The translations under genes and the position numbers were made by a program. Positions 1-64,000 of a stretch of 64,000 nucleotides of DNA are shown here, piece after piece (the first letter of the stretch is position 1; each line of letters starts with the position of its first letter). Below the pieces are notes generated by a model. It was given only the letters and a program-made list of their open reading frames with translations, made no database searches and was not told the DNA's origin. Source of the stretch: Echinarachnius parma (Eukaryota > Echinodermata > Echinoidea > Clypeasteroida > Echinarachniidae); the NCBI GenBank assembly GCA_037951105.1, contig JBAMJV010007650.1, forward strand, positions 1-64,000. The letters are read 5' to 3'.

Positions 1-59
1 GTCGAACTTTTGTACTGTAGGGAAAATGATATGTATGAACTATTGATTTTAGGCAATGG

Positions 60-590
60 CGCTGGCATGCCATTTCCTAGCTGCCCTAAGTTTTGTCAAT
101 ATATCCTATCATTCCTATGATGCAGTCGATGTAGCAAGTACAGGGGGACAAATGGGGGGGGGGGGGAGGAGGGGGGAGGGGGGAGGGGGGAGGGTGGGGA
201 GTCAATATGAGCATGCCATTTCCTAGCTGCCCCAAGTCTTGTCAGCATATCCTATCATTCCTATGATGCAGTCGATGTAGCAAGTACAGGGGGAGAAATG
301 GGGGGGGGGGGGGGGGGGGGGGAGGGGGAGTCAATATGAGCATGGGATTTCCTAGGTGCCCTATGTCTTGTCAATATATCCTATCATTCTTATGATGTAG
401 TCTGCGTAACAAGTACAGGGGGAGAAATGGGGGGAGGGGGGGGGGAGTCAACATGAGCATGGGATTTCCTAGCTGCTCTAAGTCTTGTCAATATATCCTA
501 TAATTCCTATGATGCAGTCGATGTAGCAAGCACAGGGGAGAAATGGGGGGGGGGGGGGAGGGGGATGGGGGAGTCAACATGCGCATGGGA
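60..590. repeat. Four-copy repeat with long poly-G tracts
   Basis: Units of ~120-145 bp share CATTTCCTAGCTGCCCTAAG, TATCCTATCATTCCTATGAT, GCAGTCGATGTAGCAAGTAC, followed each time by 10-30 G with scattered A. The tracts could form G-quadruplexes. Confidence 0.9.
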
Positions 591-599
591 ATACGCATT

Positions 600-1860
600 T
601 TTACAAACAATGGCTTTTCACAAGTTATTCCAGTGCTCATTTCAATTAGCATTTCTTTTCCCCGCTAAGCCAAACTGTCTACTCTCACAATGAAGATGGT
701 GAGGTGCGGCCTTCAAGGTATATGTATGTTTATAAAGCTCATAGGGTAGATATGCATAATTTAGATCCATTTTCAGTGTACGTTTGTAATACAATACACT
801 ACAAGATATATGTGCAGTATGCCTGCCATATATAAAGCACATATTGCCTATGCCTATGGAAACAAACTAATTAGCATTTTATTTTCATTTCGCACTTGAG
901 TCTAGACTACATGTAATGGGATCCATAATGCTATAATTACAACGGTCAATCCGCATGTGACGTCATCTTGTAATTTGCATTAATTATGAGCTTTCATAGT
1001 ACTGTACAGCATATCGGAACAATATGTATTATAATACAGCTGAGTGGACATTTATGCATTATAGTTTTACATATATTTTATAGTATGAATTACTTGGTAT
1101 ATATAATTTGTATTTTAGACGTAAATTACATGCAAATCAGCTTATTTGCTGCCATACGTGTAAATAATAAATACCATGAATAAGTAAATATATACAGCTG
1201 AGTTCTTAATTAAACCATTCGTTGCACTATGCCAGAGCTCTATAAATATGTTATGATATACATGAACACTTTTTGTGACAGTGTATAGAACGAACAAAAT
1301 ATAAATGCTAATGATACATTTTATCAGGTTATATCGCTCAGATGACGGAACCATTCATTGTGTATGCCATTTATAAATATCAATGTTATAATACCTAATT
1401 TGTCAAACATATAGAGAAACTGACCAGAAATATATATCATAAATGAAAAAGGGCGAAGTAAATTTTGCGGGGAAAACCCTTTCATATAAATATGTTATGA
1501 TATGAAAAATGTTTGGCACAGCATATGGCAATTATAAATTATATCAGTGTTGTAATTATACATAATTTCAGACATAGAGAGAAACTGACCAGAATTATAT
1601 CTTATCAAATTTAAAAAGGGCAAAGAAAATTTTGTGGGATAACCCCTATTTTTCACTCCCTCTATATTTCATTGATGTTATAATACATGAGGTTATATCA
1701 GCCGCCGGAACCATTCATTGTGTGAGGCAGCTGATAACATGTACTAGATGATTCAGTATTAATAGCAGTTTCCTATAACCCTGTTAACGTGTTCCAATAT
1801 TATGCAGCTACTGTTATTGTTATGTTCATCTGGCAGCTGGTAACGCATACTAGACATCGT
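600..1860. other. AT-rich, no gene
   Basis: A diverged direct repeat is visible (AGAGAAACTGACCAGAAATA at 1411 and AGAGAAACTGACCAGAATTA at 1576; GGTTATATCRSYC near 1326 and 1690). Nothing coding is seen. Confidence 0.5.
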
Positions 1861-1865
1861 TGAGT

Positions 1866-2106
1866 GAGAGTAATAAGGGCGTTAAGTCATTTTTTTGTTG
1901 CTAAATTGAGTTCTGCATACCATCTTGTAGATCGGAAATTCCTCTAAATGATGCCAAATTTTCAGGAGATATTTATTTTCTAATTTTTGAAATATTCATA
2001 CAAAATCAAAGAGAGCTACATGTACGTCATTGCTTTTTAAACAGGTCTCCCAAGCTGTGAACATGAAATTCTCTGAAGTACAAAAAGTGACTTAGTGTCC
2101 TTCTAG
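1866..2106. mobile_element. Diverged AGGGCGTTAAGTCA-family MITE
   Basis: GAGAGTAATAAGGGCGTTAAG at left, AAAAAGTGACTTAGTGTCC at right, with the family middle ACCATCTTGTAGAT and CAAAGAGAGCTAC. Confidence 0.55.
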
Positions 2107-2109
2107 TTC

Positions 2110-3040
2110 TGGCATTATTAGTAATTTCCTTACATATGGCAGCTGCATCTAGGCATAGTGCTATTAGCAATTTTGGTAGTTGCTAATGCCAGATCTCTGT
2201 AGATTTGTAATAACACTAGTAATCTTATTAGCTGTAATTTATTTTCATAAATTTCCCCTTTTCCCCCCCGCATAAACAGTGGAATTCCCATTGAGATAAT
2301 ACAATGTCCACCTATAGCCTGCCAAATTTCACGAAAGACCTTCTATAGGTAATACACATGGATCCATGATGTAACTTTGACATTTCTTACTCGGCAATTT
2401 CATGAAAGTCTGGGTTAAAACACCTCCAGTTCATATACTCTGACTTATCTTATCTTCTTTTACTCATTAAACATGGAGTTCAAGTGAAAGAATACAGAAT
2501 TGCCAGATATTGTTGATGTTCAATATTTCGGAAGTTAGGACCCTCCTTGTGAAACAGATGCTGTGAATCACACATAGAATCAGCACTATTCCGTGACTAA
2601 CTCTTTGTTATTATGCATCTATGGCAGCTGTAAATACTTTACTGTGTAATTTGCAGTATTGCGTACTATTATTAGCTCTCTATATATGAGCGTGCCATCT
2701 CCACAATCCCTCAGTCGATCTTCATTGTTTGATTAATTATGCTAGGATCAGTTGTGTCAACATTGCCTGGGCCGTAATGGAGGCCTGTCTCCCATGATAA
2801 TGACCGGACTAGCGAGTCAGTCAGTCAGGCACTCTTAATGGATCGAGCCATATTGATTGCTGTCTAAAGTAGATAGCGACATATTTTACATACATGTAAT
2901 ATAAATCATTTGTGTGTGTATGTATGGAAGTGTATTGGACCCGAGGCCCAATGTAAAACTATTGGGGAAATGATGGTTGACATGGCAATAATTAATTTTT
3001 ATTTTTTTATTTTTGTATATTTGTTAAATTTTATTTTATT
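2110..3040. other. AT-rich, nothing recognised
   Basis: No splice-bounded open frame or clear repeat was recognised. Confidence 0.4.
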
Positions 3041-3235
3041 TTTTTTTGGTGGGGGGGGTTTTGGGGGGGCACTTTCAAGCTTGCCTGCATGAAAAAACGC
3101 TCTTGAATTTGTTTTGCATAGCACTTGATTCTATGCAAACTAACCCTAGGCTCTTCTATGATTTTTCAGGGACTTTTTTTGGCATTGCGGAGGGCAAAAT
3201 CTTCCCATCCCCCCCCCCCCCCGTGTAGTTTTTTC
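3040..3235. repeat. Poly-G to poly-C repeat module
   Basis: T-rich then GGGGGGG, GCACTTTCAAGCTTGCCTGC, GAGGGCAAAATCTTCCC and C16. Similar C-rich modules lie at 8310-8455, 8920-8950, 9068-9080 and 29430-29590 (GCAGGCAAGCTTGAAAAG is the inverse). Confidence 0.6.
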
Positions 3236-3649
3236 CAATGGTGGTTGACTGCTGTCTCGAGCGCGCGAGTCTTCAACACTGGTATACATATAATCTGTGT
3301 GACCTCTGTCCCACCAGACTGCATCTGACAGCTGACATCATATCAAATCCTGACAAAGTGCAGGGTAGATTAGTAGGACCTTTTGCACTCTTGTAGATTT
3401 TGAACCTTTCCCAAAAATTGGATAATCCTTTCAGGAGGGTTTTATTTTAACTCCTTTAGTGCCAAGCTCGCATTTTTGCATTCTCTTGCGTTGGATGTGC
3501 TACATAGAAATGGGTTGATAGATTTGTTGAAACACAACAAAATATTGTCTTGGATGGGAAATAAATGCGCTTGAAATATATTGTCAATACAAATTCAAGA
3601 TAATATAAAGTACTTTGCCATTGTAAATTATGTAAGTTTTGAAAAAACC

Positions 3650-5680
3650 TCTGAAAAATGACCTTGAAGAAACGTACAAGACCTAGAAGTTTCCATTCTC
3701 ATTTTTCTTGTATTTGTATTCAAAGTATTATGACCTGACCTGTCATCAAGAATATCAGTAACATAGGATCAAACATATATATGTGACATTATATTTACTT
3801 GACCAATTAAATAATGTAAGTTACCAGAAAATATCGTAAAATGACCTTGAATTTGAACAATTGTTTAATTTTATATTCTCCCTTTCTTGTATTTGCATAT
3901 AAAGTACAGTTAATGACATAACTTGTCACCAAGTCCATGTGACAAGGTTTCGGTGACATGAGATCAATAAAAACGTGGCATTATATTTACTTGACCAATT
4001 CAATATTTAATTTTATTGGAAAATATCTTCAAATGCCCTTGAATTTGAACAATTGTTTTCATCCTCTATTACTTGTATTTGCATATTTATAGAAAATTGA
4101 CCTAACCTGTCTTCAAGACTATGTGACCAGGTTTCAATGACACAGAAGACCAATATCAAAGTGACAATAACATTACTATTAAACACATGTAAGGGTAAAA
4201 TCTTCAAGTAATCTTGAATTTGAACACTTAAGTTTTCCATTTATTGTGTTTGCATATATTTAAAGTACATTTTATGACCGAACTTGTCATCAGATCCATG
4301 TGACAAGGTTTCAGTGACATAAGTTCAATATAAACAGTAGTGCCACTAAATTTACTTGACCGATTAAATGTATGTAATATAAAGTAGAGAAAATATTGTT
4401 TAATGACCTTGAAGCCGAATAATTGTATAAGCGTTCATTCTTCTTTCTAGTGTTTGCCTATGAAGTAGAGATTATGACCGGACTTGTCATCGAGTCCACG
4501 TGACAAGGTTTCAATCACATAAGATCAATATAAAAGCAACGCTAAATTTACTTGACCAATTAAACGTATGAAGCTAGAAGATGATATTGTTTAATGACCT
4601 TGAAGTTGAACTATTTAAACAATTGTCATTCTCTTCTTGTGTATTCCTATGAATTAGAGTTTATGTATGATCTGACTTGTCATCGAGTCCTTGTAACAAG
4701 TTTTCAATGACATAAGTTCAATATACACAGTAGCACTAAATTTACTTGACCGATTAAATGTGCATACATATAAAGTAGAGAAAAAATTGTTTAATGGTGA
4801 TTAATTGTATAAGTGTTCATTCTCTTTTCTTGTGTTTGCCTATGAAGTACCTAACTTGTCATCAAGTCCTTGTAACGAGGGTTCAATCACATAAGATCAA
4901 TATAAAAGCAACGCTAAATTTACTTGACCAATTAAACGTATGAAGCTAGAAGATGATATTGTTTAACGACCTTGAAGTTGAATGATTTTACAGATTTGTA
5001 TTCTCCTTTTCTTATGAACTCCTCCTATAGATGAAGTAGAGTTTATGACCTAACTTGTCATCAAGTCCATGCGACATGGGTTCAATCACATAAAATCAAT
5101 ATAAAAATGACATTACAATTACTTGAATGATTAAATGTATATATGAGTAATGGGAAATATTGTTTAATGACCTTGAACTTGAATGATTTAACAGATTTTC
5201 ATTCTCGTTTTCTTGTGAATTCCTATATAGATGAAGTAGAGTTTATGACCTAACTTGTCATCAAGTCCATGCGACAATGTTTCAATCACATAGGATCAAT
5301 ATAAAAGTGACATTACAATTACTTAAAGGATTAAATGTATATATGAGTAAGGGGGAAATCTTCTAATGACCTTGAAGTTTTACACTTTTTTTTGTTCATT
5401 TGCAACAATGTTAATAATTCAAAGAAGTGTGAATTCTCAAAGTACTTACGACCTATAAACCTGTCATCAAGTCCATTTTTAAAGATGATGTTACCTTTAC
5501 TTCGCCTATCAATAATGAAACGATATGAAGAATATCTCTGTAGATGACCTTGAAAAATATGAAAAATGAACAAGTTTATGTCCTCGTTTTCTCTTGTTTG
5601 CATATAAAGTACTTATGACCCTTACTACCTGTCATCAAGTTCATGGGACACGGTTTCAATAACAAAATATAAATACAAAA
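3650..5680. repeat. Degenerate ~190 bp satellite, about eleven units
   Basis: TGACCTTGAAKTTGAA recurs near 3659, 3841, 4033, 4207, 4402, 4594, 4790, 4967, 5168, 5368 and 5545. Each unit also holds TTCTTGTRTTTGCATAT, ACTTGTCATCAAGTCCATGT and TTACTTGACCAATTAAA. Units are diverged, so the array is old. Confidence 0.88.
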
Positions 5681-5852
5681 GTGACTTAAACTTTACTTTT
5701 TTCTACGACCCTGTCCTTGGTATTTTATAATAATGTTATCAACTTGTTTGATTATCATTCTTGTCATCAAGTCAATGACACAGGATTGTGCTGTTGAGTG
5801 AATGTGATTATTATTAAAGAATGATCAACAATGGAATCAATACAAAAGTAAC

Positions 5853-6300
5853 TTAAAGGGGACCACCAGGCAAAGAACAACACATTATTATATGTTTTGG
5901 TACCGTTTTGTGATATCAAATAGATACCCAACATTTTGCAAAGGCTTGTGTAATTCATAAACAAAACAATTAATTTCCATCACTTACGGAACCACTGCTA
6001 TTTCCTGGTTCCATACGGGCCAACCATTTGCGAGTGCGCCAATGCTATTCACGCGCACGTTTGTAGACAATAGATTCCCGGGCGATTCGTTCGCTGTGCA
6101 CACATCGCAATTCACCGCACGCAGCGCAGTCTTCGCAATTCAGACCGCATGAACGCATGCTTTAGAATGGTGATGCGTTTCCAATTTTTTTTTTTTCTTT
6201 TCTGGAAACATATTTTTGTGAACTTGTTGATGGAATGGAATACTAAAGATGTTACCTTTCTTTAATAAGAATATTATTTTTGGGTGGTGGTACCCTTTAA
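5853..6300. mobile_element. MITE (TTAAAGGGGACCACCAGGCA family), copy 1
   Basis: Starts TTAAAGGGGACCACCAGGCA and ends GTGGTGGTACCCTTTAA. A GC-rich centre (about 5995-6160) contrasts with AT-rich flanks. Further copies at 6570-6936 and, reversed, at 62980-63404. Confidence 0.75.
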
Positions 6301-6569
6301 ACTTTGCTTTTCCTAGGACACTCTCCTTGGGATATTTAAAGTGGTTTCAATGTGTTTGACTAGGTTACGCTCTAACCAATATATAGTGCCATAAAGTTAA
6401 TGTGAGATAGTAAAAAAATCATTGACTAATTAAAATAATCACTCTAACCGTAGATTTAATTTTGTATTTATATGATCTTGTTTTTTAGATGGGGAAAAAA
6501 AGAAAATTAGATGGCTTGAATATCACACCAAATATCGTCATTGTAACATCCTTATCTTGAATAGCTTGT

Positions 6570-6936
6570 TTAAAGGGCACCACCACCGAAAAGAACAACA
6601 TGGGCTTATTTGTTTTTAGTACCATTATTTGATGTTAATTGAATAGATGTTCAACATCTAGCTAAGAATTGTGTAATTCATAAACAATGCGACTAATCAC
6701 CCGATCTTACAGAACTTAACAGGGCCTTATGTTCTGTAAACGCCAATGTTGCGAGTACGTCAATTCTATGCACACGTACGTTTGGAGACAATAGAATGAG
6801 TAGGTCTAGAACTCATAGAACAAGTCTTCTTCTGCAGACCCATGAACAAGTAATTTAGTATGATGATGAGTTTTCAAATTATAACAATTATCTTATATTA
6901 ATTAGGAAATTATTTGTGGGTGTTGGTTCCCCTTTA
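6570..6936. mobile_element. MITE (TTAAAGGGGACCACCAGGCA family), copy 2
   Basis: Starts TTTAAAGGGCACCACCACCG and ends GTTGGTTCCCCTTTAA. Diverged copy of 5853-6300 lacking part of the centre. Confidence 0.7.
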
Positions 6937-9280
6937 ACTCCTGCTGTTACTCGCCCTTCTAAAGTTTGTGTAAGAAATATTATCAATAATACATTCTTTG
7001 TAATTTCTTAAAGTTTGCGCAGGAAGCACAAAGTTTGACCATAGTCCTATGTGTATACAGATTATGTTTGCTGGTCATATGAATATAATGCTCTTTGAGA
7101 TTTGCACTCATCACAGTTTATTTAAGCCTATTTGTTCGAGAAATCGTGATCTTTTCTTTCATGTTTTTCCGTTCACCATCCAAAAAATATATATATATAG
7201 AAATAGGTGTCAACACAAGTGTGGATATTGGTCAGTTTACCCAAGAAACATATATATATGTTCAGAGTGAAGTTTGCATTTAATTTTATTTACCCAAGAA
7301 ATATATTTTATATGTCAACTCGAATCATGCATTATTGTAATAGAAATCTTGTTCCTCCCTTGGGTAATATCAATACAAAGAATGTAAAATATTGAAATAG
7401 AACTCTTCCCTCCCTAGAGTAAATACTCAAAAAACAAAATTTACAATATTGAAATATAAATCTTCTTTTTTTAGTATAAACACAAAGAATGTTTGCCACA
7501 AATTCAGTCAATAGATCACTCCATATCATACACAATTGTTTGTAACAAGAGTTCTAACATGTACCATCGACACTTGACCCCTTTATAATAACACAAACCA
7601 AATTCCACTCTTTGGCGTGGCTCAAACAGTTCAACCAAATGTTCTTTCTATCAGTGTCTTCAGAGCTTGCAGTTCCTGTTTAACCTCTTATTTTGAGTCA
7701 GCAGCATTTTGGGTTTGGGAAGTTTTGCTGGATTTGGTTGAATCAGATAGTTCTTTCATGTTCTGGTTTAGATTTGTATTTGACTTCACATTGTGGAATG
7801 TTTTTTTGTTATTATCTTTGAATGTCAAGGATTCATTTGCTTAGAACTGTGAAGAGAATACATTTGTATAGTCCCTTCGTTCTTCCTGTAGCTGTTTTAA
7901 GTTAATTTCTGTGAGATAAGTGGATAAACTAAACAAAAATATGGATTCTGCAATTAATTTGGCAGAAAGGTATGTAACATGACAATATTTCTGCAATCCT
8001 TGTGTTCATATTGCAATGATGTGATGTTCCTGTATGAATCCTGTGAATGCAGTTATAGGGATCCAGTTACTCTGTATGAATAAACTATACAACTTACTTG
8101 CATATATCTAGTGGTTTATTCATACCTGGTTTTTTTTTTCTCTTACTAATAGAAGTTTGAAACCAGGTTTGGTTGTGAACATTTTCTATTCGTTATTGAT
8201 ATATTTATGATTTAATTTGAAATGATCCCTGGGATCATTTCAACTGTGAAGAAACGTATGACATAGATTTGTTTCTTTTCATATTCCCTTTTTTGGTGGC
8301 CATTTGGGTTCTCCCCCCCCCCCCCATGTTTTGCTTGGTTTGCAGCTCTGCATAAGGGTAACAATTCTTATAAAAATAAAGAAATTACTAAAGTGTGCCC
8401 TCCTCAATATTTTCTTTCCCTCCCCCCTCCCCCCCCCCCCCCCCTCCCCCCAAGCAGTTTGGCCATGCCACAACACTGATAAGTTAGAAACTATCCTGGA
8501 GATTTTGTTCCTTCGTTTGTTCGTTCGTGTCTCCTGTACATTAATCTAAAATTCAAATTTTATCCTGGAGATGATTAACATACACAAGACCTTTGGAAGA
8601 CTGGAGACCAGCATTAAATATTCTTGCGTGGTTTTTTTCCCTGCTCATTGCAGCATGTCTCATTTTTTTCCTCTCTAGTGCATTTGCCTTCATCTAGCTG
8701 TCATTCTAGCTAATCTTCCAGAGTGCCCATGCATTGAATTCCTGAAAGGTATTCTGGCATTCTGTTCTATTTCTAATCTTGTCTTCACCCTAAGGCATTC
8801 AAAAATTAATGTCCTCCTAGCTGTTTCTTTATGATTTATTATCCGAGTTTGAAATACAGATCCACTCCCTTTCCCAGGTCCACTGGCATAGCGAGAGGTG
8901 GGGGTGGGCTCCTGGGCCTGATCGAGCCCCCCCCCCCCCCCCCCCCGCCCTCCCCCAATGTTTTCTTTGGCTTTCAATTTGCTTGTTTGTTAGCTGGTAA
9001 TTTTTATTCCAAAGCTTAAGGGGTCCCCACCCGAAGCGGCTAGCACTTATACGCTCGCAGGTTGGAGCCCCCCCCCCCCCTTTGAAGAATTCCTGGCTTT
9101 ACGCCACAGCGCAGGTTCCAACTATAGTGGGTGCACTTTATAGATCCCAGTGGTATAAAAGCTAATGATCTGTGGGATAGAGTAACAGTTCCTTTCATGT
9201 TTGTTTCTTTATGCAACCCATGAATGCAACTTTTATGTCGAGCCTCTTGGAGAAAAAAAATTAACCCATTCCAGACAATG
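6937..9280. other. Intergenic, simple repeats only
   Basis: Contains short related phrases around 7240-7480 (CCCAAGAAACATATATATG and later GAATGTAAAATATTGAAATA), poly-C modules and the palindrome at 8218. No gene recognised. Confidence 0.4.
8218..8242. repeat. Perfect 25 bp palindrome
   Basis: TGAAATGATCCC-T-GGGATCATTTCA, 12 bp arms around one base, in otherwise plain AT-rich DNA. Confidence 0.9.
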
Positions 9281-9667
9281 TTTAAAGGGACTTAGTAACA
9301 TTGTCCAAATCCTCAAAATAAATTTTTTATTCTAGCGGTTCCTTTATACCTTGTTGTATTCGTATTAACAATAAAATCATGGGACAGGTTTCGGTTTTTC
9401 AAATCCCTTTCGTTACAAAGATATGTATGATTGAAGTATTCAGATAAGAAAAACTCTGGGCGAGTTTTTCTTCCGTGTACAAAGTGAGTGCAGTGAGTTA
9501 CTGAATATCACTTTGCATTTTCGCTCATTACTTGGCCATACAATGTCCATTTGACTTGAAATTTTCACACAATACCCTGTGGACATATGAGATAACAACA
9601 ATATACATTGCACCAACCATTCATCACTTTTTGCACATGTCAACAAAGTTACTAGATCCCTTTAAAG
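9281..9667. mobile_element. MITE (TTTAAAGGGACTTAGTAACA family)
   Basis: Starts TTTAAAGGGACTTAGTAACA, ends GTTACTAGATCCCTTTAAA. Its left half is found inverted at 60300-60521 and one terminus at about 48631. Confidence 0.75.
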
Positions 9668-10276
9668 GGGAGCCAAACGTTGGCATTTTTGCTTACTGTT
9701 TGTTACTGATAAGTGCATAATTCCCATCAATTCTAGTATAATTTCCTCTTGGGAAATAATCAATGTTTTTTAATCCACTATTTAAACCTAGTTGGAAACA
9801 GGTTAAATGTTGATTATACTATATATTGTAAAGTAAACGTAAAATTCATAAAATAAAATATTAATTTCTTGCATTAAGCTCTAGATATAATTGAAATAAT
9901 CAATGTTTTTGAATCCACTATTAAATGTAGTTGAGAACAGGTTAAATGCTTATTATACTATATATACTGTAAAGTAAACGTGGTAATATTCATATAGAAT
10001 ATTAATTTCTTGCATTATGCTCTAGATTTAGTGAGTGCAAATTATAAAAACCAGCATAAATACACGTTCCTCTTGCAAAGGAAATATTATAAATGAATGC
10101 ATGCTCATTGACAATTTGAAAATCTGCAAATTTCTTTTTGTGTTGCCCAGTGCAAAAAAATGAATCACGCATTTACAGTATTAGCTACTTGCACGGAAGT
10201 AGATATGAATAACAACAAAATATGTTCCTGATGAGGTAACAAAAAGAAAGAAGTGTAGGCCTACTGACTGCATATA
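9668..10276. repeat. Diverged direct repeat
   Basis: ATAATCAATGTTTTTTAATC at 9756 recurs as ATAATCAATGTTTTTGAATC at 9896, with following GTTAAATGTTGATTATACTA and CTTGCATTAAGCTCTAGAT also repeated. Period about 140 bp. Confidence 0.65.
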
Positions 10277-10502
10277 GCCTGGTCACATATCAACGGATTG
10301 TGCAAACGTATGTCAAACGGAGAGCTAAATTTTCCATCCGTTCTATGCGTTTCTTGTCCGTTCCTTGTCCGGTGATGTACGTTGTTCTATGTTTTGTACA
10401 TGAAGCAATGGAGACGACTTTCATCACCGGATAATTAAATTTCGCAAATTGTCTATTCGTTGGGCATACGTTTCCGCTATCCGTTGATATCTGACCGGGC
10501 CA
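10277..10502. mobile_element. MITE (CTGGTCAGATATCAACGGAT family)
   Basis: GCCTGGTCACATATCAACGG at left and CCGTTGATATCTGACCGGGC at right form inverted ends of a ~225 bp non-coding element. Confidence 0.75.
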
Positions 10503-11561
10503 ATACTGGTTCATGTTACTCGTTAAAAAAAAAAGAAACATGAAATCTTGAATGTTTCCCTGACATTTTGAAAACAGAGTGAAGGGGATAGATTACATTT
10601 CTTTGCCAAGGTCAGTGAAAAAAACAAGTGATCGGTTTTGATTCGCCACAGGCCCCACATCCATTAATGTTGATTTACCAGACCAGAATCCACGATCCTA
10701 ACATCTAACTTTCCTTCCTGCCTTATTCTCCAAATGGGTTCTTACTTTGAATGCTAAAGAGACAGTATTGTAGTGCTTGATACATAATCCCCTTGGCAGA
10801 TCAATTCGGCCATAATAAAGAAAAATGCTAATAAAAATAGGTTTGGAAAGTGTTAAAGCCACATGTTGACAAAATTACTTACACAGTAATGCATTGATAG
10901 GACCAGGGAAGTGGGAGTTTGCTTCCCTGATAGGACTATGCTATACAGTATATCACTATAAAATTTTGATTTATAGGTTTCATTTTATATTTTAGTCTTT
11001 CCTCTGTTCATCAATTAAATGTTGTCCTTTCAGGTTTCTCTCTAAATGTCTTGTAAAATGTCAATGTGGCACATTATAAAACCTCTTTATTCTTATTTGT
11101 TTCTTCAGTAATACTAGCAAATACCCGTCTCCAGATCTTTGAGTAAGATATGTTGTATGTTGTGTTTTTTTAACTCGTTATTTTTGTGTATCTGTCGGGG
11201 AAAACAAAGGGGGAAACATTGTTAGTTATATTATATCATATATTATATCCAAAGACTCCAGCCCAAGTATTTTCAGGACCAGTTGTTCTACACTATATGT
11301 ATTGAAACTTAGAGGACAAACCCTTCCCTTTAACTTCCAACAACAGTCTATTTCATGTAATACTCTCCTAGCTATAAGTGGTCTCCGTCATGTTAAATCA
11401 ATCTCCCAGTCAGACTCAATCATGTTTGCCATTCTTGTAGACACTTGTAAAGCAAACCTCTTTGGGATCATCCCAGAAATTGGTTTAGTGGATTACCAAC
11501 GAGTAACTTCTTTTGGGAGGTGGCAATTTGCAGCCACTAAGTCCTCCTGCACATATTGTGG
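10503..11561. other. No recognised feature
   Basis: Plain AT-rich sequence. An open frame at 11302-11583 has no recognisable domain and lacks convincing splice context. Confidence 0.35.
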
Positions 11562-12030
11562 GGTTAGAGTGAGAAAGCCGTAAACTCATAAATTCGATTT
11601 GGGGCTAAGTTCAGTTCCACATACCATCTTCAAAGTTGATATGTAGTTATGACAAATTTGCAGATACTATCTATTTATTTATAATTTTGGGAATATTTGT
11701 TGATAGAAAAATAAAAGAGAGCTATATACATTGGGTTTATACAAGGGTCCCCAACTTAAAATGTGATAATATCAAAAGTACAAAAATGGACATAGCAATC
11801 TTCTCTCTCTCAATTGCATACAATCTTGTAACTTGGAGCCTTCTCTAAGTGATGCACAATTCCCAGATGATAATTAGTCATAGTTTTGTGAATATTTACC
11901 AACAAATCAAAGAGAGCTACTAAATAATGTATATCCGGGTTCTACAAGCCTCCCTTGAACTTTAAACATACATGATTATACCAAAGGTACAAAAAAAAGG
12001 ATTTACGCCCTTCTCTTTCTCAACCAATGG
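11562..12030. mobile_element. AGGGCGTTAAGTCA-family repeats, one and a half copies
   Basis: TACCATCTTCAAAGTTGATATG, AAAGAGAGCTATATAC, AAAGTACAAAAATGGAC, then a second AAAGAGAGCTACTAAATA and GGTACAAAAAAAAGGATTTACGCCCTTCTC. Two overlapping diverged copies; the termini are poorly preserved. Confidence 0.5.
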
Positions 12031-12161
12031 TATGTGGACTGTAGGGACCATGAGCAAACTGGCTTTCCTGTGGCTGTGAGCACAAGAGATTAGCTAGTCT
12101 GCCCCCCTCCACTATCCAAAGAGGCTGGGTCAAAGAAATAATGGTCGAAAAATGCTCCTAT

Positions 12162-12479
12162 TAAAGGCCCAGTCCCATACTGACGATTTTCACGGCGACT
12201 CGCAACGACTCGCAACGATTTACTAGAACGAATCGACTCAATTTAGACACGGTTTTGGGCATGGGCGTAGCAACTTACGTAATACCTATTCATCAGGGGG
12301 GATGAATGAATAGATCATCCCCCCAGTTGAATGGGTATCAATGACAGATCTACGCCCATGGTTTTGGGGAAGAACCGATACAATGTAATACGATGCAACA
12401 CGACCTAAGCGATTTTCTCGACGAACGTCAAATCGTTGCGATTCGCCGTGAAAATCGTCAATATGGGACTGGGCCTTTA
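12162..12479. mobile_element. MITE with ~40 bp TIR and TA ends
   Basis: Left TAAAGGCCCAGTCCCATACT-GACGATTTTCACGGCGA; right end is its near-exact inverse to GGGCCTTTA. Inside are CGACTCGCAACGA repeats and a second, nested element. Confidence 0.85.
12260..12360. mobile_element. Nested 101 bp hAT-like MITE
   Basis: CATGGGCGTAG at left pairs with CTACGCCCATG at right. GTTTTGGG at 12252-12259 is repeated at 12361-12368, an 8 bp target-site duplication as left by hAT transposases. It sits inside the TA-flanked MITE. Confidence 0.8.
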
Positions 12480-12815
12480 GCAAAGAATGATTGCAAAGTT
12501 TTCCTAAGCAAAGAATGATTGAAAAGTTCCTAAGGCAAAGAATGCTACCTGTTTGATATAAAGGTAAAATCGGAATTTGCCTGTGCACTGCTACTTTAGA
12601 GAAGAAAGTTTTCAATTGGCTCCAGCTTATATCCTAAGCAAAGATCATTGGAAACTTTGCCTAAGCAAAGATGATTGCAAAGTTTTCCTAAGCAAAGAAT
12701 GATTGAAAACTGTTCCTAAGGCAAATAATGCTACTTGTTTGAACAAGTGAAAAGGTGGGATATGCCTGCCTATATTGCTTCTTGCTTCTGTTGAAAAGAA
12801 AGCTTTCTATTGGCT
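12480..12815. repeat. Two-copy ~175 bp repeat with AAGCAAAGAATGATTG
   Basis: Blocks AGCAAAGAATGATTGAAAAG.TTCCTAAGGCAAAGAATGC...CTACTTTAGAGAAGAAAG and the later GAATGATTGAAAACTGTTCC..GGCAAATAATGC...GAAAAGAAAGC are diverged direct copies, with extra short AAGCAAAGATSATTG units between. Confidence 0.7.
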
Positions 12816-13779
12816 CCATCAGTTCATGCCAGGTCGCGTCCCATTGATCAATTGAATTTGGTGACCTGGATTGGCTTCTCCCACTCATCTCGATACTAAA
12901 TTCTAGATAGATTACTGACTGACAAAAGCGACGCTGTGGATCAACCATTGCTACCACATGCAGAACAATTATAATTCCTTTTGAATATGTATTGAGTTCA
13001 CCTATGTCCGACTCCGGTGTGGTCATTGACAATGGTAGAAATTTACATTCAAGCAGATGAATCATCAATATTTGAAACAATAAACAAATATCAGATTGTT
13101 TTATTAATATGACCACTCTGTGACTTCCACTATTCAAATATTGGGTGAATAGCCAAGCAAGCCAATAATCCTTCTCGGTTTATTTATCAGTGGATTTTCC
13201 AGACTGACCTTGATGTATTTGCTGGTGATTGCAAATAATTACAGTCCCTGAATTTCTATTGTAGTTGTGTATGTCCATTTGTAATTGGGTCAAAGGTGCA
13301 TTCACAGTGACCATTTCATTGATTTTCTTTTTCCGAGGGGTCAGTTTATTTGGTGTTGAGTTAATTGAGTAGTTGCACATGATGCATACTGGGCAGTCCT
13401 GAAATTTTAATACACGTTTGAAGGAAAGGCATGACCGGCGGTTGTTGAACATATTTTCTTAAAGAAAATAATATGGAAGCTCTGGTAAGATTAAAGGGTG
13501 AATCTGTGAACCGTGAACGATGTTCTTGAATGCTAAATTCTCTATAATTTTGTAATGAAATGGAAGGAAGAATACTACAAAATTGTATTGGATGTCTATA
13601 CAACTAGACTGCTTTGATATAAGTGTAAGTCAATTCAAGTATGAACATCAGAACATCAGGTCATCAGGTATTTGTACTGTTGTTTGTAATGTTGTTTGTA
13701 ACACTTCCTGTTAGAGCAATCATGTATCATTGAACAAACATTAACTTTTACTTCTTTTTTCTCTTTTTATCTTTTGCAG
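12816..13779 (+). other. Upstream region or 5' intron of TRIM2/3
   Basis: No 5' UTR exon or promoter could be identified. The polypyrimidine tract at 13750-13779 is the acceptor of the main exon. Confidence 0.4.
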
Positions 13780-15870
13780 ATCACCAGAGGGGGGTACTTT
13801 CTGCGAGGTTCTGAAAACACTGCCATCACCATGGCATCTCAGAGCCCAGTCGTCAAGCAGATAGACAAGCAGTTCCTGGTGTGTGGCATCTGTCTGGACC
13901 GCTACAAGGTGCCCAAGGTGCTTCCGTGTCTTCACACCTTCTGTCAGTGCTGTCTCGAGAACTACGTCCCATCGGAGGCCCTGACGCTCACTTGCCCAAT
14001 CTGCAGACAACAGTCGATAATCCCGATAGAGGGTGTTGCAGGTCTTCAGTCAAACTTCTTCATAACGAACTTGATGGAGGTCCTAGAGAGGCCAGAGAGC
14101 AATGGTGGTGGGGATTCCCCCATTGGAGACCACGTGCTGGCATGCGCAAGCCACGAGGGTGAGATACTGACGTATTACTGCGACAACTGCGAGACAGCTA
14201 TTTGCGAGGAGTGCACCATGACGGAGCACTGCGACCACAGTACTGTCCTCCTAGCGAATGTCATCGAGGAGCACAAAGAGACACTACGGTCAATCCTCGA
14301 AGAAGCCAAAACCCAGATACCACAACTCAAAGATGCAATAGCGAAAGTGACCTCAATCGCGTCGCGCCTCTCAGAGAAGAAGTCAAAGGCGGAAACTCAG
14401 ATCTGTGATTCCTTCGGAATGCTGGAGGAGGAGGTCCGCGAGAGGAAAACAGACATGATCAAAGAGTTGGATGCCTGTCACAGTGCAAAACAAAGTGTGC
14501 TACAGAGGCAACGGAGCCTCCTCCAGGAGAGCCTGAGTAGTATAGAGAACAATTGTGAGTTCACGGAACAAGCGTTAGCTAGTGATAACGAAACCCATGT
14601 GTTATTAGTGAAAAAACAGATGCTGAGTAGATTGCAAGAATTATCGCAGCTCACTATGCAACTCAAACCGGAAGAGAACGATTACATCAACGTCTCCTGC
14701 GATATTGATTCCATTCAGAAAAGCATTGCCAATATCGGGCTTGTGCAGTCAAACAGTGCCGTTCCACATGAAACTATCGCCTATGGTGAGGGGCTGAAGC
14801 GGGCTGTCATTGGAGAACAGACAGCAGTCACCATTACAACCAAAAACAGTCGAGGTGTGCTGGTGAAAACAGGCCACGCCCCTCTTTCAGCACAGCTGAG
14901 AACTCCAGATACCAAAGTAGAAGACCTGCCTATTCTTGACAATCACAATGGCACTTACGATGTGATCTATTCCGTGCAAAAGGAAGGGAGCCATAGTCTC
15001 TCAATCAAGCTCTTTGATGAGCATATACGAGGAAGTCCTTTCAAGCTGAAGGGTTGCAAAGACGACGGATCATCAACACCAAAGTCACCATCGGGTAAGA
15101 TACCTCTCAGGACTAGTGTGAGACAGAAAGCGACCCGGAGACCTCAGAGTGCCAGTGGCAACGTCAGAACATTCCGCAGCAATAACCCCATCGAGGATGA
15201 CCTGATTCTGACTATTGGGACACATGGGCGCAACAAGGGGGAGTTCACGAACCCCCAGGGGATCACCTGCACCCCCTCTGGACGCATTCTCGTCACCGAC
15301 AGCAACAACCAGTGTATTCAGGCATTCAACAACAACGGGGAGGTCAAGCAACGTTTCGGCGTACGTGGTCGCAGCAATGGACAACTGCAGCGTCCAACGG
15401 GTATCGCGGTCAGTAATAACGGTAACTACATCGTCGCTGACTATGAGAACAAGTGGATCAGTGTCTTCAGTCCTGAGGGGAAATTTATGAGTAAGATTGG
15501 CACAGGGAAGCTTGTGGCTCCAAAGGGAGTTGCAGTGGACAACAATAACAACATCATCGTCGTTGACAATCGAGCGAGCACCATCTTCATCTTCTCCCCA
15601 TCAGGGAAAGTCCTCAACAAGATCGGATCCAGAGGAGCCCAGGATCAGCAGCTCTGCGGACCTCACTTTGTGGCGATCAACAAGGACAACCAGATCGTCG
15701 TCTCTGACTTTCACAACCACTGCATCAAGGTCTTTGACATCGAGGGTAATCTGGTGACCACCTTCGGGTCACGAGGAGAAGGCAATGGGCAGTTCAACGC
15801 TCCTACTGGGGTTGCTGTGGATGGCCTTGGGAACATCATCGTGGCTGACTGGGGCAACAGTAGGTTACAG
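13780..15870 (+). CDS. TRIM2: TRIM2/3 main coding exon
   Basis: The large exon is bounded by acceptor ttttgcag at 13779 and donor CAG|gtgaga at 15871. It holds everything except the end of the last NHL blade. Its last residues (WGNSRLQ) are the usual end of an NHL blade; the next exon starts VFDSSGSF, the usual start of the next one. The open frame continues only six codons into the intron (VRNNY then stop). Coding GC is far above the flanks. Confidence 0.92.
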
Positions 15871-17392
15871 GTGAGAAATAATTATTAACAAATTTCTTGC
15901 ATGAATAGAGTGTGTGAATTCAATTGATGGGAATGACTGTAAATGAAGAACTTTTGTCATATCAGTTTTTACCAACTATGGAAACTAATTGTAATATGAA
16001 TAAACCTCTGGGAATCGCTTTATCCGAGAACAATTTTTTCAAAGCTTGATCAATATTTTTGGAGTGTCCTTAAATGATTTTCAGAGATAACCTGTTCCTA
16101 GGCGGACATCACCTGCAAAGGCATTGAGTGGTTGTTGAGTAATTCAAAGTTCCATCAACATTAACATAACATATTTCTTTCATGTTTTCCTTAAGTCTTT
16201 GATTCCAGCGGTTCATTTGTCTCTTACATCAGCACCATGGGTGACCCTCTGTACGGACCACAGGACATCTGTTTTACCAGCGAGAGTCTTGTTTTTGTCG
16301 CTGATTCCGGGAACCACTGCGTCAAGGTGTACAAGTATCACTGAGATCAATCATATTGCCAAAACTCTAACACTAACACATTACTATGATCTTTCTCCAA
16401 TAGGTCTTTGACTCCAGCGGTTCATTGGTGTCCTATATCAACACCATGGGTGACCCACGCTAGGGACCCCAGGACATCTGCATCACCAGTGAGGGTCATG
16501 TTGCAGTAACAGATTTCTGGAATCACTGTGTCAAGGTGTACAAGTATCACTGAGATAAATCGTATAGCCAAAACACTAACATAAACGTATTTATTTTATG
16601 TTGTTCCATCAGGTCTTCGACTCCAGCGGTTCATTCGTCTCTTACATCAACAACATGGGTGACCCACTCTACGGACCCCAGGACATCTGCATCACCAGTG
16701 AGGGTCATGTTGCGGTAACGGATTTCTGGAATCCCTGTGTCAAGGTGTACAAGTATCACTGAGATAAATCGTACAGCCAAAACACTAACATAAACGTATT
16801 TATTTGATGTTGTTCCATCAGGTCTTCGACTCCAGCGGTTCATTCGTCTCTTACATCAACACCATGGGTGATCCTCTGTACGGTCCCCAGGATATCTGCA
16901 TCACCAGCGAGGGTCACGTCACGGTCGCTGATTCCGGGAACCACTGCATCAAGGTGTACAAGTATCACTGAGATAAATCGTACAGCCAAAACACTAACAT
17001 AAACGTATTTATTTTATGTTGTTCCATCAGGTCTTCGACTCCAGCGGTTCATTCGTCTCTTACATCAACACCATGGGTGATCCTCTGTACGGTCCCCAGG
17101 ACATCTGCATCACCAGCGAGGGTCACGTCGCGGTCGCTGATTCCGGGAACCACTGCGTCAAGGTGTACAAGTATCACTGAGATAAATCGTACAGCCAAAA
17201 CACTAACATAAACGTATTTATTTGATGTTGTTCCATCAGGTCTTCGACTCCAGCGGTTCATTCGTCTCTTACATCAACACCATGGGTGACCCACTCTACG
17301 GACCCCAGGACATCTGCATCACCAGCGAGGGTCACGTCGCGGTCGCTGATTCCGGGAACCACTGCATCAAGGTGTACAAGTATCTGCAGTAG
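13780..17392 (+). CDS. TRIM2: TRIM2/TRIM3-type E3 ubiquitin ligase (RING, B-box, coiled coil, filamin, NHL)
   Basis: The gene encodes a TRIM-NHL protein orthologous to vertebrate TRIM2/TRIM3, cytoplasmic RING E3 ligases studied in neurons. Coding runs 13831-15870 (680 codons, phase 0) and then joins one of the tandem last exons; with the copy at 17240-17392 the protein is 730 aa, close to the ~740 aa of the family. Visible parts: C3HC4 RING (C18, C21, C33, H35, C38, C41, C55, C58), B-box from C105, coiled coil about 145-300, filamin/ABP280 Ig domain about 310-413, a basic Ser-rich linker, then NHL repeats from about 465. The N-terminus ([12 protein letters not shown]) matches the family start I recall, and ATG 13831 sits in a strong context (caccATGg). 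The frame is open upstream to 13774, but 13780 follows a polypyrimidine-AG acceptor, so a 5' UTR exon must lie upstream and was not found. Family assignment is very firm; TRIM2 versus TRIM3 cannot be decided. Confidence 0.93.
16195..16344 (+). pseudogene. TRIM2/3 last-exon duplicate, copy A (damaged acceptor)
   Basis: The frame is open over the exon ([12 protein letters not shown]...[14 protein letters not shown]), but the expected cag before GTC is ttaa, so the only AG uses the G of GTC and splicing there would shift the frame. It is the most diverged at its 5' edge and probably dead, although nearest to the donor at 15871. Confidence 0.65.
16404..16553 (+). pseudogene. TRIM2/3 last-exon duplicate, copy B (stop codon)
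   Basis: Same reading frame as the other copies, but Tyr-Gly after MGDP is replaced by an in-frame TAG at 16461-16463, and ADSGNH is TDFWNH. The acceptor differs (ctccaatag) and the preceding intron is less alike. If spliced in it would end the protein inside the blade. Confidence 0.75.
16613..16762 (+). CDS. TRIM2: TRIM2/3 last-exon duplicate, copy C (open, altered NHL signature)
   Basis: Acceptor intact and frame open to TGA, but the conserved ADSGNH signature is replaced by TDFWNP, as in part in copy B (TDFWNH). Either it is decaying or it encodes a changed blade. Phase 0. Confidence 0.5.
16822..16971 (+). CDS. TRIM2: TRIM2/3 last-exon duplicate, copy D (intact)
   Basis: Intact acceptor and 49 codons plus TGA, phase 0. 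It differs from copy F mainly by HVTVAD for HVAVAD and the KYH end. It carries the same short ~60 bp following intron as its neighbours, so the duplicated unit is exon plus intron. Confidence 0.6.
17031..17180 (+). CDS. TRIM2: TRIM2/3 last-exon duplicate, copy E (intact)
   Basis: Intact acceptor (ttccatcag) and 49 codons plus TGA, almost identical to copy F except for NHCVK in place of NHCIK and the KYH end. It could serve as an alternative terminal exon; its use in transcripts is unknown. Confidence 0.6.
17240..17392 (+). CDS. TRIM2: TRIM2/3 last exon, copy F (canonical terminal exon)
   Basis: Acceptor ttccatcag at 17239; reads VFDSSGSF...[11 protein letters not shown] then TAG, 50 aa. Only this copy ends KYLQ-stop, the C-terminus I recall for vertebrate TRIM2/3; the other five end KYH-stop. 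It is phase 0 with the main exon. It is the most distal of six copies and the best candidate for the normal last exon. Confidence 0.85.
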
Positions 17393-18430
17393 GAGGTAAA
17401 AGAATGTCCCTATGTTCAGCCTCGTGGGCTTCTAGACGAATTGTTCCATGTCCTTCCCCCGAGCGCAGGCTCAGAGAGACACAGCTGGAAATTCTAATAG
17501 ACCTAGATGTACCGGTAGATGTAGGAAGGGATTAATGGGGTGTAGAACAGGGATTAATAAGGTGGAGAATGGGATTAATTGGATGCAGTAAGGGATAAAT
17601 GGGGTGTAGAAAACAATTAATGGGGTGTAGTACGTGATAAATAGGGTATAGGAAGCGATGGGGTGTAGAATGGGATTAATGGGGTATAGAACAGGATTGA
17701 CTGATTGTAAAATGGGATTAATTGGGATTTTTAAAGAGCTGCAAAATTAGTCCACTTCTAACTAGGTGTAGTAAATGACCAACTGGGTTAAGATTAAGGG
17801 AAATAATAATTTGTATTTGATGAAGAAAGTTCATTGATGAATATATAATGTACTAAACATGGGGTAGGAATGAGTGCGTGTAGAAAGGGCTAGCATTACT
17901 AACATAGTGTAGAAAGGGGTTAGGAAATAAGTTAAACTACTAAATACTAAATACTAAATTATTAAGGTTGCATGAGGGTTGAATTTAATCTAATTTGAAT
18001 GGGTGGTGTGGAGGAGTTTTTTACTCTGTCTTACTAACATCACTTCACGTAACCATGTAAATAATGTTTTCATTGCATCTCTGCATTAACTAACAAATTT
18101 TTCAAAAAGCTTACTTCAAAATAACTTGATCATCTTCTAGATATGTGCATGGGCGTAATAACACTCGCAAATGCCTTGTTGCATGCGTGTGTAAGCATGC
18201 ATGCATGTATATACGCATCACGCTCATGTTTGTAAAGGATTGTCCAGTTATGCAAATGTTTGCATTTTGTTGTTTGCAATGCATGATGCTCATTGAATGT
18301 TGTATGTATACCCATGTGCACTAACCCTTTAAAGGGACTGTGTTGCCGATTGTAGGGGGGCGTTATTGAGAGACTCAATGGGCAGGGCCATTTTCTTGCG
18401 GGAGTAAGCTCATGGTGTGTGTATTAGTGT
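17393..18430 (+). other. Likely TRIM2/3 3' UTR and flank
   Basis: Non-coding sequence after the stop, including the GGGATTAATGGGG repeat. The end of the transcript cannot be placed; TRIM2/3 genes often have long 3' UTRs. Confidence 0.4.
17515..17730. repeat. Degenerate GGGATTAATGGGGTGTAGAA repeat
   Basis: About ten loosely repeated ~20 bp units shortly after the TRIM2/3 stop codon, probably within its 3' UTR. Confidence 0.7.
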
Positions 18431-18640
18431 GGCACACACTTATTACCATGGTGCACACTTTGTGGTGCACATTTCATGACACACACTTATTACCATGGTG
18501 CACACTTATTACCATGGCGCACACTTACAACCGTGGTGCACACTTATAACCATGGCACACACTTACTACCATGGTACACACTTATTACCATGGTGCATAC
18601 TTATTACCATGGCGCACACTTATTACGGGGCACACTTATT
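18430..18640. repeat. ACACTTATTACCATGGTGC minisatellite
   Basis: About eleven units of roughly 19 bp with a CCATGG core, slightly diverged. Small open frames here are an effect of the repeat. Confidence 0.9.
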
Positions 18641-18941
18641 ATCATTGTACTCTTTGAAAAGCGCCACCTCTGACACGGCAATACGGTTTCTTTAAGTACT
18701 ACAGACACACCACGCATGTAATACATGTAGCTCAAAGTGGCCTTGTTATGGTGCAGTGGCAGGAGGGTTAATGCAATGGACTTTCAACCAAAGAATGTTT
18801 CATTTTTCTGCCTCTTGTCTTTTGTCTCGTCCTTAATCAAGCACATGTATTCTAAATTCATTGTCTTCTTTCTATCTGTCCGTCACCTTGATGAATAGTT
18901 ATGTGTGTTTGTCCTGAGGTTTATTCGTTCATGCTCCATAT

Positions 18942-19422
18942 GCACAGTCAAACCTGTGTATAGTGACCACCTAGCACAGTCAAACCTGTGTATAGTGACC
19001 ACCTAGCACAGTCAAACCTGTGTATAGTGACCACCTAGCACAGTCAAACCTGTGTATAGTGACCACCTAGCACAGTCAAACCTGTGTATAGTGACCACCT
19101 AGCATAGTCAAACCTGTGTATAGTGACCACCTAGCACAGTCAAACCTGTGTATAGTGACCACCTAGCATAGTCAAACCTGTGTATAGTGACCACCTAGCA
19201 GTCAAACCTGGGTATAGTGACCACCTAGCATAGTCAAACCTGTGTATAGTGACCACCTAGCACAGTCAAACCTGTGTATAGTGACCACCTAGCACAGGTA
19301 AACCTGTGTATAGTGACCATCTAGCACAGTCAAACCTGTGTATAGTGACCACCTAGCACAGGTAAACCTGTGTATAGTGACCACTACCTAGCACAGTTAG
19401 ACCTGTGTATAGGGACCACCTA
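18942..19422. repeat. 15-copy 32 bp minisatellite
   Basis: Unit CAGTCAAACCTGTGTATAGT-GACCACCTAGCA, fifteen copies with few changes (CATAG for CACAG, GGTAAACC for GTCAAACC). No unique spacers separate the units. Confidence 0.95.
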
Positions 19423-19912
19423 TGGGAAACAAAAATAGGGTGACCACTGTGGACAGGTGAGATTTAGAGTTGGGTTCCATTACACTCTCTTTCTCCGCAC
19501 TGGATCACTTTTGGTGGCCACTAGAGACAAGTTGGCTGCTATAAACAGCAGGGAAAAAATACACGGGGGCGGCGGGGGAATTCGCCCCCGAAATGCCAAA
19601 ATGAGCCCCCGAAAATTGTTTTTGTTTGTTTTTGCTTCTTTTGTTTTCATTTTTTTGGTGCATTTTTCGGCACTTTTCGAAATCTGCATGATCGGATCGT
19701 GATCGAATGCCAATCCATTGATCACTTGCAGCATTAGAGCTTAATAGTAGCCCATACAATTTGAAAAAAGAGCCCTGGAAATTTGTAGCCCCCGAAAGTT
19801 GGAAAAGTAGCCCCCGAAAAACTTCCATAAAATTAGATAGGGAGCCCCCGAAATAATTTTTAAAATTTTTCCCCCTGATAGACAGGTGGTCACTAAAGCA
19901 GGTTTGACTGTA
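18942..19912. mobile_element. TIR element whose left end expanded into the minisatellite
   Basis: The last sequence, ACAGGTGGTCACTAAAGCAG-GTTTGACTG at about 19882-19910, is the inverse of the minisatellite unit, so the array looks like an amplified terminal repeat. The body carries several GCCCCCGAAA-type phrases (about 19570-19870). Confidence 0.65.
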
Positions 19913-20078
19913 AGAATTTAGTTGTAGATAATATATATAGAGTAGACAGTAGATAGCAGGGTCCATACTCATGAGAACCTAGCTGCTTACTTAGTTTCAT
20001 GCTAAGTCTACTTTGCATGATATGGGTAAGTCCAGTGCATTGATTTTGTCTTTATAGTTGACAAACTTTTTGATCATC

Positions 20079-20412
20079 TTAGGGGCCTTGCAAAGTTTTA
20101 AAAATTCCAAACATCCAAATAAGATTTGGAAGTGGGTGGGTGGGTCCAGGGCCATTTTGGATAAAAAATATTTTTAAAATTGGAAACCCCCCCCCCCCCC
20201 CCAAATAAAGATTTAGTGTCAAAAACTGCACTTGACTCAAATCATATATGACTTTTAAACAGTCATTATATGATTTGAGTTTTCTGTCCATGTCGGAGAT
20301 GGATTTCCAACAAACAAACAAAATTTGGATAGGGAGGTGGGTGGGTGGGGTGAGCTGTATCCAAATTTCATTTGGATGTTTGGAATTGTTTTAACTTTGC
20401 AAGGCCCCTTAG
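20079..20412. mobile_element. MITE with near full-length inverted symmetry
   Basis: Left arm AGGGGCCTTGCAAAGTTTTA, ATTCCAAACATCCAAAT; right arm ATTTGGATGTTTGGAAT, CTTTGCAAGGCCCCTTAG. Inner CAAATCATATATGAC pairs with CATTATATGATTTGAG, and it carries a C16-like tract. Confidence 0.8.
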
Positions 20413-22719
20413 TAGGTCACAAAAACTAAACTAGCTAACATGAGTAGCATAGCCTCAAAGTATGGCTGACAAGAATTACCTGAATTATATATGTTTGCAA
20501 AATGTATTATATTCAAAAGTAAAATAATGTATATATATATACACTGTATATACCTTGTTTTTAAAAATTTATTGAAATGACACACTCAAATTGTGTTCGA
20601 TTGTTTGAAAATTGTATGTGTGACAATGTGTGAAATTATGTGTGCACCTTTAATATAATGATTTAAATAGTCTTTAATGAAGAATGAAGGTGTACATACG
20701 ATGTACAGGTTGGAAGTGGATAAGAGTGGCCTTTTCTTTTGTGAAGTTCTAACATAAATATATTTCAGTTTCATATGTAAAAAAAAAAAAATGTACAAAT
20801 GTAAAGTGTTATCAGCTTTGAAGTACTATAGTAGGGGCATTGGTAACATTGTAAACACCAAGTAGTACTTTAATTGCTACCTAATAAATGTAAGATTTGT
20901 GATTGACGACTTTGATGGATTCAGAAGAAAAAACAGAAAACTAAAAAAAAAGCTTTGTGAATAAAAGAAAAAAAAATATCAATCTGAGTGGAATCATTGT
21001 AAATGTATCGTGTGAAATTGAAATAATTTAATTTTGAGTGCGAACACTAAGTGCAAATTTAAAGAAAAAAATTGTATCGATGTTATTGCTGACATGGTAT
21101 ATAATATAGTTCATATATATAGTTTATAATATAGTTTATATATAGTTTTAAACAGTGCTGTGCGTAGTAAGCATAAAGGTGAAATTTTATGAAAGTTCAG
21201 TAGTTGACTTTGGATGTTTAGTATAAATAGAAATATTACTAATAAGTAAATGTGTGTTTTAAAGTTAAAAAGTACTAGATATGAGCTGCAGTGAGATTGT
21301 GTGAGAATATGATTTCCATTCTTATTTGACTTAAATGGCTGAGTCGTGTAGTGCAATTTTAATCTGCCAAATATGCTGTAAAAAATTATTACATTCGCAT
21401 ATATATCAATAATTAGCATATATATACAGTATATATTAATAGAGTCTGTTTATTTTGCCATAATAGAGTACTAAGTAGTATAGATTATACAAGTCTATAA
21501 ATATGATGCGTTATGTAGCTGTTGAAAAGTTTTGCTTTGATGTTTTATTGCTGTGTAGCCTATGTTATCTTCTTTTTGTTTTCCCTGCAATCTTTATGAT
21601 AAAAAATGCTTAATATGTGGATATGTTAAAAGAAAGAAAAAAAGTTGCAGTCATAGACATAAGGGCATAAATATTCTAGCATCTAGATTCATGTTTATCC
21701 TGCCATATTATTGTGTTTGATGTTTGATATATAAATTGAAATAGCTAATTTTATAGAGCAGTCATTAGTGACTAATAGAAGCTTTCCAACTATAATAAGG
21801 AACATTTCAATGAGGCATAGTTTATTTCTGTTGTTTCCATGTGTTTATTTAATTTCATATTTGACACCTGGACTTTTAATCAAAAGTTTAAATGATAAGA
21901 GCAAAGCACCCTAAGATTTGTATTTATACCAAAATATAGTGTTGGCAGAGCAGAATTTAAACAAAATTTGAATTCCTAAAAATCTTGTTAGTTTACCATT
22001 TATCTTTAGAAACATTTAGTGAAGTATGCACTCGAAATTGCTGTCATTTCATACACATTCTACTTTGTATGAACTATATGCCTTTAAATTACAATCCTAT
22101 ATGCAATTCTGGTGCCCTTATGACTTTGCATTAAAATATGAATTTGTATCCACCATTTAGCATACCCACCTCAATATAAATCTGCAATTATACAACGACT
22201 TTTCGTATACATTTTAGTTTTAGTTGTGAGCTGTTTCTGGTATTTCAGGGAAACTCCCTTATATTTTTGTCATGTCTAAAATCTTTTTAATGAGTTTGTG
22301 TTTGTCTTTGTGTAAACAATATTTGTGATCTCTTCCACCTATAATTATGGCAATATATGTTCGTAAGCTATTCATTTTATGTGCATGGCTTTGTAGTTTA
22401 TTGATGTGAGTGATTCTAATTTGTTCTTGTATTGTGGCTTTTGTTGTTCGTTACAGATCAATGTTTCATGATTAATAGTTCAACCTGTGTTAAGGAGTTA
22501 TTGAGCTATCTAAAATTATTCAATATTGGATGACTTAATGTGTGTTTAAGCGTTAGGTTTTAAATAATGGGTTTCAGATTTTAGGCTTATAATTCAGTTT
22601 TTAAGTAACTGTAAGATTTAGGGTTTAGATCTGTTTAGATTTCCATGCTGTGTCTCTCTGATTCATAGATCATGTCAATCATTTTATCAATCATTTTTTT
22701 ATCAACATTCAATCAATCG

Positions 22720-22756
<37 letters not shown>

Positions 22757-23220
22757 CCATTTCAACCAATTAATTAGTGTTGCCAATTTTTTGTCATTTT
22801 TATTCACTCATATTTTCATCAACAAAATCAATTGGGACATTTATGTTTGTTTTTTCACACATGACTTAAACTTTTTAACACAGAAGGATAACTTAAATTT
22901 ACATTTACATCACGTTTGAACATTCACTATTTTTTTCACATCAAATCACTCAAAGTCAATATTAATTCATTGTATCAAAATTTCAACCATACAATAAATG
23001 CCCAGACATGATCGCCCATGGAATATTTTGTTGGTGAGCAATTCGTCAAGAAATCCTTGTGCTGAATTGTAAATAATGCAAATCAAAGCTGCAATATACT
23101 GCCATATAATGTTTATTATCTAGGGGACTGCCTTGTAGAACGAAGACCCAGTCACCCAGGATTTGGGATGCCAATGAGACTAAATATCTAAATATCATGG
23201 CCATATCATGGCCATATGGA
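20413..23220. other. Very AT-rich, no gene or dispersed repeat recognised
   Basis: Little repeat structure and many AATAAA sites. Lack of MITEs over 2.8 kb is unusual for this window and would fit a long 3' UTR, but this is inference. Confidence 0.35.
22712..22756. repeat. (AATC)n microsatellite
   Basis: About eleven AATC units. Confidence 0.95.
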
Positions 23221-23221
23221 A

Positions 23222-23540
23222 ACAAAATGCTGGAATTTTTCGCTTACTGTTTATACTATACATAAGTGCATAATTCCTATCACTTCTAATCGTATATTTC
23301 CTCTTGGGTATCATTAATAATAGAAATAATCAATGTTTGATGATGTTACATGCGGTACCATTGAAAAAAATGATAGCCCTCAGTGTTCAGTCAGAATACA
23401 TGATAGTGGTTTCAAAATCAGTGTCTTTTTCCAATATTAGTTATACCAAAGAAAAAATATACGCCTAGAACTGACAGGAATTATGCACTTATCAGTAACG
23501 GTAAGCGGTCATGCCAGCATTTGGCTCCCTTTTAATGTTG
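23222..23540. mobile_element. TIR element (AGCCAAATGCTGGCATTT family)
   Basis: Left AAATGCTGGAATTTTTCGCTT-ACTG..CATAAGTGCATAATTCC and right GGAATTATGCACTTATCAGT..GCCAGCATTTGGCTCCC are inverted. One terminus of the same family begins at about 9668. Confidence 0.7.
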
Positions 23541-24136
23541 ACATTTTTTGGAAGATCTTTGCGTAAAAGGTGCAAGAGTCGTTCTACTGGGCTGTAACCA
23601 TTTATTAAACATGATACAGAAGAAAGGGGTAAGAGAGAATGGTACAGCGCCCCATTGAGAATCACTTTGGGTTATATATCTCTATTAGGTCTATTTTAAA
23701 ATTGATTTTGCCTTGTTATGGTCAATTTGGTCGGTTTATAGGTCCAGCTTTTCATTCATGTGAAATATCTTTTTGGAATGTTCACTTTTCTTTAAACATT
23801 TCCTTCAGTGAAATTTGCTAAAGGGAATACAGTATGAGTATGTTGTAGGATTGTTCATATTACCACTAAAAGAATGTGAAATATGCAAAATTTAATTCAT
23901 TGAAGTACGCTGGACCGTAGATGTAGGTATATAATTTTCTAAAATGCAAACAGTGACCATTAAAGTAATTTGCCAATGGACATTCAAGGGGATATTGATA
24001 TATATGTGGTTTGTAAAATTGCCTGTTCTCTCGTGTGGTGCCGTACCATTCTCTCTTCTTCCTAATTTACAATTCTGATGTCATTCGTTCGGTGCGGTAT
24101 ACTGCAGCATTGATTTCATTCAAGTCTGGGATTTGC

Positions 24137-24396
24137 ATATATCGTCGGTTGAGAAAGAGAAGGGCGCTAAGTCACTTTTTGTACTTTGGAGAAAATCAAG
24201 TTTAAAAGCAAAGTAAACACTATTAAAAATGTATCTCTCCTTTGTATTTGATGAATATTTCCAAAATTACACAGAATTATTATTTTTAAAATGTGCATCA
24301 CATACAAGAGGCTCTGACCTATACGATGGTATTTGTAATTCAATTTAGCAATAAAATGACTTAACGCCCTTCTCACTCTCAACGGACGATATATAT
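24137..24396. mobile_element. MITE (AGAAGGGCGYTAAGTCA family)
   Basis: Left ATATATCGTCGGTTGAGAAA then GAGAAGGGCGCTAAGTCA; right TGACTTAACGCCCTTCTCAC then TCTCAACGGACGATATAT. Related copies lie at 1866-2106 and 11562-12030. Confidence 0.75.
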
Positions 24397-26000
24397 GGTT
24401 CACTCGCTTACTCACCCTCACTCTCATGAACTTACAATGCTCTTTGCATTGTATTGTGGGAAAAAAACTATGGTGTGATCATTTGAAGTAGAAACACTTT
24501 CACCCCCTACATGCTGGTTATCATTGGTTCAAAAAGGTCCTAACACGTTTTTTTTGGTTGGTTAATTTATGTAGATAGTTATTACTGTTATGTAATATGT
24601 TTGCATTAGTATAGATTTAACTTTAGTCCTTTTATTTCATATTTCTATTTTAAACATTGAGTAAAACCTCTACAAAAGTCAAGAAGGGCTTATAACTATA
24701 AGCTTTTGGTTACATCAGAATTTTCATCAGAGTCTGAGAGGTCATTGCACCTATTCAGAGGTCATTGTACTTTTGATGAAGAGTCTTTAATGATCACAAG
24801 CTTCTTGTGAAGAATAAACTTCTTGACTGATATTTTACTACAAAGTTTTTTATTGTGGATTAGCATTTTTCTGCATTTTTTTTGAATATTTAATTTTCAT
24901 ACTTGCCATTTTAATTTTTTTTTTTACAATGTCCAATTTTCGTTTTGCCTTGCAAAGATGGCCAGTTTCCCCACAGCTCTAACCTCTGACCTTTGACCTA
25001 ACTTTCCTGGTTATGGGATACTAACACCCTGGTGGTAGGCTGGGTTACCCCATCCCCCTCCCCCCCCCCCCCACGCCCCTTGAAACATAGCTTTCTAGTA
25101 ATATAACTTGATAATTGATCACATAATTTGTTTCTTTATCGTCATCCAACTGATACCTTTTTTTTAAACTCGAACATGACAACCTGGTGATAGTGGGATA
25201 ATCCTTTATATTACAACCTCCTAGAATAAAAAAATATGTCAATTTAAAACTTCACCAATATCATCTCATTTTTTCCATGTTGGCATTGAATTTACACTAT
25301 TTGGAAGTTCATCATAAAACATCGTAATAAAGCATAACCATCCTCCTGATCATCCTGATTATTTAATATCAAATATAAATGTATTAATATCATCCTGAAT
25401 TAATCACTTTTAGCAATATCCATATTATACACGCAACATTTCATATCTCCTGAAAAAAAAGAGTCATAAACATTGAAATCATATTCAAAACACTTTTCAT
25501 GAACGATAGTTTATTTTAAAAATTTAATTTTCGAGCCGGACAGATTTTGTTCTAAAAATATCTGATTTAACATATGAGATGTAAGATGACATATAAGATA
25601 ATGATGTTGAACATTGCTGCTTTATTTGAAACTTAAAGGCCTAACCAGATTATTGCATGATGCTTACTATAACACAATAAGCTTCTAACTAAATACTAAA
25701 ACAATTACAATGACAATGACAAAATCCATGTCATTAATACTGTATTTTTTTCTATTTTATTCACTTTTTTCGCTACAAACAGGCACACAAAAGCTGCGAT
25801 CCCGACCCTGTCTTTGCACACAAAAGAACGAACCCATCCAAAACTGGCCACCCGACCAAGCCCCATGCAGCGCGGCATCTCACAGTCACAAGCAAGTCGG
25901 CCGACCCACGACCCTCGAACCTCGATAGCAACCCCCAGGGCCCCCCTGCAGCAAAGCTAGGTCTAAAGGTCAAATGTCATGGTATGGTATGAACTTTTGG
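24397..26000. other. No recognised gene
   Basis: A poly-C tract at 25055-25072 and a C-rich patch at 25795-25950 (open frame 25710-25928, no domain) are the only departures from AT-rich background. Confidence 0.35.
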
Positions 26001-26250
26001 GGTCAGGGGTGAAACCTCGCACCAGGTTCAAAGGTCAAAAGTTAGTGTATGGTATGAACTTTATAGGGTCAGGGGTGAAAGGTCACACCAGGTCCAAAGT
26101 CATGGTATGGTATGAACTTTATAGGGTCAGGGGTGAAAGGTCACACCAGGTCCAAAGTCATGGTATGGTATGAACTTTAAGGTCAGGGGTGAAAGGTCAC
26201 ACCATGGTATGATATGAACTTTCGGTGTTAGGGGTGAAAGGTCGTGAACC
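26000..26250. repeat. 58 bp minisatellite with DR1-like motifs
   Basis: About four units of ATGGTATGGTATGAACTTT, AGGGTCAGGGGTGAAAGGTC, ACACCAGGTCCAAAGTC at a 58 bp period. GGGTGA-A-AGGTCA is a good DR1 nuclear-receptor pattern. Confidence 0.8.
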
Positions 26251-26815
26251 AAGCATACACCAGACTAGGGACATTTTGAACCTACCCACTGTATGTTACT
26301 TGATGTACACAGTCATATTTATACAATGTAGTAAATATCTGGGAGGGTTCACAAATTGATGTATATATCATTGAGAATAAAGAGTATAATTAAGTAATTA
26401 TGATTATGATTATTAGTGTCATTTCTTTGATAGGCACTTCTCTAAACACTGCAATGAAATGAAATTTGAGCCGTGGATATGAGAAATGATGTTAATAATT
26501 ACAATTACTACATCACACTTTTTATTCAGTGGTTAATAATGTAATGATATCATAATGTTGACCAATAATTCCTAAATTATATCATAATTATGAATTATGT
26601 GCAGCTGTGTTATGCGGAGAATACATGGTGTGTATAATAGTTATTGGTGTCTATGAAAGCAAAGTATTACAATTATAAGGTGAGGATTTGTAAAATTTAG
26701 TCAAAGGTTTTATTTGTCAAAAAGTTGAAAAGCAAAGAACCAGTATCTCCTTGCATATTATAAAGAGAAATAAATTATGGAATGTGGAATGTGTTGTAAT
26801 TTCTTAAAGTATATG

Positions 26816-27257
26816 GCTGGTATTTTACTAAATTATTTAACTTAAGCTAGATTAATAAAGACAGAAATTACAAGTAAGAAGTTTTAAAATTTCACACCTG
26901 TGGAATTTGGTAGCACATTGATGGTTGTCATGCACCACCTCTGCTTGTTTCTCCTCATTAGACACCCAGACAAATGTATGCTTGACATTCCAATCAAATG
27001 GTTTAACATTTCACCAGTAATATCATGGTCTTTTGATCTGAGGATTAAACAAAAAACATAATATTACTGGTGACTTGTTGAACCATTTCATTGGAATGTC
27101 AGTCTGAGGAGAAACAACTGGCATATATATGGTGGTGCATGGCAACCATCAATATGCTAGATAAATTCCACATGTGTGGAATGATTTTTACTTGTTACCG
27201 GTAATTTCTGTCTTTTGAGTCTAGCTTTAGTTGATAAATTTAGTAGACTAATTGCCA
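26816..27257. mobile_element. ~440 bp foldback (long inverted repeat)
   Basis: Outer arms CTGGTATTTTACTAAATT and AATTTAGTAGACTAATTGCCAG, then AGCTAGA/TCTAGCT, AGACAGAAATTAC/GTAATTTCTGTCT, TGTGGAATTTGG/ATTCCACATGTG, GGTTGTCATGCACCACC/GGTGGTGCATGGCAACC and CCAGTAATAT/ATATTACTGG. The arms extend to a short loop near 27050. Confidence 0.85.
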
Positions 27258-28774
27258 GTGTTCAATCATGTGCACAATCAATCGGATATAAAACAAAATG
27301 AAAGATATTTGTATATTGATACAATGTGATACAAGTTAAAAGCAAATCTTTATTAATTCTTCACATATGGGTTCTGATTACCTAAGAAAGCTTAAATTCT
27401 TGTTTAATGAAATTAGGGTTTTTGAAATTATTTTACTTATAACATTTGAATGTAAGTAATGTTTGATTTGATATTATTTTATTTCATTTTATTGTCCAAA
27501 TAAGTGGAAATTCATTTTCTTAATGTTGCAATTGTGATTTTTTTTTCATGACTGGGTGCAAGATTTATTTTCAATTTGTCAAACTCATGATCATCAGCAA
27601 TTTCTGACAACTCTTTCTTATTCCATGAAATTTACTATGTGTTATGATTGATGGAAGTTAAATATGTTATAATTATTGATTAAAGTCAGCCAATGGATAT
27701 GAACAGTTGTTCATGAATCAATTACAGAATATGCTGATAAAAGTCACACACAACAGAGCCGTGCACTAGCTTATTAAAAAATTAAGGATGTTTTCTTACG
27801 GTGAGCGCCTAAATACCCCCTGTTTTTACCTAATACACTTCAATACCTGGTTTGAAGCTCACTTACAATTGTTGCTGCTATGTGAGGCTAGACCTTGGGC
27901 AAGCTTTCAGATTATTATAAGAAATGCAAACAAATGTGAATAAATCAGTAAATAGTTTTAATAACAATATTTATAATAACAATAAAGGCTGCTAGTGTAT
28001 GTTCATCACTTAAATTGGGTTTTTGTTTCTTCTGGAAATGCTCATTTGCTAAGGATGCAAATAGCATAAAATATGAACATTCTTTTTGATTAATGCAAAT
28101 AAAAACCATATCAGTATTGTTTAATTTTGTTTTAAAGTGACATTAATTTCAGTCAACAGTACCACAAAAAGGGTAACTGTAAACAAAAAATTGAAAATTT
28201 ATTTGTGAAATGTGCATGGGCAAGGTTCCTGTGAAAAATTATTGATTTATTGATTGATATCAAACGGTATAAACTGTAAAATAACTTGGTGTCAGTATGT
28301 AATTCAACCGTTTTGAATACTTAGTAAAGAACATGGGTGTCTTTGCTTTCAAGTAGGATGGTAATTCCTTTATTTTTGTGGTTTCACAAGATTTTGACAG
28401 TGCTTAATCTGGTTGATCTATCTCGGACGTAAAATCCAAATAATGTACATGTCTTTGTCACTTCTGCGCTGCTTAAATTCCTACTTTTTCACTGATTTAA
28501 TGCATATCTATATCTATAGTATATGTGAATAGTGACACATCTTTATTTTGTTCAAAGTTATTATTTTTCTCATGATAAGTGTTTTTGTATATATTGAGCA
28601 CTTGGAAAATAATTTGTTTTTATTTTGTACATGTGTTATGATTATGTACCTCATTTATGAACAATCATTCATAATTCATGATATTGTCGTTTATGTTCTC
28701 TATTTGCCAGATGAATTCTACCAAAATATTGCCATAATTAAACATTGTTCTAATCATTTGCTGTTATTATTATG
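27258..28774. other. AT-rich, nothing recognised
   Basis: No coding or repeat signal that I can support. Confidence 0.35.
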
Positions 28775-28849
28775 TTTATTATTTTAATTTGTATTATTAT
28801 TATTATTATAATTATTATAATTATTATAATAATGATACTAATTACTATT

Positions 28850-28881
<32 letters not shown>

Positions 28882-28921
28882 CATTATTTTTATTATCATT
28901 ATTATTATTATTATTATTATG

Positions 28922-28954
<33 letters not shown>

Positions 28955-29040
28955 GTTATAATTAATTATAATTATTATTATTAATTTTATTTTTAATTAT
29001 CATTACAATTATTATTATTATTATTGTCATCATGATTATC
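28775..29040. repeat. (TTA)n microsatellite
   Basis: About 260 bp of ATT/TTA repeats with interspersed ATC and AAT; an open frame of Ile residues across it is meaningless. Confidence 0.97.
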
Positions 29041-29590
29041 ATTTTGTGATGTACTGTGATGTATTTGAATGTTAAGTCAACATTTGTTTTGTTTAATTGT
29101 TTATTTGTTTATGATAATCAACTCACAGAGACAAATTCAAGCCTTGAATGACAAAAGTAAAATATCTTTCATCTTGTAAATTCCAGAACCATTTATTGCA
29201 GTTTAACCCATTTAGAGCACTATCAGAGACCTATCGATCTATGCTCTGTGGAAATTGTGTGTTATACTAAAATAATCATGACTCCAATCGGTTAAATGTA
29301 GCATTTTATTCAAGATGGGTTAATTTATGCGCCTGTATTATCATAAACGGGTCCTCTGATTCGCAAGGTTATTTTAGTAGATGGATGAAAATTTAACACA
29401 CTATTGGTATGATTAAATAATCCCTAATTTAGTCCGCCATGGGGCTCAGGGTGTTTTAACCCCGAAAATGTTAAAAAAAGAACTCCCGAAAATCACAAAA
29501 GAGACCCTTTAAATTTGCATAGAATGAAAAGCAAAACAAATTTGATAGTGCTGTTGATTTGCAGGCAAGCTTGAAAAGTTGCTCTTGAAA

Positions 29591-30784
29591 AAATACTTTT
29601 TTTTCCCCCTGCACCTACCACTCCCATTTCTTACCCTGTCTAGTAAGTCAGCAGTAGATGGCGCTATTCAACACAAATTATGTATAATATCCATTTTGCC
29701 ACACGTTGGACAAAACTTGGCATTCTTTACAGTTGTTATGACGTTTCAGCAAAGAATTCTCGATAATGTTAGCGATGAATCCATAATTTTCCAATAACAA
29801 TATTGAAATTTGAATAAAACAATGACAATGTTATTTGCTGAAGAGGGTAATAAACAGGTTAGGATAGTTATTGCCGAACATTGATTGTAAATATAGATAA
29901 AAACACTGTTGTCATATTGAGAACAGTATGGAAGCTAGTTGTCTTGAGTAATTAATTGCATAGAATATTATGATTTATATACTCATCAAGTTATTTATTA
30001 AATATCATCTCTCTGATTAAACTTGCCATTGAAGCGTATATCCAAAATTAATAATCACACAGCACACTAATTATCTAGACCGATCTAGTTTAAATTAATT
30101 AATCACAATTTATTCACAGTAAATATTAATTATTTATCCTATTAATGTAATTTCTATAGATTATTTACATGCATGTAGTTGAATGAAGCAGGAGCTTGCC
30201 TTTGCAATAGAATTAGAAAATCCAAAACAGCATGTTTCGCTGCCTGATGATTTGGAAACATGCAAGATATTCAGTGGCAAAGAAGCGCCCGGGGGCATGA
30301 TGGGGAATGTGAATAATTTAATAAAAAAAATAATTACAAAACATACCCCCCCTGAACAATATTACGTAAAGATATATGACAGTAGTGTATGTATACAAAA
30401 CCAATTGGATAAACAAAAACTTGCAATCTCCTATTAAATCTACAATAGTTCAAATCAAAGTTTTCCACTTTTGATTTGTTAAGGTTGTCTTCAATCTATA
30501 CATGTTGTCTCTGTTCAGTGTGTGTCACATATTTGTTGCTGTATTGTTGTGCCTCTGAATAAAAATGGCTTGAGAATTATGTTCAAAGCAAAAGCTATAT
30601 GATTCTTTTGTGTAGTTCTTTTTAAGGTAACTTTTAATAACCCCCGTTCAAGTATAGTTTGATGCATATTTCACAGTATCCTGTTCGAATATTTTTGGGA
30701 CTATAGTTCTGAATGAGTAAATATTTGGATGATGAGGTAAGAAAATTTGTTTCTGTTTTTATGAATGCATACCATATGTATTGA
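29591..30784. other. Intergenic; one unexplained 84-codon open frame
   Basis: 30183-30437 + opens MKQELAFAIELENPKQHVSL and later GKEAPGGMMGNVNNLIKK. The first 120 nt are GC-richer than surroundings and could be an exon relic, but I recognise no family and see no matching exon. Confidence 0.25.
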
Positions 30785-30837
30785 GATGTATGTATGGGTG
30801 TGTGTGGGTGTGCGTGTGTGCGTGCGTGTGTGTGCGC

Positions 30838-30872
<35 letters not shown>

Positions 30873-30990
30873 GAGGGGATAAACTGTTGGATGTGTGTGT
30901 GCACGTGTGTGTGTGTGTGTATGTGTGTGAAGAGGGGATATACTGTTGGATGTGTGTTTCTTTGTGTTTTGTTTGGGTGCGTGTGTTTAT
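30785..30990. repeat. (TG)n microsatellite with AAGAGGGGATA duplications
   Basis: TG/CG repeats interrupted by GAAGAGGGGATAYACTGTTG-GATGTGTGTG, a block also found at about 31097. Confidence 0.95.
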
Positions 30991-31180
30991 GTGTGTCCTT
31001 ATTCTTGTATCTCATTAAAGTGAGGACAGCTAGATCACAATGATATACATTGGACCTCGGAATAAGAATAGTTGTCAATTTCAAACAATGATGTGAGGAG
31101 GGGATATACTGTTGGATGTGTGTGTGAGTGTTTCTTTGTGTTTTGTTTGGGTGCGCGTCCCGGGGGGGGGGGGGGGTCTG

Positions 31181-31688
31181 TCATAGAAAGGGGGGTATCA
31201 TGGGTGACCAAGGACTTGCCAAAAGCACCCTAAACGAGTATTTGCGTGGTACAAAAAATACACCCTAAGTAAGTATGATTATCAGTAATTTGATACCCTA
31301 AGCAAGTAATCAATTTTTTGTAAACCCCTAAGCAAGTATTTTTGATACCCTAAGCAAGTAATCAATTTTTTGTAAACCCCTAAGCAAGTCACAACTATAT
31401 TTGATACCCTAAGCAAGTAATCTTTTTTTTGTAAACCCCTATTAAAAGCAAGTGATAACTATTTTTGATACCCTAAGCAAGTAAGCTGAGTTTTTGAGAC
31501 CCTAAACGAGTAATTCATCTTTTTGAGACCCTAAACGAGTAATTTATCAGCCTAAAAAAGATACCCTTTTTCCTGATTTTGGGTGATATTGAGACCCTAT
31601 TCGAGATACTCGAGTATCTCGCCTGATCGTAAAAAACCACCCTAATTACTCGTTTTCTTGGTCACGCATGATACCCGCCTTTCAATGA
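31181..31688. mobile_element. TIR element filled with CCCTAAGCAAGTA minisatellite
   Basis: TCATAGAAAGGGGGGTATCA-TGGGTGACCAAG at left pairs with CTTGGTCACGCATGATACCC-GCCTTTCAATGA at right. The interior is about a dozen units of ACCCTAAGCAAGTA or ACCCTAAACGAGTA spaced by T-rich linkers. Confidence 0.8.
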
Positions 31689-31787
31689 GGACATGTGCTC
31701 TTGTACGTAAGGACTGGCAAACCGGGATACACACTGGTGTACACACCGGGCATATCCCTGTTTTCTGAACAGCCCATAAAGTGCTTC

Positions 31788-32300
31788 AGGGATAGTTCAG
31801 TTTTGGTATAGAGGGCGCTTCAAGAAATAATTTTTTTTGTGAGGTAATGAAAAACTGAGCGTCAAATTTGAAAGAGCATACAATTTCAATGACAGAATGA
31901 ACTTTATTTAATCGGTTCAGAAACAGCTGAAAAATCAATAGATATATCCGATTCTAATAAATGTTGGATCCCACATTTATTCAATGAATTACATTTTTTT
32001 TTAAATGCATATACTTTTTCCAAAATTTACAGAAGAGGTTTTTCAATAGGGGTTGATGATCTCTCTATTTAATCATTATTTTAACAAATTGTCACATGCA
32101 AAATTTCTTATAAAAAATGGTTGAAACCAATGCGATTTTAGAGAGTGCTCTATTGTGTTTTAACAGCTAGTTTGAATGATACTTTTTACGTAGTCATTTG
32201 TAATTTTGTGTACCTTTCGAGCATGCATGATGGAGTTATAACTATTAGTTTGTAATGTTGTGGTGCAGGTTTTGGTTACGAAAATTTAGTTTGACCCAAA
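31788..32300. mobile_element. Diverged AGGGATAGTTGAG-family element, reversed
   Basis: Left end GGGATAGTTCAGTTTTGGTA then TAGAGGGCGCTTC; right part GTGCAGGTTTTGGTTACGAA. It is the reverse orientation of the copy at 45781 and abuts the MITE at 32303. Confidence 0.65.
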
Positions 32301-32302
32301 CT

Positions 32303-32741
32303 GTACCTTACACCACAAAACGACCGTTATGTCGCGGATATAGTTTCTCTGTTATTGGCTGAAATAGTCAAATTCGGTTAAAAATATGACATTCAACATT
32401 TTTGTATTTCCTGAATGAAGGTATCTAATTAATCTACCTTCTGTGAAATTTTGATCGTCAGAAATCATGTTTAAATATGTTTTTTCATTGAATAAAAATT
32501 ATCAGATTACAGTGCTTGAATGGACGCCAATCTTTAAAGTGGCCCATTTCTCCCTTGTTTAAGAACTGCTTTAGCCATTTTCCAAATCTTTGCCACTCAT
32601 TTTCAGAGGGTTTGCCTCGTCTAAATATGACAAATTATATACCATTCTAAAGGTAATGAATTGTAATGTCATGTGACAGTGATCATCAGCATTATGATTT
32701 CCCCCGACTTATTGGTCGTTTTGTGGTGTAAGGTCACATAT
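32303..32741. mobile_element. MITE (TGACCTTACACCACAAAACG family), copy 1
   Basis: Left CCTTACACCACAAAACGACC, right GGTCGTTTTGTGGTGTAAGG. About 440 bp, non-coding; nearly the same sequence recurs reversed at 48768-49198. Confidence 0.8.
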
Positions 32742-32749
32742 GTCATTTT

Positions 32750-33000
32750 TATTTGTATTATTATTATTATTATTTATTCGACCAAAAAGCATATTAATAC
32801 AATGTAAAATACAACACAATTATTAACATATATGCACATAATACAAAAATACAGGTTACAAAAAGATAATAGACAAAAGAAAATAGTGAGGAGCAGTATG
32901 TGGGCCAGGGTTCACAAAAGTAAAGTACATGATCACTGTAAGTAATTTCCCTAGGGCATGTGAACCCTCACACACTGGCTCCAGAAGATGCAGCATTACG
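32750..33000 (-). mobile_element. Probable non-LTR retrotransposon 3' end
   Basis: Plus-strand ATT repeats followed by TTATTCGACCAAAAAGCAT and an AT-rich stretch resemble the tail of the element at 49740, but no coding fragment is recognisable. Confidence 0.4.
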
Positions 33001-33900
33001 GAACATAAATAACAATAATTTTATACGAAGATGGTTTAAAAATTATCTATCAACGTCCAAATATAACTAAATTATCTTAACCACATTGAATAGAGAATAA
33101 ATTGATGAAATGATTCTATCAATTAATGTGGCTCATATTTATATGGATATAAGGAAAATATATTATGTATATGTTCGCATTGGACATTAGTATTACCGCT
33201 CCATCGACTATTTATGATAAGACCCAGCAGACTGTAAAATAGTAAGGAACAATAGGCCTACTAAAGCTAAGTTGCATATTTATTGCAACTTAATGACCTT
33301 GGTAGTCAAATGAGCCTATTGAATAGAGAGGATAGACGACTTTAAAAGGAAAAGGAATGTAGGGAAAGGTGAAAGAATGGCAGCATCTTTGACACTCTAG
33401 ATGGCAGACTGTTCCAGACTCTAGGCAAACGACGTGATGGCAAACAAAAAAGAGATTGTGTCCTGGAAGTTAGATGCTGAAACGTCAAACTATCAGGGTG
33501 TTTGAAAGATATCTCTGATTAGAGATCCAGAAATTGATGACTGACTTAGGGATTCTTGTTCATAGTACACGATTTGCAAAATGATTAAGTAATGCACATG
33601 TGCAATGTATAGTAGGCACATTTATGCCAGGGGGGCTTTGGGTTTTTTGCCCAAACGTCAATCCTTCCTGTTTTTAACCTGACAAGCAAAATAAATAAAC
33701 AAATCTTTAGCAGCCTAAAAATGAAGCAATGGAAATTTGAAAAGATTTAGTCCAGAAATTTCATGACAGTTTGAGATAGGTTTGCCCTAATTTGAGGTGT
33801 GCTCGGGAGCCTAGTAAAACGAGAGGAGGAAAGAAGGAAATAAAAGCAATTAGTTCTCTGTGCTAAATTAATTGTATTTCTGTGCTAAATTTTTTGTAGA
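33001..33900. other. Region upstream of CFAP97
   Basis: No gene seen. TTGACACTCTAGATGGCAGA and neighbouring GC-moderate sequence at 33380-33560 may be an old repeat fragment, perhaps retrotransposon-derived on the minus strand. Confidence 0.3.
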
Positions 33901-33940
33901 GCGCCATCTCGTGACAAATATGCTTCACTTTTCCCATTAG

Positions 33941-33963
33941 TGACGTCACAGTTGCTACAACAC
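33941..33963 (+). promoter_or_regulatory. CRE palindrome and RFX-like half site upstream of CFAP97
   Basis: TGACGTCA at 33941-33948 is a perfect CRE palindrome, followed at once by GTTGCTACAACA, which has a GTTGCYA half site of the RFX X-box and a weaker second half. RFX factors drive ciliary genes, which fits the gene starting 110 bp downstream. Position relative to the true transcription start is unknown. Confidence 0.45.
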
Positions 33964-33972
33964 ATATTCAAG

Positions 33973-34026
33973 ATGCCTTTTGGAAATCGGACGAAACCGT
34001 TACATCTCATCGGTGTTTTCTGCTGA
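33973..34026 (+). other. Short upstream ORF (17 codons) before CFAP97
   Basis: ATG 33973 opens MPFGNRTKPLHLIGVFC then TGA at 34024-34026, 45 bp before the main ATG. If inside the 5' UTR it could damp translation. The transcript start is not known. Confidence 0.35.
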
Positions 34027-34071
34027 ATTACATCGTATTTTGTTAATTTTCGATAAAATATTAATCGCACA

Positions 34072-35370
34072 ATGGATTTCGAAGGTATTCCCGAGCCTAT
34101 CGACTTTGACTTTTTTGACGAAGGACAGTCATCGGAGCGCAATGGCCGTTCGAATTCTCCGGACTACAGCAGCAAGCCAGTTCGTCCTTCCAGCGGAAAG
34201 CGAAGCAAGAGTGCACGGGGAAATGACGGGGAGCATGACCGTGAATCAGTGCGTAGTGCGACGAGCAGCCGCAGCAGCGTCAGTGTCAGAATTCCGACTG
34301 CAACGCCAACACACGATGATGGGAATGACGCCGATTATTACTCGGATGACTTTGATGAGAGTGATCAAAAGGACAGATACAAGGAAAAGGGTGATGACAC
34401 TTTCCGTTTTAAAGATGATATCGGAGCTTTGAAAAGTAAAACAAAAAATAAAACTGATGCGCGTTCAAATTCAAAATCAAATTCAAAATCAAACAAGGAC
34501 AAGGTTAACGAGCGTGAATCATCCTCAAAGTCAAACTCAAAAAGTGCCATGAAATCACGACCAAAATCTTCAGCCCCGAGGAGGCAACAGAGATCACGCT
34601 CAAATAGTTCAAGTTCATACTCGTCTGAAACGGACAGCACTGCGAGCGAGAGCTCAAGTTTCACTTCGGAGTCTAGTTGTAAATCAAGCCGAAGTGGGCG
34701 AGACAATGAAAGCGTAACCAGTGTTTCTCCGCTGCAGAGCCCGGCAAGTTCGCCGATTCCAAAACTCGAATATGATCAACAGGAAATGGAGCGGGACACA
34801 GAGAAAATGCGCAGTGTCAGATTTGTGGAAGATGATGAAACGGATGAGAGATACTCTTCAAGAAGCGCCAACGACAAAAGCGGGAAAGGAAGACCCAAAT
34901 CGTCGAAAGCTCGATCGAGACCGAAATCCAGTTCCGTCAAGACGCCTGGCTATTCCCACTACGGAGATGAAGCTCCCCTGCGAGCGACCGAAGCAAATGA
35001 GCTCAGCATGCTGCTCAGGGCCGTGCTTGAATTAGACGAAACACCGCAATCGTCAGAACTTGCCGCCCTGCACAACGATTTAAGGAAGCCGCTCTCGGGG
35101 AAGCGCAAGAACCGTCCGCAGTCGGCGCCCATGTCAACCATGCCCCATCAGCGTATGAACATGTCATTTAGTAACGATGAGGTTTCGCGTATCGACAGGG
35201 AGAACAGGAGGCTGCTGGAGAGGATAGTGGGCCGGTCGACTCAAGCCCCTGCCCCTGGGCCCGGCTCAGCATCTGGCACCAGACCAAGGACAGCCATCGA
35301 GCACAAGCCCACGAGTCACTCGGCCGTCAAAAGGCAGCGGGAACAGAGGAGGATAGAGATGGAAAATATG
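34072..35370 (+). CDS. CFAP97: CFAP97 exon 1 (433 codons)
   Basis: Starts at ATG 34072 (MDFEGIPEPID) and ends ...RRIEMENM at donor ATG|gttagt. The open frame runs 22 codons into the intron to a stop at 35437-35439. A short upstream ORF precedes it. Composition is rich in Ser, Arg and Lys, typical of the disordered middle of this family. Confidence 0.88.
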
Positions 35371-38300
35371 GTTAGTATAAAAGGAGGCACTATTGATGTT
35401 ATTATTAATATTGTTTTGTCTTTTGATTCATCTGATTGACAGAAAGTCATTAATTTTGCAATAATGTATTTTAAAATTCTAGACAGTAAACATGAAGCAT
35501 GACATTTATTTAAACAAAAATGTATTTTATTATTTGTGTTTAATTCTTGATTATTATAAATATTTACAACCTGGGTAAGTAAAAAAACAAAGATTGCATT
35601 ATTCAGGACTCTTCAGGAAAGTAGTGAAGGGAAGTTAAAAGTTTGCTTACGAAAGATAGAACAAAGAAAGATATAAATTATGAAATTTGTCCCATGGATT
35701 TTTAAACATGAATACAGACCTTGTACGTGTGATTTATTGATAATAAGTAGTTTAATAATAAGTTAATAATGCAACTTGCAAAAGAAGGGAAAATGGAACA
35801 AAATCCAGCTGAGAGTTACTTCAAAACTTGTAATAATCTAAACCAGCCTCTATAATGGTTTAACTTTTTAAAATGTGTGAATATATATCTACTGTAAAAC
35901 CCATTCGGGACTCATCTGTTTTGGGTATTCATTCTCCGTAAAGTACTCCCAGCTCGAGTATTCTTGGACAAGTGAGTCCGGAACAGATCCAGGTAAAAGA
36001 TTTGGAAAAACAAATGTCACATTATTTTGTTCTTCTTCATGTTAACCCTATATGTGTCATATAGCACTGTTGCCAGTGTCAGGCATATTTATGGTGAATT
36101 ACAGTGTCTAGTTGATTGATAATTTAAAAACACTTTCTTCAAAGCTTTCCCAACAGGTCATATATCATTTTGAAGCTTACGGTATACTCTTGCGTTTTCT
36201 ATATTTTTTGATAAATAGCGCCCTCATTGTTGAGTAGGGCGCCCTCTCTAGGCCATGCAATACAAATTTCAAAATTTTACCTGCATCTGACCACAGCATT
36301 TTATCATATAATGAGTAACAAAACATGATACATTTTTACATACACATTGTAGCATGTACATTTATCTTTCTGGGAAAAAAAAGTTTGTCTTCATACGATG
36401 TTTGATGGCGTTTTTATCGCCAAAATTGTGCATCGATGTCACGTACGAAATATTGCGAAAATTATGATTGTGCAGCATATTTATTCTGCCTTGGACTTTG
36501 GAGTTGGACTGTCTATAGTTAGGTTTTATACAATTTTCTGTAAGGTATTGTCATGTATTGGTTATATAATTTTGAACGTATATTATGTTCGTGCATTTTC
36601 AAATCAGTTTTATGTAGAGCGCCCTCATTGCTATAGAAGGGCGCCCTCATTTAGACACATACAATTACAACCATCTTTTCCGCCTGAAATCTGCGCTCGA
36701 CAACGTCATTTTGTTATTCAAGGATTATATTGTAGGAAATGCTCATCTGTTTAGTAAAATACAAATTTGTATTCATCAATATTATGTTTATGACAATAAA
36801 TTTACGACAATAGATGCTCCAGGACCAGAATAATGTATAATTCTGCCAACTATTCAGTTTACGACAACAATATGATTTTGATTTTGATGACTTTGTCTTC
36901 GCCTTCGGTAAAAGTAAAACCTCTCCTGCTCCCGAGTCCTAGCTGCCGTCAAGACTAAGACTCTAAGAGGCTTATAATTTGTGCATATAATTTATTTTTA
37001 GTTATGTAGATCTAGAAGTTCTTTCATTCATTGTAATTTTCAAAATATGAAAACAGGAAAACCACATGCAATAGTTTTTAGGGATAAAAGGTTCAATTTT
37101 CTGGTGTACGCAAAGCACAACACCAACAAAATCTTCCACGCCCACGACTTCCACTTCGATCAATTCGAGCGAGAATAATAATTGTGAATGATCTGTTCTA
37201 GTTAGCAGATAAAAAATAATTATCACTAATCACACTCTCAGTCAGTTATTTGCTGTTTTTTTTCCTAGTGATATCATGGGGAAATTACTGAGCAAAACAC
37301 AAAATGATAACAATAATGTTGGCGAAACTTCCAGCTTCGATCAACACTCAACGGGAATCCCCGACATCGAGCGCCTGGCCTGTCGGCCTGGCGTCAACAT
37401 AGCGTACTGCCTAGCGCCCTAGCGGCCTAGCTAGAAGTACGAGAATCCCACGAAAATATCGTATTATTCATACAATTTTATTTCTGTGTCCGTGTCTGTT
37501 TGGTGTTGACGTTGTATATCAATGTAGTAATCATCAGTTACCAAAAATATCTCGATAAATGCCGATTCTAGGTTGATAAATGGCTCCTCGTCCTCCGTTG
37601 AAACACTCATTCTTGGTTCCGAGAACTTCATAAGTTAGCTCTAAATCACTGTAAATCATGTACTGAAAATACTGCATAACAATAGCGACCACTGTGACAC
37701 ATGCGAATAGCGCATCGCACGTAGCGCGCACACTACTTATATACACGTACTCATCACTCGTACACACACGTATTGATAAACCCACTTCCGGGCTGATTCA
37801 CGTAACAAAAAACAGATTTAAAAAAAACCCAAACAAGAGTAAAAAGAAACAATCATTGTGATTGGACAAAACAAATTGAGACTTTATCTTTTATATCATC
37901 CATTGCCATACGTCTCGACCAATCACAGTTGAGCTTACAGCTCATGACCTGAATCAGTAAGCATGTAAGAGCTTGTCAAAGTGCGGGCCGATTATATCGG
38001 CCCGAACGTTTTGGTGGCGGAACGTGGGCCGATTAAATCGGCCCGTGACACTGGGAGGGTTAAAGCCAGAACATCACAACAGCCAACTTGCTAACGAATA
38101 ATTCTGTCACTTTGATTTGGTTGCGATGTGCAAGTTGTGATGTTCCTAGTCAACTGGGCAAACACCCTGTTCTTTTTTAGATGTTGACTATTTTCATGTG
38201 CGTGCAAGAGATGTGACTGTCTCAAACACTGAACCTAACAAGTTTACGGACCTCAATTTGTTGTATCTGAAGGACCTACCCCGTGTTCACACACAAAAAT

Positions 38301-41300
38301 TTCATCGTATAGCTAATCAGGAGCTGACTAAAGAATTGATCAGCTCCTGATTAGCTATACGACGGACATTGTCGGAAATTGTGTGTCTGAACGATCACTT
38401 AAAGAAACAACGTATAGAGAATCATGATTAATGAAACGGGGGTTTGAGCATCGTTTCGTACGAGAGCTGACTAAAGAATCACGGTCGTTTCGTGTGTGAA
38501 CGTCCGGTGACTCGCTAATCATGATTAACGGGGCGTGGCTTAACGTGACCGTGCGCAAAAGGAGACCTGACCTCTCATTTCAGCAGACAGAAAAAAGACA
38601 GCACACTGCGCAGTAGCAAACTGCACACTCATACAATGTTTTCGAGCAGCTGAAGGCCAGCTGGTTTGGGGTCTTGTTTTGTGTGTGTGAACATTCGTCA
38701 GTATCGTTAATCATGATTCTTTATACGACGTTTCGTTAGTCATGATTCTTTAGTCATGATTAAGGGATGAAAATTTTGTGTGTGTGAACATGCTGCTAGT
38801 GTTTTCCATAAATTGGACTAAATCCTTTCCTGCATCTAGGGGGCGTTTCACGAAGATTCAAAGTTGAACTTAACTCTAATCTAGACATGATAATATTATT
38901 TATACAAGAGGGGTCTGAAGTGCAATAACTACTTGATGTTTACTTTGACATATATCTAGGTATGGATCAAATAGGTTTTTGTCTACATTTGGTCTACATT
39001 GTACTTCAAGATGTTTTATACAAAATATGAACATAGTGGTGTTATCCTTTTTTTCATTTAGATTTCATCTACAAAAGATTGATATTATTTATAAGATTAT
39101 ACACATGCATGTAGTCCCACACACATATTAATTTGTATACACTAAACTTTTTTGTAAGGACATTTTAAATATAAATTATGAAAAATTCCCCAAATGTTGG
39201 GTGATTTGACAGGGAATGACCTCAAACAATCTTTTTAAAAAATAAAGAAACTACTGAAAATCCAACCTCATCCTCCATCAAAAAAGAGGGGAGAAAAGAA
39301 AAAGAATATTTAAAAAGAGATGATAAACATTTATTTTGACTAATTATACTAACTAGTGTATTTCTTCCTTTATGAACAATTCATCTAAATTACAAATGTA
39401 TGTATACATGTTGTAGTACACTTGTAAGTGGTTTCTGATTCTTTAGATGTGCGTTTTTTTAAAATTACCTTTAGAACAAATTAATTATTTCTTGAAGTGC
39501 CCTCCAAACAATAACTGCACTATCCCTTAAAAGGTGTACTTTAGTTTTGGTTAAGAGTGTAAAAATTGGAAAAAGCACACAAAAGGGGGGAAAAAAATCA
39601 AATTTGTTTGATCAAAATCGGTTCAGAAACAGCTGAAATATCCAATTGGAATACATGTTGGGGTCTTGGGGACCAACTTTTATTGAATGAAGAAAACAAT
39701 ATTTATAAATATTATAAACGTTATAAATCCTACACATTTTGAAAATATACCCAATTTGTTTTAAAGGGATAGTTGAGTTTTGGTAAAGAGAGTAAGTTTT
39801 GGTCAAACTGAATTTTTAAAACCAAAACCGGCACCATTACATTACAAACTAATAGTTATAACTCCACCATGCTCAAAAGGAATACAACATTTCAAATGAC
39901 TTAAAGGGCAATGAAACTATGGCTTTCGGCTATTATTATCGTTTAGAGGGTGAACAGACATTTTATTTGATACATAACTTGGCAATTTTGGACTCCTGGA
40001 TCCAATGAAATCCTTACGTGAACTGAACATACCCACATTTTACTAATTCTTACCGCGGCAAAAGGTGATGGGAGCGGCCATGTTCTTGTAATTGCCCGAC
40101 ATGCTTTGCAAACTATGACGAGTGTGCTACGGGCCGAACAAAAAGCTTTTCACTGATTTACAGACTCGTCAAAGCATCTACAAGTATTAATAATAATAAT
40201 AAATCACTTATAGAGCGCGGAAACTATGTATGTGTATATATTCTACCGCACATATTAATATTAATACCCATGGTCATCAGGTACATTTCAAACCCACACA
40301 AGTATTCAGACAATGGTTTCAATAAGTGCTATTAAAATGCATTAGTGCATATCACTGACCATAAGTCCGCACACACCTAATAATGGCGGCCTCCAGTGTT
40401 CGCATGAATAGTGGTAAACCCGATAGAGTTTTCACATATTTCTCCCAAAGCAGAAATCTGAGTCGGAGTTATGTTATAAATAATAAAAAGGCATATTACG
40501 ATATATCAAGTAGGATAAACTCTATTCTTGAGTTGCATTGCCCTTTAAGTAAAAAGCCTGTTATCATTCGAAAAGAGCCGTTAAAACTCAAGAGGGTGCT
40601 CTTTAAACACTCATCGGTTTCAACCATTTAAAATAAAATATTGGGCATGTGATGTTTTGTTGAAATAGTGATTAGATAGAGAAATAATCAACAACTATTT
40701 AAAAACCTCTTTTGTAAATTTTTTAATTTTAAGAGGAAGCATTCAAATTTTTTTTTTAACGGCTGGTTCAAAATTATTGAATAATTGTGGGGCCCCACAC
40801 TTATTACAAATGGCTGTGTTTATGGATATTTCAGCCATTTCTGAACCGATTTTGATCAAATAAATTTTATTCTGTCATTAAAATTGTATGCTCATTCGAA
40901 TTTGACACTCAGTTTTTCATATCTCACAAAAAATTATTTTGTGTAGCGCCCTCTATACCAAAACTCAACTATCCCTTTAAAGGGATAGTTGAGTATTGGT
41001 CAAACTTAACTTTAGTAACCAAAACCTGCACCATTACGGTACAAACTAATAGTTAAAACTCCACCATGCTCGAAAAGTATACACAATTACAAATGACAAA
41101 GTAAAACCCCTGTTATAATTCAAAAAGAGCCGTTACAACTCAAGAGTCAAATTAACTGTATACGCTAGCGCGAAGCGCTAGCGTTCTAGGTCCTCCTGAT
41201 ACGGGACTGAAACTGAATATTGTTTTTGCACGCTAATTGTGCTTAAAATTATACATATGATACGGTACTTACCACCGATTCATTCTCCAATATGTGATCC

Positions 41301-44300
41301 AACTATCGGTTGGATTAAAATTATGTTTTTTTCCCTCCATTCCGCTAAAAAATCAGTGATTTATATGCCTCCTCGACTTCTCTCCGAGTGTTAGCGCGAC
41401 TCCGAACAGATTTTGAATGAAAGATGATCGTGATGGCCGCCGATGCGAACGGCGAACAGCGCTTGCGATACACATTGTACATGCGCGGTAAGCATAGGAG
41501 GACCTAGAACGCTAGCGCTTCGCGCTAGCATTCTCTAAAAGTGATAGCCGGACGTCAATCACTTTTATATTATATTTTGAAAGCAAATTTCACAACAATG
41601 AGAGCATTTGAATGAGAATTATTATTATTTCCCATGTTTTTTTTAATGATCTTTCACATGGAATTGAAATCAACCAAATCAGTTACAATTAATTTGGGGG
41701 GGGGGGGGCACTTCGGAAAATACCAATGCTCAACGCTCCCTTTAACATTGTTTTTGATGATATGTCTATTGAAAAATTATCTTAACCAAATATCACATTC
41801 GCATTGTTGAATTGTAAAAAATTATTACAATTTAAGGTGACTGGAGGGTGCCCTCTTGTGTTAACAGCTGCTCTTCAAATGTTTTTTCAACCATTCAAGC
41901 ATCATTGAATTTAACCGTTAGTTTTTAGTAACTTACACAAGTAAAAGTGAATATTAGTTTTTAAACTCTGAAAATTTATCATAAAAAAATAATAGTTATT
42001 ATTCAATTATGCATCAATGGAAGAAAAGATATTGTCTAAGTTACAGGGCTGTTTTTTAAATTTTTAAACAGCCGTTAACACAAGAGGGCGCCCTCTAGAC
42101 ACCTGCAAGTTTCCACTTTAAACAAAATGTCAATGTGATGTTTGGTCTTTTGAAGTCATTATTCAAAAGAAAGATCATCAACAACAATTTTGAATGCATT
42201 TTGGTATATTTCTAGAAATGTGCAGGACAAAATTTAGTTGTATTTTGTTTTGCAGAACAACAGAAAATTGCGATGCCTCACGATAAATTAAAATATTATT
42301 TTGAAATCAAATTTTACAACTATGGGAACATTTGAAAGGGAATGAGTCGATAGTCTCATTTTAGAGGACTTATTAAACATACATGTACTTTCAAATGAAT
42401 TCAAAGCCACCCAAAATCCTCACAAAGGAAATTTTGACAATAAAGTTGTTTGACCAGAACTGTACTTTCCCTTTAAGCAATTAAATAAGTCTTCCTTTGA
42501 AGTCACATGCCGTTGTTACCCTAGCAATAGAAGCTGAGTGGACAGTCATCAAGATAAAGCTTGAAAGCTTGGAAATGAACAAAAAGGATCATTATTAACG
42601 CAAGATTCATTTTTGCTGTAGAGAGAAAAAGCAGCGTGGGAAAAAAAGAAAAAGAAAAGGAGAAAGTTCCTTTTTAAGAAGACTCACACACGTACCAGGC
42701 TAACCGGGAGAATACAATAGACCCACCAGAGTGGTCATGAATAGGAAACCTTGAAGAAGACACTAGATATTCAAATTCAACAGAAAATTGTGATGCCTCG
42801 CGATAAATTAAAATATAATTTTGAAATCAAATTTTAAAACTATGGTAACATTTGAAAGGGAATGATTCTCATTTCAGAGGATTTATTAAACATACTTTCA
42901 AATGGATTCAGAGCCACCCAAAATCCTCACAAAGGAAATTTTGACAATAAATTTGTTTGACCAGAACTGTACTATCCCTTTAAACAGTTAAATAAGTCTT
43001 CCTTTGAAGTCACATGCCGTCGTTACCCTAGCAATAGAAACTGAGTGGATGGTCATCAAGATAATATAAAGCTTGAAAGCTTGGAAATGAACAAAAAGGA
43101 TCATTATTAACGCAAGATTCATTTTTGCTCTAGAGAGAAAAACAGCATGGGAAAAAAAGAAAAAAGGAAAGGAGAAAGTTCCTTTTTAAGAAAGACTCAC
43201 ACACGTACCAGGCTAACCGGGAGAATACAATAGACCAACAGAGTGATCATGAATAGGAAACCTTGAAGAAGACACTAGATATTCAAATTAAATTAACTGC
43301 TATACATCCCTAGAGAATCAAATGAGCGTACGTAATATTTAGCACAATTTAGCAGCCATTTGAGCAGTTAAAAATACATGTTGTAGCTAGACCTGTACTC
43401 ATTATTGTTCATTCTCATTGTGATCACAACTCACAAACCATTATAGCTAGCAGAGCAAGGGAGTGAATACACATATATATGCTGATGTATGTACAACATG
43501 TATGCATTGAGATTGTTCTTAAAAGCTCTCTGCCAGCAGACATAACATTAATTTTTGTTTAATTTTGTAAAAAGAAGAAGAAGAAAAAAAGCCCATGTCT
43601 GAAATTCAGATGAGAAACATTTAGGCAACAAACAAAACAAAACAACAAAATGAAAATAAAAATGATGTTGATTTCTGAAAACCTAAATGAATGTTTATGA
43701 ATAATAATTTCACTGATCTACATCATTGTACATGTAATTAGAGGGAAAATTTGTAGATTTTCCTAGTGTAGGAAAATATCTATTAAAATCATCACAATTT
43801 AGTAATGACACAATATATATGCTAGTAGTGTTGCATAATATGCACATTGTATGTTAGTGGAAAACTTGTTACATGTTCCTAGTGTACATCTACATGTAGG
43901 AAAAGTGTAGAGCTCTGTTCCTAGTGTACATCTACATGTAGGAAAAGTGTAGAGCTCTATTTTAATAGAGCGCAGCACTTGGTAATGACATTGCCAACTA
44001 TAAATAATGGTGCATCTATATTCGACGCATCCATCAACTCAATGCGTACACTGTCTAGTGTCAAAGCCGCCCATCTTTGATTGATCACGGCCACTGCGTT
44101 ATTATGGAAAGCGTGGATGGCGGTTGCCTAGCAACCCTGTGTGTATTTTCTCCCGTTCCAGGTTGCCATCAGAAAATGAGGTCTCTCCTATCCATATGTA
44201 CACGTATACATGGACGTTTTAGCATTGGTTTTATTGACCATTGACTGTAACCAAGCAGATCTGTATAGTGCTCAGCTATTTCAAGGAAAACAATTGAATT

Positions 44301-47300
44301 CAATGTGCGTTTGTTTCATGTTTGTTAATAAAGGTATACAATTATCAAGCCTCCACACTAAATTTTTTCTCTACTGGCCCTTTTGGGCAAGTAAAATCAT
44401 AAATTTTGAAGGTTTATTTGCCCCAATATAAAATTTACTTGCCCGCTTACTTCTTGATGAGATTTAGATGTAAGAAATTACATTGTTCTCTCATAGTTGA
44501 ACAATTTTGTACTTGCCCCGGGCAAGCGGGCAAGTGCTAGTGTCGATCGAGCCCTGCATTTATGCCCTTCAAAATGCTTGTCTTCCTCCTGTTCAATTCA
44601 AGCTCTGAATGGTAGCAATTATAACGTACTGGACTACTCACTACTGGTTTTTAAATATAGAATGAAATTCAATTTATAATTTTGTAACTGTTTGTGCGAA
44701 CATTATTTCATTGCTGAATAATAAGTTCTAAGTCAAATGAGTTATTGCACTGTTAAGGCAAGCATTATTTATTTGTAATTATTCATGGGTTATGAACAAC
44801 ATGCACATCAATCATACAACAACTTTACATCAAAATGAAAGTTAGCCAGATATATATTGAGTGAGATGAGAATTATACTCAATATGAATAAATGAAATTG
44901 AAATAAATTTCTAATTTAAAATGAGTATTGTCATGCAGTAGACCAATATATCATTACAATTTATTTTAATCACTTACATGTACATTCAAAGTCCATTATA
45001 GTACAATAATTCTGCTTTGAACATTTGAACCGATACATAGATTGTCTGCCTCTTGAGTTATCTCCATTATCTAATCGTCACCATGACAACCTATCTTTGT
45101 TGATATTCAAAAATGATATTGCATTTTTTTTACCAATTGTACAATCCATGCATGGATAGTACTAGTACTATCCATGATCTATGTACGTGCATTTTGAACA
45201 ATAACAGATATATGGTAATTATGATATTGCATTTTGGAACCAATTGTACAATCCAATACATTTTGAACAATAACAACACATGGTAATTATGATATTGCAT
45301 TTTGGAACCAATTATACAATCCATGTATACATTTTGAACAATAACAACATATGGTAATTATGATATTGCATTTTGGAACCAATTGTTCAATCCATACTGT
45401 ACTTATATTTTGAACAATAGCAGTATGGTAATTGTAATAATGTTTCATATTTGTTAAAAAGTTACTCAGTATTGAAAATAAACACTGACTGGGGCTACTA
45501 ACAGTTGCTTTGGGCTACTAAAAGTTGCTTTGGGCTACTAAAAGTTGCTTTGGGCTAAATTGAATTGAATTACGAATTGTTACTTGCCCAAACAAGCAAC
45601 CAAATGTAACATAATTGTTAATGTTTTTATTTGATTGGGGCCATTAGATTTAGGTTTTGGGCCACTCAAATTAAACAAATCTTGATTTTCCTTGCCCGAT
45701 AGAGCTACGAAAAAGTGAGACATTAAAAAAAAAAAAATTGTTTGTAAGCTTTGTTTTATTTGTTTTAGCTACCTTGATCTTTAAAGAGATAGTTGAGTAT
45801 TCGTATTGGTCAAACTTAACTTTAGTAACCAAAACCTGCACCATTACGGTACAAAATAATAGTTATAACTTCACCATGCTCGAAAAGTATACACAATTGC
45901 AAACGACTAAGTAAAACCCCTGTTATCATTCAAAAAAAGCCATTACAACTCAAGAGGGCGCTCTGTAAAAAAATAATTGGTTTTAGCCATTTTTCATACA
46001 AAATTGTGCATTTAATGTTTTGTTAAAATAATGATTCAATAGAGATGTCATCAACAACTTTTTAAAAACCTATTCAGATTTTGTTCAAAGTAGTCTTTAA
46101 GCATTTTTAAAAAAAATTCTCTAAAAAGTCAAAATATCCCCTGGCGAAGAATTTTTGAATAAAAATATGTAAATGGATATTTCAGCCGTTTCTGAACCGA
46201 TTTTGTTCAAATAAAGTTTATTCTGTCATTAAAATTGTATGTTCTTTCAAATTTGACAGTCAGTTTTTCATTATCTCACAAAATTATTTTGTGAAGTGCC
46301 CCCCTATACCAACACTCAACTATCCCTTTAAGTACATTAATTGATGTTGTTCATGGTTAATTAATCCAGTGGTATACAACTATTGATTTTTGTGACTGGG
46401 TATTTCAAGGCTCATTTAATGTTATGATCATACAATATGTAATCAATAATCATACTTTATTTCGACGAGTCATGTACATGTTTAATGGGAATTCATCTTC
46501 AGATTCAAAGAAAAGTAAAACAAAGAATGATTTAATACTTACTTGATTATATATACTTTAGCTTCATTAGTTTATACAGGGCTCGACACTATCACTTGCC
46601 CGGTTGCCCAGGGCAAGTAAAAAATTGGTGTTGGGCAAGTAAAATGTCATAAATTGTCTAGTTTGCTAAATATGAATCCTGACTTGATTTTGCAATAACA
46701 TGTTTTTATGCCTCCGCCTACGAAGTAGCCGGAGGCATTATGTTTTCGGGTTGTCCATCCGTCCGTACGTACGTCCGTCCGTCCGTCCGTACGTACGTCC
46801 GTACGTACGTCCCGTTTTCGTTCTCACGATATCTCAAGAACCGGTTGACTGATCAATTTCAAACTTGGTATGAGGGTACATATTGGGGTGACAATGATCT
46901 GATTAGATTTTAGGGGTCATGAGGTCAAAGGTCAAGGTCACAGGACTCAATATATATGCAAAAATGCCTCGTTCTTGCGATATCTCAAGAACCGGTTGAC
47001 GGATCAACTTCAAACTTGGCTTGAGTGTACATATTGGGGTGACAATGATCTGATTAGATTTTGGTGTTCATGAGATCAAAGGTCAAGGTCACAGGACTCA
47101 ATATATGTGCAAAAATGCCTTGTTCTCGCGATATCTCAAGAACTGGTTAACAGATCAATTTAAAACTTGGTATGAGTGTACATATTGGGGTGGCAATGAT
47201 CTGGTTAGATTTTGGGTTCATGAGGTCAAAGATCAAGGTCACAGGACTCAATATATGTGCAAAAATGCCTCGTTCTCGTGATATCTCAAGAACCGGTTGA

Positions 47301-49524
47301 CGGATCAATTTCAAACTTGGTATGAGTGTACACATCGGGGTAGCAATGATCAGATTATATTTTGGGGGTCATGAGGTCAAAGGTCAAGGTCACAGGACTC
47401 AATATATGCAAAAATGGCTTGTAATGGCAACATTTCAATCACTGAATGTCAGATTTCAATCAAACTTGGTACCTGAATGTTTCTTAGGGAGCCAATGTGG
47501 CCATCAAAGTTTGGGGTCATATGGTCAAGGTCACAGGACTCAAAATATATGAAAAATAAACAAAAATTAATTCAGTGCACGTTAATTTGGGCTTGATATT
47601 GAAATCGCGTGATAGCGGAGGCATAATTTTCGACTGCGCGCAGTCGAAGATCCATCTAGTTTTCCATAGACCCTAGCCCAAGTATTTTTGAGACCAGTCC
47701 TGAATGGGTTAAGAGAATAGTGATAACACTACAACAGTGCTTTTCCTCTACGCTTCAAGCCAACCCTGAAGGCGAATTGAAGCTGCGAGGGCCAATCCTT
47801 GAAGCAAAGTAGTCACTATTCCACAATTTTCACTAGCAGAGAAGCATTATTGTCTTCCACTGTTTTTTTTTTTTTTTTACAGAATCCTTTTCTTACATTA
47901 TTGTTAATCCTAAAAAACAGAGTGCTAACTGTGCTTTTCCTATATTTTCTTCTCTGACAGCGAATCCTGAAACGAATTTAGGCTGCGAGGGCCAATCCGC
48001 AGATCAAGAAGGAGTCGCTCCTACATGACTGTCATGAGCAGAGAAGCATTGTTGTCTTCTAAGTACTGACTAAATGCACAGAATCCGATTCCTACAGAAT
48101 TGTTAACACTGACTGCTAACAGTGCTTTTCCTATTTTTTCTTCTCCTTAAACAGCAAATCCTGAAGCGAATCGAGTCTGCAAGGGCCAACCCACAGATCA
48201 AGAAGGAGTCGCTACTCCACGACTTTCATAAGCATAGAAGCATTTTTGTCTTCTATTGCCTTTCCTGACTAAGAGAATGCTAACAGTGGTTTACCTATAT
48301 TTTCTTCTCTTACAGCAAATCCTGAAACGAATCGAGTCTGCAAGGGCCAACCCGCAGATCAAGAAGGAGGCGCTACTCCATGACTTTCATGAGCAGAGGA
48401 GATACGCCAACCAGGTATCAAAGACTCCTGGCGGCATCAGAAGCAGACCCACCAGTGCAAAGCGAGCAGGTAAAACATTCAAAGAAAAGAATGTCAAAAG
48501 AGCTCCTAAAAATGTGTAAAAGTGCCCCTGTAAATTACCATAGAGTTCTATGTTTTTACCCCTTGACCACGGGAACCGAGTGGGTTGTGTAAAGTCTATG
48601 GGGATTTTATAAACTCGAAGGGAATGGGTTAAAGGGATCTAGTAACTTTTTGTTGACATATGCAAACAAAATGACAAAGCTTAGGGTTGATGAAATGTTT
48701 ATTTCTTTGATCTTATGTCTACTGATTGCTGTGTGAACATTCCATGGTAAATGAATGTCATATGTGACCTTATACCACAAAACGACCAATAAGTCTGGGA
48801 AAATGATTATGCTGATTTTCACATGACATCACAGTAGAATTCATTACCTTTGAAATGGTATATAATTTGTCATATTAAGACAAGGCAAACCCTCTGAAAA
48901 TGAGCGCCGAAGATTTGGAAAAAGCTGAAGCGGTTTTAAAACAAGGGAGAAACGGGCCACTTCAAAGATCGGCGTCCATTTAAGCGCTGTAATCTAATAA
49001 TTTTTATTCGATGAAAAAACATACTTCAACATGATTTCTGACGATCAAAGTTTCATAGAAGATAGATTAAGATACCGTCATTCAGGAAATACAAAAATCC
49101 TGAATCTCATACTTTTAACCAAATTTGACTATTTCAGCTAATAACAGAAACTATATCCGCGACATTACGGTCGTTTTGTGGTGTAAGGTCACATATGACC
49201 AAGTAATGAGCAAAAATGCATAGTGATACTTGCTAACTCATAATTTGTACACAGTTAAAAGTCTCCTCAGGAAACAAGAAAACAAGATTATTTATTCTGA
49301 CTCTTTTGTACATTTTTGTTCCTTTTTCAGGTAAGAATTACAACGACGGAGGCATGGCCAAGGCATCTAGCATGTCCAGTCTCGGGACGGACTACACTGT
49401 CGACACGGTGACTTCTACCAGCTCCAGACAGTCTAGACCAAGGAGTGCCAAGTGGTCAGACAGCGGGAGCGATTACCACGGGGCCAAACCAGCTTGGAAT
49501 GAGCGCTTCTACCTGGACCAGTAG
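34072..49524 (+). CDS. CFAP97: CFAP97 (KIAA1430/hemingway) family ciliary protein
   Basis: Three exons, 34072-35370, 48316-48469 and 49331-49524, join in frame (phase 0, then phase 1) to give 548 aa. The family acts in motile cilia and sperm flagella (hemingway in flies). Landmarks in order: acidic N-terminus (IDFDFFDEG), YYSDDFDES, long Ser/Lys/Arg-rich disordered region, SVSPLQSPASSP, SMLLRAVLELD near residue 308, then the family core MNMSFSNDEVSRIDRENRRL near 361-380 and KRQREQRRIEMENM joined by splicing to QILKRIESARANPQ and HDFHEQRRY. These match the order and wording I recall for human CFAP97 ([38 protein letters not shown]). The first intron is 13 kb and filled with repeats. Confidence 0.9.
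36120..36770. repeat. Diverged two-copy ~370 bp repeat with AGCGCCCTCATTG
   Basis: AGCGCCCTCATTGTTGAGTA-GGGCGCCCTC at 36219 and AGCGCCCTCATTGCTATAGA-AGGGCGCCCTC at 36617 mark two diverged copies. An open frame of 118 codons across the second has no recognisable features. Confidence 0.6.
37984..38047. repeat. Twin GGGCCGATTWAATCGGCCC palindromes
   Basis: GGGCCGATTATATCGGCCC and GGGCCGATTAAATCGGCCC lie about 45 bp apart, each near-perfect palindromes able to form short hairpins. The role is unknown. Confidence 0.7.
38284..38790. mobile_element. TIR element with internal 23 bp perfect hairpin
   Basis: Ends TGTTCACACACAAAAATTT and AAATTTTGTGTGTGTGAACA (written inverted in the sequence as AAATTTT...GAACA) pair. 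Inside, 38305-38327 and 38340-38362 are perfect reverse complements around a 12 nt loop, and TAATCATGATT/AGTCATGATT motifs recur. Confidence 0.8.
38838..38895. repeat. Single end of a GGGGGTGTTTCAC-family element
   Basis: GGGGGCGTTTCACGAAGATT then AAAGTTGAACTTAACTCTAA matches one terminus of the family; no matching right end was found nearby. Confidence 0.5.
39761..40980. mobile_element. TTAA-flanked MITE (AGGGATAGTTGAG family) carrying a nested element
   Basis: Begins TTAAAGGGATAGTTGAGTTT and ends with its inverse AAACTCAACTATCCCTTTAA. Removing the nested 39901-40548 element leaves about 572 bp, matching the uninterrupted copy at 45781-46331. TTAA at both ends suggests a piggyBac-type transposase acted on it. 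Confidence 0.8.
39901..40548. mobile_element. Nested TTAA-flanked MITE (AGGGCAATG family)
   Basis: Ends TTAAAGGGCAATGAAACT and AGTTGCATTGCCCTTTAA are inverted repeats ending in TTAA. It interrupts the host element exactly where the empty copies read AATGACAAAGTAAAA (41090s) and ACGACTAAGTAAAA (45900s). It also holds an AATAATAATAAATCACTTAT repeat tail near 40187. Confidence 0.8.
40977..41158. mobile_element. Partial AGGGATAGTTGAG element, head to head with 39761-40980
   Basis: Starts at the shared TTAA (CCCTTTAAAGGG junction) and runs through TAACCAAAACCTGCACCATT to the ACTCAAGAG segment, then stops where the hairpin-ended element at 41164 begins. Confidence 0.65.
41164..41529. mobile_element. 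MITE with perfect 34 bp TIRs that are themselves hairpins
   Basis: 41164-41197 and 41496-41529 are perfect reverse complements. Each arm begins GCTAGCGCGAAGCGCTAGC, an 8 bp stem with a GAA/TTC centre, followed by GTTCTAGGTCCTCCT. The interior is non-coding and GC-richer near the right end. Confidence 0.85.
42260..43292. repeat. Two-copy tandem duplication, 520 bp period
   Basis: Copies start at CAGAAAATTG at 42261 and 42781 and both end GAAGACACTAGATATTCAAA. They share the GTTTGACCAGAACTGTACT and CACACACGTACCAGGCTAAC blocks with scattered substitutions and small indels. Confidence 0.9.
43293..44339. other. CFAP97 intron 1, no feature beyond short repeats
   Basis: A short GC-richer segment at about 44020-44200 (GATTGATCACGGCCACTGCG) is not explained. 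Confidence 0.3.
43885..43960. repeat. Short direct duplication
   Basis: CTAGTGTACATCTACATGTA-GGAAAAGTGTAGAGCTCT occurs twice in a row at a ~39 bp spacing. Confidence 0.85.
44340..44560. repeat. GGGCAAGTAAAAT repeat family
   Basis: GGGCAAGTAAAATCATAAAT ... CTTGCCCGC ... ACTTGCCCCGGGCAAGCGGG, then CAAGTGCTAGTGTCGATCGA-GCCCTG. The inverse phrase CAGGGCTCGACACTATCACT-TGCCC occurs at 46576, so it is a dispersed repeat. Confidence 0.65.
45120..45430. repeat. Four-to-five-copy ~80 bp tandem repeat
   Basis: Units share TGATATTGCATTTTGGAACC, AATTGTACAATCCAT and ATTTTGAACAATAACA, with small indels. Confidence 0.85.
45490..45560. repeat. Triplicated GGGCTACTAAAAGTTGCTTT
   Basis: Three and a half 20 bp units in a row. 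Confidence 0.85.
45781..46331. mobile_element. Complete TTAA-flanked MITE (AGGGATAGTTGAG family)
   Basis: Starts TTAAAGAGATAGTTGAGTAT and ends CACTCAACTATCCCTTTAA, with the inner TAACCAAAACCTGCACCATT and the ACTCAAGAGGGCGCTCT block. It is the reference uninterrupted copy. Confidence 0.75.
46707..47662. mobile_element. Repeat element with five ~150 bp internal units
   Basis: Starts TTATGCCTCCGCCTACGAAG and near its end carries the inverse GCGGAGGCATAA, followed by the palindrome CGACTGCGCGCAGTCG. Inside are (GTCC/GTAC)n and about five units with ATATCTCAAGAACCGGTTGA, CAAACTTGGTATGAGTGTAC and GGTCAAGGTCACAGGACTCA. Confidence 0.8.
46921..47392. promoter_or_regulatory. Repeated AGGTCA direct-repeat clusters
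   Basis: GAGGTCAAAGGTCAAGGTCA occurs at 46921 and again with at most one change at about 47071, 47222 and 47371. Each holds AGGTCA-A-AGGTCA (DR1) followed by another half site, the form bound by RXR/HNF4-type nuclear receptors. Binding is inference. Confidence 0.4.
47761..47860 (+). pseudogene. CFAP97 exon 2 duplicate, copy w (degenerate)
   Basis: The sequence CCCTGAAGGCGAATTGAAGC followed by TGCGAGGGCCAATCC and later GCAGAGAAGCATTATTGTCTTC aligns to copies x and y, but the acceptor AG is lost and indels break the frame. It is the most distal from the working exon and the most decayed. Confidence 0.65.
47961..48060 (+). pseudogene. CFAP97 exon 2 duplicate, copy x (stop codon)
   Basis: Acceptor tctctgacag present; reads RILKRI then TAG at 47979-47981, then AARANPQIKKESLLHDCHEQ. 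Clear homology to exon 2 with an in-frame stop. Confidence 0.75.
48155..48262 (+). pseudogene. CFAP97 exon 2 duplicate, copy y (open, alternative end)
   Basis: Acceptor ccttaaacag intact; reads QILKRIESARANPQIKKESL then LHDFHKHRSIFVFYCLS and a TGA near 48266. It lacks the 3' half of the real exon and its donor. It could act as an alternative terminal exon giving a shortened protein, but more likely is a decaying copy. Confidence 0.6.
48316..48469 (+). CDS. CFAP97: CFAP97 exon 2
   Basis: Acceptor tctcttacag at 48315; reads QILKRIESARANPQIKKEAL then HDFHEQRRYANQVSKTPGG, and ends at GCAG|gtaaaa in phase 1. It completes the conserved CFAP97 helix. Three decayed copies lie just upstream. Confidence 0.85.
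48768..49198. mobile_element. MITE (TGACCTTACACCACAAAACG family), copy 2 in CFAP97 intron 2
   Basis: Left TCATATGTGACCTTATACCA, right GGTGTAAGGTCACATATGA. Reverse orientation of 32303-32741, sharing ATTTTCAGAGGGTTTGCC (as its inverse) and the GGACGCCGATCTTT-like block. Confidence 0.8.
49331..49524 (+). CDS. CFAP97: CFAP97 exon 3 (C-terminus)
   Basis: Acceptor cctttttcag at 49330; the split Gly codon is completed and reading continues KNYNDGGMAKASSMSSLG... to WNERFYLDQ-stop. Ser/Thr-rich, with SRPRSAKW resembling the basic SRPTSAK of exon 2. The exon begins GTAAGA, so acceptor and donor consensus overlap here. Confidence 0.8.
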
Positions 49525-49739
49525 CGGTGGTCATTTAAGAAGTTTAACATATTGGAGTCGATATATGATTTGGGTGAAACATACATAGGATTGCTGTAAT
49601 TTGCCTTTGTTCAGTCATCAAGATAGACGGGGCTAAGCCTCTATTGGATGTCCATTTTGGTCCAGTTGACCAGTTTCCTTTATAAGGAACTGGGCCAAGC
49701 TAACTGACATGTTCAGGCCTCTGCGGGATGACCAGATTT

Positions 49740-51750
49740 ATAATAATAATGGTATTTTTATTCAACAAAATGTCACATTCACAGCTACAAGCTGAATTGC
49801 AGTGTCATTTGCAACAATATTTACAAACATGGAAATAACGTTAATGAACTCACGAGGTATAAAGAAACCTTAATATATTATATACAATAATTAGAGAAAT
49901 AAATCATAATATACCTGAATAGTATCACAAATTAGGCATGAATACTAACGAAAGACAGTAAATTATATTATTATTTTGTATATCGATTAATCAATAATTA
50001 AGTGATTACAAAAATCAATAGGCATCATGTATCAATTTATATTTCCTAATGCAAATTTTATATTTTAAGATAACATTAAAACCATTATGACTGCTGTAAC
50101 ATTTACTGGGCTAGTTAAAAATTTACGAAAATTACATAATATAGCTCAATCACAAATTAATAGAATAACGAATTAGCCGTAATTACTAACCAACGACAGT
50201 GAGTAATAATGTTGTTTTATATATTGATACATGAAATGAGTAATAACAAAAGTCCATAATATAATATTAAGGCATCGTGTATTAATTCGATTTTCTAATG
50301 CAAATTTAATATTTAAAAGTAAAATTTAGAAAATTTAGACTACTTATAAATTAATATTTATAACACTTACTAAGCAAGTTAAAGATTTATACAAAAACTA
50401 CATAAACTAGCAGCAATTCTTGGAAATTAGTAAGAATTAATTATCCGAATAGAATGATATGATATATGAATCATAATGTATTGCATTCAATGGCTTAACT
50501 AACTTTATTCAATTACATGGATTATGGATATAATGATATCACCCGTAAATTGAGACTCGTACACAAAAATGCGAATTCAAATGCATTTCAATAAGAGTGT
50601 TTTGGTTTGGTTCAATAGCTTATAATAATCAACACTTACTTTTAAAGTCAAAAGTATTAAATGTACAATTATAAGGTACTGTATCTCGCTGTAATAACTA
50701 GTTTGTCCAAATCAATTATCCAATACAATTCGTAAGGGTGAATAAATGCATTTTTACCATCAAAGTATAATTGCCCGTTATTATACACAAATGCCTCACA
50801 CAAAGGAAGCATCATAATAAAGATAGGAAGCATCATAATACAGATCGGAATTATGTGCGTGAACAATTATAACACAATAATCAAATCAAATCAGTATATT
50901 ATAATAGTACATAACTTACGTGTCTAATGTATTACATGCATCAATATACATGGGGATTTTAAGGCATCTAATTAGTATTTTTATTCAAGCATCTCACAAT
51001 GTAAGGAATAGGGCTGGACCTATACCTTTCTGTCCTACAACCAATAGAATATAAATTTGTTTGACGACGTAACTGCCTTCCAGTGTCTGGTCTCTGTTCT
51101 GGGAGCCAGTTCCGGAAATCATTGGAATTAAGGAGGGATTTGCCGAACTTCAAGCATGTTTTCTTTCGCCTATCTTCCAGAGTTTCAACCATCGTAACAT
51201 CCAAAGCATTATCATATGATCCATAAAGGGGACCCAAAATCAGCCTTAGTGCTCGTTTCTGGACTCTTTCAATAGAGGCTGTTTGCATTTTTGTTAGACC
51301 AGGGTGCCAAACAGGCACCCCGTACTCTACCAAGGGGCGAACGTATCCCTTATAAATCAATATCAAATCTCTCATTGATAATTTAAATGGAATTAAAGAA
51401 CGAAGAATATGCATTCGCTAATTAGTCTCCCTAATCATAGCATACACCTGACCCTCCCACTTAAGATTTTCATTAATCAAAATACCAAGGACTTTCATTT
51501 AATCTACTTGGGCTAGAGTCAAATTATTAATTTTAACATCGAGCGGTATTTGTTCATATTTACCAAAATCGACACGCATTACATTGCATTTATTAGGATT
51601 GAGTTTCATATTGTTTGTATCACACCATTGAGTTAATGAGTCCATGGTCGGCTGAGATATGGTCATCAATAGTGTAGAGAATTGGATCCTCTCAGTCTCC
51701 TGACATGAAAAGTACTTCAAATTGTTGCAATTCACTAGAAATGCAAATGT
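49740..51750 (-). mobile_element. 5'-truncated L2/CR1-like non-LTR retrotransposon
   Basis: The minus strand carries the end of a reverse-transcriptase ORF, then about 1.2 kb of AT-rich 3' region that ends in ...TTGAATAAAAATACCATTATTATTA, a typical microsatellite-like tail. It begins about 215 bp after the CFAP97 stop, so CFAP97 transcripts may run into it. The 5' end is missing. Confidence 0.7.
50968..51735 (-). pseudogene. Reverse-transcriptase C-terminal fragment
   Basis: One reading frame with two in-frame stops: WCDTNNMKLNPNKCNVMRV (end of the palm region), then VLGILINENLKW, stop, then LIYKGYVRPLVEYGVPVWHP and the thumb-like IERVQKRALRLILG. This wording is typical of the end of the RT domain in L2/CR1/Jockey-type elements. 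Only two stops in over 250 codons suggests fairly recent death. Confidence 0.8.
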
Positions 51751-51755
51751 GGCTA

Positions 51756-52063
51756 GGGGGGTGTTTCACAAAAAATGATAAATTATAACTCTAAGTTGGA
51801 CCTAACAATTATGGAAAGCCATTTAGTTTCTTTGTAAATTGTTGAAATAGCTCTTTTGAAAAGGCATTCATTTTGGTAAAAAATCTGTTATATTTGTTAT
51901 TATCAAGGATTCTTGAAATTATTGATATAGATTGTTGGTGAAAGTCTCAAATACTCATGTATGCTTTGCTTGTTAATATCTTTTATTCCAAGGCTACAAA
52001 TGGCTTTCCATAATTGTTAGGTCCAACTTAGAGTTAATTTAAGCTCAGAATAAACACACCCCA
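51756..52063. mobile_element. MITE, GGGGGTGTTTCAC family
   Basis: Left end GGGGGTGTTTCACAAAAAAT, then CTCTAAGTTGGACCTAA; right end has the inverse TTAGGTCCAACTTAGAG and ends AAACACACCCC. Shares the TATGGAAAGCCATTT block with the copies at 60733 and 63635. Confidence 0.7.
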
Positions 52064-52163
52064 GGGTTAGCCAAGAGATGGTAGCAAGAAGGGGGGTAAG
52101 GACTCCCCCCCCCCCCCCCCCCCCCGAGCCAGCTGGTCTAAAAATTAATGTTTGGGTTTGTTT

Positions 52164-52346
52164 TACAGTGAAATCTATATAACGCGCTCTGTTGTAACGA
52201 GGTACCTGATATAGCGAGTTAATTTTTACAAGTTCAGCCTCTACATGTATTCAAATTATTTTTAAGCAATGATACTACGATGTATGAGATATAGCGAGGT
52301 AAATTCAATTGGCACAAGGTGCTCGGCATAATGAGGTTTGACTGTA
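52164..52346. mobile_element. MITE with TACAGT ends (Tc1/mariner-like)
   Basis: Starts TACAGTGAAATCTATATAAC and ends CATAATGAGGTTTGACTGTA, imperfect inverted repeats with TA at the tips. No coding capacity. Confidence 0.65.
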
Positions 52347-53587
52347 TTTGTGTATTTATCTGTAAAAAGGGCATTAAAGGGGGTATGGTTTCCGAGAGAT
52401 GGGACAATAACCCCCTCTCCCCTCAGCTGTGATACTGGGGGCATGTAACCCCACTAAAATGGGGAAAATAAAAGAAATCTATAAAGTGTGTCCCTGGCCC
52501 CCTTTGACCAATCAGCTAGCACATTCTATTTCATGTATATATGCTGATATCTAACCAACACTTTTTAAAGCATGTAGCAGCTCTATGACTAAAATTTCTT
52601 CAAACCGTTTGTGCTGTTTCTTCTGTTGCATTTGAGTTTTCATTGAATTGTTTGAATTGATGAAGAAATTGCCAAGATGCTTTCTTTATGTACATGTACC
52701 TCTTGTAATCACTAGTTTTACAAGTAAAATACAATTATATTCTAGAGATAGCAAATACTAAGTTGGGAATTTAACTTACTTTGATAGAGTTCAAATTGAA
52801 AATTAATTAATTCATTGCAGGTAGTATATGTTCATGTATATCACATTATTTTTCACAAGTGCATTAAAACATGCAATTCATTTCTGTCTTGGTTCTTTAA
52901 ATATCTGATTTTGATCACATTTTGTTATAAATGATTATATATTTGCTCAGGTGATTTTAATTGATTTGCACATCTGTATGTGCCTCATAACTACTCGTGT
53001 CATTCAGTGTGATGTTTTTATCCCATCAAGGAAGATTGCCCACATATTGGTGTGTGGTTTGGTAGTCCTACATTTGAGCCAGAAAATAACAAGTTATATC
53101 AAGTATACCAAGATGAGCATAAATTTCTCCATTCTCAAATTCTATCATTCAAATTGGCAATGCATTTTCAAATTCTATCATTCAAATTGGTAATTTCACA
53201 ATGTTTTTTTCTTAAATTTCAATGACTGAACGTTTTTCATTAGTATGTCATTAAAAAGGTAGCAAAAAATTAGGAGTTGCCAATTTGATGAGGGAAACAA
53301 TGATCAAATTTGCCTTGAAACAATGCTCGTCCTTGATGGGTTAAAGTAAAATTGTTGTTGGTGCATTTTCTTCATAGTATCCTGTATTCAAATTCATACA
53401 TAGGCAACATGTATTCTAACAACATGTATGCTTATTTTTGAATTCCTCATTCACATTCCATACTTTCTTCTAGTAGTTAGTATAAAAGCCCACGGCACAT
53501 TACAATATCAGATAATAATAATACAAATAATAGATCGTATTTGTATAGCGCCTAATGCAGAACAGCCTCTAAGCACTTATTATTATC

Positions 53588-53963
53588 AGGGCCCTGTTGC
53601 AGAAAGAGTTGCAATCGATTGTAAACTTGTGATTAATTTATAAGTCAGAAAATATGCACATTTGAATCAATCAGAATTGCGAATTTAGTCACATGATATG
53701 ACTTGCAATCAATTGCAACTTTACGATCGATTGCATCTCTTTGAGCAACACCCCCTAGATCACACAAATGATGTAGGATCAGAACTATACGACATGCATC
53801 AAATATGGATGACTTGCAGAAAGAGATGCAATCGATTGTAAAGTTGCAATTAATTGTAATATGTCCAATCATGCGAATAAATGCGCACATCTGATTGGTT
53901 CAAATGCACAAATTTTCAACAACTTTACAATCGATTGCAAGTCTTTCTGCAACGGGACCCTGA
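53588..53963. mobile_element. Paired TIR elements (CCCTGTTGCAGAAAGAG family)
   Basis: Outer ends CAGGGCCCTGTTGCAGAAAG and CTTTCTGCAACGGGACCCTG are inverted. Two further termini lie inside (an inverted one at about 53700-53752 and a direct one at about 53812), so this looks like two short copies side by side. Confidence 0.7.
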
Positions 53964-54239
53964 TCATGTAGCGTGTGGTGGGTTTGGAGAGTACATTGCC
54001 TGTCATTGTGAAAAATGTACATGCTAGAAAGACACAATTAGTACCAGATAGCTAAAATACATCAGTATAGCTTGTTTGGTATTACATTTACGCATACATG
54101 TGCAAAAAAAAATGTCATTTGGACTGACATTGACGTGTCCTTGATATTCATCAAATTGGAAAGTCTAGATGAGGTTCTAGGAAACTGACCAGAAATATGA
54201 AAAAAAATTCTTTGCTCATTTTCATTTATTCTTTATTCA

Positions 54240-54960
54240 TTTATTTAACGCCGATTGGAAATTCCACGGCATAACGGTGGATATACAGTATTGTTTACCT
54301 GAGGGAACAAAAGATATCCCCATGACAACCATCCGCCACTATGAACGTGAATGCACAGAGTACTAAGGCTGTATAAAAGCCTAATTATAATTGTATGATT
54401 TTTAAAATATTTTTTACATTGATTGGAAATTCCACGACATGAAGGTGGATATATTGTTTTCGTGAGAGGAAACAGTAGACATATCACCATGACAACCATC
54501 AGCCACTTTGAACATGAGTGCACAGAGTACTAGGGCTGTAAAGCCTACTCATAATTGTAGGATTTTTATTTTTGCTTACATTGATTGGAAATTCCACGAC
54601 ACGAAGGTGGAAATGTTATTCTCGTGAGAGGGAACAATAGACATATCGCCATGACAACCATCAGCTACTTTGAACATGCATGCACCGAGTACTAAGGCTG
54701 TATAAAAAGCCTACTCATAATTGTAGGATTGTATAAAAGCCTACTCATAATTGTAGGATTGTATAAAAGCCTACTCATAATTGTAGGATTTTTATTTTTG
54801 TTTAAATTGATTGGACATTCCAGGACATGAAGGTGGATATATACAAAAGATATCCCCATGACAACCATGCACAACTCTGAACATGCATGCACAGAGTACT
54901 AGGGCCGTCAAGCCTACCCACGATTGTATGCAGATTTCAGTGGCAATGAAGGGCCGTTTG
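54240..54960. repeat. Four-copy ~170 bp tandem repeat
   Basis: Units start near 54245, 54418, 54580 and 54805 and share GATTGGAAATTCCACGACAT, AAGGTGGATAT, CCATGACAACCAT and GCACAGAGTACTA. Within the third, a ~30 bp block (TTGTAGGATTGTATAAAAGC...) is triplicated. Confidence 0.85.
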
Positions 54961-55599
54961 GAAAAACGTAATACCAAACATGCCTATTAATCTATGATTT
55001 GCAGATTGTCATAACTATGTAATAATGAATTCATTAATAATAATGCCAGGAGTAAAGTGAAAGTGGAAGTGATATTGAAATGTTTTTAATAGTCGTTTCC
55101 CAGTTGCCAGCCCCCTTCCACGTACGCCCGTACGGGACAGACTGAGGGCGCAGCCATGTTCGTTGTTTTCAAATGGCGCTCGGTGCGAAATGTCTCGTAA
55201 TTTCTTCTTTGTACATTCGAGATCATAGGTTCAAGCAAAGTTCAGTTATTGAGTCGGTTAATTCAGCCATACCCCAAATGAATGTAGATATCATAAATGT
55301 ATTACCCACATGTCATTGCCGATTTAATTTTTTTCTTCATATTGCAATATTTTGGAAAATAAAAAGGTTTAAAAATTGCTAAAATTCATGATAAAATGCA
55401 TTGAAAAATACGCTTAATTTAACACTATATTTTGTTTTCTTTTAACTTTGTCAAATCATTTTTTTGAAATTGTTGTTAGGTATATTCTGGTAGATCCAGC
55501 AATTGGCAACACTTTCATAACTGTTTGAAAAAGTCTCATTGGGCTAGTTTCAAAATAAATCTCGCCAAAGTTGGTGTTCTGAAATCGATTTCCGGCCGA

Positions 55600-56950
55600 A
55601 TTTGTCAAAATTTTCGCCGGAGCCTTTTTCGTAGGCGAATGTATGCATTTATTTCCGTAAATCTTTAGATTTTCAATCAGGTAAGTGATTTTAGACACTC
55701 AATGAACTTATAAAAGCTCTTAAAAACAATTATTTGTTTCATCAAAAAAGATTTATAACTCTTGGAAAGTTCACAAGAAGCAGCATACTTAAATTCCCTA
55801 CGGAAGTGGAGCTGTTATTAGACCGGCTCCGTCGGGGAAGAATTCCAAGCGCCTTTCGGTCCCGTTTGCTATATTTCGTGTATGAACTCTGGATTGTATT
55901 CGACGTGATGTTTAATACATTTATTTAAAATACTTGCTTATATTTGTTAGATTTCATGCGTATCAGATGTCGAGAAATATTGTTTTCTTTGTATAAACCA
56001 TGTTTTAAAATTATTCCAAACAACTTTTAAATTGGTTTTATATGCCATAAAGCTACAAGCCAGTGTCAAAGAATGCGCGTACATTAAACTAGGCCTTCTA
56101 GGCAAAGCACCGTCAGCGCTTGGATTTCACCACCGACGGAGGCGGCCCAATGTCCTCACAGCGTCCGTATGACGATTCAGCCTGCTGCTTTCCGTAACTT
56201 TGTAAAGAGTTATAAAACATATTTAATGAAGTAAATGACTGGTCTCATGAACTTTTGTGGACTTGCACAAGTCACTAAAATCACTTCCAATAGTATACAA
56301 ATACAGATTTACGGAAATGAATGCTAGAATTACATGTTCCGGCGAAATGAATTACAGATCCTGTCACAAAACTCGAGTTAGATATCATTTTTCAAAGACT
56401 ATTGTATAAAATATAGCCTATGAGATTGTATAAGAAATCGATATTTAGGTAGTTCATACCTTCTTTTAACAGAATAAAATAACCAATACATCCAGATAAC
56501 TGATTTGAACTTGTTATTCGGTATTACAAACCATGAATGACTGCAAGCCAGTGTCACGAAATGCGCGTATTCGACTAGGCCTTTTTAGGCAAGGCATCGG
56601 ACAGCGCTTGGGATTTACCGCCCACGCAGGCGGCCCAATGTCTGTACAGCGTCCGTACGACGATCCAGTCTACTGCTTTTAGACACTTTTTAAAGAGTTA
56701 TATAACAGATTTAATGAAGTAAATGACTGGTCTCATGAACTTTTATGGATTTTACATGTCCCTAAAATCACTTCCAATATAAGACAAATACAGATTTACG
56801 GAAATTAATGCTAGAATTACGGACATGAAACATGTTCCGGTGAAATGAAGGACGGATTCTGTCATAAAATCGGTTTTAGATATCATTTTTAAATGACTAT
56901 TGTAAAAAATCTACCCTATGAGACTTTATAAAAATCAAAATATAGGTAGT
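55600..56950. repeat. Repeat trio: one inverted and two direct copies
   Basis: Direct copies at about 56040-56460 and 56520-56950 share CAGTGTCA, AGCGCTTGGATTT, GGCGGCCCAATGTC, ACAGCGTCCGTA and AGATTTACGGAAAT. The region 55620-55890 holds the same landmarks inverted (ATTTCCGTAAATCT, GAATTCCAAGCGCCTT). Direct period is about 480 bp. The nature of the module is not recognised. Confidence 0.75.
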
Positions 56951-57065
56951 TCATACCTTCTTTTACCAGAATATAATGGACAATACATCAAAAAAACTGA
57001 TTTGAAAAAATTAAAAAGAAAACAAATTAAGGCAAAAAATAGTGCGTCATTTCACATGATTTTTA

Positions 57066-57465
57066 CACACATTTCAAAACATTTTTATTACCCCCCAAGT
57101 AACGAAAAAAAACAATCTTTGAACCAAAAGTGATAAATATGCATTGGAATTATGATGTCCACCATTAATTATGGACATTAATTAAGTAAGTCTGGTGTTT
57201 TTAGTGATTTTCATCGACCCTCACTGGACGATTGATCAAAAAAGATCGAAGGGCTTCTAAGTGTGCACACATTTCAAAACATTTTTATTACCCCCCAAGT
57301 AACGAAAAAAAACAATCTTTGAACCAAAAGTGATAAATATGCATTGGAATTATGATGTCCACCATTAATTATGGACATTAATTAAGTAAGTCTGGTGTTT
57401 TTAGTGATTTTCATCGACCCTCACTGGACGATTGATCAAAAAAGATCGAAGGGCTTCTAAGTGTG
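57066..57465. repeat. Perfect 200 bp tandem duplication
   Basis: 57066-57265 and 57266-57465 appear identical base for base, from CACACATTTCAAAAC to GGGCTTCTAAGTGTG. Either very recent or an assembly artefact. Confidence 0.9.
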
Positions 57466-59827
57466 CGGATGACGTCATCCGCGCGTGCAGATTTGTCAAA
57501 ATGTAGCGCGCTCTGTCAAAATGGCAGCGCGCTCAATCTGGATAGGCGATGTACGCAACCGGGAGTACGTGCTTCGCTCACCCATTATACATGTACTACA
57601 ATTGTTATTCAGTTATCACACTTAAAAACAAAAAAGAAATATTTTAATTTTGCTTACAAATGTTTGTTCTCTTATTTGCTGTTCGTAACAAAATAACAAA
57701 TTATATTTGTTTTTTTTAAATAAAATGATAATGCATACCTAATAAAGATTTGTTTTTAGAGTGTTGCTCTATATGTACCTACTCTAGATGGCAGATAATA
57801 CTTGAGCTTTCTCAAAAATAAATCTACTAATTTTTTCTCCTTTTTTATGTTGTTCATAACATAAATTAAATGTATTTGCAAATACACTGATAATGTATTC
57901 CTTTTAGAGTGTCACTTTATTAAAAAAAACACCATTTCTTGTACATGTACAAATGTGCCACTCTATTTGCAGTTACTATGGGAAATAATCCTCTTTAGCA
58001 GTAATGATCAAGCTTTGATTGTTGTCAAGGTTACCGTTAATTGTGAGTTTGTGCAAAGGACAGTGAAAGTAGTTTTTGACATTAAGACATTTTGCACTTT
58101 AATGTAGGTAAAAAGTGTACCATCTTAAAGTGATCCATTATCTGGACGCTTGCTTTTCTGAAAGTGATATATTTGAGACTTCAATCATCACATTCTAATA
58201 TCATTGTCAAATTCTTCTGAATGATGTGTGATAGTTTTATAGAAAAAGAACATTTCACCAATGCACATTGATATCGACTATAATTAGGGAGACATTTGAG
58301 CATTCTTAACCCGTTTCATTCTTCTGTTACCATAAGCCAAACAACAACGTACAAGAGAAATGTGGAAGCTCCAAGTGATTTTGGTTGAATTCGACAAATT
58401 AATGAATCACTTTAATAATAGAGGCATGTACTTTTTCAGCAAATTCACAATTGCAATTGAAACATGAATTTTACACTTAATTCTTACAAATTATAATATT
58501 ACACATTTCTTTCACCAATGTTTGGTGTAAATGTAAAAACTTGTACGTACTTGTACGGTTTGAATTGTACTGCACTTTTACTATCATACTTTTTCCAATA
58601 AGAATGAGTTGCATATTATCACAGGAGCCATTTGAACAAACATTTGAATCCATTTTTTAATGTAAATGTAAACTTTATGTGAAAGTACATTTAACTTATA
58701 TCAATAGTCTCATTACTTGATATTCACGCTTTTTATGTAGTCACACACATGTCAAAATAATAATTGTAATAATGGTAATAATAAGTATATTTGTTCTTGA
58801 TAAACATGACCCATTACCATGCTGTACGCTACAAATTAACCAAGTATGTAAATACAGCTCAAAAAGAAATGTTTTGGAAGTTACGGACACCAGAAATTGA
58901 GAATTGCGATCAATTTTTCCAAAATATTGTATATAACGATTCAATAAGTACTCCTTACTGTAATTTTGTATGGATTAGATTAATGTACGCATAGTAAAGG
59001 TGAGAATTAATGCAATAGAAACCCCCAAAACGCAGAAGTTACAAACAAAATTGAGCAATACTCGGCAATACATACATCATTAACATATAAGTCATTCATG
59101 ATTGCTTGTTAATTAGTGTACTTTTATTAAAGTAACTACTGCCCATTTAATTCATGTACTAATTATTGTATTGATTGTAAATGTACTAACTACTAATTAG
59201 ATAGAAAAAACAAATTATTGTCCGTGTGCTAAATGTTAATAATAAGAAAAATAACTAATTATTTCAGATGCAATGTTTTATTTTCTGTACATAAGATCTA
59301 TATATGGCGCAATAAAAATTTGTGTTGCTTTGCCGTGACGTCCCTAGCCTCAAAACAGTTGTCTGGTCAGGGTTTTATTTTCCTCGTGTCACGTCTCGCT
59401 ACTTCCCTGTAGCAAAAAATAATAAGAGAGACAAAGAGTGAGAGAACAAAAGAATAAAACAAGTATCAAAAACAGAAATTTAAGAAAGGTATGATGATGA
59501 TGATGATAATGATGGTGGTGAATGAGAGAGAACAAAAGAAGAAGAAAAGTATGAAAACAGTAGACACTTGTTGGCATACAGATTAATTAAAGGATGATGA
59601 TATCATCATCTCTCAAGGCTCTTCAAAGACAAAAAAAGACCTTGATCATTGAATACAATGACACAATAAATCCATATCTGACACACACATTTTCTACTCA
59701 CTTGGGAGTAAACTGCTTAGGCAACATATATTTTTGTGAATAGTATCCACGCATATTTTGCAGTATTATGAGGTAACTTTGTACATGTTATTAACAATAC
59801 AGTATGTTATTGACTGAATAATTATAC
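57466..59827. other. Intergenic between repeats and the CARS2 3' end
   Basis: Begins with a GC-rich patch (57466-57570: GATGACGTCATCCGCGCGTG and repeated AGCGCGCTC), then AT-rich sequence. A (GAT)n tract at 59492-59520. No gene seen. Confidence 0.4.
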
Positions 59828-59833
59828 TTTATT
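59828..59833 (-). promoter_or_regulatory. Candidate CARS2 polyadenylation signal
   Basis: AATAAA on the minus strand about 120 nt after the CARS2 stop codon. Plausible by position only, since the region is AT-rich. Confidence 0.35.
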
Positions 59834-59951
59834 ACACAATCAAATATTGGTCATTGCTAAACACCTTCAGAATTTGTAAACATACATCTCATATAGATGT
59901 AATACATACAATAAATGCACATGTAGTGTCAGAAAGTTTGGTCTTCATTAG

Positions 59952-60020
59952 CTAAATTACCTCTGATTTTGTACTTTTGCTTGTCTCCACGAATTCCCAG
60001 GTTGCTGTTTTTCCACGATC
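59952..60020 (-). CDS. CARS2: CARS2 last exon
   Basis: Acceptor ttttctgcag; 22 codons, DRGKTATWEFVETSKSTKSE then VI and TAG at 59954-59952. Matches the conserved IKDR...TWE..  ending of the family. Confidence 0.8.
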   Translation of the reverse strand, partial: DRGKTATWEFVETSKSTKSEVI

Positions 60021-63000
60021 CTGCAGAAAATGTTAAAGGGCGCACAAAAAGATTAAAACTACCATTGTTTGTTTAAAATAAAGCAGCGTAGTATGGCCTT
60101 TCATACATTGTAGGTCCCTTATTATAGCATGGAATCTAAATATATCAAGCGATCCTGGGGCCCCCGTTTCATGAAAGGGTCTTATCTTAAGACCGTCTTA
60201 ACTGTCACATGACTGTGACTGATCTACGGACATACGGATGGCGTTTGTTCCGATCACAAAAGTCAAGGTTGGAAGTATAATGGCAAATACGCTTTCATAC
60301 AACACTTACTCATTGCACTCACTTTGGACATGGTTTTGACGGTCCAGTGGATAATTTAAGATCTGAATACTTCAATCATAAATATCTTTTTAACGAAAGG
60401 GAAATTTGAAAAACCAAAACCTGTCCCATGCTTTTATTGTAAATACGAATACAACATGAGGGAACCGCTAGAATTCCAATTGGATTTTGAGGATTTGGAC
60501 AATGTTACTTAGTCCCTTTAAGAATGTACTGTACTTAATGAAAAAATAGACTTGTTGATATCTGTATGCGGGACCAACCAGTAACACAAAGGCAATATTA
60601 AAGAGCATCTGCGGACTGGTACAATTTCTGCAAAAGAAGAGTTGATAATTATTCTTGGTTCAATTCCCAACCTACAGCACATGTGTGTCCTTCAGCAAGG
60701 CACCTTTTCTACACTTGCTTCTCTCAACCCAGGGGGGTGTTTCACAAAGATCCTAAGTTGGACTTATGGAAAGCCATTTGTAGCCTTGGAATAAAATATG
60801 TTCAAAAGCAAAATGGAAGTATTTTAGACTTTCATAAATTTTATATGAAGAACATAGAATCTCCTTGATAATAGAAAATAGTAATGATCCGAGTTGCCAT
60901 TTTATGCCTTTTAAAGGAACTTTTACAAACAATTTTCAAAGAAACTAACCACATTCCATAATTTGTAATGATCCGAGTTGCCATTTTATGCCTTTTAAAG
61001 GAACTTTTACAAACAATTTTCAAAGAAACTAACCACATTCCATAATTTGTAAGTCCAACTTAGAGTTAAGTTCAACTTAGGATCTTTGTGAAACACCCCC
61101 AGGTGTAATAAATGGACACCTGGCAGGAATGTATGCGACTAGGGCAGTTCTGCTAAAGCTAGGGTTATATTATATATACATTTGTATATTAATATACTAG
61201 CTGTGCCATACAAGTGAACATTATTATTATCATTATTATTATTACATTATTAGAAAACGGGCTTTGCTAGAATTGAACCCGAGACATCCAGATTGCTAGA
61301 CCAGTGCGCAACCATCGAGACACAAAGACAATTATATGGCAGTTAATTCTTTAGTCCGATACCTTTATTTGGATGCCCTGTCTTGACAGTGTATCTCTAA
61401 CTTCATCGCAAGATTTTAGGAGCGGAGCTCTCTCTTTCAGCACTTCTTTCTTTCTCGCTGCGGCCTCAGATGCATCTAACAAGAATAAATAAAACTAATT
61501 ATGAATATGCATACATTATTTATACATGCACAAATGATGTTGAGTAGCCACAATTCTCTGAAATACATAAATATATAAATGCTTCTAAACATGGACACTT
61601 CGGCCTTTCAGACTGCCAGGTATGTATTATATATTGACATCTAAACATCATGTTGCTTCCTTCAATGATTGGCAAATCTATAGCCACAGATAAACTTTTC
61701 TACATAGTTTCTACATAGATTTGGGTTATCGCATCAAAACATTTTAATTCCAGGCCTCAAATACGTCGCCGTGTCATTTTCTACTTCGTAGGGAGCATTC
61801 CAGTATGGCAGGCACGCATAAAAAGGTACACACTCAATGAAATATAAAACTGCAAAGTTCTATCTAAACAGAGAAACTTTGTCTAGGTTGATAGCTATTG
61901 ATTTGTACGCAGAAAGTGTTAAATCTCATCTCCATAATTTCGCTGCAACTTAGTCCGGATATATAAATAGTTCATCATTCAACATTATGTCTTTGAAGAA
62001 ATATACACTCAATGGCAATCAAAACTTTGCAGACCACAATAGAGAGACATAAACTCGGTTTACAGTTAATGATATGCACCAAGAAATTTAATATGTATCT
62101 CACCCAGATTTTTTGTTCCTGGCACATCGAGAGCCCATCTTCTGACGTCCTGCCTGAAGCCAACCAGGGTGTCCATGGCAGTGGTCATTGCTTGGATGTT
62201 CTGGTCCTCATCAACACTCTATTGGAATGAGATCAAAATCATCAAAATTAGAGATTCAAAGATTTAAAAAAGAACATTATTACATATATTTACACTCAAT
62301 AGTAGAAGCTAGCCTGATTTGTTTGTGTCTCCTGGGATATCGAGAGCCCATCTTCTGATATCCTGCCTGAAGCCGACTAGAGTATTCATGGCAGTGGTCA
62401 TCGCTTGGACATTTTGATCATCATCAACACTCTAATGGAATTAGATCCAAAATCACCAAAATTATGACAAATTATTACTCCTATTTACACTAGATAACAG
62501 TAGCTGGGCTGAGTTTGTCTCCTGGCACATTGAGAGCCAATCTTCGAACATCCTGCCTGGAGCCGACCAGGGTGTCCATAGTATTGGTCAAAGCTTAAGA
62601 CATCCACACAACAGTGGAGCCATTTTAAGTCATGGTATCTAAACCACCTCTGTGAATTCCAGCCAAAGAATTGAGAACCAATTGTTACAATGTCCACAGT
62701 AACACTTTATATGAAACACCACACAGATACACATGAACTTTTTATGCTAATGATGTGTCGATACTTGAAAAAAGACTTACCGATCTCTTTGTGAGTTGCA
62801 ATCCCAGTGACGTGAGTACATGATAGACATAGGTTGAGACGGCTGCTACTACCCCTGGACTTCTGGCCGACATATTCTACACAAAATGAAACAGTCAGAA
62901 CATTTATCTATTTTTAACCCACGACCTCTCATGCACGAGACGGATGCTCTACCACTGAGCCATATGCCCGGTCAACTATCACCGGGTACCATTACCCAAA

Positions 63001-64000
63001 ACTAATATTCTTATAAATGAAAGGTAACACCTTTAGTAGTCCATTCCATCAACAAGTTCACAAAAATATGTTTCCAGAAAAGAAAAAAAATAATTGGAAA
63101 ACGCATCACCATTCTAAAGCATGCGTTCATGGGTCTGAATTACGAAGACTAATTTGTCCAGAGCGAACGAATCGTCCGGGATTCTATTGTCTCCAAACGT
63201 ATGCGTGAATAGCATTGGCGCACTCGCAAATGTTTGGCCCGTACGGAACCAGGAAATAATAGTGGTTCCGTAAGTGGTTGTAATTAATTGCTTTGTTTAG
63301 TTATTACACAATCCTTTGCAAAATGTTGGGTATCTATTTGATATCACAAAACGATACCAAATCATAAAACTATGTGTTGTTCTTTGCCTGGTGGTCCCCT
63401 TTAACTTTAGTATGCATAATGCAAAAGCTCGTAGGCAAGCTAGGGGTTAAAATATACTCACACATTGCTGGCTGAAGTGTGCATTGCCTTCCTGTACAAG
63501 CTGCATTATAGCATCCAGAGCTCTCTTGGTGTCAAAGTCATCCGCAAATGCCTGCATGACTTCTTGTTGGGCGTTGGACAAGCTGAGAAATAATAGAACA
63601 TGTTCAAATTACTGTAATTGTATATAATGGTCCTGGGGGTGTTTAGTAAAGATTCAATGTTGGACCTACATGTAACTACTATGGAAAGCCATTAGTTTCT
63701 TTGTACAATTGTTGGAACAGTTCTTTTAAAAGGCATACATTTTTTATCGCACATCAGTATATTTGTTATTATCAAGGAGCCTTGAAGTTATTGATATACA
63801 TTTCCGTTGGAAGTTTCAAACATATTCTATTTTTGTTGCTTTTGAATATGTTTTATTCCAAGGCTACAAATGGCTTTCAATAATTGTTACTTACTTCTAA
63901 GGTCCAACATAAAAGTTAAGTTCAACTTAGAATCTTTGTGAAACACCCCCCTCCCAAGCAATTATATTGAACCCATCAATCTAGAAATTTAATTCAGAGG
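59952..64000 (-). CDS. CARS2: Mitochondrial cysteine-tRNA ligase (CARS2), 3' part
   Basis: Five exons of the minus-strand gene can be joined: 63582-63462, 62876-62781, 62218-62104, 61475-61363 and 60020-59952; the rest lies beyond the window. The enzyme charges mitochondrial tRNA-Cys. The exons encode the C-terminal helical (anticodon-recognition) region: FADDFDTKRALDAIM, SPGVVAAVSTYVYHVLTSLG, LVGFRQDVRRWALDVPG, LKERAPLLKSCDEVRDTL then RQGIQIK joined by splicing to DRGKTATWEFVE. I recall the same series in human CARS2 (ALADDFDTPR, LVRFRQKVRQFAL, LRERQPLLEACDTLR, INIKDRSSTTSTWELL). All junctions keep frame (phases 0, 0, 1, 0). Catalytic HIGH and KMSKS motifs are outside the window. Confidence 0.88.
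60300..60521. mobile_element. Half of a TTTAAAGGGACTTAGTAACA-family MITE
   Basis: ACTCATTGCACTCACTTTGG ... CCAAAACCTGTCCCATGCTT ... AATGTTACTTAGTCCCTTTA is the reverse of 9281-9500. Confidence 0.65.
60640..61135 (+). mobile_element. SINE-like repeat split by a MITE
   Basis: GGTTCAATTCCC (box B-like) then GTGTCCTTCAGCAAGGCACC and CTTCTCTCAACCCAGG is a widespread animal repeat phrase; its continuation AGGTGTAATAAATGGACACC resumes at 61100 after the GGGGGTGTTTCAC element at 60733-61100. Confidence 0.45.
60733..61100. mobile_element. MITE, GGGGGTGTTTCAC family (with internal duplication)
   Basis: Ends are inverted: GGGGGGTGTTTCACAAAGAT at left, ATCTTTGTGAAACACCCCC at right. Inside, a ~68 bp block (about 60891-60958) is repeated almost perfectly at about 60965-61031. 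Confidence 0.75.
61215..61330 (-). mobile_element. tRNA-derived SINE with TAA-rich tail
   Basis: On the minus strand a box A-like GGTTGCGCACTGGTCTAGC is followed ~30 bp later by box B-like GGGTTCAATTC, then GCAAAGCCCG and a (TAA/TGA)n tail. It lies in the last CARS2 intron. A decayed tRNA gene is less likely because of the tail. Confidence 0.55.
61363..61475 (-). CDS. CARS2: CARS2 penultimate exon
   Basis: Acceptor attcttgttag, donor AAG|gtatcg. Reads (D)ASEAAARKKEVLKERAPLL then KSCDEVRDTLSRQGIQIK. Unspliced reading would add VSD and stop, but the splice to the last exon restores the conserved IKDR. Confidence 0.83.
62104..62218 (-). CDS. CARS2: CARS2 exon, tandem copy 1 (good splice sites)
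   Basis: Acceptor ttccaatag, donor CTGG|gtgaga, 115 nt (38 codons plus one base): SVDEDQNIQAMTTAMDTLVG then FRQDVRRWALDVPGTKNL. Joins cleanly to the next exon (G|AT gives Asp). It is the most 3' of three tandem copies and the only one with a normal GT donor. Confidence 0.82.
62314..62431 (-). CDS. CARS2: CARS2 exon, tandem copy 2 (open, GC donor)
   Basis: 118 nt, open in the same phase: SVDDDQNVQAMTTAMNTLVG then FRQDIRRWALDIPGDTNKS, one codon longer than copy 1. The acceptor (ttccattag) is intact but the donor position is CAG|gctagc, a weak GC donor. It could be an alternative exon or a recently silenced copy; reading through meets TAG at once. Confidence 0.6.
62500..62620 (-). pseudogene. 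CARS2 exon, tandem copy 3 (degenerate)
   Basis: Reads ALTNTMDTLVGSRQDVRRLA then LNVPGDKLSPA in the frame of copies 1 and 2, but the 5' part has deletions and a TAA just upstream, and no clear acceptor or donor remains. Confidence 0.7.
62781..62876 (-). CDS. CARS2: CARS2 exon (helical domain)
   Basis: 32 codons between acceptor ttgtgtag and donor TCG|gtaagt: NMSARSPGVVAAVSTYVYHV then LTSLGLQLTKRS. Phase 0 at both ends. Confidence 0.83.
62917..62979 (-). other. tRNA-like relic (SINE head or tRNA pseudogene)
   Basis: The minus strand has a perfect box A/D-arm (TGGCTCAGTGGTAGAGC) and GAGGTCGTGGGTT in place of the variable/T-arm, but box B is broken and the anticodon stem does not pair normally. 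It abuts the MITE at 62980. Confidence 0.5.
62980..63404. mobile_element. MITE (TTAAAGGGGACCACCAGGCA family), reversed copy 3 in CARS2 intron
   Basis: Reads GGGTACCATTACCCAAAACT at left and GCCTGGTGGTCCCCTTTAA at right, the reverse of copy 1, including ACGCATCACCATTCTAAAGC. Confidence 0.75.
63462..63582 (-). CDS. CARS2: CARS2 exon (ADDFDT)
   Basis: Acceptor tttctcag, donor TGT|gtgagt. One base completes a codon, then 40 codons: LSNAQQEVMQAFADDFDTKR followed by ALDAIMQLVQEGNAHFSQQC. The A-DDFDT-R segment is a hallmark of cysteinyl-tRNA synthetases. Confidence 0.87.
63635..63950. mobile_element. MITE, GGGGGTGTTTCAC family, in CARS2 intron
   Basis: Inverted ends GGGGGTGTTTAGTAAAGATT and AATCTTTGTGAAACACCCCC with inner GTTGGACCT/AGGTCCAAC. 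Shares its core with the copy at 51756. Confidence 0.7.

Follow-up and report, generated by a model that had tools for sequence, protein, structure and literature searches.

In plants, direct tandem duplications known as patch-mediated or paired-nick duplications are explained by opposed nicks and subsequent fill-in, and extrachromosomal microDNA circles of nucleosome-scale size are enriched in exons. In addition to these processes, small tandem duplications produced by Pol alpha-primase during broken-end repair are described as direct, local and nearly free of junction homology (PMC8355091). Another study ties FEN1/rad27 small inverted triplications, at a scale of 148/160 bp, to nucleosomes and Okazaki termini, and reports more tandem duplications upon loss of Rad27 (PMC13334657). 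Exon sequence lying side by side within a gene is known from tandem exon duplication and mutually exclusive exons (PMC9013439; PMC9741552), and copies that cross exon borders are defined as classes by the tool Exonize (PMC12343006).

The window analysed here, a stretch of 64,000 nucleotides of the echinoid Echinarachnius parma, carries three exon arrays in neighbouring genes, as the preliminary description had proposed. In the TRIM2/3 gene (identified as TRIM2 by homologue comparison, 91% to S. purpuratus), the main coding exon lies at 13780..15870 on the plus strand, recognized from the sequence, Pfam and homologues, with its acceptor and donor assigned by eye. Downstream, five truncated last-exon copies, together with flanking intron (16157..17239, plus strand), precede the native last coding exon (17240..17392, plus strand), whose end, KVYKYLQ-stop, matches S. 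purpuratus and Acanthaster; the five copies end in KVYKYH-stop. The array spans 16157-17384 with 5.9 copies, a period of 209 bp and a match of 90%, and it occurs on one contig only in the assembly.

CFAP97, identified by PF13879 and by tblastn with four related proteins, shows a similar arrangement on the plus strand. Between coding exon 1 (34072..35370) and coding exon 3 (49327..49518, tblastn extent), three truncated copies comprising the acceptor side and the start of exon 2 (47733..48282) lie in front of the native exon 2 (48316..48469), in which the donor and the full 3' part are present. In-register copies at 47947, 48141 and 48302 follow one another in steps of 194 and 161 bp, and a further copy near 47733-47860 is older and strongly decayed. 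The upstream copies lack the donor and ~68 bp at the 3' end of the exon, one of the exon 2 copies carries a stop codon, and this array, too, is confined to one contig of the assembly. The third array lies on the minus strand in a cysteinyl-tRNA synthetase gene, which is probably CARS2 and not CARS1; the identification comes from two adjacent exons that match PF01406 and PDB entries, whereas the duplicated exon itself has no Pfam match. Its copies, at 62117, 62330 and 62520, are separated by steps of 213 and 190 bp. The native exon (62104..62218) has an acceptor and a donor, read by eye, and the two truncated copies (62313..62596), upstream of it in the gene, both lack the native donor, the outermost also lacking the acceptor side.

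In each of the three arrays, only the 3'-most copy retains the native exon end. Hence, of the original proposal that single exons are repeated with their flanking intron, the repetition stands, but the copies are not whole exons, as ends or splice sites are missing. They are exon pieces with flanking intron, both in the window and in dynein arrays sampled elsewhere in the assembly, and by-eye alignment of seven dynein arrays showed no copy that holds a whole exon together with its two splice sites. Because the copies in the window are truncated, they are not spare exons. That a copy has only one splice site largely follows from geometry, units and exons being of similar length, and is therefore not counted as proof of selection.

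The idea that the copies are alternative exons under selection, either mutually exclusive or alternative last exons, draws on TRIM2/3 copies 3-5, which keep the acceptor, are open to the stop codon, resemble the native copy and, as last exons, would not require a donor. Against it, TRIM2/3 copy 2 and one CFAP97 copy carry stop codons, the CFAP97 and CARS2 copies are truncated and lack splice sites, and in none of the three arrays does each copy combine both splice sites with an intact frame; in TRIM2/3 copy 1 the acceptor is shifted. The pooled divergence at the three codon positions (58/675, 44/674 and 106/669), with 0.147 in the intron parts, fits one live exon and one neutrally decaying copy, a model which predicts 50, 50 and 98 differences. 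The log-likelihood is -654.2 for one dead copy versus -717.0 for both live, the model of two live copies assuming a rate of 0.02 at codon positions 1 and 2, and the pooled codon positions thus lack the purifying selection on copies expected of alternative tandem exons. We consider selected alternative exons very improbable. The arrays differ from mutually exclusive exons in the truncation, the missing splice site and the neutral decay of their copies, and in that most duplications (51/71 arrays) are non-exonic.

The duplications fall into a size class. Of the 65 arrays in the sampled 318 kb whose period is 80-600 bp, 42 lie at 140-230 bp versus 16.0 expected under a log-uniform null, the bin having been picked after the data were seen. 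This bears out the suggestion that a widespread process duplicates segments of ~200 bp, and the lack of any 160-215 bp preference, named beforehand as counter-evidence, was not observed. Recovery of simulated two-copy duplications was flat across 80-900 bp at both 8% and 18% divergence. Two further features of the window, also suspected to be products of the process, both lie within the size class, namely a perfect 200-bp tandem duplication at 57066..57466 and an array at 3611..5698 with a period of ~185-200 bp and ~71% identity, for which similar sequence was found nowhere else in the 318 kb sampled. Median periods within 100-300 bp are 193.5 bp for exonic and 167 bp for non-exonic arrays, a difference that is not significant (p=0.23). 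The starts of 14 other contigs (140 kb) have sparser arrays, 7/17 of them at 130-250 bp, versus 24/36 on this contig (124 kb; Fisher p=0.13).

An ordinary background, in which partial and intronic copies of exons abound in animal genomes generally and neither this lineage nor the ~200-bp scale is remarkable, is the strongest competitor, though we regard it as unlikely. Exonize finds full-exon duplications in ~4-7% of vertebrate genes and partial, inter-boundary or intronic ones in significantly more (PMC12343006), and a 2002 study, as cited in PMC9013439, put genes with tandemly duplicated exons at ~10% in animals; moreover, exon bases are duplicated here at about the background rate. What speaks against this background is the strength of the size peak and its presence in non-exonic arrays alone (24/45, p=3e-5). 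A size class and a test of copy fate, as given here, are not among the Exonize results in the part of that source consulted.

The duplicated sequences are mostly unrelated to one another. The 51 arrays with periods of 130-250 bp form 46 sequence groups, with 44 singletons and one group of five. A satellite or mobile repeat family with a unit of ~150-200 bp could point to the 15/51 arrays for which the 318 kb contain some similar sequence at another place, yet five of these belong to one interspersed ~150-bp family, and another seven come from dynein exons and match further dynein loci; as 44/51 arrays match no other array and the peak survives removal of the ~150-bp family, such an origin is highly improbable. 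No RNA element matched Rfam at the gathering score.

Exon copies of this kind are documented for TRIM, CFAP97, CARS2, dynein and myosin only. One dynein exon is preceded by 15 truncated pieces, 13 of which have a common breakpoint, and one myosin exon shows the same truncated-copy pattern. Across 14 dynein loci the pattern occurs at 20/68 native exons, a rate for this assembly only, with which per-exon rates of other genomes are not comparable. For 22/70 native exons, a copy lies no more than 450 bp away. A myosin profile search, of a type that misses many truncated copies, scored 65/273 candidates, and its 82 matches included one close tandem pair. False tandem copies from consensus or haplotype-merging errors would agree with the perfect copy at 57066 and with the presence of some dynein and myosin exons on two contigs, as for unmerged haplotypes; the 5-30% divergence of most copies, whose identities are spread out, and the breakpoint common to the dynein pieces make an assembly artefact highly improbable.

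Exons, which the preliminary description had taken as the unit or target, are supported as neither, even though ~200-bp duplication is widespread: the units are exon pieces with intron, and duplications contain 2421 bp of exon versus 2125 bp in circularly shifted controls (p=0.17). Exon-targeted duplication is not favoured; duplications touch 24 of 72 exons, with 18.4 expected (p=0.012), a modest excess, and at a stricter score 19 versus 15.8 (p=0.10). A dead copy next to a constrained exon remains detectable for longer, which bears on this excess. A strong exon preference is thus absent, and this counts against the reinsertion of nucleosome-sized microDNA circles at their origin by recombination, leaving a tandem copy; the size scale is comparable, but we consider this route improbable.

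Three young tandem junctions, the only readable ones, show 1, 4 and 1 bp of homology (1 bp at 57066), and two of the three youngest junctions have units of 84 and 110 bp, outside the size peak. Direct tandem orientation with little junction homology, as in break repair, is therefore found at all three, and the likeness to the Pol alpha-primase duplications concerns these features (PMC8355091). An inverted middle copy, typical of FEN1-type triplications, is not the pattern here: merged direct pairs outnumber local inverted pairs by 86 to 16, so inverted-type events were rejected, although the size scale resembles theirs (PMC13334657). The resemblance to plant patch-mediated duplications, from another kingdom, concerns direct orientation.

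We favour, with a probability of roughly 65%, a lineage-level germline process that makes tandem duplications of ~140-230 bp, in which units spanning an exon border leave truncated, decaying exon copies. Such a process would be long-running and act widely across unrelated sequences. A unit placed across one exon border would yield a complete exon and at least one truncated copy with a single splice site; as the complete copy would keep the gene working, the duplication would survive while the truncated copy, probably skipped by splicing, decays neutrally. Some arrays may gain copies later, presumably by unequal exchange or slippage. The unit may reflect one nucleosome or one Okazaki fragment, with which it agrees in length only, and we infer a near-blunt repair or replication error at this length scale as the cause. 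Candidate routes are fill-in synthesis that follows opposed nicks made in adjacent linkers and, alternatively, faulty maturation of a lagging-strand fragment, either one joined with almost no homology. The weaker peak in the 14 other contigs, the two youngest junctions outside the peak and the post hoc bin were counted against this reading.

If the size class is sharp, it would connect small tandem duplication in the animal germline with the geometry of chromatin or of the lagging strand; until now, this connection has been drawn from mutants and tumours. Among the literature matches listed, mostly from outside subscription journals, none describes an echinoderm with a class of ~200-bp tandem duplications. 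If the favoured reading is true, the duplications would steadily supply extra splice sites and fragments of exons, and gene annotators should be warned that look-alikes adjoining real exons can be dead. More tentatively, and with the odds against it, an unusually active process in the echinoid lineage might copy one nucleosome or Okazaki length and leave about one third of coding exons with a dead 'shadow' with one splice site, preferentially on the acceptor side. One further observation, which the favoured reading does not predict, concerns the position of the copies, which lie upstream rather than downstream of the native exon at 16:6 (p=0.05).

The explanation pursued here is a widespread tandem duplication of segments of about 140-230 bp in unrelated sequences, followed by neutral decay of those copies that contain truncated exons. 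A single pipeline was run over the window and the stretches L007-L026 and L031-L044 fetched from the same assembly (318 kb), which called 76 arrays; removal of five arrays of one interspersed family left 71, of which 65 have periods of 80-600 bp. Within the 140-230 bp bin, which was picked after the data had been seen, lie 42 of these 65 arrays, against 16.0 expected under a log-uniform distribution (p=1e-11), and the preference for 160-215 bp proposed in the preliminary description falls inside this bin. The peak holds in arrays of about two copies (27/42), in those of at least 80% identity (31/44), and in non-exonic arrays taken alone (24/45, p=3e-5), while among exonic arrays 18 of 20 belong to it. 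A 520-bp tandem duplication of 91% identity at window positions 42258-43292 lies outside this main size class.

Detection was checked with simulated two-copy duplications (12 per cell). Units of 80-900 bp were fully recovered at 8% and 18% divergence, and with 26% divergence the recovered fraction came to 0.67 for 80-bp units and 0.92 for those of 115 and 145 bp; simulated 50-bp units gave zero recovery. This flat recovery indicates that, as far down as 80 bp, the drop under 130 bp has a cause other than detection. In 140 kb made up of the initial 10 kb of each of 14 other contigs there are 17 arrays, 7 of them at 130-250 bp, versus 24 of 36 on the source contig (124 kb; p=0.13 for the share). 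The weaker and sparser signal at the starts of other contigs counts against a general size class; contig starts may be richer in repeats, or, alternatively, the duplication process may be linked to genes.

The arrays are largely independent in sequence. Those of period 130-250 bp (51) fall into 46 sequence groups: 44 arrays stand alone, two dynein exon arrays form a pair, and five belong to one interspersed family, the sole multi-locus family among them. Its members (window 46818-47567, L007 1910-2256, L034 1706-2264, L041 2212-2941 and L044 3668-4101) have a unit of 144-151 bp with abundant AAGGTCA-like motifs. Similar sequence elsewhere in the 318-kb sample was found for 15 of the 51 arrays: these five, seven dynein exon arrays matching other dynein loci, and three whose matches are short.

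The window (bases 1-64000 of a 124,053-bp contig, in an assembly of 1.2 Gb and 14,790 contigs) contains the TRIM2/3, CFAP97 and CARS2 exon arrays where the preliminary description had placed them. TRIM2 shares 91% identity with S. purpuratus, and CFAP97 shares 56-60% with S. purpuratus, Lytechinus pictus, Diadema antillarum and one further protein, so that the source is probably an echinoid without close kinship to these species. In all three arrays the aligned copies run from upstream intron through the acceptor and part of the exon to a break. The TRIM2/3 break lies five bases ahead of the native stop codon, which gives five copies the novel ending KVYKYH*, and KVYKYLQ*, the ending also seen in S. 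purpuratus and Acanthaster, is retained in the sixth copy only. The break lies ~68 bp ahead of the exon end in CFAP97 and near the donor in CARS2, where the acceptor side, too, is missing from the outermost copy. In TRIM copy 1 the acceptor AG is displaced by one base, and stop codons occur in TRIM copy 2 and in one CFAP97 copy. Directly downstream of TRIM2/3, at 18942-19422, a 32-bp unit is repeated fifteen times (93% match), and on the minus strand at 50968-51417 a 149-aa open frame resembles the terminal part of a LINE-type reverse transcriptase.

A search of the same genome gave 110 matches to dynein AAA_6 exons. On contig C3447, 15 truncated pieces in three blocks, spaced mostly 178-206 bp apart, precede one dynein exon; 13 of the 15 break off at one common base, and the exon is complete in the last copy. 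Fourteen further loci comprise all contigs with at least three matches, minus C3447, as already known, and C9335, as the apparent other haplotype of C9139; they were picked by match number but not blind, tandem matches having already been noted on three. These loci account for 72 of the 110 matches; the remaining 38 lie on C3447, C9335 or contigs with one or two matches, or outside the stretches. Duplications of offset 50-600 bp overlap 24 of the 72 exons, compared with 18.4 (SD 2.3) in circular shifts (p=0.012); the excess is smaller in exon bases (2421 vs 2125, p=0.17) and by a stricter score (19 exons vs 15.8, p=0.10). After four matches that are themselves copies were dropped and TRIM and CFAP97 added, a copy lies at most 450 bp from 22 of the 70 native exons (dynein alone 20/68), a few of these pairs being weak (an overlap of 36 bp in L033, an offset of 405 in L040 and a score of 50 bits in L042). 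Seven dynein arrays aligned by eye include both upstream copies of the exon start and downstream copies of the exon end and donor, and a myosin exon on C1237 has a similar pattern (offset 313 bp, inner offsets 139 and 171). Downstream donor-type truncated copies, which mirror those of the window, occur in L035, L042, L044 and L032, with a single extra copy where aligned.

The fate of the copies can be read from the 22 copy-native pairs, in which codon positions 1, 2 and 3 of the exon part differ at 58/675, 44/674 and 106/669 sites and the intron part diverges by 0.147. A model of one live exon and one neutral copy predicts 50, 50 and 98 differences (logL -654.2). Two dead copies would give 99, 99 and 98 (logL -686.6), and two live copies, with positions 1 and 2 at an assumed 0.02, fit worse (logL -717.0). 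Pooled, the exon copies are, judging by these substitutions, dead. Since a live and a dead copy together diverge at half the clock, exon duplications would stay detectable longer, which may account for the modest excess of exons overlapping duplications.

The best-matching copy lies upstream in 16 of the 22 pairs and downstream in 6 (two-sided p=0.052), and the four largest arrays aligned or listed (TRIM, CFAP97, CARS2 and dynein C3447) are of the upstream type. If splice sites compete, an upstream acceptor should rather be at a disadvantage, opposite to this bias.

Homology at the three young tandem junctions amounts to 1, 4 and 1 bp, for periods of 200, 84 and 110 bp, of which only the first lies within the peak. 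Direct pairs, after merging, number 86 and inverted ones 16. The scant homology and the prevalence of direct pairs speak against an initial step of homology-driven exchange, and also against hairpin-type events. Judged by size, a duplication step on the scale of a nucleosome or an Okazaki fragment would be our favoured, though tentative, candidate, at rather less than even odds. According to PMC13334657, inverted triplications of 148/160/148 bp arise in yeast without Rad27/FEN1, their breakpoints falling at nucleosome midpoints and Okazaki termini, and tandem duplications also become more frequent; the length scale is alike, whereas direct pairs prevail here. Pol alpha-primase is crucial to small tandem duplications at break ends, according to PMC8355091.

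Tandem exon duplication itself is well known; a 2002 study, cited in PMC9013439, put its share at ~10% of animal genes. In the Exonize report (PMC12343006) about 4-7% of vertebrate genes carry duplications of full exons, and genes with partial, inter-boundary or intronic duplications are significantly more numerous, so that partial exon copies per se are not new; the portions of the literature searched contain no description of the size class, its spread across unrelated DNA or the density of dead exon shadows.

On contig C2768 the same myosin exons occur twice (27785-39190 and 117946-128363), ~89-90 kb apart, which points either to a large duplication or to haplotypes joined end to end in the assembly. 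Near-identical exon matches on the contig pairs C9139/C9335, C99/C1854 and C6989/C7396 suggest that the 1.2-Gb assembly retains both haplotypes in places.
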